Virus record (IMG/VR): IMGVR_UViG_3300046028_009991
Location: 1 to 37,605 of that record
DNA length: 37,605 nt
Direction: 5' to 3' (one strand)
From: a virus
The notes under the pieces are model-generated. The model ran no database searches. It was not told where the DNA came from and was given only the letters and a program-made list of their open reading frames with translations. Below are positions 1 through 37,605 of this stretch, in pieces. Each line of letters starts with the position of its first letter. Positions within the stretch are counted from its first letter, which is position 1. A program made the translations under genes and the position numbers.

Positions 1-920
1 TGGACAGTGTAAAGAATAGTGTTGTAAACTCCACTTTCGATTTGATCAAATAAGTGATTAGAATTTGCAACGGTAATTTGTCCAGTAATCAAAGACGTAT
101 TAACAATTTCATCTCCCAAGTATAGCTCTAATTGATTGGCTGCTAGTATAGTTGGAACATCACTGTCGGCAGTTCTAGCAAATACTTTTGGCCCAAAATA
201 AATAGCTTCACCAGATCCAAGAGTCGAGTATGGAACTATCGTAAAGTAATATTCAGTATCATAATACAAACCGACTGGCTTGATATCGATTTGATTTATT
301 TCTGATACGTCTTGCACGCTTTGAGTGTACAAAAAATTAGGATTGTCTGAGCTTTTTAAATTCGGATCAGAGTATAAACTAATGCCACTATCAGTGGCAG
401 CATACAAATCAAATTTTTGAATATCTACATATTTTAAATTATTTGCGAACTTTAAATTTACAGTTATCTTATCGTATAAAGCAGGTTCGGATAGATAACC
501 TAGAGATCCGTCAGTTACTTCAAAAGTGCTTATTTCTGGTAAGTTGCCATATGCGTAAAACTCCGATTGAAATATATTACTATTGGCGTTGTTTGTTATT
601 TTAGCTCTAACTCCGAAATCTTTTTCATATAAACCAAATATACTAGCGTTTTCTATTTCTGTCAAAGTCAAGCTTCTGCTAGTAGTTCCAGATTTATAAT
701 TAGCAAATATTGTTTGGCCTGATTTATTTAAAATATCAAATGCAACCGTCGAAACCAATGGATTTTTAATTAAGTCATAGTCTGTTTGAATTATATTTTG
801 CTGCAAATCAACCAAAGTAAAAGAAAAAGTTACATCTCGATTTAAATGTACTCCACTTCCTGTATAAACAGTTGCTAATGAACCAGTGTTTACTAAAAAT
901 TGTGTATCGAATTCAAACAT
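1..920 (-). CDS. virion structural protein, C-terminus cut by window edge
   Basis: The reading frame opens at the ATG at 918-920 and stays open to position 1, giving at least 306 residues (start MFEFDTQFLVNTGSLATVY). The stop lies outside the window. The visible part is rich in Ser, Thr, Asn and aromatic residues with alternating hydrophobics, as in beta-sandwich tail proteins. It has no motif I can name. The start lies one base after the gpJ stop, so it is the next gene of the tail-tip operon, where lambda-like phages place fibre or tip-associated proteins. A structural role is inferred from position and composition only. Confidence 0.7.
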   Translation of the reverse strand, partial: MFEFDTQFLVNTGSLATVYTGSGVHLNRDVTFSFTLVDLQQNIIQTDYDLIKNPLVSTVAFDILNKSGQTIFANYKSGTTSRSLTLTEIENASIFGLYEKDFGVRAKITNNANSNIFQSEFYAYGNLPEISTFEVTDGSLGYLSEPALYDKITVNLKFANNLKYVDIQKFDLYAATDSGISLYSDPNLKSSDNPNFLYTQSVQDVSEINQIDIKPVGLYYDTEYYFTIVPYSTLGSGEAIYFGPKVFARTADSDVPTILAANQLELYLGDEIVNTSLITGQITVANSNHLFDQIESGVYNTILYTV

Positions 921-921
921 A

Positions 922-3900
922 TTATTTTACATTAAAGTTGTTGACGAAGGCTCTATCATATGGAGTGGACGGTATTGGAGTATTTAAAATGAGTTTACCA
1001 GATGTAGCGACATCAGATGATGAGTATGTAGTATTATTTCCTAATGCTTGGACATTCAATTGCCAGTGTCCTCCATAAATCAATCCAGTGACTCCGAAGT
1101 TGAGAGATGAAGAAGTTTGTCTGTATATATCAGAACTGTCATTGTTTGTGATTTGAGCAGTGTATCCAGTCGCATTCGCAACTCCTGACCATGTTCCAGT
1201 CAAGCTGAAGGTGGTTCCAAATGTTCCAGTATTAAACAATGTAATAACTGGTGCGGCTAATTTATTAATTCCGATTGCTGCTTGAGCAACTGAATTAGCA
1301 TATGTTTGAGGTAAAAAGTCTGACGAAATATGATTTTCAATTTCTTGAAATTTGCCAGTATCATACTTAGAAGCCGAGATGCTATATTCGTTTTGATTTT
1401 GTTCTCTGATGCTTATTATTTTGTAAATTTGGTCAGAGGCATTTTTTCTTTCAATACGATATACACTCCCTTCTCCAACGAACTGTAATAGATTTATGTT
1501 TATATCATTTGGATCTAAAAACAATTTGCTTCCATAAGTGTAATTGCTATCGTGACCAGTTACATTGAACGTTGTTATCTGAGAATTATTTACGGTGTTT
1601 ATTTCGCTTTCTAAAATTCCATGATAACTATCAAATGGAACATCAATTTTATCTGCAACATTTCCTGATGGAGCAGTTCTTTTAGTTGGTGAAGAGCTAT
1701 CGTAGCGGAATCCAGTAGAATCAACGCCAGTATCAAAATATGTTATATCAGATATTCCAGTGTTCGTTATAACTTTATCATATGTGTTATTGTCTTGATA
1801 TGGGAATCCAGTTGCAAAAACAAATCCAGTATAACCAGTATTATAATAACAGAATAAACTATGACCAGCATATCCAGAACCACTATACAGTGGAAACTGA
1901 CTTGGAAATGGATTTTTAGCATTTGGGTATCCAGTAGGATATCCATTTACATAACCAGAGAAATAATAACGACCAGTTAAGATATCATCGGAAGGCTGAA
2001 TTAATCCAGTTAAGACATCAAAATATGGAACTCTGTTTCTATTTAAATCAGCTATATTATTCAACTCTTCATTGGTAGTGTATCCAGTTGGTGTATAAAC
2101 AGTTACTCTTCCAGTAAATGATCCACTATCATAGAAATTATCAATTCTTAAAGTTTTGTTAGAGATGCTTTTTTCTAAAATGCGTCCATAGTTGCTGGAC
2201 ATGGTTTTCATTTCATCTTCTACGATTACTAAATCGCCAGGTCGGCACAGCAAAGAATCGAGTCCAGCAGAGAATTCTATGCTCTGATTCTCTTTGATAG
2301 TCTGGTAGATCAAGTGCTGTCCTATGCGTCGTGCCATCGCTCTAGAGGTCACTCCAAGCGTGTTTATGTCGGTCTTGAACACTCCTCTCTTTCTGATATC
2401 AGCTTCGTCTTGAATGTACTCAATTTTGGTTTGATAGTTATCGAAGCGATCTAAATAAACAACTTCGACAGTATTAAATTGCAAATCCCTGCGATTATTA
2501 ATGTAATTAAATACTCCGTCTTTTATGTTCGAGTTTGTGAATAAAGCAATTGGTGTTTTTGGTCTATCATCCAAAAAGTGAATCTCTGAATTACTGAAGA
2601 AAACATTTCCTCTAAATAAACTTGCTACGATATTGATTGCGTCGAATATTTTAGTTTGATCTTTGAATAGAATATTGCATGAATATCTTGGCTCCAATCC
2701 TCCGATACCGTCAGACACTCCTTGAAAATAACCGTTGGAATCAACTGCGTCACAGAATCTTCCAATTTTATAAAGCTCCCATTTGTTGATTTGACTTTCG
2801 TCAATATAGGCACCCAATCCATATCTTTTGCTAGTTAAAAGATCGTAAATAATCCATGCTGGATTGTCTGTCCATTCCATTTTAAACTGCCCGTCCCAAT
2901 CTCCATCATAAACTAAATTTGGCAAAGTATATTCAGAAGCGGATTTAATATATCTATTATCAGATCTATCAGCTGCTAATGGATAGTAATTGGTTGGAAC
3001 GTTGACCAACTTCAATCTGCAATCATAAGTTCTTTCTGGAACTGAGCCGAATGTTCTTGCGTCGATTTTAATTCCAGCAACTGCCGAAAATGGATACGAA
3101 AGATTTTGCTCAATAATTTCTGTTACTTTATATAATCCAATTTCTTTTTTGAGTAAAACCGAATTAGTTTCGGCGGAAAGTTTCTTAACTTTTATATATC
3201 TCTTAACAGATGATGGATTTTCTTGATTAGTTAACTTTGGAAGTATAAAAGGTTTCGACAATACAGCTTGATCGAATGTTGATTTTGATACGTTCGAAAC
3301 ATCTCTAACAGCTTTAAAATAATCATTTTCTATTGATTCTAAATCTGGAGATCCAAAATCAATCAGCATTTGGCCTTCAACCATTGCTATAATGGCATAT
3401 TTTTTACTCTTAGCATTAGATATTTCTCCATTAGATATCTTGCCCCATTCAACTTCAACTTCTACAATAGCAGGAACTTTATCACCAAGTTCTCGTTGAT
3501 CACTGGTACTTTTTGCGACAGTATCACTTAAATTGCTGATAGCTAAAGTAAAAAATATAGAAGAAACTTCAGGGTTTTCAATGGTATGGGTGATTGCTAT
3601 AGCATCTTCATCATATTCATTATCATTATTCCATTCAGAATAGCTTTGTTGCGCATTCCCAACCGTTGCTGCTCTTAAGTCATTGGAACCTTCTTGTTCA
3701 TTCAAAGATAGATTCAATTTAGGATTTTGTGGGCCAAAACCATTGGTTTTCCAATTACCATCAATTCGTCGAGTTTCATATCCAGCTATAAATGGACCAC
3801 TCAATGAAGCTGTATAATCGTGATCAACATAAATATTTTTGAAATACTCTAATGGATCTTGATACTCTTGTCCATTTTTAAACTCACATGATATATTTAA

Positions 3901-5145
3901 AAAATTATATTTTGCTGCTTTGTTTTGATACGAAGATTCTTCGCCTATCTTGAATATTAATTTAGTATTTTCAGTAATGAATCCAGATAAATCGCTGATG
4001 AATTGGCGATTGTAATAATAACTGTATGAATTTACTGAACTATTTGCTCCAAAATTTTGAACAGCGCCTTTCGTGGATCTATATGTAGTTGGTATTGCGA
4101 TCACTAAACATCCATAAACTTTATTTGTATATTGATTATCAGTATCAATTGTCGGAACAAGTAGTTTGTAGATTTGATTTTGAGGTATATTCCTACTAAA
4201 GTTTTCAAGTTCGAAAGAAACTGTTTTGAAAACTCCTTTATCATCAAAGATGGATTTAGTTTCTACTGCACCGTTATTTAGTTCTTTTGGATTATTTTTA
4301 TCCGCAATTTCAACTACAATATATACAGTGTTTTTAGAATTCCAATCAAACTTTTCTTTACTCGCTTTTCCTTTCAACTCTTGAATTTTTTTCAATACTT
4401 GATTATTAAAGAACTTCTCTTGATCAGGTGAATCATCTGAAAGTTCTTTAAGAGAAGTTTCTAGTTTTAACAATAAAGTTTTTGACAATGAAGTATCGCT
4501 GGAGAATAAACTTTGATTTGGATCAATATAATGGACTTCTAATTTTGACGTAGTATTTTCAAAATAAATAGGACCAGAAATAGGCGTAACATTTTTAGTG
4601 TTACCTTTTAGTCGCCATCCATTTTTAGAAATACCATCCACTAATATACCATCTACTATTGGAGAATAATACTCATCTTTAGTATTTGCTGCTCCTTCTT
4701 TAGTTTGAGTTGCCAATAATCTTCTTTCTGGTATTTTTGTTGTAAGATTTAATCCATTTAAATTTACGAAAGGCTTATGAAAATATGTTTTATAAGAATT
4801 GTCGCTATAATATATATCCCCTAATACATTTAATGAGCTTGAAATTTCGACACTCCCGATAACATCACTAGCATTAATCGGGAAATATACAGAAGTTTGC
4901 TGGATAGGTGTATTGTCTAAATAAACCCCCTGAAGAATACTTACTTGTTTTCCAAGAGTCTGACCATTTTGGTTAACGAGTCCTTCGATTGGTCCGTCAG
5001 AAATTAAATCAACAATCTCAGCAACACTGTAAGAGTTTAATATTTCATAATTATCAAGCTTGGGTGGCTTGAGAATAGCGGGAGTTGGCTTTGGCTTGCT
5101 TTTGCCACCGCCTTGAAATAAATTTTTCTTAATTAAATGCTTCAT
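922..5145 (-). CDS. J: tail tip attachment / host specificity protein (lambda gpJ family)
   Basis: This 1407-residue protein should form the central tail tip and contact the host receptor. Residues about 33-57 carry the gpJ-family N-terminal signature (SVAEIVDLISDGPIEGLV). The middle holds the typical block with YDGDWDG, NPAWIIYDLLTSKRYGLGAYI and later RPGDLVIVEDE. The last 110 residues look like a fibronectin type III domain. A segment at about residues 1010-1160 is unusually rich in Thr-Gly followed by an aromatic, and may be a flexible spacer. It is longer than lambda gpJ (1132 residues). Start and stop overlap or abut the neighbours (ATGA overlap with gpI), so translation is probably coupled. 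Confidence 0.92.
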   Translation of the reverse strand: MKHLIKKNLFQGGGKSKPKPTPAILKPPKLDNYEILNSYSVAEIVDLISDGPIEGLVNQNGQTLGKQVSILQGVYLDNTPIQQTSVYFPINASDVIGSVEISSSLNVLGDIYYSDNSYKTYFHKPFVNLNGLNLTTKIPERRLLATQTKEGAANTKDEYYSPIVDGILVDGISKNGWRLKGNTKNVTPISGPIYFENTTSKLEVHYIDPNQSLFSSDTSLSKTLLLKLETSLKELSDDSPDQEKFFNNQVLKKIQELKGKASKEKFDWNSKNTVYIVVEIADKNNPKELNNGAVETKSIFDDKGVFKTVSFELENFSRNIPQNQIYKLLVPTIDTDNQYTNKVYGCLVIAIPTTYRSTKGAVQNFGANSSVNSYSYYYNRQFISDLSGFITENTKLIFKIGEESSYQNKAAKYNFLNISCEFKNGQEYQDPLEYFKNIYVDHDYTASLSGPFIAGYETRRIDGNWKTNGFGPQNPKLNLSLNEQEGSNDLRAATVGNAQQSYSEWNNDNEYDEDAIAITHTIENPEVSSIFFTLAISNLSDTVAKSTSDQRELGDKVPAIVEVEVEWGKISNGEISNAKSKKYAIIAMVEGQMLIDFGSPDLESIENDYFKAVRDVSNVSKSTFDQAVLSKPFILPKLTNQENPSSVKRYIKVKKLSAETNSVLLKKEIGLYKVTEIIEQNLSYPFSAVAGIKIDARTFGSVPERTYDCRLKLVNVPTNYYPLAADRSDNRYIKSASEYTLPNLVYDGDWDGQFKMEWTDNPAWIIYDLLTSKRYGLGAYIDESQINKWELYKIGRFCDAVDSNGYFQGVSDGIGGLEPRYSCNILFKDQTKIFDAINIVASLFRGNVFFSNSEIHFLDDRPKTPIALFTNSNIKDGVFNYINNRRDLQFNTVEVVYLDRFDNYQTKIEYIQDEADIRKRGVFKTDINTLGVTSRAMARRIGQHLIYQTIKENQSIEFSAGLDSLLCRPGDLVIVEDEMKTMSSNYGRILEKSISNKTLRIDNFYDSGSFTGRVTVYTPTGYTTNEELNNIADLNRNRVPYFDVLTGLIQPSDDILTGRYYFSGYVNGYPTGYPNAKNPFPSQFPLYSGSGYAGHSLFCYYNTGYTGFVFATGFPYQDNNTYDKVITNTGISDITYFDTGVDSTGFRYDSSSPTKRTAPSGNVADKIDVPFDSYHGILESEINTVNNSQITTFNVTGHDSNYTYGSKLFLDPNDININLLQFVGEGSVYRIERKNASDQIYKIISIREQNQNEYSISASKYDTGKFQEIENHISSDFLPQTYANSVAQAAIGINKLAAPVITLFNTGTFGTTFSLTGTWSGVANATGYTAQITNNDSSDIYRQTSSSLNFGVTGLIYGGHWQLNVQALGNNTTYSSSDVATSGKLILNTPIPSTPYDRAFVNNFNVK

Positions 5146-5840
5146 GTTATTGTGTTTTGCTCTTGCAGAGCTAGATCCGTATCAGTTGGTATATTTTTAC
5201 CAAATAAAGCGTTGGATATTCTTTGTCTTTGAGGATACGATTTAACAGTGCTTTGGACAATTGAAGTTCCGATTCTCAATCTTCCATAACCGACTGGGAC
5301 AGGAACTCCTTGCTCTGCTAAGTTACCTTTGGAACTAATTAAAAATGATTCTTTTGCTCCACTGATACGAGCTTCTGTGCGTTGTGGTTTTTGTGATGGA
5401 GAAAGAGCTTGTTGAATAAGAGTGACAGCAATCATATTCAAAGCTCCGCCAATGAATGAAGTCAAAGCAGTAGCGGTAAATCCTGTGGCTGTGGCGGTAG
5501 CCAAAGCCCCACCAATAACCGCAGCTGTACCACCAGCAGTAGTTAGCGCTCCAGCAATCGTTGTAATCAATGCTGTGAATCCTTGCCCACAAATAACAGG
5601 AGTTAAATCCACTACAGTGATTGCTTTTTTAATTTCCAACTGTTCTGGATGAGAGATATTCTCTCCATCTACAAGAATACTGTAGTGTATTCCTTGTTGT
5701 GACAATTCTAAAATGCGCTTTTTAAAAAATGGTTTATTAGCATCAATAGCATCAATCGCTTGCTTTGGTTTTTCGATATACATCGTAAATTCCTTGCCGA
5801 ATTCATGTGCTAATATGCCATGTAAATTAATAATAGTCAT
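5142..5840 (-). CDS. I: tail assembly protein (lambda gpI family)
   Basis: This 232-residue protein matches the gpI family in layout. A short ubiquitin-like N-terminal part (about 1-80) is followed by a long Gly/Ala/Thr-rich hydrophobic stretch (about 86-146). A C-terminal segment contains GVPVPVGYGRLRIGT (about 178-192). In lambda gpI acts in tail-tip assembly with gpK, gpL and gpJ. Here it lies between the K-like and J-like genes with 4-base ATGA overlaps on both sides, the same order as lambda. Confidence 0.87.
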   Translation of the reverse strand: MTIINLHGILAHEFGKEFTMYIEKPKQAIDAIDANKPFFKKRILELSQQGIHYSILVDGENISHPEQLEIKKAITVVDLTPVICGQGFTALITTIAGALTTAGGTAAVIGGALATATATGFTATALTSFIGGALNMIAVTLIQQALSPSQKPQRTEARISGAKESFLISSKGNLAEQGVPVPVGYGRLRIGTSIVQSTVKSYPQRQRISNALFGKNIPTDTDLALQEQNTIT

Positions 5841-6247
5841 TTAAGTTTGCCTTTAATCCTTTCTAGTATCTTTACATCATAATCTTGATTTTTAGGTTCA
5901 TAAATATGAAATTTATTCGTATTGATCGAATATATGATAAAACTTAAGCAACAAGATTCAGACATCTTGATGTCAAACTCAGAAGGAGACTCATTGCCAA
6001 CAACATGACTATGAAAAACACCTATCAAAGAATATTCAGATTTAAACTTTAAATAACTAGCGGGATTGATTGAAAAAAAAGATTTAGGATCTTGAGCTTG
6101 GTTTTTTTCAATGGTGGCTACGTAACATTTAGTTTTTTCGTCATAGCCTATAAACCCACAAATTTCATTGGATAAATTTCTATTCGAATAATTTTCTAAA
6201 AAATGCTTGACAACTATAAAGGACTTATTTAAGATTTTATCTTCCAT
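5837..6247 (-). CDS. K: tail tip assembly protein, JAB/MPN metalloprotease domain only (gpK-like)
   Basis: The frame is open from 6349, but the ATG at 6245-6247 is preferred. The upstream one lies far inside the L-like gene, while this one follows a GGA-rich stretch and overlaps L by only 11 bases. The 136-residue product has a complete JAMM zinc motif: Glu28 in NEICGF, then His79-x-His81-x7-Ser89-x2-Asp92. Lambda gpK carries a JAB domain followed by an NlpC/P60 peptidase domain. The second domain is absent here and no other gene in this operon supplies it. It probably cleaves a protein during tail-tip maturation; the substrate is unknown. Confidence 0.85.
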   Translation of the reverse strand: MEDKILNKSFIVVKHFLENYSNRNLSNEICGFIGYDEKTKCYVATIEKNQAQDPKSFFSINPASYLKFKSEYSLIGVFHSHVVGNESPSEFDIKMSESCCLSFIIYSINTNKFHIYEPKNQDYDVKILERIKGKLK

Positions 6248-8633
6248 ATCTATCTGTTCCAGGGAATCCGCCGAATGGCAGGTAATTTTTCGGTGTTTGT
6301 GGTATATAAGCTTCTTTTGAAATAAATGCGTTTTGATCGTAAAACTCAATTGAGTTTACATATTCACCACTTAAGTAAATAATTTGAGCAGCGTTATTAG
6401 AAGCTTCTACTTTGTAAGTGGGAGTGTCTGTCAAGTTCATATCCCACCAAGCAAACAATCCAGTTTTTAAAATACGATTATCTCCAGTGAGTTCATCATA
6501 ATTTCTTGGGCTTGTTTTTTCTTTATCTTCATTCCAGATATTTATTGTATCACGATTGAAAAACTTCTTTCGATAATCAATACCGCTTTTGCCAGTCCAT
6601 ATAGCAGTAGATCCAAGTTTTAAATTACTTGTTAATTGAATATTGGAAGTTATGTTGGAATTATTAGGAACTGGAGTAGCAACATCGCCAGTTGAGAATT
6701 GCCAATTATTAACGGCAAAAAACAAATCAGTCATGCCACCTGTGAAACTTGGATTCTTAAATAAGAAAAACTCACCAGATATCTTTTCGCCTGTGTTGCG
6801 CACAGCTAAAGTATATCGAGATTCAAGATTGTCTTCATCTGATAATTTTATTTCTCCATTTGGAAAACTGGTGATAGATGATGTTCCGCTGACTTTGCCT
6901 CCATAAATTTCTAAATGTAAAGCTTTTAGAGAAGTTGCATCCCAAGGCATTGTAATAGTTCTTGGAGTGACAATGTATTGTGGAACGTTTCCGCTCACCA
7001 AAACAGTTGCGAAGTTTAATACAAGATTATCATTTCCGCTGACGTAAAGATTAATTCCGCTGTATTGATTGTTTGGTTTTACATTATGGAAAATATTCAG
7101 TAGCTGATCCGATCTTGAAACACCACTTGGAAACTGAACCCAAGTAGCCATGTGTAAATCTTCTGAAGCGTATATTCCGCTGGTCTTAAATGAATCATTG
7201 TATAAGCCTAATCCAGAAGGTTCAAATACAGCCACTTCTGCTAAACCAGCATTAGTATCTGAACCGCTTCCACTGATTAATATTCTAGTAACTGTTCTGT
7301 TTGCAAATCCAGTTGTAGTTCTTGAACCATCATTATTGATTGTGAGATTTGCGTTTGTTAATTGATTAACGCCACTGAATAATTTAATATTTGCAGTTTT
7401 AAAATCCACACCAGCAGTTCCATATCTATCGTAAATATCAATACGATTGATTGTTTTTGGCGAATCCCATGTAAGCTCTATCCAAGGCTTAGCAGTTCCA
7501 GTACTGATCCATGCTAAGCCTGTATCCAATGTCTTTTTTTGACCACCAGCATCGCCAGTTAATCCATCGGCAATGTTTCTAAATGCAGATCCAGATATAA
7601 CGCTAGATCCTGTTATAGCAGCTTGAGAAGAAATGTTGTTGCTATTATATAATTGCTTATGAGACAGATCGATAAAGTAACCTGATACAGAATAACTGTC
7701 GGAAGGAAGAACTTGAATTTCAGATGGTTGGAATCTTTTCTTGCATCCGTTTAGTTTTTTATTGCAACCATCTCTTGTCCAATAAGTTTCATTATTGTCT
7801 GGCTGTGTGGATGATGTTGATGTGTGGTTCGTTTGTGCTACATACCAAATTTTAGCATATTCAGGAACGCTTTGATTATTTTTGTTTTCAAAAACTGGAT
7901 TAATTATTATTTTCTTATTCTCCAAATAAACGGGATCTCCACTTTCATAAACACGCCCAGTTATCCATTCACCAGAAAAAGGCGAGGATGATAAGTTCGC
8001 CCAGTTGTTGCGCGACTTTGAATTAATTTGGATTTCCTGTCCGTATTCTGTTTCTAATGGAGGTCCAGCGTAATTACACCCATTTCCTCTGTAATACCAA
8101 GAGCAATATCTAGACATTAACAATCTAGCATTAACTTCAAAATTCTCCAAATCCAGTGGAGACGTTAATTCAAATTCGACAAAGACTTTATTTTCGGCTG
8201 TTTTTTGGCCAATGACAAATGTATCATTGCTTAATTCAGCAGAAGAATCTGCTTGTCCCCAAGGATTTCCTCCGTCAAAGTTTACATCGTCTAAATACTT
8301 TACAAAAGTTCTTTTTCTTATCAACTTAGCGAATTGAAAATCATTATTATTCAGCAGTAGCTGAGTCATTTTATAATCTTTATTCGATATTCTAATTTTT
8401 GGTCTTGGCAGTTGACCATTAGCTGTTACTTCAAATCCTTCGGATTCTACTGGAATCGGGATATATTCTTGACTTTGCCACGTAATAGAATTTTGAAAAA
8501 TTGCACCGCCATGAAAAAACACAGCATCATTTGGTTTATCAACTTGGTTGAAATATAATTGAAATAGTTCTACTATAGCTGTAGGCTGTAAATCTATTAA
8601 ACTAGTAGCAATTTTATCCTGTCCTTGTCCCAT
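6237..8633 (-). CDS. L: minor tail protein with gpL Fe-S domain and large C-terminal binding modules
   Basis: Residues 1-300 match lambda gpL. Four cysteines, Cys177 and Cys186 (C-x8-C in RYCSWYYRGNGC) and Cys290 and Cys297 (C-x6-C), have the spacing of the gpL iron-sulfur ligands. Between the pairs sits an extra segment (about 222-287; GDPVYLEN, WYVAQTNHTS, YW) that resembles a type 5/12 carbohydrate-binding module. After residue 300 come a probable discoidin (F5/8 C-like) domain (about 345-470) and a LamG-like sandwich (about 480-680), for 798 residues in all against 232 in lambda. It heads the operon and carries a GTGTAA box 14 nt before its ATG. Confidence 0.87.
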   Translation of the reverse strand: MGQGQDKIATSLIDLQPTAIVELFQLYFNQVDKPNDAVFFHGGAIFQNSITWQSQEYIPIPVESEGFEVTANGQLPRPKIRISNKDYKMTQLLLNNNDFQFAKLIRKRTFVKYLDDVNFDGGNPWGQADSSAELSNDTFVIGQKTAENKVFVEFELTSPLDLENFEVNARLLMSRYCSWYYRGNGCNYAGPPLETEYGQEIQINSKSRNNWANLSSSPFSGEWITGRVYESGDPVYLENKKIIINPVFENKNNQSVPEYAKIWYVAQTNHTSTSSTQPDNNETYWTRDGCNKKLNGCKKRFQPSEIQVLPSDSYSVSGYFIDLSHKQLYNSNNISSQAAITGSSVISGSAFRNIADGLTGDAGGQKKTLDTGLAWISTGTAKPWIELTWDSPKTINRIDIYDRYGTAGVDFKTANIKLFSGVNQLTNANLTINNDGSRTTTGFANRTVTRILISGSGSDTNAGLAEVAVFEPSGLGLYNDSFKTSGIYASEDLHMATWVQFPSGVSRSDQLLNIFHNVKPNNQYSGINLYVSGNDNLVLNFATVLVSGNVPQYIVTPRTITMPWDATSLKALHLEIYGGKVSGTSSITSFPNGEIKLSDEDNLESRYTLAVRNTGEKISGEFFLFKNPSFTGGMTDLFFAVNNWQFSTGDVATPVPNNSNITSNIQLTSNLKLGSTAIWTGKSGIDYRKKFFNRDTINIWNEDKEKTSPRNYDELTGDNRILKTGLFAWWDMNLTDTPTYKVEASNNAAQIIYLSGEYVNSIEFYDQNAFISKEAYIPQTPKNYLPFGGFPGTDRYGR

Positions 8634-8647
8634 AAGTTATTTTACAC
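8634..8647 (-). promoter_or_regulatory. GTGTAA start-proximal box of the tail operon
   Basis: On the minus strand the sequence GTGTAAAATAACTT directly precedes the ATG of the gpL-like gene, with the box beginning exactly 14 nt before the start. A TATAAT lies just upstream. No Shine-Dalgarno sequence is visible. Six other genes in the window have the same box at the same distance. Confidence 0.6.
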
Positions 8648-8666
8648 ATTATAATACATAATAGAC

Positions 8667-9101
8667 ATGAACTTTACACTAATAAAACAGCTTGACAAAA
8701 ATTTAGAAACGAAAATAATAAACTTTTTTTTGAAATCAAAGCCTTATGATTTTTGCTGCTTGCCGTCTAGGAATTTATCAGTGATTAAAATCAAAGAGTA
8801 TATTCATCATTTATTCGCGCATTCTGTGATTTATATCAGCGCAAACTTTTTTATTGCTTTGTCCATAGAAAATGAAACAGCAACAATTGAATTCTTGTTT
8901 GGTTCTCCTTTCGAGGTGATTGGAGAGTTTAAAAAATTCAGATCATTTTTCCACCAAATAAATCCTCAAGTCAAGAACTATTTTTCTGAAATACAGCGAA
9001 AGCACAAACGGCAGCATTTGATCAAAATGATTCAGCGAAGAGACGAAACAGCGAAAATAAAGCTTGACAATCACAAAATCTGCGTATTATGGAATACATA
9101 A
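8667..9101 (+). CDS. hypothetical protein, 144 aa
   Basis: I do not recognise this protein. It is basic and mixed alpha/beta in appearance, with an aromatic N-terminal half and a Lys/Arg-rich C-terminal helix (EIQRKHKRQHLIKMIQRRDE). It is divergent from the tail operon, with only 33 bp between the starts and a TATAAT at 8650-8655 facing it. Its stop overlaps the next start (TAATG), so it is probably co-translated with the nuclease-like gene that follows. It might have a GNAT-like or nucleic-acid-binding fold, but no motif proves either. Confidence 0.6.
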   Translation: MNFTLIKQLDKNLETKIINFFLKSKPYDFCCLPSRNLSVIKIKEYIHHLFAHSVIYISANFFIALSIENETATIEFLFGSPFEVIGEFKKFRSFFHQINPQVKNYFSEIQRKHKRQHLIKMIQRRDETAKIKLDNHKICVLWNT

Positions 9102-9619
9102 TGGCTTATAGAAATAAATACGACAAAGATGGTGCTTCATTCGCTCTTGGAGAAAACGCCGAAAACAGTTTCGTCAGCGCTGCTAAAAAAAACGGTATGG
9201 AAGTAGTTGCGGCATCTCGCCAAGATGAGTTCAATCATATCGATTTCCATGTTACTCATACTCATGATCAATTGAAGTTTTCTGTGGAGGTTAAATCTCG
9301 AAAGAAAGTCAAGCGTGCAGATTCAAGCGTTAACGATGATTTGGTATGGGTGGAATTTAAGAACGTGCGAGGATCTCGCGGTTGGCTTTACGGAGGCGCA
9401 GATGCCGTCGCTTTCGAACGAGAAAACGATTTCGTTATCGTTGATCGAAAACTGTTGACGAGGCTCTGTGAGCGCCTCTGTGACCTCACAAAGCTGAACG
9501 TGGATGTTAAGATGCCTCTTTACACAGCGTATCAACGTCGTGGACGACAAGATATCGTGTCACTCATCAAGATGACTGACATTTTGACAAACATCAAACA
9601 TGCACTTTTAAAGAAGTGA
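9101..9619 (+). CDS. PD-(D/E)XK-type nuclease-like protein
   Basis: The start chosen is the ATG at 9101, which overlaps the previous stop (TAATG); an ATG 12 bases upstream (9089) is also in frame. The 172-residue product shows a core typical of PD-(D/E)XK nucleases: Asp48 in NHIDFHV, then about 13 residues later Glu63-Val-Lys65 in VEVKSRKKV, with a hydrophobic strand before each. A following basic stretch could bind DNA. Such proteins in phages act as resolvases or repair or restriction-like nucleases; the substrate here is not evident. Assignment rests on the motif only. Confidence 0.55.
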   Translation: MAYRNKYDKDGASFALGENAENSFVSAAKKNGMEVVAASRQDEFNHIDFHVTHTHDQLKFSVEVKSRKKVKRADSSVNDDLVWVEFKNVRGSRGWLYGGADAVAFERENDFVIVDRKLLTRLCERLCDLTKLNVDVKMPLYTAYQRRGRQDIVSLIKMTDILTNIKHALLKK

Positions 9620-10281
9620 TTCCTGAACTAGCGTTTTTTCCCACGCAAAACCAAAAATGGGTGTTGCATCTTATCTTTGTGCGTATTCCCAAAAACGCTA
9701 GTTCCTCTATTTACAAACATTTGGGAGATTTCAATCTAATCAAAAAACATGAATCATTATTTCGCGCAAATGCGAGCAATCCTCTATATCGTAATTTTTT
9801 TGACACGACCCATGCTAAGCCATCTGAAATCAAACAACTAATTCCAGTCAACGTTAACAACTATTTTTCTTTTGCAGTGGTAAGAAATCCTTGGGATCGT
9901 TTCGTTTCCATGTATTCTTTTGTTTTGCAAAATAAACTATGGCGATTATTTAATCTACAGTCGCCGCCTTCTTTCAAAGAGTTTTGTTTGATTTGCGAAG
10001 AGAGAAAAAATCAAAATGATTTATACTTTTTTCCAATTCAGCAGCAGCACCTATGGATCTCTGGAGCTTTTGAAGTTCAAAAAATACTTAGGTTCGAAAA
10101 TCTTGCAGAAGACTTTCGTTCAATGATTCTGGAAATAAATGCTTCACATATATCGACAGAATTGCCGCACATAAACTCTTCAGATCACGATAAATACCAA
10201 AAATATTACGATAATTATACTAAAAATCTAGTGTCTTCCCTTTATAATGAAGATATACAAAAATTCAACTACACATTTTAA
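9616..10281 (+). CDS. sulfotransferase family protein (Sulfotransfer_2-like)
   Basis: The product is 221 residues from a GTG start that overlaps the previous stop (GTGA). It carries both PAPS-binding signatures of this family: a 5'-phosphosulfate loop IPKNASSS (about 24-31) and a 3'-phosphate-binding segment VVRNPWDRFVSMY (about 88-100). It should move a sulfate from PAPS to a hydroxyl or amine, most likely on a carbohydrate. A Core-2/I-branching-type glycosyltransferase gene lies about 0.8 kb downstream, so both may modify the same glycan, on the virion or the host surface. The acceptor cannot be read from the sequence. Confidence 0.8.
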   Translation: MIPELAFFPTQNQKWVLHLIFVRIPKNASSSIYKHLGDFNLIKKHESLFRANASNPLYRNFFDTTHAKPSEIKQLIPVNVNNYFSFAVVRNPWDRFVSMYSFVLQNKLWRLFNLQSPPSFKEFCLICEERKNQNDLYFFPIQQQHLWISGAFEVQKILRFENLAEDFRSMILEINASHISTELPHINSSDHDKYQKYYDNYTKNLVSSLYNEDIQKFNYTF

Positions 10282-10542
10282 ATGAATATTAAAATCGCAG
10301 CAACTAATCCAGTTTTCCCTGATTTTCCTATGGGGCAGAATGTTACATTTAGTATTTCTCCAGTTGGAGATGGAATGTATCAACTGATGCACGGTGAAAT
10401 TAAATACATTTTTGAACCCAAGAAAACATTTATTATGAATGAAAATTCAATTTTAATTGAAGGTTTTATTACGGACAATACGAATGTTGGTCAAATGGCT
10501 TTTGAATTTTATTCCAATGAAAATTCAGAGAAACTTGCTTGA
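10282..10542 (+). CDS. hypothetical protein, 86 aa
   Basis: This gene begins directly after the sulfotransferase stop and is probably in the same operon. The product has short alternating hydrophobic stretches (FSISPV, YQLMHGEIKYIFEP, SILIEGFI) suggesting a small beta-rich fold. I see no family motif. Its last codons contain the -35 hexamer of the next promoter. Confidence 0.6.
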   Translation: MNIKIAATNPVFPDFPMGQNVTFSISPVGDGMYQLMHGEIKYIFEPKKTFIMNENSILIEGFITDNTNVGQMAFEFYSNENSEKLA

Positions 10543-10567
10543 CAAATACACTTTCATCAGGTAAACT
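10539..10567 (+). promoter_or_regulatory. sigma70-like promoter TTGACA-17-TAAACT
   Basis: TTGACA at 10539-10544 and TAAACT at 10562-10567 are 17 bases apart. Transcription would start near 10574, just before the tandem CA-rich repeats that form the leader of the next gene. Confidence 0.7.
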
Positions 10568-10580
10568 CCCACTCAGTAAG

Positions 10581-10640
10581 AAACACAGACAAACACAGAC
10601 AAACACAGACAAACACAGACAAACAAAGAAAAACAACGAA
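10581..10640 (+). repeat. tandem 10-bp repeat AAACACAGAC in a gene leader
   Basis: Four exact copies of AAACACAGAC occupy 10581-10620, followed by two degenerate copies (AAACAAAGAA, AAACAACGAA). The last one runs into the ATG at 10640. The whole leader lacks a Shine-Dalgarno sequence and contains no T. It may act as an unstructured ribosome landing region. Confidence 0.9.
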
Positions 10641-10840
10641 TGAAAAATACTAAGGAAATCAAGTATTATGCCTTTGACAGCAAGGGAAATGTTCAGCAGT
10701 CTTATAGCTCTCTATTGCAGGGTGCTAGTAATTGGGCTATTGATTGCGCTCGTCGAGTCAATGGGTATGTCACTGAAGTTTCATTCAATGGAATTTCGGA
10801 ATCTTCTGAAAAAATCATTTTTGATCTGCGCGGAAAGTGA
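10640..10840 (+). CDS. hypothetical protein, 66 aa
   Basis: This small protein (start MKNTKEIKYYAFDSKGNVQQ) follows the promoter at 10539 and the tandem-repeat leader. That strongly supports this start over any internal one. It has no recognised motif; the content suggests a small alpha/beta domain. Its stop overlaps the GTG of the next gene (GTGA), indicating coupled translation. Confidence 0.65.
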   Translation: MKNTKEIKYYAFDSKGNVQQSYSSLLQGASNWAIDCARRVNGYVTEVSFNGISESSEKIIFDLRGK

Positions 10841-11121
10841 CTATTCAAGTGGATTTTAATGATTTATTTCGTTATATAGTAGGCAACACTTTGCGTGATC
10901 CTATTGAAGCTTGTATTGATTCAGAAAATCGTTACGAAGTTTTCGACGCTGGCATTTTTGATCATACTACAAAACAAATTCTGGCTCAGGATAGGTATTT
11001 TGTTGGTTTCTGCACAGCAGTTTCTAACTTAAAAAGCATAGCTTGTCAACTCTCTAGAGAGGAACTATCTCTTCGTTGCAGAGATCTATCTTTAGTTCCT
11101 CTTGAAATTAATTTGGGGTAA
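10837..11121 (+). CDS. hypothetical protein, 94 aa
   Basis: The gene starts with GTG overlapping the preceding stop and ends overlapping the next ATG (TAATG), so it sits in a tightly coupled operon. The product is acidic in its first half (FDAGIFDHTT) and has a C-terminal helix (LKSIACQLSREELSLRCRDL). No family is recognised. Confidence 0.6.
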   Translation: MTIQVDFNDLFRYIVGNTLRDPIEACIDSENRYEVFDAGIFDHTTKQILAQDRYFVGFCTAVSNLKSIACQLSREELSLRCRDLSLVPLEINLG

Positions 11122-11930
11122 TGTCGAAGGTCGCGTTTCTAGCATTAACCTACTCATCTTTCATCAAAAACGAAACGATGAGTAGGTTTTTCGATCCTGC
11201 TTTAAAAGACATATACAATCTATACATTCACAATAAACATGATTTTTCTCCTAATCATTATTTTTCTGATTTTTGTCTTGCGGAGAGCAAGAGGATAGGA
11301 ACAGAATGGGGGCAGTATTCTTTGGTGAAAGCTTCTATCACTTTAATGTCCGAAGCTCTTCAAGATCCAAGTAATGAATATCTTGTTTTAATCAGCGATT
11401 CTCATTGTCCTATTTACAATATAGAAACGACTTGCAATTTAATAAAAAAGCATTTTTCTTTAATGTCTTTTGTAGAATGTGTTGAACAGCGAAATCTTAC
11501 TTCTAAAAGATTTGAGCTTGTCCAAAATCAATCTCGTATTAAATATTCTCCTTTTAAAATAAAGGATGCTTTGTTTGCATCTCAATGGTTTATTTGTAGA
11601 AGGAATGATGCTGCTTTTTTCGTTTCAAAAGAAAGCAATCTTCGAAAATGGTTTCGAACTGATGGCGTTTCATTTGCTGATGAAATGTATTTCCCTCTTG
11701 TAGCAAATCATTTTGGTTTAAATTTTCAATTAAAATCAAACTGCCATTTCAACTGGAAACTTCATAGCTCTAAAAAATTAATTAGTCATGGCGCTCGCTT
11801 TGAGCCAAAATCCTATGAAAAAATTGATCATAGAATGATTGACTCTTTGAGAAATACAAGTAAGCTCTTTATTAGGAAAGTCCATCCTTTGACCATTATC
11901 GACAACGATTATATTTTTTCCAATGAATAA
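11121..11930 (+). CDS. Core-2/I-branching-type glycosyltransferase (GT14-like)
   Basis: The 269-residue protein has the pattern of Core-2/I-branching beta-1,6-N-acetylglucosaminyltransferase-like enzymes: WGQYSLVKASITLMSEAL (about 63-80), the strand-loop NEYLVLISDSHCPIYN (about 85-100), SQWFICRR (about 154-161) and FADEMYFP (about 185-192) with acidic residues in the usual place. It probably adds a sugar from a nucleotide sugar to a glycan, and could act with the nearby sulfotransferase. Other bacterial and viral members of this family act on surface polysaccharides; acceptor and sugar are unknown here. Confidence 0.75.
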   Translation: MSKVAFLALTYSSFIKNETMSRFFDPALKDIYNLYIHNKHDFSPNHYFSDFCLAESKRIGTEWGQYSLVKASITLMSEALQDPSNEYLVLISDSHCPIYNIETTCNLIKKHFSLMSFVECVEQRNLTSKRFELVQNQSRIKYSPFKIKDALFASQWFICRRNDAAFFVSKESNLRKWFRTDGVSFADEMYFPLVANHFGLNFQLKSNCHFNWKLHSSKKLISHGARFEPKSYEKIDHRMIDSLRNTSKLFIRKVHPLTIIDNDYIFSNE

Positions 11931-11997
11931 TTCTAAAATGGAAGTCAAGCGAGTGGATAAAAAAACTTGTGAGATTATCGTATGCAACAAGCATTAA
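11923..11997 (+). CDS. short ORF of 24 codons, possibly frameshifted
   Basis: ATG at 11923 overlaps the glycosyltransferase stop and the frame ends at 11997. After the run of seven A residues (about 11959-11965) a +1 shift would continue as LVRLSYATSIKVISGYPKSE and beyond, to the TGA at 12089-12091. That gives a coherent protein of about 55 residues. The interval to 12087 holds no other gene. It could be a decayed small gene, a programmed frameshift, or chance. Confidence 0.25.
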   Translation: MNNSKMEVKRVDKKTCEIIVCNKH

Positions 11998-12087
11998 AGT
12001 AATTAGTGGGTATCCAAAGTCTGAAAAAACGACTTATAATAGTGGAGATTTGTCTTGCGCTGAATATTATTCATTATACCATAAATC

Positions 12088-12660
12088 ATGAACATTGTTA
12101 GTCCAGATAGTAAAACTACATTGCTGCTTAATAATGCTTGGCAACCAATCAACACGATCACTGCCAGAGCAGCGTTTACGCATTTAATTAAAAACAGCGT
12201 AGTTTCATTAGACCAAGACAGTCAACTATTCCATAGCTTCAATACTTGGAATGCATTAGCTTCTTTTTATGAAGATCAACCTTGCTTGCGCAGCGCAAAA
12301 AGTTTGTGGATGATTCCAACTATTATGGTTGTTTCTACCAAATTTTTCAGTCGCCCCAAAAAGAAAAAGCTTTCTCTTTTTGAACTTGCTCGACTGCACG
12401 ACAACGTGTGCCAGTATTGCTTGAATAGATATCCCGTTTCAGACTTGACTATTGATCACGTTCATCCTCGTAGTAAAGGCGGCACTGATGATCACTCGAA
12501 TAGAGTTTTGGCGTGTCGTCCATGCAATTCTCGCAAAGGATCAAAAACTCCTTGGTTTAATGTTCATGGTGAAGTTCCTGCTGCTCCATTGATTCCTGCA
12601 ATTTCTTCTCTGATCTTAAACAAAAATAAAATTAGAAAAGAATGGCAGTCTTTCTTATAA
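12088..12660 (+). CDS. HNH endonuclease
   Basis: This 190-residue protein has a C-terminal HNH domain: zinc pair Cys108/Cys111 (CQYC), catalytic DH at 123-124 (LTIDHVHPRSKGG), Asn138 and a second zinc pair Cys143/Cys146 (CRPCNSRKG). The N-terminal 90 residues resemble the domain seen in cyanobacterial and phage HNH proteins that begin with LLLNNAWQPI. It is probably a free-standing homing or nicking endonuclease. It is the first of four HNH genes near the tRNA region. Confidence 0.88.
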   Translation: MNIVSPDSKTTLLLNNAWQPINTITARAAFTHLIKNSVVSLDQDSQLFHSFNTWNALASFYEDQPCLRSAKSLWMIPTIMVVSTKFFSRPKKKKLSLFELARLHDNVCQYCLNRYPVSDLTIDHVHPRSKGGTDDHSNRVLACRPCNSRKGSKTPWFNVHGEVPAAPLIPAISSLILNKNKIRKEWQSFL

Positions 12661-12666
12661 AAGATT

Positions 12667-12936
12667 ATGGGCATTCTTCAATCATTACTTAAATCAATAG
12701 AATTATTTCTGTCTTTAAAAAATAAATTATTTTACTATGACATTCGCGAAAAATCTAAAAAACGGCAAAACGAAATCATCGAGGAAATTGAAAAACTCCG
12801 CTCTCGCGGCGATAGCAACTCTGCTGATCGCGCAGACCTCTTGCGTTCGGAACTCTCCCGAGAAAAATCAGAGCTTGAACATTTATCAACCTTCTACTCT
12901 AAGGCTTCAGAAAGATCAAAAGATTCAAACAATTGA
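12667..12936 (+). CDS. candidate inner-membrane spanin (Rz-like)
   Basis: The 89-residue product has a hydrophobic/amphipathic N-terminus (MGILQSLLKSIELFLSLKNKLF), then a highly charged coiled-coil stretch (about 28-75). That is the layout of inner-membrane spanins. The decisive feature is its overlap with an out-of-frame lipoprotein-like gene at 12737, the classical nested Rz/Rz1 arrangement. It would link inner and outer membranes at the end of lysis. It is separate from the endolysin cluster at 21301. The N-terminus is weaker as a membrane anchor than in lambda Rz. Confidence 0.55.
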   Translation: MGILQSLLKSIELFLSLKNKLFYYDIREKSKKRQNEIIEEIEKLRSRGDSNSADRADLLRSELSREKSELEHLSTFYSKASERSKDSNN

Positions 12937-13021
12937 TGGTGTTTATACTCCACAAAACGATGAAACTTGGCATTCTGATGCTCGTTTTAGAAAGTTGGAG
13001 CGGGAAGTGTATTTTAAATGA
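12737..13021 (+). CDS. candidate outer-membrane spanin lipoprotein (Rz1-like), nested
   Basis: This 94-residue gene overlaps the previous one for 200 bases in another frame. Its N-terminus has a lysine-rich region followed by ALAAIATLLIA and then QTSC (residues about 33-36), a signal peptide with a somewhat non-standard lipobox. The mature part ends in YTPQNDETWHSDARFRKLER. No Shine-Dalgarno is visible, so it is probably translated by coupling. Together with the overlapping coiled-coil protein it makes a plausible two-component spanin for a Gram-negative host. Confidence 0.55.
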   Translation: MTFAKNLKNGKTKSSRKLKNSALAAIATLLIAQTSCVRNSPEKNQSLNIYQPSTLRLQKDQKIQTIDGVYTPQNDETWHSDARFRKLEREVYFK

Positions 13022-13064
13022 AAAATTATTAGAAAATATTGTATTTAAAGTGTATAATATTTTG

Positions 13065-13127
13065 ATGGGAAAATATTCGCTAAATTCATTCAGACAAGCT
13101 AATCCGTTTATTTGGTTGGTTTGCTGA
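13065..13127 (+). CDS. possible 20-residue peptide
   Basis: A short frame (MGKYSLNSFRQANPFIWLVC) begins 6 nt after a TATAAT (13053-13058) and ends just before the terminator at 13161. The promoter-start-terminator order is suggestive, but the peptide is too short to judge and may be chance. Confidence 0.25.
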   Translation: MGKYSLNSFRQANPFIWLVC

Positions 13128-13160
13128 GTGTTTTTGGGTTTTAAATGTTTTTTCTTTTTC

Positions 13161-13186
13161 AACCCAGCCAAAAGCTGGGTTTTTTT
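13161..13186 (+). terminator. Rho-independent terminator
   Basis: Stem AACCCAGC (13161-13168) pairs with GCTGGGTT (13174-13181) around a CAAAA loop, followed by a T run to 13186. It would end transcripts coming from the accessory operon that includes the candidate spanins. Confidence 0.9.
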
Positions 13187-13290
13187 GTAGGAATCGTTAG
13201 GCGAAATCGAGATCTAACTTCAAAAGCAAGAAAGCGCTAAAAGCTTTTAATCTGCGTAGCAGGGAATTAAATGTCCGCAACTTTCGAATT

Positions 13291-13932
13291 ATGAAAAGTC
13301 ATAAAGTAAAATATAATAGACAAGAATACAGAGAAGAGTATTTAAAAAGCGATGAATGGAAGTCTCTACGAAATATAGTGATGAATTCAAAACCATTGTG
13401 TCAGTGCTGCTCCAAAACAGCTTCTGATGTTCATCATTTAGTTTATAGAAATCTTGTGGATATTAAAATTACAGATTTGCTTCCTGTATGCAGACCTTGT
13501 CACGATGAAATTCATAAAGCTATAGACTGTCAATATATTTCTCAAGATCCAAAAGACATAAACTCGATAAGAAATAAAACATTAGGAATTTTAATCGACG
13601 AAAAGTACAAAAAATATAGAGAATGGTACAATAAAAAACATCACCTCTCGAACGAAGAAATAAAAATAATTTCTGAATTACAGAGTTTTGTGATCAAAAA
13701 AATATCCGCTTTAGTGAAAAAAAATATTTGGTATAATAATCTGCCTGAAATTAAATTCACTGGATCTCAAATTTTAAAAATCCGCAAGATAATTAAAATG
13801 GCTTTATATAGAAGGAGTAATAAAATAGACGTTGCAAAAAAAGGAACTGGTTTTGGTGGTAAATTTTCTATTGTTCAAGCAAATTCTGGAAGCTGGAGAG
13901 GAAGATTCGATAATTCTCGAAAAAGGCGTTGA
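13291..13932 (+). CDS. HNH endonuclease
   Basis: This 213-residue protein begins with a basic region and then an HNH domain: Cys37 and Cys40 (CQCC), the HH pair 48-49 in SDVHHLVYRNLVD, and the Cys67/Cys70/His71 cluster (CRPCHDEIH). The C-terminal 120 residues are Lys-rich, could bind DNA, and end in GFGGKFSIVQANSGSWRGR. It sits between a terminator and the tRNA promoter at 13929, whose -35 lies in its last codons. It is likely a mobile homing-type gene. Confidence 0.85.
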   Translation: MKSHKVKYNRQEYREEYLKSDEWKSLRNIVMNSKPLCQCCSKTASDVHHLVYRNLVDIKITDLLPVCRPCHDEIHKAIDCQYISQDPKDINSIRNKTLGILIDEKYKKYREWYNKKHHLSNEEIKIISELQSFVIKKISALVKKNIWYNNLPEIKFTGSQILKIRKIIKMALYRRSNKIDVAKKGTGFGGKFSIVQANSGSWRGRFDNSRKRR

Positions 13933-13956
13933 CAATTTCTGAATTCCTGTTATTCT
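13929..13956 (+). promoter_or_regulatory. sigma70-like promoter of the tRNA array
   Basis: TTGACA (13929-13934), a 16-base spacer and TATTCT (13951-13956) precede the first tRNA by about 90 bases. The leader between contains GGCG-AGC-CGCC and CAACT...AGTTG hairpins at about 13973-14016. No other clear promoter occurs before 15639, so this one may drive the first 13 tRNA genes. Confidence 0.75.
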
Positions 13957-14051
13957 ACAAACATCATCAGCGACGGCGAGCCGCCACTGACTGATAGCAA
14001 CTCGAAAGCGCAGTTGTTCAAACAGTTCTTTTACATTTCAATTTCAACAAC

Positions 14052-14123
14052 GCTCTCATCGTCTAACGGTTAGGACAGCTGGTTTTCAACCAACAAATCG
14101 GAGTTCGATTCTCCGTGGGAGCA
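14052..14123 (+). tRNA. tRNA-Glu(TTC)
   Basis: Full cloverleaf: acceptor GCTCTCA/TGGGAGC, anticodon loop TTTTCAA, T-arm with GTTCGATTC, discriminator A. No CCA is encoded. It reads GAA/GAG. Confidence 0.95.
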
Positions 14124-14130
14124 TTTTAAT

Positions 14131-14205
14131 AGCGGGTAGGACAAGATGGTTAGTCGGCAGTCTCATAAGCTGTTTTTCTGGAGGATTCGAGCGCCTCACC
14201 CGCTA
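14131..14205 (+). tRNA. tRNA with CAT anticodon (Met or lysidine-Ile)
   Basis: Acceptor AGCGGGT/ACCCGCT, anticodon loop CTCATAA, discriminator A. The 1-72 pair is A-T, so it lacks the unpaired end of bacterial initiators. An Ile(TAT) tRNA elsewhere in the window makes elongator Met more likely, but Ile2 cannot be excluded. No CCA is encoded. Confidence 0.88.
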
Positions 14206-14212
14206 CCTTTTT

Positions 14213-14284
14213 GGGTTGTTCGTTCAACGGATAGGATATTTGGCTACGAACCAGAAGATTGGGGTTCGATTCCCTAACAACCCA
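14213..14284 (+). tRNA. tRNA-Arg(ACG)
   Basis: Acceptor GGGTTGT/ACAACCC, anticodon stem TTTGG/CCAGA with loop CTACGAA, T-loop TTCGATT, discriminator A. Position 34 would need adenosine-to-inosine editing by the host to read CGC and CGA. Confidence 0.95.
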
Positions 14285-14294
14285 CTTTTATATT

Positions 14295-14378
14295 GTGTCA
14301 GCGCCGACGTTGGAGGGTCGGGGTAGGCTGTAACCCTATTGCCTTCGGGCTTAGTCTGTTCGAATCAGACCTGACACA
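14295..14378 (+). tRNA. tRNA-Tyr(GTA)
   Basis: Class II tRNA with acceptor GTGTCAG/CTGACAC, anticodon loop CTGTAAC, a long variable arm with GCCTTCGGGC, T-loop TTCGAAT and discriminator A. Confidence 0.93.
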
Positions 14379-14386
14379 CTTTTCAT

Positions 14387-14461
14387 CCTCTCTAAGCTTT
14401 AATGGTGAAGCGTCTGTCTGAAGAACAGAATAAGTCGATTCAAGCGCGACAGAGAGGACCA
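14387..14461 (+). tRNA. tRNA-Phe(GAA), CCA encoded
   Basis: Acceptor CCTCTCT/AGAGAGG, anticodon arm TCTGT-CTGAAGA-ACAGA, discriminator A followed by CCA at 14459-14461. It is one of two tRNAs here whose CCA is present in the DNA. Confidence 0.94.
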
Positions 14462-14523
14462 TATTCGGGAAAGACCCGAATACGCATCAGGGTTTCGGTC
14501 GCCTGATGTAAAAGAAAAGACCG
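14462..14523 (+). ncRNA. structured inter-tRNA element A (hairpin plus possible pseudoknot)
   Basis: An 8-bp hairpin TATTCGGG/CCCGAATA (14462-14469/14475-14482) is followed by a 7-bp hairpin CATCAGG/CCTGATG (14485-14491/14502-14508). The loop of the second contains CGGTC (14496-14500), which can pair with GACCG at 14519-14523 as an H-type pseudoknot. It has no tRNA features and ends in ATTTT like neighbouring tRNAs. Function unknown. Confidence 0.5.
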
Positions 14524-14535
14524 AGCATTTTCAAT

Positions 14536-14607
14536 GGGTCGTTCGTTCAATGGATAGGACTTTAGATTTCTACTCTAATAATAGGGGTTCGATTCCCTTA
14601 CGACCTA
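14536..14607 (+). tRNA. tRNA-Arg(TCT)
   Basis: Acceptor GGGTCGT/ACGACCT, anticodon arm TTAGA-TTTCTAC-TCTAA, T-loop TTCGATT, discriminator A. It reads AGA, a codon favoured in AT-rich genomes. Confidence 0.95.
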
Positions 14608-14613
14608 CTTTAA

Positions 14614-14678
14614 TGCTCGCTGGAATCCTGCATATCGCGATCAGGATAGCCTGTGCTGTGAGAACCAGACGGTGAGCA
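14614..14678 (+). ncRNA. structured inter-tRNA element B
   Basis: A 65-nt element closed by TGCTCGC/GTGAGCA (14614-14620/14672-14678), with an internal hairpin ATCCTG/CAGGAT (14625-14630/14642-14647). It has acceptor-like ends but no T-arm and no proper anticodon arm. A CTGTGAG stretch hints at His but its stem does not pair. It could be a degenerate tRNA or a separate RNA. Confidence 0.4.
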
Positions 14679-14687
14679 ACCAATTTC

Positions 14688-14758
14688 GCGCCATAAGTGT
14701 TACGGTAGCACATCAGACTTCCACTCTGAGAGCGTGGGTTCGACCCCCACATGGCGCA
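14688..14758 (+). tRNA. tRNA-Gly(TCC)
   Basis: Acceptor GCGCCAT/ATGGCGC, anticodon arm TCAGA-CTTCCAC-TCTGA, T-arm GTGGG-TTCGACC-CCCAC, discriminator A. Confidence 0.95.
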
Positions 14759-14768
14759 CTTTTTGTCA

Positions 14769-14858
14769 TGCCGTATACTGCAAAGATAGTATATGAGCGT
14801 GCGTAGTGATACTCTACTAGCCATAGAGTAATATATACGTCGTAATCCGACGCACGGT
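14769..14858 (+). ncRNA. structured inter-tRNA element C
   Basis: It holds hairpins TATACT/AGTATA (14774-14779/14888-style spacing, 3' arm at 14788-14793), TACTCTA/TAGAGTA with loop CTAGCCA (14810-14816/14824-14830) and CGTCG/CGACG (14838-14842/14848-14852), plus a competing long-range pairing CGTGCG/CGCACG. The middle hairpin has the size of an anticodon arm with T at the U33 position (would read AGC), but the rest is not a normal cloverleaf. The stretch 14859-14924 adds only weak pairing (CTTTG/CAAAG). Confidence 0.4.
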
Positions 14859-14924
14859 GGTAAGGTCAAGTGGCTTTGAAGATATCCATCCTCTGTGAGT
14901 TTCGGTAGTGTGGCAAAGTTTTCT

Positions 14925-15001
14925 CTGGTATTAGCTCAGCTTGGTAGAGTACCTGATTTGGATTCAGGGGGTCGTAGGTTCGAATCCTACATACCAGACC
15001 A
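14925..15001 (+). tRNA. tRNA-Pro(TGG), CCA encoded
   Basis: Acceptor CTGGTAT/ATACCAG, anticodon arm CCTGA-TTTGGAT-TCAGG, T-arm GTAGG-TTCGAAT-CCTAC, discriminator A followed by CCA at 14999-15001. Confidence 0.95.
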
Positions 15002-15004
15002 TTT

Positions 15005-15106
15005 AAACATGTAGTTCAGTGGTAGATCACATCTTCTCTATGATGGTAAGCTACACCGCAAAAGAGAGAAGCTCTGAGGACGCGGGTCCGATTCCCGCCA
15101 TGTTTA
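15005..15106 (+). tRNA. tRNA-like gene with expanded anticodon domain
   Basis: The ends are those of a tRNA: acceptor AAACATG/CATGTTT, D-arm TAGTTCAGTGGTAGATC and T-arm GCGGG-TCCGATT-CCCGC. Between D-arm and T-arm lie 53 nt, against about 23 in a class I tRNA. The insert pairs as CTTCTCT/AGAGAAG around a 25-nt loop, or as CATC/GATG with an 8-nt loop. No convincing anticodon can be chosen. It could be a tRNA with a small insertion or intron, or a tRNA mimic. Confidence 0.5.
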
Positions 15107-15117
15107 AGATTTTTTAT

Positions 15118-15206
15118 GGGTGTGTGGTCGAGTCTGGTTTATGGCATCGCACTTGAAATGCGACGGTGGTGAAAACTGCCCGTGGGTTCAAATCCTACCG
15201 CACCCG
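15118..15206 (+). tRNA. tRNA-Ser(TGA)
   Basis: Class II: acceptor GGGTGTG/CGCACCC, anticodon arm TCGCA-CTTGAAA-TGCGA, long variable arm GGTGGTGAAAACTGCC, discriminator G as expected for Ser. Confidence 0.95.
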
Positions 15207-15213
15207 TTTTTTA

Positions 15214-15285
15214 CCGAGAGTAGCATATGTGGTAATGTCTAGGATTGTGACTCCTACTAATCAGGTTCGAGTCCTGACTCGCGGA
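15214..15285 (+). tRNA. tRNA-His(GTG)
   Basis: Anticodon arm TAGGA-TTGTGAC-TCCTA and T-arm TCAGG-TTCGAGT-CCTGA are clear. The acceptor CCGAGAG/CTCGCGG has one A-G mismatch, and the base before it is A, not the G-1 usual for His. The His identity rests on the anticodon. Confidence 0.85.
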
Positions 15286-15295
15286 TTTTGTTAAT

Positions 15296-15366
15296 TGGCC
15301 CATGGCGTAATGGTATCGCGGATGGCTTTGACCCATCAGACGGGAGTTCAATTCTCTCTGGGCCTG
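15296..15366 (+). tRNA. tRNA-Gln(TTG)
   Basis: Anticodon arm GATGG-CTTTGAC-CCATC. Acceptor TGGCCCA/TGGGCCT leaves T1 opposite T72, and the discriminator is G. An open 1-72 end and G73 both fit known glutaminyl-tRNA synthetase preferences. Confidence 0.93.
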
Positions 15367-15371
15367 CTTTT

Positions 15372-15464
15372 TTCTACCTGATAAGAGCCTATAAGGAACG
15401 GTGATATAATGATCGTAGTGCTTCGGCCAGATTGTTTGAGTCGGGCGAATCCTGCACGGTAGAA
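15372..15464 (+). ncRNA. structured inter-tRNA element F
   Basis: A 93-nt element closed by TTCTACC/GGTAGAA (15372-15378/15458-15464). Inside are CCT-ATA-AGG, a TTCG loop (GTGCTTCGGCC) and CGGG-CGAAT-CCTG near the 3' end. Size and ends recall a class II tRNA, but there is no valid anticodon arm and the T-loop is abnormal. It is followed by GTTTTC. Confidence 0.4.
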
Positions 15465-15472
15465 TGTTTTCT

Positions 15473-15545
15473 GGGAGTATAATTCAATTGGTAGAATACC
15501 TCACTTTTAATGAGTAAGTTTCGGGTTCAAGTCCCGATGCTCCCA
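15473..15545 (+). tRNA. tRNA-Lys(TTT)
   Basis: Acceptor GGGAGTA/TGCTCCC, anticodon loop CTTTTAA, T-arm TCGGG-TTCAAGT-CCCGA, discriminator A. Confidence 0.94.
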
Positions 15546-15560
15546 CTTTTATAAATGGTT

Positions 15561-15628
15561 GTTGAGTAGCTCTCAACTGATCTGGAATAAGCAGGAGGAA
15601 GTCCAGAAAGAACGATGATAAACCCTGC
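15561..15628 (+). ncRNA. structured element G with possible pseudoknot
   Basis: Hairpin GTTGAG/CTCAAC (15561-15566/15572-15577) is followed by TCTGG/CCAGA (15581-15585/15603-15607). The loop of the latter carries GCAGG (15591-15595), which can pair with CCTGC (15624-15628) as an H-type pseudoknot. It lies between tRNA-Lys and the promoter of the HNH gene. Confidence 0.4.
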
Positions 15629-15638
15629 ACAAATTTAG

Positions 15639-15666
15639 TTGACTTCTTCGAAAGAGAGGTTAGAAT
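15639..15666 (+). promoter_or_regulatory. sigma70-like promoter TTGACT-16-TAGAAT
   Basis: TTGACT (15639-15644) and TAGAAT (15661-15666) precede the HNH ATG at 15673 by only 6 bases, so the transcript would start at or near the ATG. The TTGACTTCTT sequence recurs in the promoter at 18409. Confidence 0.65.
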
Positions 15667-15672
15667 GATGAC

Positions 15673-16035
15673 ATGAAATTCATCACTAGATTATGTAAAA
15701 CACACGGTTCTACAGAATTTGTGTTGGAAGGAAGAGGATATTATCGATGCAAAAAATGTCGATCTCATAGCGTCCATAAAAAACGAAAATTAAATAAACT
15801 TAAATTAGTGGAAGAGAATGGAGGGTGTTGTTCTATTTGTGGTTATAATAGATATGTTGGAGCATTACAATTTCATCACTTAGATCCTTCGTTAAAAAGT
15901 TTCGGTCTTTCCCAAAAGGGAAAAACATTAGGAATGGATTCTCTTCGAGAAGAAGCTAAAAAATGTATTTTACTATGCGCTAATTGTCATAGTGAAGTAG
16001 AAGGAGGAATTATTCAAATCCCAGTAACGCACTAG
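15673..16035 (+). CDS. HNH endonuclease inserted beside tRNA-Asn
   Basis: This 120-residue protein has an N-terminal zinc-ribbon-like part (Cys8, Cys26/Cys29) and a compact HNH domain: Cys53/Cys56 (CSICGYNR), His68-His69 (LQFHHLDP) and Cys102/Cys105/His106 (CANCHSEVEGG). It has its own promoter and probably a leaderless mRNA. Its last 17 bases, including the stop, are also the 5' end of tRNA-Asn. That is an intimate fit expected of a homing endonuclease that has settled at a tRNA gene. Confidence 0.88.
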   Translation: MKFITRLCKTHGSTEFVLEGRGYYRCKKCRSHSVHKKRKLNKLKLVEENGGCCSICGYNRYVGALQFHHLDPSLKSFGLSQKGKTLGMDSLREEAKKCILLCANCHSEVEGGIIQIPVTH

Positions 16036-16090
16036 GTGTGCGACCGCTCTGTTAAAGCGTGTGAGCTTGGTTCGAATCCAAGACTGGGAG
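16019..16090 (+). tRNA. tRNA-Asn(GTT)
   Basis: Acceptor TCCCAGT/ACTGGGA, anticodon loop CTGTTAA, T-arm CTTGG-TTCGAAT-CCAAG, discriminator G. Its first 17 bases overlap the end of the HNH reading frame. Confidence 0.93.
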
Positions 16091-16106
16091 CCTTTTAAAA
16101 CAAAAT

Positions 16107-16176
16107 GCTTGGAGGGGATCTGTAAGAATGCATATAATGAGGGGCAGCACCTCAAGATTCCACAAAAACTCCAAGC
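16107..16176 (+). ncRNA. structured element H
   Basis: A 70-nt element closed by GCTTGGAG/CTCCAAGC (16107-16114/16169-16176). It contains a 5-bp, 7-nt-loop hairpin TGAGG-GGCAGCA-CCTCA (16138-16154) and GGATCT/AGATTCC pairing. Length and outer helix are tRNA-like, but U33 and a T-arm are missing. Confidence 0.4.
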
Positions 16177-16188
16177 TCCACTTTACAT

Positions 16189-16506
16189 ATGATATCAATA
16201 AAAATACTAGAACCTAATGACATTGTAAAAGCTACTGATTGGTGCCGTCCTTTACATCTGGAAACCATGAGTGGAGGACAATCAGATTACTACTCATTTG
16301 AATCAGACTATTCAGGCATCGCACAAAACAATGTGAAGTGGGTTCGTATCAGAGATGTATTTGGACCGTGTTGGTTTGGTAAGAGTGCTAAAGAACTCAA
16401 CAAATATACTCAGCATGAGATTGTTCGTGGTGAGATTCCACAAAAGCATCGTTTGACAGGACACAAGTCCTTGCATACGTTTTTTACTAATTTAAAAACT
16501 TTATAA
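16189..16506 (+). CDS. hypothetical protein, 105 aa
   Basis: I do not recognise this protein. It contains WCRPLHLETMSGGQSDYYS and RIRDVFGPCWFGKSAKELNKY and ends in a basic segment (RLTGHKSLHTFFTNLKTL). It stands alone among tRNA genes, with structured elements H before and I after it. There is no Shine-Dalgarno sequence. Confidence 0.6.
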   Translation: MISIKILEPNDIVKATDWCRPLHLETMSGGQSDYYSFESDYSGIAQNNVKWVRIRDVFGPCWFGKSAKELNKYTQHEIVRGEIPQKHRLTGHKSLHTFFTNLKTL

Positions 16507-16508
16507 AC

Positions 16509-16607
16509 ATTCATAGGTCTGGTCACCCAGATGATATTGAGCATTCGGCTTCGATTACCGTAACCTCAATACGCGAAGAAACGGATTGATCACCGTTCGC
16601 CTAGAAT
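16509..16607 (+). ncRNA. cloverleaf-like structured element I
   Basis: A 99-nt element closed by an 8-bp helix with one bulged A (ATTC-TAGG at 16509-16517 with CCTAGAAT at 16600-16607). It encloses three hairpins: TCTGG-TCAC-CCAGA (16518-16531), TATTGAG/CTCAATA (16535-16541/16565-16571) with an inner CGG/CCG, and GCGA-ACGG/CCGT-TCGC (16573-16600). The plan is a cloverleaf but none of the arms has tRNA sequence identity. A CATTTTT trailer follows. Confidence 0.5.
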
Positions 16608-16614
16608 CATTTTT

Positions 16615-16686
16615 GCCGAATTAGCACAGTGGTAGTGCAATCGCCTTGTAAGCGATAGGTCGTCAGTTCGAGCCTGACATTCGGCT
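16615..16686 (+). tRNA. tRNA-Thr(TGT)
   Basis: Acceptor GCCGAAT/ATTCGGC, anticodon arm ATCGC-CTTGTAA-GCGAT, T-arm GTCAG-TTCGAGC-CTGAC, discriminator T. Confidence 0.95.
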
Positions 16687-16692
16687 CTTTAT

Positions 16693-16765
16693 AGATGCAT
16701 AGCTCAGATGGTAGAGCGCAGCTTTGATAAAGCTGGGGTCGTTGGTTCGAGTCCAACTGTGTCTA
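16693..16765 (+). tRNA. tRNA-Ile(GAT)
   Basis: Acceptor AGATGCA/TGTGTCT with two G-T pairs, anticodon arm CAGCT-TTGATAA-AGCTG, T-arm GTTGG-TTCGAGT-CCAAC, discriminator A. Confidence 0.95.
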
Positions 16766-16773
16766 CTTTTTAT

Positions 16774-16844
16774 GCGGCGTTGGTATAGGGGTTGTGCCTT
16801 AGTCTCCAAAACTAAAGAGGATCGTTCGAGTCGATCACGCTGTG
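16774..16844 (+). tRNA. tRNA-Trp(CCA)
   Basis: Anticodon arm TTAGT-CTCCAAA-ACTAA, acceptor GCGGCGT/ACGCTGT, discriminator G as in bacterial Trp tRNAs. Confidence 0.94.
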
Positions 16845-16852
16845 CTTTTTTA

Positions 16853-16924
16853 GGGGGTATAGCATAACGGTAATGCACCTGCTTTGCAAGCAGTAGATTG
16901 TCAGTTCGAATCTGACTACCTCCA
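16853..16924 (+). tRNA. tRNA-Ala(TGC)
   Basis: Anticodon loop TTTGCAA in a CCTGC/GCAGT stem, acceptor GGGGGTA/TACCTCC, discriminator A. It ends one base before the stop of the convergent virion gene, with no terminator between them. Confidence 0.95.
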
Positions 16925-16925
16925 T

Positions 16926-18260
16926 TTATCTTGAAACTTCTTCCCAATCTAAAGATCCGAAAGCATGAGTTGTCGCTGTACCACAGCTGATAGCTAAAGA
17001 TATTTCATAACCGCTTCCAATAAAACTATTTTTTTCTAATTGAAATCTAAAAAGATCCTCTTTCGTTAATTCAATCGAAGACTTTGATTGAGTGGTAGAA
17101 GTTATAAATCCCTGAGCGAGTGTTCTTCCTCCACTGATAGCAGTGCCGCTGATATTATATTCCACAGAACTGTCAGCTCCAGCGCTTACCCAAGTTCCTC
17201 CAGAAGTAGTTGGGCCTCCCAATATGCGCCAATTGTAATTGCCATTGTCCACTGGAATTAAAGATGCAGCGCTAAGCACTGAAATAGATTCCAAACGATT
17301 AGATTTTAATCTTAGACTAACAAGTGGGTAATAAACACCTTGTGTGTCTAAATCTTTTCGTGCCAAAATAGCAGTTCCAATTCCTTGTTGGAAACCTCTC
17401 ATTTCGTATCCACCTTCAGATATCACACTAGAACAGATTTGTTTTAATGTGCTTACTCCAGAAGTTGCGCCAATATTTTCGATTTCGTATCTTAATGGCA
17501 AAGATGCTGTTGTGATGTATGTAGCTCCGATGTTATTTGCGTGGTGAAAAGTATGGCAAACAATGTATTTGCCGTCGATAATAAATCCTACTCGCACAGA
17601 TCCGACTCCCAGCCATTCAATGTCCATCCAAAAAATTTGAGCTTTAGCAACGTCTAAAGTCAAACGGGAAGGTCCAGTTCCATCCAGCTTGTCTCCATTC
17701 CAATCGGTCTGATTGATTATGAATTCTTCGCCAACAACACCATTTGTTGAGGTTCGTTTTACAAAACTGGCAACAGTTCCATTGGCACCTCCAAGCTGGA
17801 AGTAAATTCCGTTGCTTGTTCCAAAATAACCGACTCTTTGCCTTAGATTGTTTTTGGCTGGACTCATTGCAAAAGTATTTAATACTAATAATGATTTACC
17901 TGGTTGGTACGAAAAATTTCTTATTGTTTCTCTTTTAACAAAAGAGCCAGATGCATTTGTAATCATTAAATCAATCAACCCTTGTCCAGAGTTAAAAACT
18001 CCAGAACCATTTACTCCCGTAGACATTGCCCAAAGAGCATTATCAGAGTATCTGTGAGTAGAATCAAACAGAGTCATTGGCTCAGAAATTCTCATGCGAC
18101 CGAAAGCATCAAAAGAAGTTGATCCAGCAGTATTAGCAAAACTCAAATCTTCTTGCTCTAGAGGTCTGTAATTATCATTTACTCTATCGTAAATAAATGG
18201 AATTTGTCCCGCTGTGTGAGATAATTGAGAAAGATTATTGAAGGTGTAATACTGAGCCAT
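16926..18260 (-). CDS. virion structural protein, isolated between tRNA arrays
   Basis: This 444-residue protein resembles a structural protein seen in large marine and freshwater phages. Its N-terminus includes SFDAFGRMRISEPMTLFDSTHRY-like sequence (split here as AFGRMRISEP and TLFDSTHRY), then RETIRNFSYQPGKSLLVLNTF and KNNLRQRVGYFG. The remainder is beta-rich with Gly/Ser turns. It has no signal peptide or catalytic motif. It is the only minus-strand gene right of the tail operon, is flanked by tRNAs on both sides, and carries a GTGTAA box 14 nt before its ATG, consistent with late expression. The exact virion position is unknown. Confidence 0.75.
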   Translation of the reverse strand: MAQYYTFNNLSQLSHTAGQIPFIYDRVNDNYRPLEQEDLSFANTAGSTSFDAFGRMRISEPMTLFDSTHRYSDNALWAMSTGVNGSGVFNSGQGLIDLMITNASGSFVKRETIRNFSYQPGKSLLVLNTFAMSPAKNNLRQRVGYFGTSNGIYFQLGGANGTVASFVKRTSTNGVVGEEFIINQTDWNGDKLDGTGPSRLTLDVAKAQIFWMDIEWLGVGSVRVGFIIDGKYIVCHTFHHANNIGATYITTASLPLRYEIENIGATSGVSTLKQICSSVISEGGYEMRGFQQGIGTAILARKDLDTQGVYYPLVSLRLKSNRLESISVLSAASLIPVDNGNYNWRILGGPTTSGGTWVSAGADSSVEYNISGTAISGGRTLAQGFITSTTQSKSSIELTKEDLFRFQLEKNSFIGSGYEISLAISCGTATTHAFGSLDWEEVSR

Positions 18261-18274
18261 AATAATTATTACAC
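18261..18274 (-). promoter_or_regulatory. GTGTAA start-proximal box of the 444-aa virion gene
   Basis: On the minus strand GTGTAATAATTATT directly precedes the ATG, with the box starting exactly 14 nt before it. There is no Shine-Dalgarno sequence. Confidence 0.6.
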
Positions 18275-18325
18275 TTTGTTTGTCTTAGAGAGTTGTTTGC
18301 GGTGTGTTTTTTAAATTGTTTAAAA

Positions 18326-18399
18326 GAGCGAGTGATGGAATTGGTATACATATTGGCCTTAGAAGCCAAGTTTTGAGGGTTCGAGTCCCTCTTCGCTCA
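18326..18399 (+). tRNA. tRNA-Leu(TAG) with a short variable loop
   Basis: Acceptor GAGCGAG/TTCGCTC, Leu-like D-arm (GATGGAATTGGTATACA), anticodon arm TTGGC-CTTAGAA-GCCAA, T-arm GAGGG-TTCGAGT-CCCTC, discriminator A. The variable region is only about 5 nt (GTTTT), whereas bacterial leucine tRNAs normally have a long variable arm. Confidence 0.9.
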
Positions 18400-18408
18400 C
18401 TTTTTTTG

Positions 18409-18436
18409 TTGACTTCTTTGGTAGTGCTGGTATAAT
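18409..18436 (+). promoter_or_regulatory. strong sigma70-like promoter TTGACT-16-TATAAT
   Basis: TTGACT (18409-18414) and a perfect TATAAT (18431-18436) with a 16-base spacer lie 11 bases before tRNA-Leu(TAA). It should drive the second, three-gene tRNA group and perhaps the genes from 18721. Confidence 0.8.
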
Positions 18437-18447
18437 GAAGGAGTAAT

Positions 18448-18529
18448 GGCCATGTGGTGAAATTGGTATCCACAGCAGATTTAAAATCTGCCGCCTTCGG
18501 GCTTGTCGGTTCGAGTCCGACTATGGCTA
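18448..18529 (+). tRNA. tRNA-Leu(TAA)
   Basis: Class II: acceptor GGCCATG/TATGGCT, anticodon arm GCAGA-TTTAAAA-TCTGC, variable arm GCCTTCGGGC, T-arm GTCGG-TTCGAGT-CCGAC, discriminator A. Confidence 0.95.
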
Positions 18530-18540
18530 CTTTTTAAAAC

Positions 18541-18613
18541 AGGGATGTAGCAGAACGGTTAATGCGGGCCTCTCATAAAGGTTAGATAGTGGGTTCAACT
18601 CCCACCGTCCCTA
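18541..18613 (+). tRNA. tRNA with CAT anticodon (Met or lysidine-Ile)
   Basis: Acceptor AGGGATG/CGTCCCT, anticodon stem GGCCT/AGGTT with loop CTCATAA, T-arm GTGGG-TTCAACT-CCCAC, discriminator A. The paired 1-72 end argues against initiator function. Confidence 0.9.
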
Positions 18614-18626
18614 TCTCATAAAATAT

Positions 18627-18700
18627 GCTCCATTAGCTCAGTTGGTTAGAGCGCGTTTTTTATAAAGGCGGGGTCACTGGTTCAAGCCCAGTATGGAGTA
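18627..18700 (+). tRNA. tRNA-Ile(TAT)
   Basis: Acceptor GCTCCAT/ATGGAGT, anticodon stem CGTTT/AGGCG with loop TTTATAA, T-arm ACTGG-TTCAAGC-CCAGT, discriminator A. A TAT anticodon reads AUA directly. Most bacteria instead use a lysidine-modified CAT tRNA, so this is a notable phage tRNA. Confidence 0.93.
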
Positions 18701-18720
18701 CTAAATTTAATCTAAAAAAA

Positions 18721-18846
18721 ATGAATCGTAAAAATTCGAAACAAACAAAAAACAAAGTAAAGCGCAAGGGTGTTCATGCAAAAAGCAAAACCTCTCGCTT
18801 GAAAAATTCTAAGAATTATAAGAAGTCTTATCGAGGTCAAGGTTAA
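18721..18846 (+). CDS. small basic protein, 41 aa
   Basis: Of 41 residues more than a third are Lys or Arg; the middle reads KVKRKGVHAKSKTSRLKNSK and the end YKKSYRGQG. Very similar small basic proteins with a KRKGVHAK and YRGQG pattern are, as I recall, encoded by some bacteria and phages, but their role is not established. The content suggests RNA or DNA binding. It lies between the tRNA group and the 18848 gene with 1-2 bases spacing. Confidence 0.75.
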   Translation: MNRKNSKQTKNKVKRKGVHAKSKTSRLKNSKNYKKSYRGQG

Positions 18847-18847
18847 T

Positions 18848-19138
18848 ATGAAAATCCTAGCAAATACTTTGGTTGAAGTTGATGTATCAGAAGACGAACA
18901 GCGGAAAATTGCAGTAGCTTATCTTTTTAATATCTACGATTGGAAAGATGGTTATCACATTTGTGAAGAAAAAGTTTATCAAGCTGTGACTGTGCATCAT
19001 CATGATGCATGGATCGATGATGTGTTCATTCGATATGCAACAGACAATGACTATGTTGTAGCGAGTCTTCTGCTGAAAATTAAAAAAAGTAAACAATATG
19101 AAACAATCGCCCTCCCAAAAACTCAAGAAAGCAGTTGA
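18848..19138 (+). CDS. hypothetical protein, 96 aa
   Basis: I do not recognise this protein. It is acidic in its first part (VEVDVSEDEQRKIAVAYLFNIYDWKDG) and carries a His-rich patch (VTVHHHDAWIDD). Its last 41 bases overlap the start of the next gene in another frame, so the two are probably coupled. Confidence 0.65.
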   Translation: MKILANTLVEVDVSEDEQRKIAVAYLFNIYDWKDGYHICEEKVYQAVTVHHHDAWIDDVFIRYATDNDYVVASLLLKIKKSKQYETIALPKTQESS

Positions 19139-19754
19139 AGGATGCAGCAAAGAGTTTACCGATTTCTTTGATTGGTCTTTGGAGTATTTGATCGAGCATA
19201 ATAAGTCTATTAAAATAGTGAATGCTCGCCATGTAAATATGGGAACATCCCAAAAATGTTCTGGGTGGTGCGATGGTTCAGAAATTGTTATTGCTCGCAA
19301 AAATCCTTTGTTTCAACAGGTTTACGTTCATGAATTTTCGCACATGAATCAAATGGTCGAGCAATCTCCTGTTTGGGGCGATGATTCTGATTTTTGGGAT
19401 CTTCTATATACTAAAGGGTTCAGTATTCCTGATTACCAAAAAGTAATGGAGGTTATTGCTTTAGAAAGAGATTGCGAGAAAAGAGCTATTGCTCATTCTA
19501 AAAAGTGGAAACTATTTGATAATGAAGCTTACGCAAAACAAGCAAATACTTACCTTCATTACTATCAGTATATCTTTCTGACAAAAAAGTGGGTTAATTC
19601 GACTTCTATTTATCATCCAATGATTTTAGATGTTATGTCCGCGAAAATCAAAGACATTGGTTCGTTTTATGAAATCAATATGGATTTAATGAATCTGTTT
19701 CATCAATGCCTAGAACCAAAGGGTAAATATTATAAAAAAGGCTTTAGTTCTTGA
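19098..19754 (+). CDS. HExxH zinc-metallopeptidase-like protein
   Basis: The 218-residue product has a zincin-type motif VYVHEFSHMNQ with His78, Glu79 and His82 in a predicted helix, preceded by a strand (SEIVIARK). A later helix, VIALERDCEKRAIAH (about 119-133), offers Glu residues as a third metal ligand. Phages of this size often encode such proteins next to morphogenesis or lysis genes, but the substrate is unknown. It overlaps the preceding gene by 41 bases. There is no signal peptide, so it acts in the cytoplasm or in the virion. Confidence 0.65.
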   Translation: MKQSPSQKLKKAVEGCSKEFTDFFDWSLEYLIEHNKSIKIVNARHVNMGTSQKCSGWCDGSEIVIARKNPLFQQVYVHEFSHMNQMVEQSPVWGDDSDFWDLLYTKGFSIPDYQKVMEVIALERDCEKRAIAHSKKWKLFDNEAYAKQANTYLHYYQYIFLTKKWVNSTSIYHPMILDVMSAKIKDIGSFYEINMDLMNLFHQCLEPKGKYYKKGFSS

Positions 19755-19770
19755 ATGTCTGGGTGATATA

Positions 19771-19784
19771 GTGTAATATCTATT
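19771..19784 (+). promoter_or_regulatory. GTGTAA start-proximal box
   Basis: GTGTAATATCTATT directly precedes the ATG at 19785, with the box starting exactly 14 nt before it. A TATAGT lies just upstream (19767-19772). Confidence 0.55.
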
Positions 19785-19979
19785 ATGCCTATTCCAAAAG
19801 TTAAAAGCAAAGAGAAAAGAAGCGATTATGTTGGTCGCTGTGTATCAGAAATTTCCAGTGAATATGAAAACAACAAACAAGCTGTCGCTATTTGCTACAA
19901 CTCTTTCAAAGAAGCAAAGGCTTCTGCCGAAGGTGTAGTGGAACTTGGCGAAGATGAAATGTTGATTTTAAAAGATTAA
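19785..19979 (+). CDS. small conserved-type phage protein, 64 aa
   Basis: The product (MPIPKVKSKEKRSDYVGRCV...) has the pattern SDYVGRCVSEI...NNKQAVAICYNSF, a short helix-rich domain found as a free protein in many phages, often near packaging or head genes. Function is unknown. It lies eight bases upstream of the tmRNA and has its own GTGTAA box. Confidence 0.75.
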   Translation: MPIPKVKSKEKRSDYVGRCVSEISSEYENNKQAVAICYNSFKEAKASAEGVVELGEDEMLILKD

Positions 19980-19987
19980 TTTTAAAC

Positions 19988-20363
19988 GGGTCTGTACTGG
20001 TTTCGACTTGATTAGTAGTTCATTAACTAGCATGTAGGAGTTGATCGGATGGCTCCTTAAAAATCCGATCAAAAAAAACAAACGGCAACAATAAAATTGT
20101 CAGCTTCCGCAAGCCAGTTTTCAGCCGCAAGGCTGTAGCTCTCGCTGCCTAAGCAAAACGCTCAGAGATACGCTCGCTCTACTCTGAGTTCAAAACGAGC
20201 AAAAAAACAGTTTCAGTCCTGTCTGATTGAATGGTGGAGGATGCAAGGAACTACCAAGAACCGAGCGTCCCTAAGAATGATTCTCTTTGATGAATCAATA
20301 TAAGCATGTTTGAAGGTTAGTGACAATTAGTTGAGGAAATGGGTTCGATTCCCATCAGATCCA
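19988..20363 (+). ncRNA. ssrA: tmRNA (one-piece)
   Basis: The 5' end GGGTCTGTACTGGTTTCGAC and the 3' end GGGTTCGATTCCCATCAGATCCA form the tRNA-like domain, with acceptor GGGTCTG/CAGATCC and discriminator A. A hairpin GATCGGAT/ATCCGATC (20043-20050/20063-20070) precedes the tag frame, which runs in frame from about 20081 and stops at TAA 20150-20152. The tag ends SFRKPVFSRKAVALAA; about 22-23 codons is long compared with 10 in E. coli. The resume codon may be GGC at 20084. More hairpins follow the stop. It would rescue stalled ribosomes together with host SmpB. Confidence 0.93.
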
Positions 20364-20386
20364 CTATTTATTTCCCGTCAGGTCCA
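20349..20386 (+). repeat. duplicated tmRNA 3' end
   Basis: TTCCCATCAGATCCA at the tmRNA 3' end (20349-20363) is repeated as TTCCCGTCAGGTCCA at 20372-20386, 13 of 15 bases identical. Such a displaced copy of an RNA gene's 3' end is what integration or homing at that end leaves behind. The HNH gene at 20406 follows directly. Confidence 0.65.
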
Positions 20387-20391
20387 TTTTA

Positions 20392-20405
20392 GTGTAAATT
20401 TCTAT
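20392..20405 (+). promoter_or_regulatory. GTGTAA start-proximal box of the HNH gene
   Basis: GTGTAAATTTCTAT precedes the ATG at 20406, with the box starting exactly 14 nt before it. This spacing supports the 20406 start over the in-frame one at 20331 inside the tmRNA. Confidence 0.6.
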
Positions 20406-20921
20406 ATGAAAATAGTTATATTAAAATGCGAGAACTGCGGGATAGAATTTGAAAGATCGGCTGCTGAAGCCAAAAGGTGTTCAAAAAAGGGTTTTTCTAT
20501 AGCGTGCAGTCGAAGCTGTGGTAGATCCATAAGTAATAAAAAATTTCCTTATAAGGGTCCATGCGATCATTTGCGTAATTATACCCGCCTTGATCAATAT
20601 AGTCCTTTTCGTTATTATATAAAAAAAGCAAAAGAAAGAGCTTTGCAGTATGGTCAACATAATTTAACTCTTGAGTTTTTGAAAGATTTATGGGAGAGTC
20701 AAAATCAAATTTGCCCATATACTGGAAAAAAAATGCATTTACCCGCATCATCTTTAGGTCATGACAAATTAGCAAACCCAAATAAAGCATCTTTAGATCG
20801 TATTGATTCTTCTAAGGGTTATATACAGGGTAATGTAGAATTCGTTTGTTTAGCTGTAAACTACGCTAAAAATAGGTTCAGCAGAGAAGATATTCTTGAA
20901 TTTTTTAAAATAAATAAGTAA
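20406..20921 (+). CDS. HNH-type endonuclease behind the tmRNA
   Basis: The frame is open from 20331, but that lies in the tmRNA; the ATG at 20406 follows a GTGTAA box and is preferred. The 171-residue protein has an N-terminal zinc-ribbon-like part (CENCGIEFERS, later CSRSCGRS) and a C-terminal phage HNH signature: CPYTGKKM, then ASLDRIDSSKGYIQGNVEFV with the catalytic D-R-I-D segment and Asn. It is the fourth HNH gene of the window and sits next to a stable-RNA gene, like the one at 15673. Confidence 0.8.
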   Translation: MKIVILKCENCGIEFERSAAEAKRCSKKGFSIACSRSCGRSISNKKFPYKGPCDHLRNYTRLDQYSPFRYYIKKAKERALQYGQHNLTLEFLKDLWESQNQICPYTGKKMHLPASSLGHDKLANPNKASLDRIDSSKGYIQGNVEFVCLAVNYAKNRFSREDILEFFKINK

Positions 20922-20929
20922 TATATTTC

Positions 20930-21016
20930 GGAAGGTTGTCAGAGCGGTTTATTGAGACACTTTGCTAAAGTGTTGGGGTTTAATAGCCTCCAAGGGTTCG
21001 AATCCCTTACCTTCCT
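20930..21016 (+). tRNA. tRNA-Ser(GCT)
   Basis: Class II: acceptor GGAAGGT/ACCTTCC, anticodon arm ACACT-TTGCTAA-AGTGT, long variable arm GGGGTTTAATAGCCTCC, T-loop TTCGAAT. The discriminator is T, unusual for Ser (G expected). Confidence 0.94.
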
Positions 21017-21041
21017 TTTTTTTATTTTTATCTATATTTTT

Positions 21042-21055
21042 GTGTAAAAGAAAGT
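21042..21055 (+). promoter_or_regulatory. GTGTAA start-proximal box of the lysis operon
   Basis: GTGTAAAAGAAAGT precedes the ATG at 21056, with the box starting exactly 14 nt before it. Confidence 0.6.
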
Positions 21056-21304
21056 ATGCCTAGACTTTTACAATCAGAAGTACACTCTGAATACTCTGCA
21101 AATCCAGATGTGTGGAGTGCGTACAGAGTGGATATTAAGTCTATGTTTGACGCCTCCACTATAAAAGAGGATTTTAATGATCATTTAATCCGAGAGTATA
21201 ATAGAAAAATTGAAAGATTGAATCAATCTTCTAGTTTGTATATTACTCCATTCGACGGCGGATTTAGATTTATTGGAAGCGGCATCTCCTCTCCAAAAAT
21301 ATGA
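21056..21304 (+). CDS. hypothetical protein upstream of endolysin, 82 aa
   Basis: This small, mostly helical-looking protein (MPRLLQSEVHSEYSANPDVW...) ends FIGSGISSPKI. Its stop overlaps the endolysin ATG (ATGA), so it is part of the lysis operon and coupled to it. No family is recognised. Confidence 0.65.
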   Translation: MPRLLQSEVHSEYSANPDVWSAYRVDIKSMFDASTIKEDFNDHLIREYNRKIERLNQSSSLYITPFDGGFRFIGSGISSPKI

Positions 21305-21933
21305 ACTTTTCAGAAAAACAAACTTTAGTAAAGAGAATCCAAAAAGCTTTGGGTATTGGTCAAGATGGTATCGATGGTCCTAGCACATGGAATGCTATAA
21401 TTAAAAAAATCATTCCCCAATCCAATTCTGCAAAACCAGATAGCTCTCCTAGTAAGCTATCTGGAAAACTTGTTGCCTTAGCCAAGAAAGAAATCGGCGT
21501 TGAAGAAGTAAATGGTTCTAATTGCGGACCTAGAGTAAATGAATACAAATCCGCCACATGGTTAGATTCTACTAAATCTTGGCCGTGGTGCGCAGCATTT
21601 ATTTGTTGGTTGTTTAAAGAGGCGATGAAAGATGGTGATTACACATTTGAGCGTCCCAAAACAGCAGGAGCATATGATTTTGAAAACTGGGCAAGAGATC
21701 AGGATTCTTCTGTTTTGTTAAAGAAACCTCATAATGGTGATGTTCAAGCTGGCGATATTGTAATCTTTACGTTTTCTCATATTGGCATCGCTACCAGCGG
21801 TCGAGATGATAATGGATATGTTTCCACAATCGAGGGAAATACCGATGGATCGGGCAGCAGGGAAGGTGGCGCTGTTCTAGCGAAAAAAAGACAAGTTTCT
21901 CAAATTAGAAGCCTCATTCGTCTAGCAATATAG
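21301..21933 (+). CDS. endolysin: peptidoglycan-binding plus CHAP domain
   Basis: Residues about 5-35 form a peptidoglycan-binding domain (KRIQKALGIGQDGIDGPSTW). After a Ser/Pro linker follows a CHAP amidase/endopeptidase domain. It has catalytic Cys97 in WPWCAAFICW, His160 in FSHIGIA and the acidic/Asn pair in TIEGNTDGSGS (about 177-187). It should cut peptide bonds in peptidoglycan at the end of infection. There is no signal peptide, so release would depend on a holin; two small membrane proteins follow directly. Confidence 0.9.
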   Translation: MNFSEKQTLVKRIQKALGIGQDGIDGPSTWNAIIKKIIPQSNSAKPDSSPSKLSGKLVALAKKEIGVEEVNGSNCGPRVNEYKSATWLDSTKSWPWCAAFICWLFKEAMKDGDYTFERPKTAGAYDFENWARDQDSSVLLKKPHNGDVQAGDIVIFTFSHIGIATSGRDDNGYVSTIEGNTDGSGSREGGAVLAKKRQVSQIRSLIRLAI

Positions 21934-21946
21934 TGTAAAACTTTGC
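21933..21946 (+). promoter_or_regulatory. GTGTAA start-proximal box of the holin-like gene
   Basis: GTGTAAAACTTTGC precedes the ATG at 21947, starting exactly 14 nt before it. It begins on the last base of the endolysin stop codon TAG. Confidence 0.6.
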
Positions 21947-22198
21947 ATGAACGATGAATTGGTATCTAAATTATTTATAGGCGCTGGCGCTCCATTAACA
22001 GGATTAGCGGTAAGTCATGCCACTTTAAATCTTTGGCTGCAAACTTCAAGTTTAACCATTGGTTTAATTGTCGGCTTATTAACACTTTTTAGTTTCTTTA
22101 AAAAAAATAAAAAAACAAAAAAGCCTGATACTTTAAACTCTCAAAAACAATTTGAAGAATTAAAAAAGAAAGATAAGCTAGAAAAAGACTCAATTTAA
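21947..22198 (+). CDS. holin-like membrane protein, 83 aa
   Basis: The first 50 residues contain one or two membrane segments (about 8-24 and 34-51, LTIGLIVGLLTLFSFF), followed by a very Lys-rich tail. Size, charge distribution and position directly after the endolysin fit a holin. No family-specific motif is visible, so the holin role is inferred from context. Confidence 0.65.
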   Translation: MNDELVSKLFIGAGAPLTGLAVSHATLNLWLQTSSLTIGLIVGLLTLFSFFKKNKKTKKPDTLNSQKQFEELKKKDKLEKDSI

Positions 22199-22212
22199 GT
22201 GTAAATAATTAT
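22199..22212 (+). promoter_or_regulatory. GTGTAA start-proximal box of the second membrane protein
   Basis: GTGTAAATAATTAT precedes the ATG at 22213, starting exactly 14 nt before it and one base after the previous stop codon. Confidence 0.6.
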
Positions 22213-22395
22213 ATGGATACTATTATTCAAACCTTACTATCAAATCCTTGGTTCAACGTTGTTACCGCAATTGTTGCATTAGCTTCGGCTATCGCAGCTG
22301 CGACTCCAACTCCAAAAGAAGGATCTATCGTTGCAAAAGCCTATAAAGTCGTTGACTTTTTAGCGATGAATATCGGCAAGGCTAAGCAAAAATAA
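22213..22395 (+). CDS. small membrane protein of the lysis cassette, 60 aa
   Basis: One transmembrane segment (about 14-31, VVTAIVALASAIAAAT) is followed by TPTPKEGSIVAKAYKVVDFLAMNIGKAK. That is a pattern I recall from holin-associated small proteins of many phages. Located after endolysin and the first holin-like gene, it may be a second holin or an antiholin. Confidence 0.6.
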   Translation: MDTIIQTLLSNPWFNVVTAIVALASAIAAATPTPKEGSIVAKAYKVVDFLAMNIGKAKQK

Positions 22396-22398
22396 TAC

Positions 22399-22426
22399 TT
22401 GACAAACAAGTTTATCTCTATATACT
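22399..22426 (+). promoter_or_regulatory. sigma70-like promoter TTGACA-16-TATACT
   Basis: TTGACA (22399-22404) and TATACT (22421-22426) end 8 bases before the ATG at 22435, so the transcript would have almost no leader. Confidence 0.75.
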
Positions 22427-22434
22427 GGGTTGTG

Positions 22435-22659
22435 ATGAAAAGAAACGTCACGACCCAGTATTTTTTGTACACAATTATCAATGGTGCAAAGTTTCCTTAT
22501 TTTTCTAGTCCTGATAAGAAAGGTGTTCAAAAGTTCTACGAAGAATATTGTGAAAGTTTTCCTGAATCTCAATTCGAGATTCTTCGACAAACTACAATCG
22601 TTGAATCTGAAGTGATTGCTACTTCTGATGATCCTCGTCAGTTTAAATTTAATTTTTAA
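22435..22659 (+). CDS. hypothetical protein, 74 aa
   Basis: An in-frame ATG exists at 22399, but it lies inside the promoter, so 22435 (MKRNVTTQYFLYTIINGAKF) is chosen. The product is acidic with aromatic residues and no known motif. It is followed by the promoter of rIIA. Confidence 0.65.
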   Translation: MKRNVTTQYFLYTIINGAKFPYFSSPDKKGVQKFYEEYCESFPESQFEILRQTTIVESEVIATSDDPRQFKFNF

Positions 22660-22679
22660 ATCAAAATCGTAAAAAAGTT

Positions 22680-22707
22680 TTGACAAAAGATCGAATCTAG
22701 CTAGACT
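22680..22707 (+). promoter_or_regulatory. sigma70-like promoter TTGACA-16-TAGACT of rIIA
   Basis: TTGACA (22680-22685) and TAGACT (22702-22707) end 8 bases before the rIIA ATG. An AAGGA at 22708-22712 also looks like a Shine-Dalgarno sequence, but a start at the usual distance from the -10 would leave it out of the mRNA. Confidence 0.7.
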
Positions 22708-22715
22708 AAGGACAT

Positions 22716-24641
22716 ATGAAGACAATTGCAATCTCTTCCCCGCTGATTGTCGGGGGCGGTATGGAAGGTTCCGTCATGGGTATGGATGCCGCTGGCATGA
22801 ATACTGCAACCTATTTCATGCGCGACAAAATCTATAGCAACAAAATTCAAGCAGTCGTTCGCGAGTATGCTTGCAATGCTATTGATGAACACGCAAAGCA
22901 CGATATTGATCGAGAAGTTGAAGTTGGATTGCGCAGCGAACAAAACAAAACTATCTTTTTTGTTCGTGATTTTGGCAAAGGATTGAGCGAATCTGATGTA
23001 CGAAATGTATTCGGAATGTATTTCCGAAGCACGAAATCGACGACCAACAATTCTATTGGCGGCTTCGGCGTTGGCTCCAAAGCGGGTCACTGTTACTGTG
23101 ATACATTTTTTGTTGCTTCTTATTTCCAAGGTATCAAAACTACATACGCTTGTATGCTTGGAGGCGGCGATACTGGAGTGCCAGTGGGTCATATTTATAA
23201 GATCGATGAAAGTCCAACAAATGAATCTGGCGTTGAAATCTCTTTGCCTGTGCAGAGTCTCGATGAGAATTCTTTCAACAAAGAAATTCTAAAGTTCGTA
23301 AAATTTTCAACTGCTAAAATTGTTTATAATTATGCACTTGGCAGCGATTTTAATCATAAAGCTCATCGCCCTTTCAAGATTTTCTTGGAAAAGAAACTGC
23401 TCGATTATAATTTTCGAGTAGTCGAATTGGATAATGACTTTGCTCCAAGAGATACTTTTGAAGTTGAGATTCAAATGGGTGGTGTATCGTATGGCAAAAA
23501 ATCATTTACTACTGGTTCTTTTTCTGTTCAGTATGGATTTAGATTGCTTGTGAATGTTCCAATTGGCTCTATGAGTATTCCTCTCAGCCGAGAAGCGTTT
23601 GAATACACAACTCAAAATCAGAACAAAATCAATGAAATCCTGTCTTTGATTGAAGCTTGGAGTCATGAAGATCTAAATCAGTTTAAAAATAAGAATCTGA
23701 TGGATCTGATTGAAGATGTCGTCAAAAACAATGATAATCTTTATAAAGGTGAAGTGTTTAACGCTACCATGCGCGAACTTTATGAAGATATTTGGCCTCT
23801 TGCTGAGGAAATCAAGAAATGCAACATATCTACTGTTCCATTTTCTATGCAAGCATCTAAGCCGATTCTTCTTAGCATCGGAGACAATACAGCAACTGCT
23901 TATTGGTTTCATAAAATCCACAGTCATTGTTTAGTTAAGAATGAAAATTACTACACAATCATAGAAGGCAAGTCTCTCACCAAACATAAAGATATTCTTT
24001 CTGAACATTTCTTTTTGAAATCCGTCAAGTCGGTTAAGTTCGAAAAGGCCGTACAAAACAATAAGATTTATAATGTTTATGATTACTACCAAAGCAATCT
24101 TGGCAAATACAGCGCTTTAGATCTTCATAATTATAATCGTAGCCCGCTTGCAAGCATCGACTGTCCAATTGAAGCAACAAAAATCAATAAAGAGTTCGTT
24201 GATTCTATTGATTGCCTCGATGATCTTGTGAAGATCACAATTAGCAATCTTAAATACAACGGTAAAAATCGCTCAGCTTGTAGATTTTATACTTTTTCCG
24301 TTCAACTATGTGAAGCACTCAAAAGCATTGGTTGGGTTGAATACGGCTCTAAACAATACAATGAAATTGTAAAGAGAATCACAGAAGAGAAAGCCAAGAT
24401 TCAACGTAAAGAATCTAACGTTAAAAATGCTCTTAAAAATTGGGTAAACTTCAATGAAAAAACCAAGTCTATCGTGACTAAAAACGATAAATACGCCGAA
24501 AAAATTGCCACTTTTTGGAGAAAAGCCTTGAATGAAGAATCTGTTCGTGGTAAAGTACTTCTAGCAATCGATCAGCGCTATTTTTATAAAAACAGTTCTT
24601 TTAGCCGCCAAGATATTCGAAACATCCTCAAACTGAAATAA
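22716..24641 (+). CDS. rIIA: rIIA-like protein (GHKL ATPase)
   Basis: The 641-residue protein has the GHKL nucleotide-binding motifs: N-box REYACNAIDEH (about 49-59, with Glu50, Asn54 and Asp57), G1 DFGKGLS (85-91, Asp85-x-Gly87-x-Gly89) and G2 GGFGVGSKAG (115-124). Together with the rIIB-like gene 10 bases downstream this identifies the T4 rII pair. In T4, rIIA/rIIB act at the membrane, influence lysis inhibition and are needed to exclude lambda RexAB action; their biochemical role is still unclear. It is in the early/middle type position with its own promoter. Confidence 0.92.
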   Translation: MKTIAISSPLIVGGGMEGSVMGMDAAGMNTATYFMRDKIYSNKIQAVVREYACNAIDEHAKHDIDREVEVGLRSEQNKTIFFVRDFGKGLSESDVRNVFGMYFRSTKSTTNNSIGGFGVGSKAGHCYCDTFFVASYFQGIKTTYACMLGGGDTGVPVGHIYKIDESPTNESGVEISLPVQSLDENSFNKEILKFVKFSTAKIVYNYALGSDFNHKAHRPFKIFLEKKLLDYNFRVVELDNDFAPRDTFEVEIQMGGVSYGKKSFTTGSFSVQYGFRLLVNVPIGSMSIPLSREAFEYTTQNQNKINEILSLIEAWSHEDLNQFKNKNLMDLIEDVVKNNDNLYKGEVFNATMRELYEDIWPLAEEIKKCNISTVPFSMQASKPILLSIGDNTATAYWFHKIHSHCLVKNENYYTIIEGKSLTKHKDILSEHFFLKSVKSVKFEKAVQNNKIYNVYDYYQSNLGKYSALDLHNYNRSPLASIDCPIEATKINKEFVDSIDCLDDLVKITISNLKYNGKNRSACRFYTFSVQLCEALKSIGWVEYGSKQYNEIVKRITEEKAKIQRKESNVKNALKNWVNFNEKTKSIVTKNDKYAEKIATFWRKALNEESVRGKVLLAIDQRYFYKNSSFSRQDIRNILKLK

Positions 24642-24651
24642 ACAAAACAAA

Positions 24652-25623
24652 ATGAAATACATCGTAAACAGCAACGGAATTGTCGTTTTCCACAACAACA
24701 AGCCAATTAGGATCGAGAAGACTTCTGCAAAGTATTCTCAAGTAGTCAAGATTCTTGATCTGCCAGAAGGTGAACAGGATTCTGCCTTGGATAAGGTTCT
24801 TAATGTTGATCTTGGTCTTGATCGAGATGGATTTTCAATCAACGGTTCAATTATCTCTTATCAAGGAGAAACTCTTCCAGAAGTTCTTTCCAGTAAGATC
24901 TTCGCTCTTCTCGAAGAAGGACTACCAATCACTGTATTTGTTAATTTCTGGAAGAACTTGAAGCAGAATCCATCTAGTTCTTCTGTATCTCAGCTTTATG
25001 ATTTCCTAGAATACAAGGAACTTCCAATCACTGAAGATGGCTGTTTCCTAGCATACAAGGGATTGGAGAGTAATTATTGGAGTATCTCTGGAAATCTTAA
25101 GACTGTTGTTGTAAAGGGTCTAACTGATAAGCTTGGACGCATCTACAATGGAGTTGGCGAGCAAGTTGAAGTAGTTCGTCACAATGTAGATGACAATAGA
25201 AACAATCATTGTTCTTTTGGACTGCATGTTGGTTCTCTTGATTATGCTTCTGGCTTTAGCCAAGGAAAGATCGTAGTTGTGAAGATCAATCCTAAAAATG
25301 TTGTTTCAGTTCCTATTGATTATAATTGCCAAAAGTGCCGAGTTTCGGCTTATGAAGTTATTTCGGATTTCTCTCAAGAGATCTCAGCGCCCGCTACCAA
25401 TGAAGATGGAGAGGAGCTTTTCAACGAATCAACCCTCGAATACAATGCTTTTGTCGAAAAGATTCAATCTTATTTGATTAATAAGAAGCAGCAAGGGTTC
25501 ACCAGCATTGCGGTTCAAAAAATCCAAAACTCCTTTTCTCCTGAGTATCCAAGTCGTGTGCGTGTTCTAGACGCTGTAAATCAACTTGGTTATATTTGGC
25601 AAGGATCTGTGGTATTTCTGTAA
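24652..25623 (+). CDS. rIIB: rIIB-like protein
   Basis: The 323-residue protein carries the rIIB-type C-terminal domain: GCFLAYKGL, VDDNRNNHCSFGLHVGSLDYA (here split by residue about 185-205), KIVVVKINPKNVVSVPIDY and KCRVSAYEVI. The N-terminal 100 residues are more variable. The leader AACAAAACAAA lacks a Shine-Dalgarno sequence. It is followed by a strong terminator, so rIIA-rIIB is a closed transcription unit. Confidence 0.92.
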   Translation: MKYIVNSNGIVVFHNNKPIRIEKTSAKYSQVVKILDLPEGEQDSALDKVLNVDLGLDRDGFSINGSIISYQGETLPEVLSSKIFALLEEGLPITVFVNFWKNLKQNPSSSSVSQLYDFLEYKELPITEDGCFLAYKGLESNYWSISGNLKTVVVKGLTDKLGRIYNGVGEQVEVVRHNVDDNRNNHCSFGLHVGSLDYASGFSQGKIVVVKINPKNVVSVPIDYNCQKCRVSAYEVISDFSQEISAPATNEDGEELFNESTLEYNAFVEKIQSYLINKKQQGFTSIAVQKIQNSFSPEYPSRVRVLDAVNQLGYIWQGSVVFL

Positions 25624-25633
25624 AGCTTAACTG

Positions 25634-25666
25634 GAGCCGACATCGTTAAGCGGTGTCGGCTCTTTT
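25634..25666 (+). terminator. Rho-independent terminator after rIIB
   Basis: GAGCCGACA (25634-25642) pairs with TGTCGGCTC (25654-25662), with further pairing near the loop and a following TTTT. Confidence 0.9.
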
Positions 25667-25673
25667 CTATTTT

Positions 25674-25829
25674 ATGAACTTTGAAAATGTAGTTGTATTT
25701 TTAGTTTTTATTCTTTATTCGATAGTGGCTATAAGTCACGCAATGAAAGGTAACTATGCATGGGCTTGTGTTTGGGGTGGCTATGCAGTAGCTAATGTTG
25801 GATTGATTCTGGCTCAGTCAAAACCTTAA
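25674..25829 (+). CDS. small membrane protein, 51 aa
   Basis: Two hydrophobic segments (VVVFLVFILYSIVAIS at about 6-21, and CVWGGYAVANVGLILA at about 32-47) are separated by a short polar loop (HAMKGNYAWA). It starts shortly after the rIIB terminator. No function can be assigned. Confidence 0.7.
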   Translation: MNFENVVVFLVFILYSIVAISHAMKGNYAWACVWGGYAVANVGLILAQSKP

Positions 25830-25840
25830 AAATTAATATT

Positions 25841-26503
25841 ATGGGAATGTTTGATTATTTAATTTGCGAAATGGATCTGCCTGAATTTCCAGAAGAATGT
25901 CTGGAGCGGAGCTTTCAAACTAAAAGCACACCCAATCAAAGTATGTCAACATACAAGATTACAGCTGATGGAGAGGTTCTTGAAAAACACTCACAGTATC
26001 AGCGTATCGAACCTGCACGACATTTGGATAGTTGGTTGGATGCACTTGGAGCATATGAAGAAGTAGATTTCGATTGGCGACCTTGTCACTTTACTGCGGA
26101 TGTTGAGTTCTATGAATATTGGAAGCATCCTGACTATGATCCTGATGATGCCGTGTATTTTGAAAGAGGTTTTATTAAGTATAGCGCTTCTATTGTAGAG
26201 GGTAAATGCGCTTCAATTAAAATAGTTGACAAGTGGTTGCCTGTAGAGTATACTTATGAAGAGGTTCAAGCAAAGTGCATCGCTGCTGAAAAACAACGAG
26301 AGGAATTTCGTAAGTCTATGAGGGAACGTCGTATGAACCGACCTTCTACGACAGAAGAGTTGGTGGACGATATTGATAGCCTTATTAAAAACAAACCTGC
26401 CATCTTTGATAGAAGTGATCTGATTTCAACCTTGAATAAGATCTCTGATCGCATTGAAGAATGGCGCAAAAAACACGATTTTTGGTACAATGAAAACATA
26501 TAA
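25841..26503 (+). CDS. conserved phage hypothetical protein, 220 aa
   Basis: The N-terminus (MGMFDYLICEMDLPEFP, then FQTKSTPN and YKITADGEVLE) matches a widespread phage and prophage protein that starts MGMFDY; its function is not known. The C-terminal half here is a long charged helix-rich extension (EEVQAKCIAAEKQREEFRKS...). It overlaps the next small gene by 14 bases. Confidence 0.75.
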   Translation: MGMFDYLICEMDLPEFPEECLERSFQTKSTPNQSMSTYKITADGEVLEKHSQYQRIEPARHLDSWLDALGAYEEVDFDWRPCHFTADVEFYEYWKHPDYDPDDAVYFERGFIKYSASIVEGKCASIKIVDKWLPVEYTYEEVQAKCIAAEKQREEFRKSMRERRMNRPSTTEELVDDIDSLIKNKPAIFDRSDLISTLNKISDRIEEWRKKHDFWYNENI

Positions 26504-26624
26504 ATTCCGAGGAAAAACATTTAAATGTGACGCTCGCACAATTCAATATTTGAATCATGCATTAGCGTTGAATTACTCAACTGAGAGATATCAAGAAGTC
26601 AAAAACAATGGCGACAAAAAATAA
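26490..26624 (+). CDS. hypothetical protein, 44 aa
   Basis: This short frame (MKTYKFRGKTFKCDARTIQY...) overlaps both its neighbours by 14 and 17 bases, as is typical of this operon. It is basic; no motif is recognised. Confidence 0.6.
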   Translation: MKTYKFRGKTFKCDARTIQYLNHALALNYSTERYQEVKNNGDKK

Positions 26625-26892
26625 CATAACAGGCGACGAAATAAAATCAAAGCCTCTTTCTAAAAAAGGTCGAGAAAACTGGGACAATATTTTTAAGAAA
26701 CAATCAGCATGGAATTGGTTGAAGGAATTAAATTATGATGAGTATACCATATTAGATCCAGACGGCTGGCGATACAACGATGGCGTTGATTTAAATACTC
26801 CAATTACAAAATCAGATTTCTTTAAGCGATTCAATAAATCAACAGTGATGTTTAAACCAATCAATGAAAAAATTAAAAATGAAAAAAAATAA
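26608..26892 (+). CDS. hypothetical protein, 94 aa
   Basis: The product contains GRENWDNIFKKQSAWNWLKELNYDEY and LDPDGWRYNDGVDLNTPITKSDFFKRFN. Short phage proteins with the LDPDGWR pattern recur in this operon type (compare WWVDPDGKI in the gene at 29769), suggesting a shared small fold. Function unknown. Confidence 0.65.
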   Translation: MATKNNITGDEIKSKPLSKKGRENWDNIFKKQSAWNWLKELNYDEYTILDPDGWRYNDGVDLNTPITKSDFFKRFNKSTVMFKPINEKIKNEKK

Positions 26893-27292
26893 CTTAAAAC
26901 TATTTTTAGACGATATCAGAATGCCTTCCGACGCTTTTATTTATGAAGAGCGTGTCAAGCTTATCGCTAAATCTGGTGTTCAAAATTGTGAATGGAATAT
27001 TGTTCGCAATTATGAAGACTTTTGTGAGTTTATCGACACTTTTGGAATACCCGAAGTCGTTAGTTTTGATCATGATTTGTGTGAAGAACACATGAATCAT
27101 TACTTTACTGTAACATCGCAAATTGGAGTAATTGAATACGGTAATCTAAAAACAAAAACAGGCAAGCATTGTGCGGAATATTTTGTTGACAAATGGCGAG
27201 AAGCTGGTAAACCTACTGTGAAAGTTTACGTTCACAGCGCCAATCGATGGGGACAAGTTGAAATTAAAAAAGTATTAAAAGAACTACTATAA
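26879..27292 (+). CDS. cyclic-phosphate-processing receiver-like protein (cpREC type)
   Basis: The ATG at 26879 is chosen because the upstream in-frame ATG falls further into the previous gene. The 137-residue protein shows the receiver-like pattern LFLDDIRMP (Asp11, Asp12, Arg14), the middle VVSFDHDLCEEH (Asp64, His65, Asp66) and a C-terminal VYVHSANRWGQVEI. This matches a receiver-derived family predicted by comparative genomics to process cyclic phosphates in RNA repair. It is close to HAD, kinase and RNA ligase genes, which fits. The activity itself is inferred. Confidence 0.65.
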   Translation: MKKNNLKLFLDDIRMPSDAFIYEERVKLIAKSGVQNCEWNIVRNYEDFCEFIDTFGIPEVVSFDHDLCEEHMNHYFTVTSQIGVIEYGNLKTKTGKHCAEYFVDKWREAGKPTVKVYVHSANRWGQVEIKKVLKELL

Positions 27293-27296
27293 TAAA

Positions 27297-27842
27297 ATGA
27301 TTAATAGAATTTTTTGGGACATTGACGAAACACTTATTCATACAGAGTTGAGCGAGCCAAATCAAGACCATGTGTCTTTTTCATTGGACGATAGAATGTA
27401 CTACACAATGATTCGGCCTTGCAGCAAAGCGCTGATTGATTTCAGTAGAGAGCTAGTAGGTGCTGATCAGGTTCATATTCTAACCACAGCAACTAGAGAT
27501 TATGCGCGAGAAGTAAATCGACTGGCGGATTGGGGTTTTGAAAATTCAAACATTTTTTCGCGAGAAGATTTGGCCAAGTATTCTTTTCGTTTTCCTCTTG
27601 CTTATGGAGCTTCGCATGAAGAGCGTAGTTCTCATTTTTATGCTCATAAAAATAATGTAATTATTGACAATCTGCGTCCACGGGAAAACGAGAATAAGAT
27701 TGCATTTATCGGTATCAATGATACCTATCAAGACAATTACTTGAGGATTCTTGATTACTATGGCGTCGAGTATGCTGATTCAAATTTTGAGCAAGAAGTA
27801 AAAGAGTTTCTGATTAGTAGGAATAAATCGACTGCTGTATGA
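27297..27842 (+). CDS. HAD-superfamily phosphatase
   Basis: The 181-residue protein starts with the HAD motif I FWDIDETLIH (Asp8-x-Asp10), followed by motif II VHILTTATRDYA and a motif IV-like VIIDNLRPRE. The DxDET form is typical of FCP1/NIF-like HAD phosphatases. Its place among RNA-repair-type genes allows a polynucleotide 3'-phosphatase role, as in the HAD domain of T4 Pnkp, but a protein or small-molecule phosphatase is equally possible. Confidence 0.8.
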   Translation: MINRIFWDIDETLIHTELSEPNQDHVSFSLDDRMYYTMIRPCSKALIDFSRELVGADQVHILTTATRDYAREVNRLADWGFENSNIFSREDLAKYSFRFPLAYGASHEERSSHFYAHKNNVIIDNLRPRENENKIAFIGINDTYQDNYLRILDYYGVEYADSNFEQEVKEFLISRNKSTAV

Positions 27843-28114
27843 AATATAAAATTGAAATTAATCAAGGCTGCACGGCATACGGAACTGTTGTCAATGGAAA
27901 AGATTGGAGTGGGGAATACCCTGCCACCACCATGACCGAAGAAGAGCGAAATGAATTTTATGAATATCTATTGTCGAAAATTAAAGAGGGTTATGACGAT
28001 GGATCGATCTGTATCGATGATTTAATTCGTTTGTTTCATTACGACAGTTGCTCTTGCGGACCAGTTTGTGATCAATGCGGAGATTCAGTCTTGACAGAAT
28101 CATGGAAGCTGTGA
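27839..28114 (+). CDS. hypothetical zinc-ribbon-like protein, 91 aa
   Basis: The start overlaps the HAD stop (ATGA). The protein ends in a cysteine cluster CSCGPVCDQCG that could bind zinc, preceded by an acidic region. A phage protein of this type is usual in small-gene operons; function unknown. Confidence 0.65.
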   Translation: MKYKIEINQGCTAYGTVVNGKDWSGEYPATTMTEEERNEFYEYLLSKIKEGYDDGSICIDDLIRLFHYDSCSCGPVCDQCGDSVLTESWKL

Positions 28115-28120
28115 TATAGT
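28091..28120 (+). promoter_or_regulatory. sigma70-like promoter TTGACA-18-TATAGT
   Basis: TTGACA (28091-28096) and TATAGT (28115-28120) end 8 bases before the ATG at 28129. It may also serve the structured RNAs downstream. Confidence 0.6.
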
Positions 28121-28128
28121 ATTAGTCT

Positions 28129-28278
28129 ATGGAAGAAACAGTGACAATTACAAAAAAGCATTATAATGATCTTCTTGAAGACTCAAGACAACTTCAATGT
28201 CTAGAAAACGCTGGAGTTGACAATTGGGACGGATATAGCTATGCTATGCAAGAGTTTCATGGAGATGAAGAAGAGTGA
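28129..28278 (+). CDS. small acidic phage protein, 49 aa
   Basis: The protein (VTITKKHYNDLLEDSRQLQC, then AGVDNWDGYSYAM and an acidic end) matches a common small phage protein type with the GVDNWDGY motif and no known function. A promoter lies directly upstream. Confidence 0.75.
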   Translation: MEETVTITKKHYNDLLEDSRQLQCLENAGVDNWDGYSYAMQEFHGDEEE

Positions 28279-28290
28279 GTGAACAATTAT

Positions 28291-28405
28291 AAGCGGTATC
28301 GTGGTAGTCAAATCCTGTGGATTGACTGTCGTAAACTGGACGGCAATGGGGCAGATATCCAGTCGAGCTTCAGGTGACTAGGAGCCACCACCCACGATAC
28401 CGCTT
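28291..28405 (+). ncRNA. cloverleaf-like RNA K with a 14-bp closing helix
   Basis: The ends AAGCGGTATCGTGG (28291-28304) and CCACGATACCGCTT (28392-28405) form 14 perfect base pairs. Inside are a hairpin AGTCAA-ATCC-tgt-GGAT-TGACT (about 28306-28327, one unpaired base), ACTGGA/TCCAGT (28334-28339/28358-28363) and GGTG/CACC (28373-28376/28386-28389). A TACTTTTTT trailer follows. No T-arm or anticodon is present. The perfect pairing over 14 bases makes chance unlikely. Confidence 0.65.
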
Positions 28406-28443
28406 ACTTTTTTAATAAATGGAACACTGATATAATAATTACA

Positions 28444-28547
28444 GATCGGGTGGTGAAACTGGTAAACACACGGCGGCAGTCGATTGTAGATAGGCATATC
28501 GAAGCATTGGCATAGTATGAATGTAGGTTCGAGTCCTACCCCGATCA
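28444..28547 (+). tRNA. tRNA-Leu-like gene with expanded anticodon domain
   Basis: The ends are fully tRNA-like: acceptor GATCGGG/CCCGATC, D-arm GGTGAAACTGGTAAACAC as in leucine tRNAs, T-arm GTAGG-TTCGAGT-CCTAC, discriminator A. The 53 nt between D-arm and T-arm do not form a normal anticodon arm plus variable arm. The best hairpin is TCGAT/ATCGA with a 13-nt loop that contains TAG, and CATT/AATG may be a variable arm. It is 104 nt long, close to the 102-nt element at 15005. Confidence 0.55.
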
Positions 28548-28556
28548 CTTTTTTAA

Positions 28557-28659
28557 CAGTCTGAGGGTGTATAGCTATCACCCAATGAAAGGATAGCAAT
28601 GCATGGCTATTGACAATTGGATAGACATGAAGTATAACAAGGTTCGATTCCCGAGACTG
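28557..28659 (+). ncRNA. tRNA-like RNA L
   Basis: A 103-nt element closed by CAGTCT/AGACTG (28557-28562/28654-28659), with hairpins GGGTG/CACCC (28565-28569/28579-28583) and ATAGC/GCTAT, and a T-loop-like GGTTCGATTCCC near the 3' end. An anticodon arm and a full T-stem are missing. It follows the Leu-like element after 9 bases. Confidence 0.45.
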
Positions 28660-28714
28660 GTGTGTGTTATACTCTGGAACGTTCGTGAAATCCCAATTAA
28701 TATTTTCCAACAAT

Positions 28715-28996
28715 ATGAAGAACTTAAAAATTAACCAACTTTTAGATGAGTGTGATCTCAATCAAAAACTACTTGTAGAGAGAGTGGTTGCCATTCTTGA
28801 AGATCAGATCGAACAAGCCGAAGAGCAAGAAAAGAAAAACAAAGATGAAGAAAAGTGGCTCCAGTTTATGGTGAAAACTTTTATTAAGGATTTCATTCAA
28901 GAACAGGATTGGCTACCATCTCGCTATAGTTGGGACAATTGGATTAAAATGTTACGATTCCAATATAAAAATAAAAAAGAAGCAAATGATTTTTGA
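28715..28996 (+). CDS. hypothetical protein, 93 aa
   Basis: ATG at 28715 (MKNLKINQLLDECDLNQKLL) is preferred to an in-frame one at 28664 that sits next to the structured RNA L. The protein is helical and strongly charged (EQAEEQEKKNKDEEKW), with an aromatic C-terminus (WLPSRYSWDNWIKML). No function recognised. Confidence 0.65.
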   Translation: MKNLKINQLLDECDLNQKLLVERVVAILEDQIEQAEEQEKKNKDEEKWLQFMVKTFIKDFIQEQDWLPSRYSWDNWIKMLRFQYKNKKEANDF

Positions 28997-29006
28997 AAAA
29001 ATCCTC

Positions 29007-29035
29007 TTGACTTGCCAAAGAATCAATGCTAAGCT
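29007..29035 (+). promoter_or_regulatory. sigma70-like promoter TTGACT-17-TAAGCT
   Basis: TTGACT (29007-29012) and TAAGCT (29030-29035) with a 17-base spacer precede the gene at 29062. The resulting leader of about 20 nt is A/C-rich (AAACAAACAATACA) without a Shine-Dalgarno sequence. Confidence 0.7.
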
Positions 29036-29061
29036 GAGCGCAGAATTAAACAAACAATACA

Positions 29062-29586
29062 ATGAAAGTACGATACACTGGAGCTAGTTACAACCTGAAT
29101 AATAACGACATCTATGAGATTTTAGGTGTAAACCCTAAAGAATATAAGATCCGTAATGATAAAGGAGATATCGCGTGGTATAGTAAGTATCGCTTCGTCG
29201 AAGTAAAGGATAAGGTGAAAGTAGGTGCTAATCCTACTAACACTATCTCCCCTGATCTGGTCGATAAGATCGAGCAGGAGTTGAAGGATACTGAACAGCG
29301 TATGGCAGATCTTCGCAAGCAGCTTGAAGATGCTAAGCTTCCTCCTACCAATAACATCCTGCTGCGTGAGACTCGTAAGAATCCAGACTGGACAGAAGAC
29401 TTTGACTTGGATAATGCTATTGTCAACTTCTCAGATACGCTTGGATATGCTGTGCCTTCGCTTACTAAAGGTATCTACTTCGGTATTACTAATGAAGGAG
29501 ATGGCATTACCCTTGACCGTGATTACAAGTGGAAGATTGAGACTAAGTCAGATGGTCTTCAAGTTCTGATGATCCTCGACAAGTAA
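29062..29586 (+). CDS. hypothetical protein with SH3-like N-terminus, 174 aa
   Basis: Residues 1-50 look like a small SH3-type barrel (VRYTGASYNL, YEILGV, YKIRNDKGDIAWYSKYRFVEV). A coiled-coil stretch follows (about 68-92, LVDKIEQELKDTEQRMADLRKQ) and then a mixed C-terminal domain. It heads the right-hand operon. GC content is slightly higher than in its neighbours. Function unknown. Confidence 0.7.
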   Translation: MKVRYTGASYNLNNNDIYEILGVNPKEYKIRNDKGDIAWYSKYRFVEVKDKVKVGANPTNTISPDLVDKIEQELKDTEQRMADLRKQLEDAKLPPTNNILLRETRKNPDWTEDFDLDNAIVNFSDTLGYAVPSLTKGIYFGITNEGDGITLDRDYKWKIETKSDGLQVLMILDK

Positions 29587-29598
29587 TAATATAATATT

Positions 29599-29772
29599 AT
29601 GGCAAACGACGAATGGGACATTTATGAATCTCTCCAGCATGAAATTGCTGAACTAAGATGTAGTAACCGTAGACTATATTATTTGCTGGATGAGATCATG
29701 AATGATATTCAATACGAACACGGATTCGACAGTCCTGTATTTGCCAAACTTAAAGAATTCTTTGGCGAATGA
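29599..29772 (+). CDS. hypothetical protein, 57 aa
   Basis: A helical small protein (MANDEWDIYESLQHEIAELR...) with a heptad-like first half; ends KLKEFFGE. Its stop overlaps the next start (ATGA). No motif recognised. Confidence 0.6.
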   Translation: MANDEWDIYESLQHEIAELRCSNRRLYYLLDEIMNDIQYEHGFDSPVFAKLKEFFGE

Positions 29773-30011
29773 CCACTGATAGAAAATTCTACGATAAGGA
29801 AGATTTTGATGTCAAGCTAAAGCGTAAAATCAAAGCCGCTGGTTACATCCGATATATTCCAGAATACTCTCTGAAACAGTATCACAAAGATGATCGGGAT
29901 TCTGTTAAAGAACAAAAAGAATGGTTTTCCAAAAGCTGGAACTGGTGGGTTGATCCTGATGGAAAAATCATTCCCGCCTATGAAATGCTAGACAAGTTGA
30001 AGGAACTCTGA
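29769..30011 (+). CDS. hypothetical protein, 80 aa
   Basis: A basic protein with KRKIKAAGYIRYIPEYSL and WNWWVDPDGKIIPAYEMLDKL. The VDPDGK turn resembles LDPDGWR in the gene at 26608. Function unknown. Confidence 0.65.
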   Translation: MTTDRKFYDKEDFDVKLKRKIKAAGYIRYIPEYSLKQYHKDDRDSVKEQKEWFSKSWNWWVDPDGKIIPAYEMLDKLKEL

Positions 30012-30015
30012 TAAA

Positions 30016-30048
30016 ATTAATAAAACATTAGAGTAGAATAACACCATG
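30016..30048 (+). promoter_or_regulatory. 33-nt leader repeat, copy 1
   Basis: This segment ends in the ATG of the 2H phosphoesterase gene and is identical at 32 of 33 positions to 37073-37105, which also ends in an ATG. It contains TAGAAT ending 6 bases before the ATG (GAGTAGAATAACACCATG), so it probably is a promoter giving a leaderless or near-leaderless mRNA. Confidence 0.65.
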
Positions 30049-30483
30049 TTAAGCGGACTTGGAAAAATCCATGTGGATCAAAAGGCTCAGCGGATTGTGG
30101 TGGATCTCTCCAGAGATTTCATTCCCTACTATCTGTGGCTCATCAAGAAAGAGTATTGGATTGACCTACAGGCTCCCATGCATTATGGTCACATCACTCT
30201 AGCCAACAAGAAACTCTATACAGGTGTAGACTATCAGCAAGCTGCTGATATCTATCATGGACAGATTGTGAACTTTGTGTATGATGTCAATGCTGTAAGA
30301 GGTGGCTACACCAAAGGGTTTGTCATGTTCTACTTGAAGGTTTATTCCAAAGAACTTGATCGTATCAAAAGAAAACTTAACATCGTAGATCGTTATGACT
30401 ACAGAGGTCTACACATCACTCTTGGAAACTCCAAAGCGGGCCTAAGAACATATTGGCCCGAAATGATTGAAATTAAAAAATAA
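30046..30483 (+). CDS. 2H phosphoesterase-like protein
   Basis: The 145-residue protein has the two HxT motifs that define 2H phosphoesterases: His49-Ile-Thr51 (MHYGHITLANKK) and His123-Ile-Thr125 (YRGLHITLGN), about 70 residues apart as expected. Relatives open 2',3'-cyclic phosphates in RNA repair, and the phage anti-CBASS protein Acb1 uses the same fold to destroy cyclic nucleotide signals. The next genes are a P-loop kinase and an RNA ligase, which favours an RNA-end role, but immune evasion remains possible. Confidence 0.75.
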   Translation: MLSGLGKIHVDQKAQRIVVDLSRDFIPYYLWLIKKEYWIDLQAPMHYGHITLANKKLYTGVDYQQAADIYHGQIVNFVYDVNAVRGGYTKGFVMFYLKVYSKELDRIKRKLNIVDRYDYRGLHITLGNSKAGLRTYWPEMIEIKK

Positions 30484-30484
30484 T

Positions 30485-30904
30485 ATGAAAGAACAGACTA
30501 CCGTTATCCTTTTGAGATCAGTCAGTGGCGCTGGTAAAAGCACTCTTACCGATCTTCTTGCTTCCAATGAAGGTTGGGTTAGTGTTTGTGCTGATGATTA
30601 CTTTACCGATGCATCTGGTGATTATAAATTTGATGCTAGTAAGCTGGGAGTTGCCCATGCTCAATGTCAAGAACTCTTCATGTTTTGGTTGACAAATACT
30701 GATGCTAAGTGTATCATCGTCGCCAATACCAACAGTAAGGAGCGTGACTTCGCCTTCTATGAAAAAGCCGCCAAAGAAGCTGGTGCTATGTTTATCTCCC
30801 TCATTGTTGAGAATCGTCATGGTAATAAAGACATCCACAGCGTGCCTCAAAGTGTTCGTGAGATGCAAGCTGAAAATATTCGAAACTCGCTGTTGCTTTT
30901 GTAA
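30485..30904 (+). CDS. P-loop kinase, polynucleotide-kinase-like
   Basis: The ATG at 30485 directly follows the previous stop. The 139-residue protein has a Walker A motif SVSGAGKST (12-20), a DD pair in SVCADDYF (37-38) where T4 Pnkp has its catalytic Asp, AHAQCQELF, IIVANTNSKERD and a C-terminal IHSVPQSVREM resembling the HGVP-x4-M motif of AAA_33-type kinases. Adjacent to an Rnl1-type ligase, it is most likely a 5'-OH RNA kinase without a fused phosphatase domain. Confidence 0.75.
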   Translation: MKEQTTVILLRSVSGAGKSTLTDLLASNEGWVSVCADDYFTDASGDYKFDASKLGVAHAQCQELFMFWLTNTDAKCIIVANTNSKERDFAFYEKAAKEAGAMFISLIVENRHGNKDIHSVPQSVREMQAENIRNSLLLL

Positions 30905-30926
30905 CAAATACCTGCATAATCAATAC

Positions 30927-32021
30927 ATGAACCTGCCTGATCCAGAGTATTTCAATTTCAAAGATTGTGTGATTGCTGGCGACGAATGCTGGTTGATCAC
31001 TCCAAAAGATATGTCTACAAAGTGGACTGACGAAATCGCTCGTTTCCGTAGCTGTATCGTTCGTAAGTCTGACAATTTTGTAGTATCTCAGGGATTTGGT
31101 AAGTTCACTAATTTCGGGGAGCGTCCTGATTTTCAACCATGGCAATCTTCTTGGAAGATTGAAGCTCGGCACAAGTTGGACGGTTCACTTTTGATTGTTA
31201 GTAAGTATAAGAATGAATTGATCTGTCGTACCCGCGGTACTGTTGATGCTCGTCAGCTTCCCAATGGTCATGAGATTGATCTTCTGATCAAGAAATATCC
31301 TCTGTTTTGTTTGTTTGACATGGACGAAGAAACCAGTGAGCTTTCCTTCCTATTCGAATGGACAACGCCTAATAATGTAATTGTTCTTCGAGAACATAAT
31401 GAACCTACATTGACTTTTTTGGGTATTGTAAATAATGAAACTGGTCGGTATTTTTCTCAAAGATTTGTTGAACACTATGCTGACTACTTGGAGATTCCTC
31501 GTCCCAAAAAGTATGAATACAATTCTGTTGAAGAATGTATTCTTGATGTGAATGCTTGGGAAGGTAAAGAAGGTGTTGTGTTGTATTCTCCAGATGGTCA
31601 AACTCTCAAGAAGATCAAGGCATCCTTGTATTGTGAGCTTCATAAACTGGCAACTGGTATCAAGACCATCAAACAGGTAATGGATTTGTTTCTAGCATCT
31701 CCTAAGTTTACCTCTGGAAATGAGTTCTACAAGTATGTCGAAACCACTCTGGATTATGAAATTGCAGAAAAGATCAAGTCAGAAATCGAAACAGTTGTTC
31801 AGGCATATAACAATTATCTGATTAAGGTAGACAACATTATTGAACTTGTAGATAGTTTTCGATTTGTCGAAACTCGTAAAGAGTGCGCTATGCTGATTAC
31901 TTCTCGTTATAAAGACTGGAGAGCGGGTTATGCATTTACTCTGCTTGACAATCGAGAAATCTCTGATAAAATCGTAAGCAATGCCGTCTTTCAAGAACTG
32001 GAAGCTTTAAAAAACAATTAA
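30927..32021 (+). CDS. RNA ligase, T4 Rnl1-like
   Basis: The frame is open from 30702, but the ATG at 30927 (MNLPDPEYF) lies past the kinase gene and gives the expected N-terminus. The 364-residue protein has the nucleotidyltransferase motifs in order: I KLDGSL with the AMP-accepting Lys83, III FLFEW (141-145), IV EGVVL (215-219) and V LKKIK (227-231), then a helical C-terminal domain as in Rnl1. With the kinase before it, it forms a repair pair that can rejoin cut tRNA, as T4 does after PrrC cleavage. Confidence 0.9.
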   Translation: MNLPDPEYFNFKDCVIAGDECWLITPKDMSTKWTDEIARFRSCIVRKSDNFVVSQGFGKFTNFGERPDFQPWQSSWKIEARHKLDGSLLIVSKYKNELICRTRGTVDARQLPNGHEIDLLIKKYPLFCLFDMDEETSELSFLFEWTTPNNVIVLREHNEPTLTFLGIVNNETGRYFSQRFVEHYADYLEIPRPKKYEYNSVEECILDVNAWEGKEGVVLYSPDGQTLKKIKASLYCELHKLATGIKTIKQVMDLFLASPKFTSGNEFYKYVETTLDYEIAEKIKSEIETVVQAYNNYLIKVDNIIELVDSFRFVETRKECAMLITSRYKDWRAGYAFTLLDNREISDKIVSNAVFQELEALKNN

Positions 32022-32023
32022 AT

Positions 32024-32263
32024 ATGAAACTAATCCTTGCCACTTCCACATTTTGTGGACCATGTAGTCTTATCAAACGAAGAATCCAAGATGAAAATCT
32101 CCAAGTGGAGATTGTGAATATGGAAGAACAGCCAGAAAAATTCAAGCAGTTCGGTGTTCGATCTGTGCCTCGCCTTGTCGTTCTCGAAAACGATGAAGTT
32201 GTAGAAATCATTCAAGGCAGCGACGACATTATTAAAAAAATCAAACAAAATGCTCAAGATTAA
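32024..32263 (+). CDS. thioredoxin/glutaredoxin-like protein
   Basis: The 79-residue protein has the redox motif Cys11-Gly-Pro-Cys14 after a first strand (KLILATSTF) and the cis-Pro region VRSVPRLVVLEND typical of the thioredoxin fold. It likely reduces disulfides, for example of ribonucleotide reductase, in the cytoplasm. It overlaps the next gene by 14 bases. Confidence 0.85.
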   Translation: MKLILATSTFCGPCSLIKRRIQDENLQVEIVNMEEQPEKFKQFGVRSVPRLVVLENDEVVEIIQGSDDIIKKIKQNAQD

Positions 32264-32897
32264 AAAGTCTCGTAAAGACTACAACAAGATCAAGATCAAC
32301 TCTGATTTTCACTACGGACATGATAGGGATTTCCTATATGGTCCCCGTGGATTCAGCAGCGGTAAAGAACACTCTGATTGGATTGATGCACAGATTGCTT
32401 CATTAGATCCTAACGATTTGTTGATTTGTCTTGGCGATGTCGGATTGGGTATCGGTGCTGATTCTATCATTGATTTCATTGAACGGATTCCATGTGAGAC
32501 TCTGATGGTGTGGGGTAATCATAACTCTGGTGTTTATCAGGCTTATAAGAACAACCTGCCTCTTGGGTTTGACAATCATGAAGTCTACCCTCTAAGAATC
32601 GCTAAGAATGTTACCATGATGGGAGAGTCATTTCTTCTTGATGTGGACCGAGATAGGTTCTTCTGTACTCATATGGCACCTTTAGTGTTTCATGATCAGA
32701 ACAGGGGTCGTGTTTGCTTGTGCGGTCACAGCCACAGCAACCTAAAACAGATCAATCCTGATCGTGATGATTTTGGAAAAATCCTTGACTGTGGGGTTGA
32801 AAATGCTAAGATGTTTAACGGTACGGCATTCTTCGACATTGATGAAGCTGTGAGCATTCTAGCGAAAAAGAAATTGGGTAATTTAGATCATCATTAA
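32250..32897 (+). CDS. calcineurin-like metallophosphoesterase
   Basis: All metal-binding motifs are present in the 215-residue protein: SDFHYGH (Asp19, His21), LGDVG (Asp63), WGNHN (89-92), His141 in CTHMAP and CGHSH (158-162). Such phage enzymes may act on nucleic-acid ends or small phosphodiesters. Position after an RNA ligase and before Pth2 suggests RNA or nucleotide metabolism; the substrate is unknown. Confidence 0.85.
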   Translation: MLKIKKSRKDYNKIKINSDFHYGHDRDFLYGPRGFSSGKEHSDWIDAQIASLDPNDLLICLGDVGLGIGADSIIDFIERIPCETLMVWGNHNSGVYQAYKNNLPLGFDNHEVYPLRIAKNVTMMGESFLLDVDRDRFFCTHMAPLVFHDQNRGRVCLCGHSHSNLKQINPDRDDFGKILDCGVENAKMFNGTAFFDIDEAVSILAKKKLGNLDHH

Positions 32898-32898
32898 A

Positions 32899-33324
32899 AT
32901 GAATACAAAACAAGTTATTGTCATGCGAAAGGATCTCAACATGCGTAAGGGAAAAATGATTGCTCAAGGCAGTCATGCCAGCATGTCGTTTCTGACGCAA
33001 AAAATGAATTTGCAAAAGACTATGGGTTATGGTATCCATCATCATGAAACAAGATATCTGAGTCAAGCGTATGATGAAAAACAAGCAATCGAAATTACTA
33101 GTTGGCTAACTTCATCTTTCCGTAAGATCTGTGTCTATGTCAACAGCGAAGAAGAACTTGACGCAGTTCATCAGAAAGCTCTTGACTCTGGACTGATATC
33201 TCATATGATTACCGACAACGGAGCAACTGAATTCAACGGTGTGAAGACCAAGACTTGCTGTGCAATTGGACCAGCCATCGAGAAAAAGTTTGAAGGAATC
33301 ACAGATCATTTACCATTACTATGA
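32899..33324 (+). CDS. peptidyl-tRNA hydrolase 2 (Pth2 family)
   Basis: The 141-residue protein shows the Pth2 signature: KQVIVMRKDLNMRKGKMIAQGSHAS (residues 4-28, key Lys19 and His26), VYVNSEEELDAVHQKA, and the C-terminal TKTCCAIGPA. Pth2 cleaves peptides from peptidyl-tRNA that dropped off the ribosome. The family is typical of archaea and eukaryotes and is less common in bacteria. In a phage with tmRNA and many tRNAs it would recycle tRNAs. It overlaps the next gene by 4 bases. Confidence 0.9.
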   Translation: MNTKQVIVMRKDLNMRKGKMIAQGSHASMSFLTQKMNLQKTMGYGIHHHETRYLSQAYDEKQAIEITSWLTSSFRKICVYVNSEEELDAVHQKALDSGLISHMITDNGATEFNGVKTKTCCAIGPAIEKKFEGITDHLPLL

Positions 33325-33614
33325 CAAGTGTTATTAAAGATTTTATAAAATCACAGAACCTTCTTGTTTGTCCAGTGTGTGACGGTGAAGGAGAAATCGG
33401 TTATTTCTGTGGTCATGAGACAACTACAAATTGCTATCATTGTGCTGGCAACGGAATGATCCGTTCTCTAAAGAAACAAAAGCAAAGTAAGAAATGTATC
33501 ATCTGCAAAGGCAGAGACGGGGGATGTGGAGGTTGTGACTTTAATCCTAAAGGACTTATTGAATGGGAAAGTTACGAATTGGCGGACTCTACTCTCTTCT
33601 CTAAGGAACTCTAA
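33321..33614 (+). CDS. DnaJ-type zinc-finger protein, 97 aa
   Basis: It contains CPVCDGEGEIGYFCG, CYHCAGNGMI and CIICKGRDGGCGGC, the CxxCxGxG repeats of the DnaJ central zinc domain. No J domain is present. It may be a zinc-bound adapter; partner unknown. Confidence 0.75.
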   Translation: MTSVIKDFIKSQNLLVCPVCDGEGEIGYFCGHETTTNCYHCAGNGMIRSLKKQKQSKKCIICKGRDGGCGGCDFNPKGLIEWESYELADSTLFSKEL

Positions 33615-33625
33615 TATAATAAATT

Positions 33626-34036
33626 ATGAAACCAGTAAAGTCTAAACAAGCTGATCCCACAGAACGACAATTGATCGAGGAAGAGTTGGTTCATATTGGA
33701 ACATGCTTCGATGCTACCAAGCTTTCGGAAATTATTTCTTTCCTACAAGAGACACAAGATAAATTCACCAAAGAAGGATTTAGCAATTTACAATTAAAGT
33801 TTGATTGGGCTGGTTGGGATGCTCCATACGAACTTAGTATTTACGGTGAGCGTCTAGAAACTGATAGTGTTTACTACGAACGACTAGCTCAGCATCAAAA
33901 AAATCTTGAGAAGGACATTATCGAAAAAGAAAAACGAGAAGAACAGAAACGTAAAAAAACTGAAAAAGAAAAAGAATCTGAACTTGCTCTTTTAGCAAAA
34001 TTGAAAGAAAAGTATGAAGGACAAACCAGAGCGTAA
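33626..34036 (+). CDS. hypothetical protein with C-terminal coiled coil, 136 aa
   Basis: The first part has FSNLQLKFDWAGWDAPYELSIYGERLETD. The last 45 residues are almost only Lys, Glu and Arg (IIEKEKREEQKRKKTEKEKE), a likely single helix. It overlaps the following gene by 23 bases. Function unknown. Confidence 0.7.
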   Translation: MKPVKSKQADPTERQLIEEELVHIGTCFDATKLSEIISFLQETQDKFTKEGFSNLQLKFDWAGWDAPYELSIYGERLETDSVYYERLAQHQKNLEKDIIEKEKREEQKRKKTEKEKESELALLAKLKEKYEGQTRA

Positions 34037-34250
34037 ACCTGTTGATTATGGCGACTTCACCGAATATCAAGTTCAGTGTTTAATTGCTGAATACTGTAAG
34101 AGTGTGACTCTTGGAAATACAGGGTGGGGAGTATCATTCAAAGATTGGGTGGAGCTTCGAGGCATTGCCAAACATGATGGTAGGTTTCGATTGATTAAGT
34201 TGGAAGAAGAAAACGAGACTAAATTTTCCCCGTGGGGATTTGAGGTATGA
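34014..34250 (+). CDS. hypothetical protein, 78 aa
   Basis: A small mixed protein (QVQCLIAEYCKSVTLGNTGW, FRLIKLEEENETKFSPWGFEV). Start and stop overlap both neighbours. No motif recognised. Confidence 0.65.
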   Translation: MKDKPERKPVDYGDFTEYQVQCLIAEYCKSVTLGNTGWGVSFKDWVELRGIAKHDGRFRLIKLEEENETKFSPWGFEV

Positions 34251-34648
34251 TAACTGACATATACTACACATACGCTTCCAAAAAAGAACTTCTTGACATT
34301 GGAGTAAAAGAGGATAGTATCTTCGAAGACATCAGCGAATTGTCCGAAATATGTGAGCATAAAGATGCTCCAAAATTGAATCAAGCTGAACTCACTGTAG
34401 AACAGTGTATGAAACTGATTCCTGAAGGAGAATACTGCTATGCTGTGAACATTTTGGAAGACGGGTTTGTGGCAAGACCACATTGTCCCTTCTGGGATAA
34501 AATGCTCGATTTTCCCAAACAAAACAATGGTTACTGCCACTACAGAAAACAAGGAGACTGGCAAATGGGCAGTGTTGGACTACTATGGGACCAATGTAAG
34601 TGCTGTGGTATTAATGAAACCCGTGAAGAAGATTTAATTCTTGAATAA
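34247..34648 (+). CDS. conserved phage hypothetical protein with Cys-rich C-terminus, 133 aa
   Basis: The C-terminal half, CPFWDKMLDFPKQNNGYCHY, then KQGDWQMGSVGLLWDQCKCCG, matches a recurrent phage protein family with a likely zinc site. Its function is not known. It overlaps the previous gene by 4 bases and the next by one. Confidence 0.7.
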   Translation: MITDIYYTYASKKELLDIGVKEDSIFEDISELSEICEHKDAPKLNQAELTVEQCMKLIPEGEYCYAVNILEDGFVARPHCPFWDKMLDFPKQNNGYCHYRKQGDWQMGSVGLLWDQCKCCGINETREEDLILE

Positions 34649-34863
34649 TGAGCGCTCCAAAACTATACGACATTGAATTCTACATGCCGCCTCCCATTGA
34701 TAAATGGAGTAAGATGACTGGCTTTTGCTATATGAGAAAGTCTTTTGCTGAAGGAGCGTGGGCCATGTTAAAATCCCATTATAATCACAGAACAGAACAC
34801 CGACTACTGTGTGATGGAAAAGTGATTGAAGAGTTGACAAAGCAAACAATTAAGGTAAACTGA
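34648..34863 (+). CDS. hypothetical protein, 71 aa
   Basis: A small protein (MSAPKLYDIEFYMPPPIDKW...) with AWAMLKSH and HRLLCDGKVIEELT. It overlaps both neighbouring genes by one base (TAATG and TGATG). No motif recognised. Confidence 0.6.
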   Translation: MSAPKLYDIEFYMPPPIDKWSKMTGFCYMRKSFAEGAWAMLKSHYNHRTEHRLLCDGKVIEELTKQTIKVN

Positions 34864-34988
34864 TGAAAACTATAATGAACTACCTAATCATGTTTCTGTG
34901 GATTGTCGTGACATGTTTTGAACTGTTGGTTTGTACTATTGTAGATAAATTTAAAAAGAAAAAAACAGATGAGAGAACTGAAATTTAA
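34863..34988 (+). CDS. small membrane protein, 41 aa
   Basis: One transmembrane segment (about 6-27, NYLIMFLWIVVTCFELLVCTIV) is followed by a lysine-rich tail. Its end overlaps the first YopX-like gene by 20 bases in another frame. Confidence 0.6.
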   Translation: MKTIMNYLIMFLWIVVTCFELLVCTIVDKFKKKKTDERTEI

Positions 34989-35364
34989 ATTCTGGAATAA
35001 ACTAGCACGCCGATTTCAACCACCGAGTAAATATGCTATTCAAGGAGATGGGCTGTATGTGTCATATGATTATGATATGATGGTATGGGATGATCCCAGT
35101 TCTTTTGATGACAGTATATTGGTGCCTTGTCAGTACACTGGTCTGAAAGATAAGAACGGTAAGGAGATTTATGAGGGTGATATTATGAAAGTTCATGGAT
35201 TTTTGTATGATTATGATTCTAGAGAGGAAAAGCCCATACCAAATTTTACAGTTACTTATTATTCCAACAATAAATCTATTTCGGAATTCTATACGTATTG
35301 GATGGCAGATTATCCTTGCGAAGTCATTGGAAACATCTTTGAGAACCCTGAACTATTAAAGTAA
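34969..35364 (+). CDS. YopX-like protein, copy 1
   Basis: The 131-residue protein has the YopX-family plan: N-terminal RELKFKFWNK, central QYTGLKDKNGKEIYEGDIMK and C-terminal CEVIGNIFENPELL. Family members are common in phages and prophages; their function is not established. It is first of three tandem paralogues with one-base or four-base overlaps. Confidence 0.88.
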   Translation: MRELKFKFWNKLARRFQPPSKYAIQGDGLYVSYDYDMMVWDDPSSFDDSILVPCQYTGLKDKNGKEIYEGDIMKVHGFLYDYDSREEKPIPNFTVTYYSNNKSISEFYTYWMADYPCEVIGNIFENPELLK

Positions 35365-35768
35365 TGAGAACACTGAAATTTAGAATTTGGAATGGAAGCT
35401 GTTTTGTCACAATCCCTGATATATATATCAAAATTTCCAATGGGAGCTTGTGGGATTATGACGACGATTACGGTGGGGATACAGTTTTATCACATAAGAA
35501 ATTGTGGTCTGCTGATGGAAAAATCCAACAATTCACTGGTTTAAAAGATAAGAACGACAAAGAAATCTACGAGGGTGATATTATTCAACTAGAGGGATCT
35601 CCTATCTCCTACTCCATTGAGTGGGACAAGTATCAATGGGCTATCAATGCTCATGGAGCATTGGGATACGATCCTGACTGGAATATTCAACCGTTTAATC
35701 ATTGTGTTTATGAACGAGCGATTGTTGTTGGAAACATCTTTAAGAACTCCGACCTATTAAAGCAATGA
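35364..35768 (+). CDS. YopX-like protein, copy 2
   Basis: Contains RTLKFRIWNG, QFTGLKDKNDKEIYEGDIIQ and IVVGNIFKNSDLL. The start overlaps the previous stop by one base. The first and last blocks are close to those of copies 1 and 3, while the middle differs, as expected after old tandem duplication. Confidence 0.88.
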   Translation: MRTLKFRIWNGSCFVTIPDIYIKISNGSLWDYDDDYGGDTVLSHKKLWSADGKIQQFTGLKDKNDKEIYEGDIIQLEGSPISYSIEWDKYQWAINAHGALGYDPDWNIQPFNHCVYERAIVVGNIFKNSDLLKQ

Positions 35769-36223
35769 GAACACTAAAGTTTAAAGTATGGGATAAACTA
35801 GAAAAACGAATGATTCTTCCCAATCAGGGATATCAGGGTCATTATGTTTTAAGTCTTGATGGTAAATTTCATAATCTCCAGAATGGTAGTGGAGGTGACG
35901 AATGTATTGTTTTACAATGGATTGGTAAAACAGATAAAAATGGAGTAGACATTTACGAAGGAGATATTGTAAAATTCGATGAGCCTAGAAAACTATGTGA
36001 GGGTGTCTACATGTTCTCTCTTTATGTTTTTGATTTTTATGAAGGTAGTTTCCTCAATCCCTATATTTATAATTCCATTAATGGTAGTAAGTTTGTTAAG
36101 AGGGAGAAAAACTCCCTGAATCCCGTGGGTCGAGCAAAACTCGACAACAACCCACATTTTGACTGGACAACGGCTGAGATCTGTGGTAATGTGTATGAAA
36201 ATCAAGACCTGATAGACCTATGA
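35765..36223 (+). CDS. YopX-like protein, copy 3
   Basis: Contains RTLKFKVWDK, WIGKTDKNGVDIYEGDIVKF and AEICGNVYENQDL. It is the most diverged of the three, with an insertion of about 25 residues before the C-terminal block. Confidence 0.86.
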   Translation: MRTLKFKVWDKLEKRMILPNQGYQGHYVLSLDGKFHNLQNGSGGDECIVLQWIGKTDKNGVDIYEGDIVKFDEPRKLCEGVYMFSLYVFDFYEGSFLNPYIYNSINGSKFVKREKNSLNPVGRAKLDNNPHFDWTTAEICGNVYENQDLIDL

Positions 36224-36327
36224 AAAACGACAAAGATATCTTTTTCTTCCAAATGGTTTGTATCGTTTGTATGGCTTTACTAGCAGCGACTATTATCTTA
36301 TTAAGTTTAATAAATCAATCCTTGTAA
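36220..36327 (+). CDS. small membrane protein, 35 aa
   Basis: One transmembrane segment fills most of the protein (about 8-31, FFFQMVCIVCMALLAATIILLSL split around residue 12). It overlaps copy 3 of YopX by 4 bases and the next gene by one. Confidence 0.55.
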   Translation: MKNDKDIFFFQMVCIVCMALLAATIILLSLINQSL

Positions 36328-36587
36328 TGAAAACATTTCAGATCCTACCCTTAGCTCTCAAAGGAACTAAGATAAAATTTGTAAAGCCGATTACAAAACA
36401 TTGGTTCTCTAATGTTGTCGAAGACCAAAATCTTCTAGAAGTTGGTAAAGATTATACTGTCGAGAAGGTAGAAGTGTCTAGCTCCTCAACTTTTGTTTGG
36501 TTACAAGAGTTCCCTATCAGGGAGGAAGGACGATGCACACCATTTTTTAATTACCACAGTTTTGAAATTGTAAATGAAAATCAATAA
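36327..36587 (+). CDS. hypothetical protein, 86 aa
   Basis: ATG at 36327 overlaps the preceding stop and is preferred to an upstream in-frame ATG at 36258 inside the membrane-protein gene. The product is beta-rich (KGTKIKFVKPI, DYTVEKVEVSSSSTFVWLQE, FEIVNE), perhaps an SH3-like domain. Function unknown. Confidence 0.65.
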   Translation: MKTFQILPLALKGTKIKFVKPITKHWFSNVVEDQNLLEVGKDYTVEKVEVSSSSTFVWLQEFPIREEGRCTPFFNYHSFEIVNENQ

Positions 36588-36732
36588 ACACGACTCCCTC
36601 GAACAACTTTTAATCCTCAAGGAAATCTGTAATAAGATTTATATTGCTCGAAACATTTCACTGGATAATGAAGGAGTGATCGCTCAATTGGAACTTATCG
36701 ATAATCTATTTAGAGAAGAAAATTTAAATTAA
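36574..36732 (+). CDS. hypothetical protein, 52 aa
   Basis: A short helical protein (EQLLILKEICNKIYIARNI, VIAQLELIDNLFREE). It overlaps the previous gene by 14 bases and abuts the next. No motif recognised. Confidence 0.6.
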   Translation: MKINKHDSLEQLLILKEICNKIYIARNISLDNEGVIAQLELIDNLFREENLN

Positions 36733-37077
36733 ATGAAACTAAAAAACAAATTCAACCACAAGTTCGATGAACCAGATCTGACCAAACGGAATTGGGTAGA
36801 AAATACCTCCATCGACGAAGAATTGAAAAAACTCGAATCTCTGTTTGAAGGTGAAATAATCGTCGAAGAATTGTATATTCGTCATTGGCTGTATTGTGCT
36901 GCTAGTTCTCCTTCTGACCAAGCCACATTTGAAGTTCAAGATTTGGTAAAAGAGCTTGACTCTGCTAGTGCTGGTGATATAATCCAGATATGGACATTAT
37001 CAGATATTCAACCAGAATACATTGAACTGAGATGCCCGAATCAAGATGGATTGTTCCCAACCAAAGGAGCATATTAA
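36733..37077 (+). CDS. hypothetical protein, 114 aa
   Basis: An acidic protein (IDEELKKLESLFEGEIIVEELY, DLVKELDSASAGDIIQIWTL). It begins directly after the preceding stop and ends in the upstream part of the second leader repeat. Function unknown. Confidence 0.65.
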   Translation: MKLKNKFNHKFDEPDLTKRNWVENTSIDEELKKLESLFEGEIIVEELYIRHWLYCAASSPSDQATFEVQDLVKELDSASAGDIIQIWTLSDIQPEYIELRCPNQDGLFPTKGAY

Positions 37078-37105
37078 TAAAACGTTAGAGTAGAATAACA
37101 CCATG
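37073..37105 (+). promoter_or_regulatory. 33-nt leader repeat, copy 2
   Basis: It differs from 30016-30048 at a single base and again ends in an ATG (37103-37105), with TAGAAT at 37091-37096. Confidence 0.65.
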
Positions 37106-37159
37106 AAACCTTACATACACGCTCAAATCTCAGCCAAGAAATTTGGTAACATTTTATGA
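37103..37159 (+). pseudogene. remnant of a phage protein gene (MKPYIHAQISAKKFG)
   Basis: The 18-codon frame starts MKPYIHAQISAKKFG and stops after NIL. This N-terminus resembles, from memory, a conserved phage protein of about 110 residues that starts KPYIHA..SAKK.GG and continues. Here it breaks off at the glycine. The stop overlaps the next ATG. It may be a deletion remnant that now serves as a leader peptide. Confidence 0.4.
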
Positions 37160-37605
37160 ATAAAATTATGAGAATCTTTAGGCCATTTTTCTGGAAGTAT
37201 GATGTGTTGTATCCGCTTTGTGCTTGGTTTAATCCTCGTCAAAAGTGGTTGACCAAACTCATCCCAAATCAATGGATGGACAAACCAGAATTGATCAAAG
37301 ACATTCTATTTGCCTGTCTCGTTCATTATGTTGAAGAAGAAAAGGGCATCAACAGCTGCGAGTTCTACGAAACAGATTATAAAGAAGGCCACATCAGCAA
37401 GGAGTATTTGGATCATTGTATTGAAGTAAACACAGATCTCCAAAATATTTATAATTACATTAAAACTGAAAGACCAAAATTTGAACTGGTGATTGAGCGA
37501 GAATGGAAAACGAATTCTCGTATTGCTATCAAAATGGAATCTGAAATGAGCGACAAGGATATTTGGGCCATGACCACCATTGCTAAATACTCTCCCTATT
37601 TATGG
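37156..37605 (+). CDS. conserved-type phage hypothetical protein, 3' end cut by window
   Basis: Open from the ATG at 37156 to the window end (150 codons). The product begins MNKIMRIFRPFFWKYDVLYP, then NPRQKWLTKLIPNQWMDKPELI and a stretch of charged helices (HYVEEEKGINSCEFYE). Similar phage proteins of unknown role contain the NPRQKWLTK segment. Its start overlaps the 18-codon remnant by 4 bases. Confidence 0.7.
   Translation, partial: MNKIMRIFRPFFWKYDVLYPLCAWFNPRQKWLTKLIPNQWMDKPELIKDILFACLVHYVEEEKGINSCEFYETDYKEGHISKEYLDHCIEVNTDLQNIYNYIKTERPKFELVIEREWKTNSRIAIKMESEMSDKDIWAMTTIAKYSPYLW

Follow-up and report, generated by a model that had tools for sequence, protein, structure and literature searches.

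What occupies the gaps between the tRNA genes of a phage array? The stretch of DNA analysed here (the window, 37,605 nucleotides) is part of the genome of an uncultivated phage and carries over 20 tRNA genes and a tmRNA gene. A preliminary description had reported eleven folded RNAs among these genes, none with a valid anticodon arm, and had proposed that they were decaying tRNAs, tRNA mimics, decoys for anticodon nucleases or a new RNA family. All eleven stretches are present and fill gaps between tRNA genes, in slots of the tRNA type as described. Judged by sequence comparison, most of them are genuine RNA genes, and several are kept in related phages with matching base-pair changes.

Layout, promoters and folding of the elements

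The elements and promoters of the locus are as follows.

13929..14040, + strand: array promoter (TTGACA, 16 nt, TATTCT at 13929-13956) and structured leader
14462..14530, + strand: e1, hairpin and H-type pseudoknot with an A-rich third loop, flanked by tRNA-Phe and tRNA-Arg(UCU)
14614..14682, + strand: e2, 69 nt, 7-bp acceptor-like helix (TGCTCGC/GTGAGCA) plus ACCA, without T arm
14769..14915, + strand: e3, multi-helix RNA of about 147 nt with an acceptor-like closing helix, a covarying hairpin and stem, and a strongly conserved 3' domain
15005..15106, + strand: e4, tRNA body with acceptor, D and T arms, in which a 7-bp helix and 25-nt loop take the place of the anticodon arm
15372..15464, + strand: e5, closing helix TTCTACC/GGTAGAA, with promoter motif GGAACGGTGATATAAT at 15395-15410
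15556..15632, + strand: e6, hairpin (15561-15577) and H-type pseudoknot (15581-15628)
15639..15666, + strand: promoter TTGACT-17-TAGAAT ahead of an HNH gene and tRNA-Asn, kept in related phage L004
16107..16180, + strand: e7, closing helix of 8 bp that runs on into a 7-bp helix, inner hairpin (5 bp, 7-nt loop) and encoded [T/G]CCA, without T arm
16509..16610, + strand: e8, RNA with several hairpins and the closing helix ATTC(A)TAGG/CCTAGAAT
28290..28406, + strand: e9, perfect 15-bp closing helix and inner hairpins, ending in ACTTTTTT as tRNAs do
28444..28547, + strand: e10, tRNA-Leu-like ends (acceptor GATCGGG/CCCGATC, D arm, T arm), without anticodon arm
28557..28659, + strand: e11, 6-bp closing helix CAGTCT/AGACTG and T-loop motif, without a standard anticodon arm

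Downstream of the array promoter, two abutting stem-loops are followed by a boxA-like GTTCTTTTACATT (about 13964-14037). This leader is kept in four phages although the promoter spacer diverges, and one of its pairs is changed on both sides. From these features we infer a role in antitermination; a search through phages for antitermination leaders homologous to this one gave chance-level matches only. Some of the boundaries first drawn for the elements did not hold. The tail of the element placed at 15561 is the promoter at 15639-15666, and e5 contains the phage promoter motif, exact copies of which lie at 15395, 28421 and 33605. Because of this internal motif, e5 may be a promoter or leader region instead of a free RNA.

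Mean folding z-scores against dinucleotide shuffles were -1.9 for the elements, -1.9 for the array tRNAs and -0.2 for 120 coding windows (Mann-Whitney p = 3e-5), in agreement with the folding originally claimed. Individual values were -5.3 to -5.5 for e9, -3.0 for e7, -2.8 for e1, -2.4 for e2 and -1.3 for e5, and close to -0.5 for e6, e10 (-0.5) and e11 (-0.6), the last two being no better than shuffled sequence. As the stretches had been chosen by eye, z-scores alone are biased, a problem that does not affect conservation and covariation. The idea of eleven folded RNAs among the tRNAs is borne out by conservation and covariation for most elements and by a strong fold for e9, but e10 and e11 fold like shuffles.

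Conservation and compensatory changes in related phages

The same tRNA array was found in three related phages (L004, L114 and L158). Of the eight main-array elements, seven have counterparts in L114, L158 or both, and the remaining one, e8, has a counterpart in L004. Four phages have e1 and e7, three have e2, e3, e4 and e5, and two have e6 and e8. Gains and losses occur at clean junctions, e2, e5 and e6 being missing from L004 and e4 from L114. Identity of e1-e7 to the L114 and L158 copies is 78-99%, a tRNA-like level, compared with 33-57%, near saturation, at fourfold-degenerate sites of nearby genes.

Covarying homologues, which the preliminary description had suggested looking for, were found, with double-sided compensatory changes in e1, e3, e6 and e7 among the two to four phages available per element. 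In e3 (three phages, 33 pairs, 98% paired), nine pairs changed on both sides, against 3.3 in shuffled and 0-1 in slid alignments. The four-phage alignment of e7 retains 20 pairs, 100% paired, with two changed on both sides, and matches to its covariance model were confined to the four arrays, bar one at chance level. Both e1 and e6 follow a common plan, a hairpin and then an H-type pseudoknot. For e1, 17 pairs in four phages are paired in 98.5% of cells, with one double-sided change and a pseudoknot C-G pair altered to U-G; the e6 hairpin has three double-sided changes between the window and L114, and L004 lacks e6 at a clean junction. Shuffle support for e1, e6 and e7 is modest when each is taken singly. 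The e2 copies are 94% (L114) and 96% (L158) identical to that of the window, the L158 copy converting a closing-helix G-U to G-C, and e5 is 95-99% identical in the same two phages.

Conservation, together with compensatory pair changes wherever the sequences differ enough, shows at the sequence level that purifying selection maintains e1-e4, e6 and e7 as genuine structured elements, held in place between the tRNA genes of several phages. By the same comparison e8 is conserved, but solely in one close relative: it is 99% identical in L004, against 79% at the fourfold sites of the neighbouring ORF, and L114 and L158 have other elements in its place. The window lacks a sister element, e12, which has six double-sided changes and occupies a slot in L114 different from that in L004 and L158. 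The only relatives of e9-e11 found were identical copies from the same phage, with no homologue of e10 or e11, so the evidence for these three consists of folding and tRNA-like ends.

Beyond these phages the elements were not recovered. The exact e3 core occurred in IMG/VR only in these phages, the exact e1 core and a conserved ORF gave no hits in GTDB genomes, and a blastn comparison with 50,697 phages gave no meaningful match to any element. The T arm of e4 matched Stenotrophomonas phages at E 0.4, with a tmRNA annotated under the match in some. In Rfam searches at gathering and E<=5 thresholds, only tRNA and tmRNA rose above chance, and e4 was the sole element to match a family (tRNA). Comparison of the elements with one another showed no paralogy, the only matches being of e10 to the tRNA-Leu D arm and among T arms. 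The proposal of a new RNA family is therefore supported in a modified form, as several unrelated families instead of one.

Resemblance to tRNA and to known phage RNAs

The elements occupy the same slots as tRNAs (RF00005), presumably on the same transcript, and have acceptor-like closing helices, but they lack a valid anticodon arm. Default ARAGORN called none of the eleven, finding in no element a 5-bp anticodon stem with a 7-nt loop and U33, and Rfam recognised only 15005-15106. Short anticodon-loop introns in e4, e10 and e11 were considered, but the ARAGORN intron mode was uninformative because calls were equally frequent on the minus strand. The absence of a valid anticodon arm was confirmed, with the qualification that e4, e10 and e11 carry tRNA T arms with a GTTCRA-type loop, found in none of e1-e3 and e5-e9. 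A 7-bp acceptor helix is present in e2, e4, e7 and e10, is 6 bp in e11 and is absent from e1 and e6. A scan of the array for a 7-bp acceptor plus NCCA returned exactly tRNA-Phe, e2, tRNA-Pro and e7 (0.44 expected from shuffles), and unlike e2 and e7 most array tRNAs do not encode CCA. The Rfam tRNA score of e4 is 41.4 bits (gathering cut-off 29), with a 43-nt insert in the alignment; the element is 96-97% identical in L004 and L158, its insert more conserved than its T arm, and the longest antisense match of the insert to the window was 10 nt, the same as for shuffles. A promoter motif lies just upstream of e10 at 28421, and e10 scores 16.9 bits, below the cut-off, and resembles the tRNA-Leu D arm.

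Phage T4 offers the closest comparison. Its rnaC and rnaD genes, annotated beside tRNA-Arg, encode RNA C (species 1) and RNA D (species 2), which have been validated by Northern blot and are of unknown function (PMC9697503). These are small stable RNAs directly adjoining the phage tRNA cluster, and the elements here, known from sequence, likewise lie in or beside a tRNA cluster on the same strand. Like e4, e10 and e11, RNA C has a T arm (CCGGGTTCGAATCCCGG at its end) but no anticodon arm, whereas e2 and e7 have acceptor and NCCA ends without a T arm. T4 has two such RNAs and the window up to eleven, interleaved with tRNAs; no homology to rnaC or rnaD was detected by blastn with words of 7 (T4 region included) or with the e1, e7 and e12 models. 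Some ROOL and GOLLD RNAs occur near tRNAs. These large structured phage RNAs (PMC12286853) measure hundreds of nucleotides against 70-150 for the window elements, with no Rfam match here.

Possible functions and competing explanations

We favour, with moderate confidence, the reading that these are stable RNAs of the type represented by RNA C and D of T4, co-transcribed and processed with the tRNAs and acting in trans. Elements and tRNAs would be transcribed from one promoter through the structured leader and excised by the tRNA maturation enzymes, with RNase P cutting at the acceptor-like helix. The 3' ends of e2 and e7 would arise by trimming or at the CCA end, and e1 and e6 would be released by cuts at flanking tRNAs or delimited by terminal hairpins. 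The released elements would then accumulate as small stable RNAs, like RNA C and RNA D. Least certain is the action in trans, in which e2, e4 and e7 would mimic tRNA ends and e1 and e6 would use their compact pseudoknot folds, thereby tying up host proteins by which tRNA is attacked or used in the course of infection. Among the other genes of the phage is an RNA-repair cassette, with weak matches to 2H phosphoesterase and P-loop kinase, a ligase resembling T4 Rnl1 and a cREC domain; as such a cassette mends cut RNA, conflict over the phage's tRNAs is likely and a tRNA-mimic or decoy role plausible. Mimicry fits e2 and e7, with their 7-bp acceptor-like helix and NCCA, and e4, with its tRNA body and replaced anticodon arm. 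The anticodon-nuclease decoys first envisaged are a weak candidate because the RNAs have no anticodon loop, although a decoy for a reader of the acceptor end is possible. A single shared function is an assumption, the elements being several unrelated folds.

An unlikely alternative is that the elements are processing spacers, cis-acting hairpins and pseudoknots that guide or insulate RNase cuts in the tRNA precursor and are functionless once released. Many do start and end within a few bases of tRNA genes, and e1 and e6 each form a compact hairpin-pseudoknot unit; however, the gap between other tRNA pairs of the array is 5-10 nt and holds no such unit, elements come and go (e12 even changes slot) while the flanking tRNAs stay, e2 and e7 encode CCA and acceptor ends though most array tRNAs lack encoded CCA, and the 147 nt of e3 exceed what a spacer needs. 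It is quite unlikely that e4, e10 and e11 are former tRNA genes losing function and the rest chance folds. The retained T arms of these three and the shuffle-level folding of e10 and e11 agree with that account, and decay is still possible for e10 and e11. The insert replacing the anticodon arm is nevertheless the most conserved part of e4, itself 96-97% identical in three phages, and a T arm is lacking from e1, e2, e3, e6 and e7, all of which but e2 show compensatory changes. Decay is refuted for e1-e7, whose identity far exceeds that of fourfold sites and whose base pairs covary.

The A-rich loops of the H-type pseudoknots in e1 and e6 recall RNA antitoxins, and phage PhiTE makes a pseudoknot RNA, pseudo-ToxI, that mimics a defence RNA and neutralises a type III toxin (PMC3475682). 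That e1 and e6 neutralise a ToxN-like toxin is nonetheless improbable: they are single copies without tandem pseudoknot repeats, no Rfam ToxI match was found (E up to 5), and no toxin is known for the host. The likeness is one of functional analogy only. tRNAs lacking arms occur in nematode mitochondria, and e7 and e12 combine an acceptor helix with an inner hairpin bearing a 7-nt loop, but we give very little credence to minimal tRNAs that decode in this phage, as the loops vary between phages without a conserved U33 and canonical array tRNAs already cover nearly all amino acids.

To our knowledge, no function has been assigned to T4 RNA C and D since they were discovered, nor have there been homologous families in which to study them. 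The locus provides at least six conserved RNA families, several with covariation-supported structures and with natural gain and loss across phages, which makes the question of RNA C/D-type function testable. If the elements are defence decoys, RNA mimicry would join spare tRNAs and RNA repair as a means of protecting translation. A wider conjecture, which we hold to be doubtful, is that large phages carry rotating RNA genes in their tRNA arrays, with tRNA-like ends but without decoding parts, released by tRNA maturation and decoying host factors that recognise the body or acceptor end of tRNA, with RNA C and D of T4 as two surviving examples. Independently of that conjecture, the elements are a warning that apparent gaps in phage tRNA arrays are genes overlooked in annotation.

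The group I intron model RF00028 had no match in the window; L004, L114 and L158 each carry a group I intron in tRNA-Leu.

Phages sharing the tRNA array

The window, a 37.6-kb virus fragment from IMG/VR, carries tail genes and encodes rIIA/rIIB homologues. ARAGORN reported 20 tRNAs and a tmRNA; additional to those 20 are a tRNA-Phe at 14387 (Rfam match; ARAGORN match only when relaxed) and a tRNA-Met at 14130 (relaxed ARAGORN). The array DNA was matched by no phage in GenBank-derived collections, and protein searches of IMG/VR yielded three further phages sharing the array. In the ORF at 19098, L004 is close to the window (94% identity; L092 is a near copy of L004), and L114 and L158 are distant (65%). 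Among named phages, the protein of 19098-19754 matches only XacN1 (384 kb) and LR756502 (642 kb), at 33% identity; as these are very large phages, this protein match hints that the window's phage is large.

Array gene order is common to the four phages apart from swaps (e1-e8, folded non-canonical RNA elements):

First half: promoter, leader, Glu, (Met), Arg, Tyr, Phe, e1, Arg(UCU), e2, Gly, e3, Pro, e4
Second half: Ser, His or Val, Gln, e5, Lys, e6, Asn, e7, e8, Thr, Ile, Trp, Ala

Elements e1 and e7 occur in all four phages. Three of the four carry e2 (missing from L004, with a clean junction there), e3 (missing from L158), e4 (missing from L114) and e5 (missing from L004); two carry e6 (window and L114) and e8 (window and L004). 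A sister element, e12, is common to the three relatives and absent from the window; it occupies the Gly/Pro gap in L004 and L158, but the e1/Arg gap in L114. Because presence and slots differ among the phages, the elements are gained, lost and moved as units between tRNA genes. Further elements were seen in the relatives:

L114 5050-5270 and L158 6722-6940: f3, a conserved element of about 200 nt in the e7/tRNA-Thr gap
L158 6598-6711: h1, a 7-bp acceptor-like helix GTTTCTC/GAGAAAC plus TCCA, without a T arm

No Rfam match was found for f3; a promoter-like TTGAC(A/T) site comes after it. Separately, tRNA-Arg(UCU) is split by an inserted gene, with a 3' remnant left, in L004 (7240-7900, - strand) and L158 (4687-5330), and both have a second Arg(UCU) tRNA upstream; the interruption is a homing-type insertion with replacement. 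A group I intron lies in tRNA-Leu(UAA) of L004 (3436-3631, - strand), L114 (9174-9366) and L158 (9362-9557); the window's copy (18448-18530) is intron-free. The phage tmRNA (window 19988-20366) has a long tag, GNNKIVSFRKPVFSRKAVALAA, kept with changes in L004 and L158.

Conservation and covariation of the elements

As a neutral yardstick we used fourfold-degenerate sites of the in-array HNH gene and three downstream ORFs. Between the window and L114/L158 these are 33-57% identical, which is near saturation, compared with 78% for e3, 82-90% for e1, 86% for e7, 91% for e6, 94-96% for e2, 96% for e4, 95-99% for e5 and 68-100% for tRNAs. Against L004, e8 is 99% and e7 97% identical, versus 79% at fourfold sites in the intervening ORF.

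The preliminary description looked to related phages for covarying homologues, and these were found: e1-e8 recur in the relatives, with double-sided changes (both bases of a pair changed, pairing kept) in e1, e3, e6 and e7. The 33 pairs of e3 form seven helices and include a pseudoknot; 98% of cells are paired and nine pairs are double-sided, versus 3.3 in shuffles and 0-1 with partners slid. Both e7 (20 pairs, two double-sided) and e12 (16 pairs, six double-sided) are 100% paired. In e6, a hairpin with three double-sided pairs precedes an invariant H-type pseudoknot; e1 follows the same plan: its hairpin has one double-sided pair and its pseudoknot a C-G to U-G change. Taken alone, e1 is not significant against shuffles because the pseudoknot barely varies. 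Variation in e2 is of the G-U/G-C type only. The structures of e1, e3, e6, e7 and e12 were drawn after the alignments were read, which makes the slid controls somewhat favourable; double-sided changes are independent of this.

The suggestion that the elements fold better than shuffled sequence held in part: on folding energy alone the set is distinct from coding windows, but e6, e10 and e11 individually are not different. Outside the main array, a perfect 15-bp helix closes e9 (z about -5.4 relative to dinucleotide shuffles), and e10 and e11 have tRNA T arms and weak folds; no homologue was found for any of these.

Two arrays of unrelated phages (G007/L155 and L016) also hold non-tRNA units with acceptor-like closing helices. 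Structured gap elements of their own, with closing helices of 6-17 bp, occur across L016 17600-20600 and L155 11942-14570:

L155 12400-12473: G007 gap element, CCCTGCG/CGCAGGG plus GCCA
L155 12480-12553: G007 gap element, acceptor-like closing helix
L016 20143-20238 and 18593-18672: gap elements, acceptor-like closing helices

The G007 and L016 gap elements are unrelated in sequence to e1-e8.

tRNA-like ends, promoters and leader

The window's array was scanned for acceptor ends (perfect 7-bp helix, N and CCA, spanning roughly 60-160 nt). Four matches were obtained, Phe, e2, Pro and e7, versus 0.44 in shuffles. Most tRNAs of the array lack an encoded CCA; e7 keeps its CCA in four phages, with the preceding base varying, and e2 keeps its own in three. 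Element e4 has the acceptor, D and T arms of a tRNA, with a 7-bp helix and 25-nt loop at the anticodon-arm positions; this insert is almost invariant across three phages, whereas the T arm varies.

Element e5 contains GGAACGGTGATATAAT; exact + strand copies of this motif lie at 15395, 33605 and, just ahead of e10, 28421. The element may act as an internal promoter that has a structured leader. The stretch 15639-15666 was rejected as an RNA; a consensus promoter lies there.

15395-15410, 28421-28436 and 33605-33620, + strand: phage promoter motif GGAACNNTRATATAAT, exact repeats ahead of genes or RNA elements
13929-14040: array promoter and leader, two stem-loops and a boxA-like motif, in four phages

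The 80-nt leader at the array start is conserved more strictly than the promoter spacer in the four phages. It consists of two stem-loops that abut each other, one of which has a double-sided change, and then the boxA-like GWTCTTTYACATT. Since this layout resembles that of rRNA leaders and HK022 put sites, the leader may be of the antitermination (put/nut-like) type, suited to transcription through structured RNA.

Proposed release of the elements and probable RNA repair

The most economical account is that the elements would be transcribed together with the tRNAs, be released by tRNA-processing nucleases and accumulate as stable RNAs, the course taken by T4 RNA C and RNA D. In T4, annotation places RNA C and RNA D (rnaC, rnaD) beside tRNA-Arg; these are late RNAs, confirmed by Northern blot, "of yet unknown functions" (PMC9697503). 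T4 RNA C has a 3' T arm and lacks an anticodon arm, the anatomy of e4, e10 and e11.

Genes of the window probably concerned with RNA repair:

30046-32897: probable RNA-repair cassette of 2H phosphoesterase-like protein, P-loop kinase, T4 Rnl1-like RNA ligase and metallophosphoesterase
26864-27292: cREC protein

The ligase match is above the Pfam cut-off; the kinase and the 2H phosphoesterase-like protein, which has two HITL motifs, fall below it. By these matches the cassette looks like one for RNA end-healing and sealing, and a conflict over tRNA integrity during infection is therefore likely. The elements had been proposed as decoys for host anticodon nucleases, which is unlikely because they have no anticodon loop; as mimics of tRNA ends they could still act as decoys. 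A phage RNA mimicking a defence RNA provides a precedent (PMC3475682).
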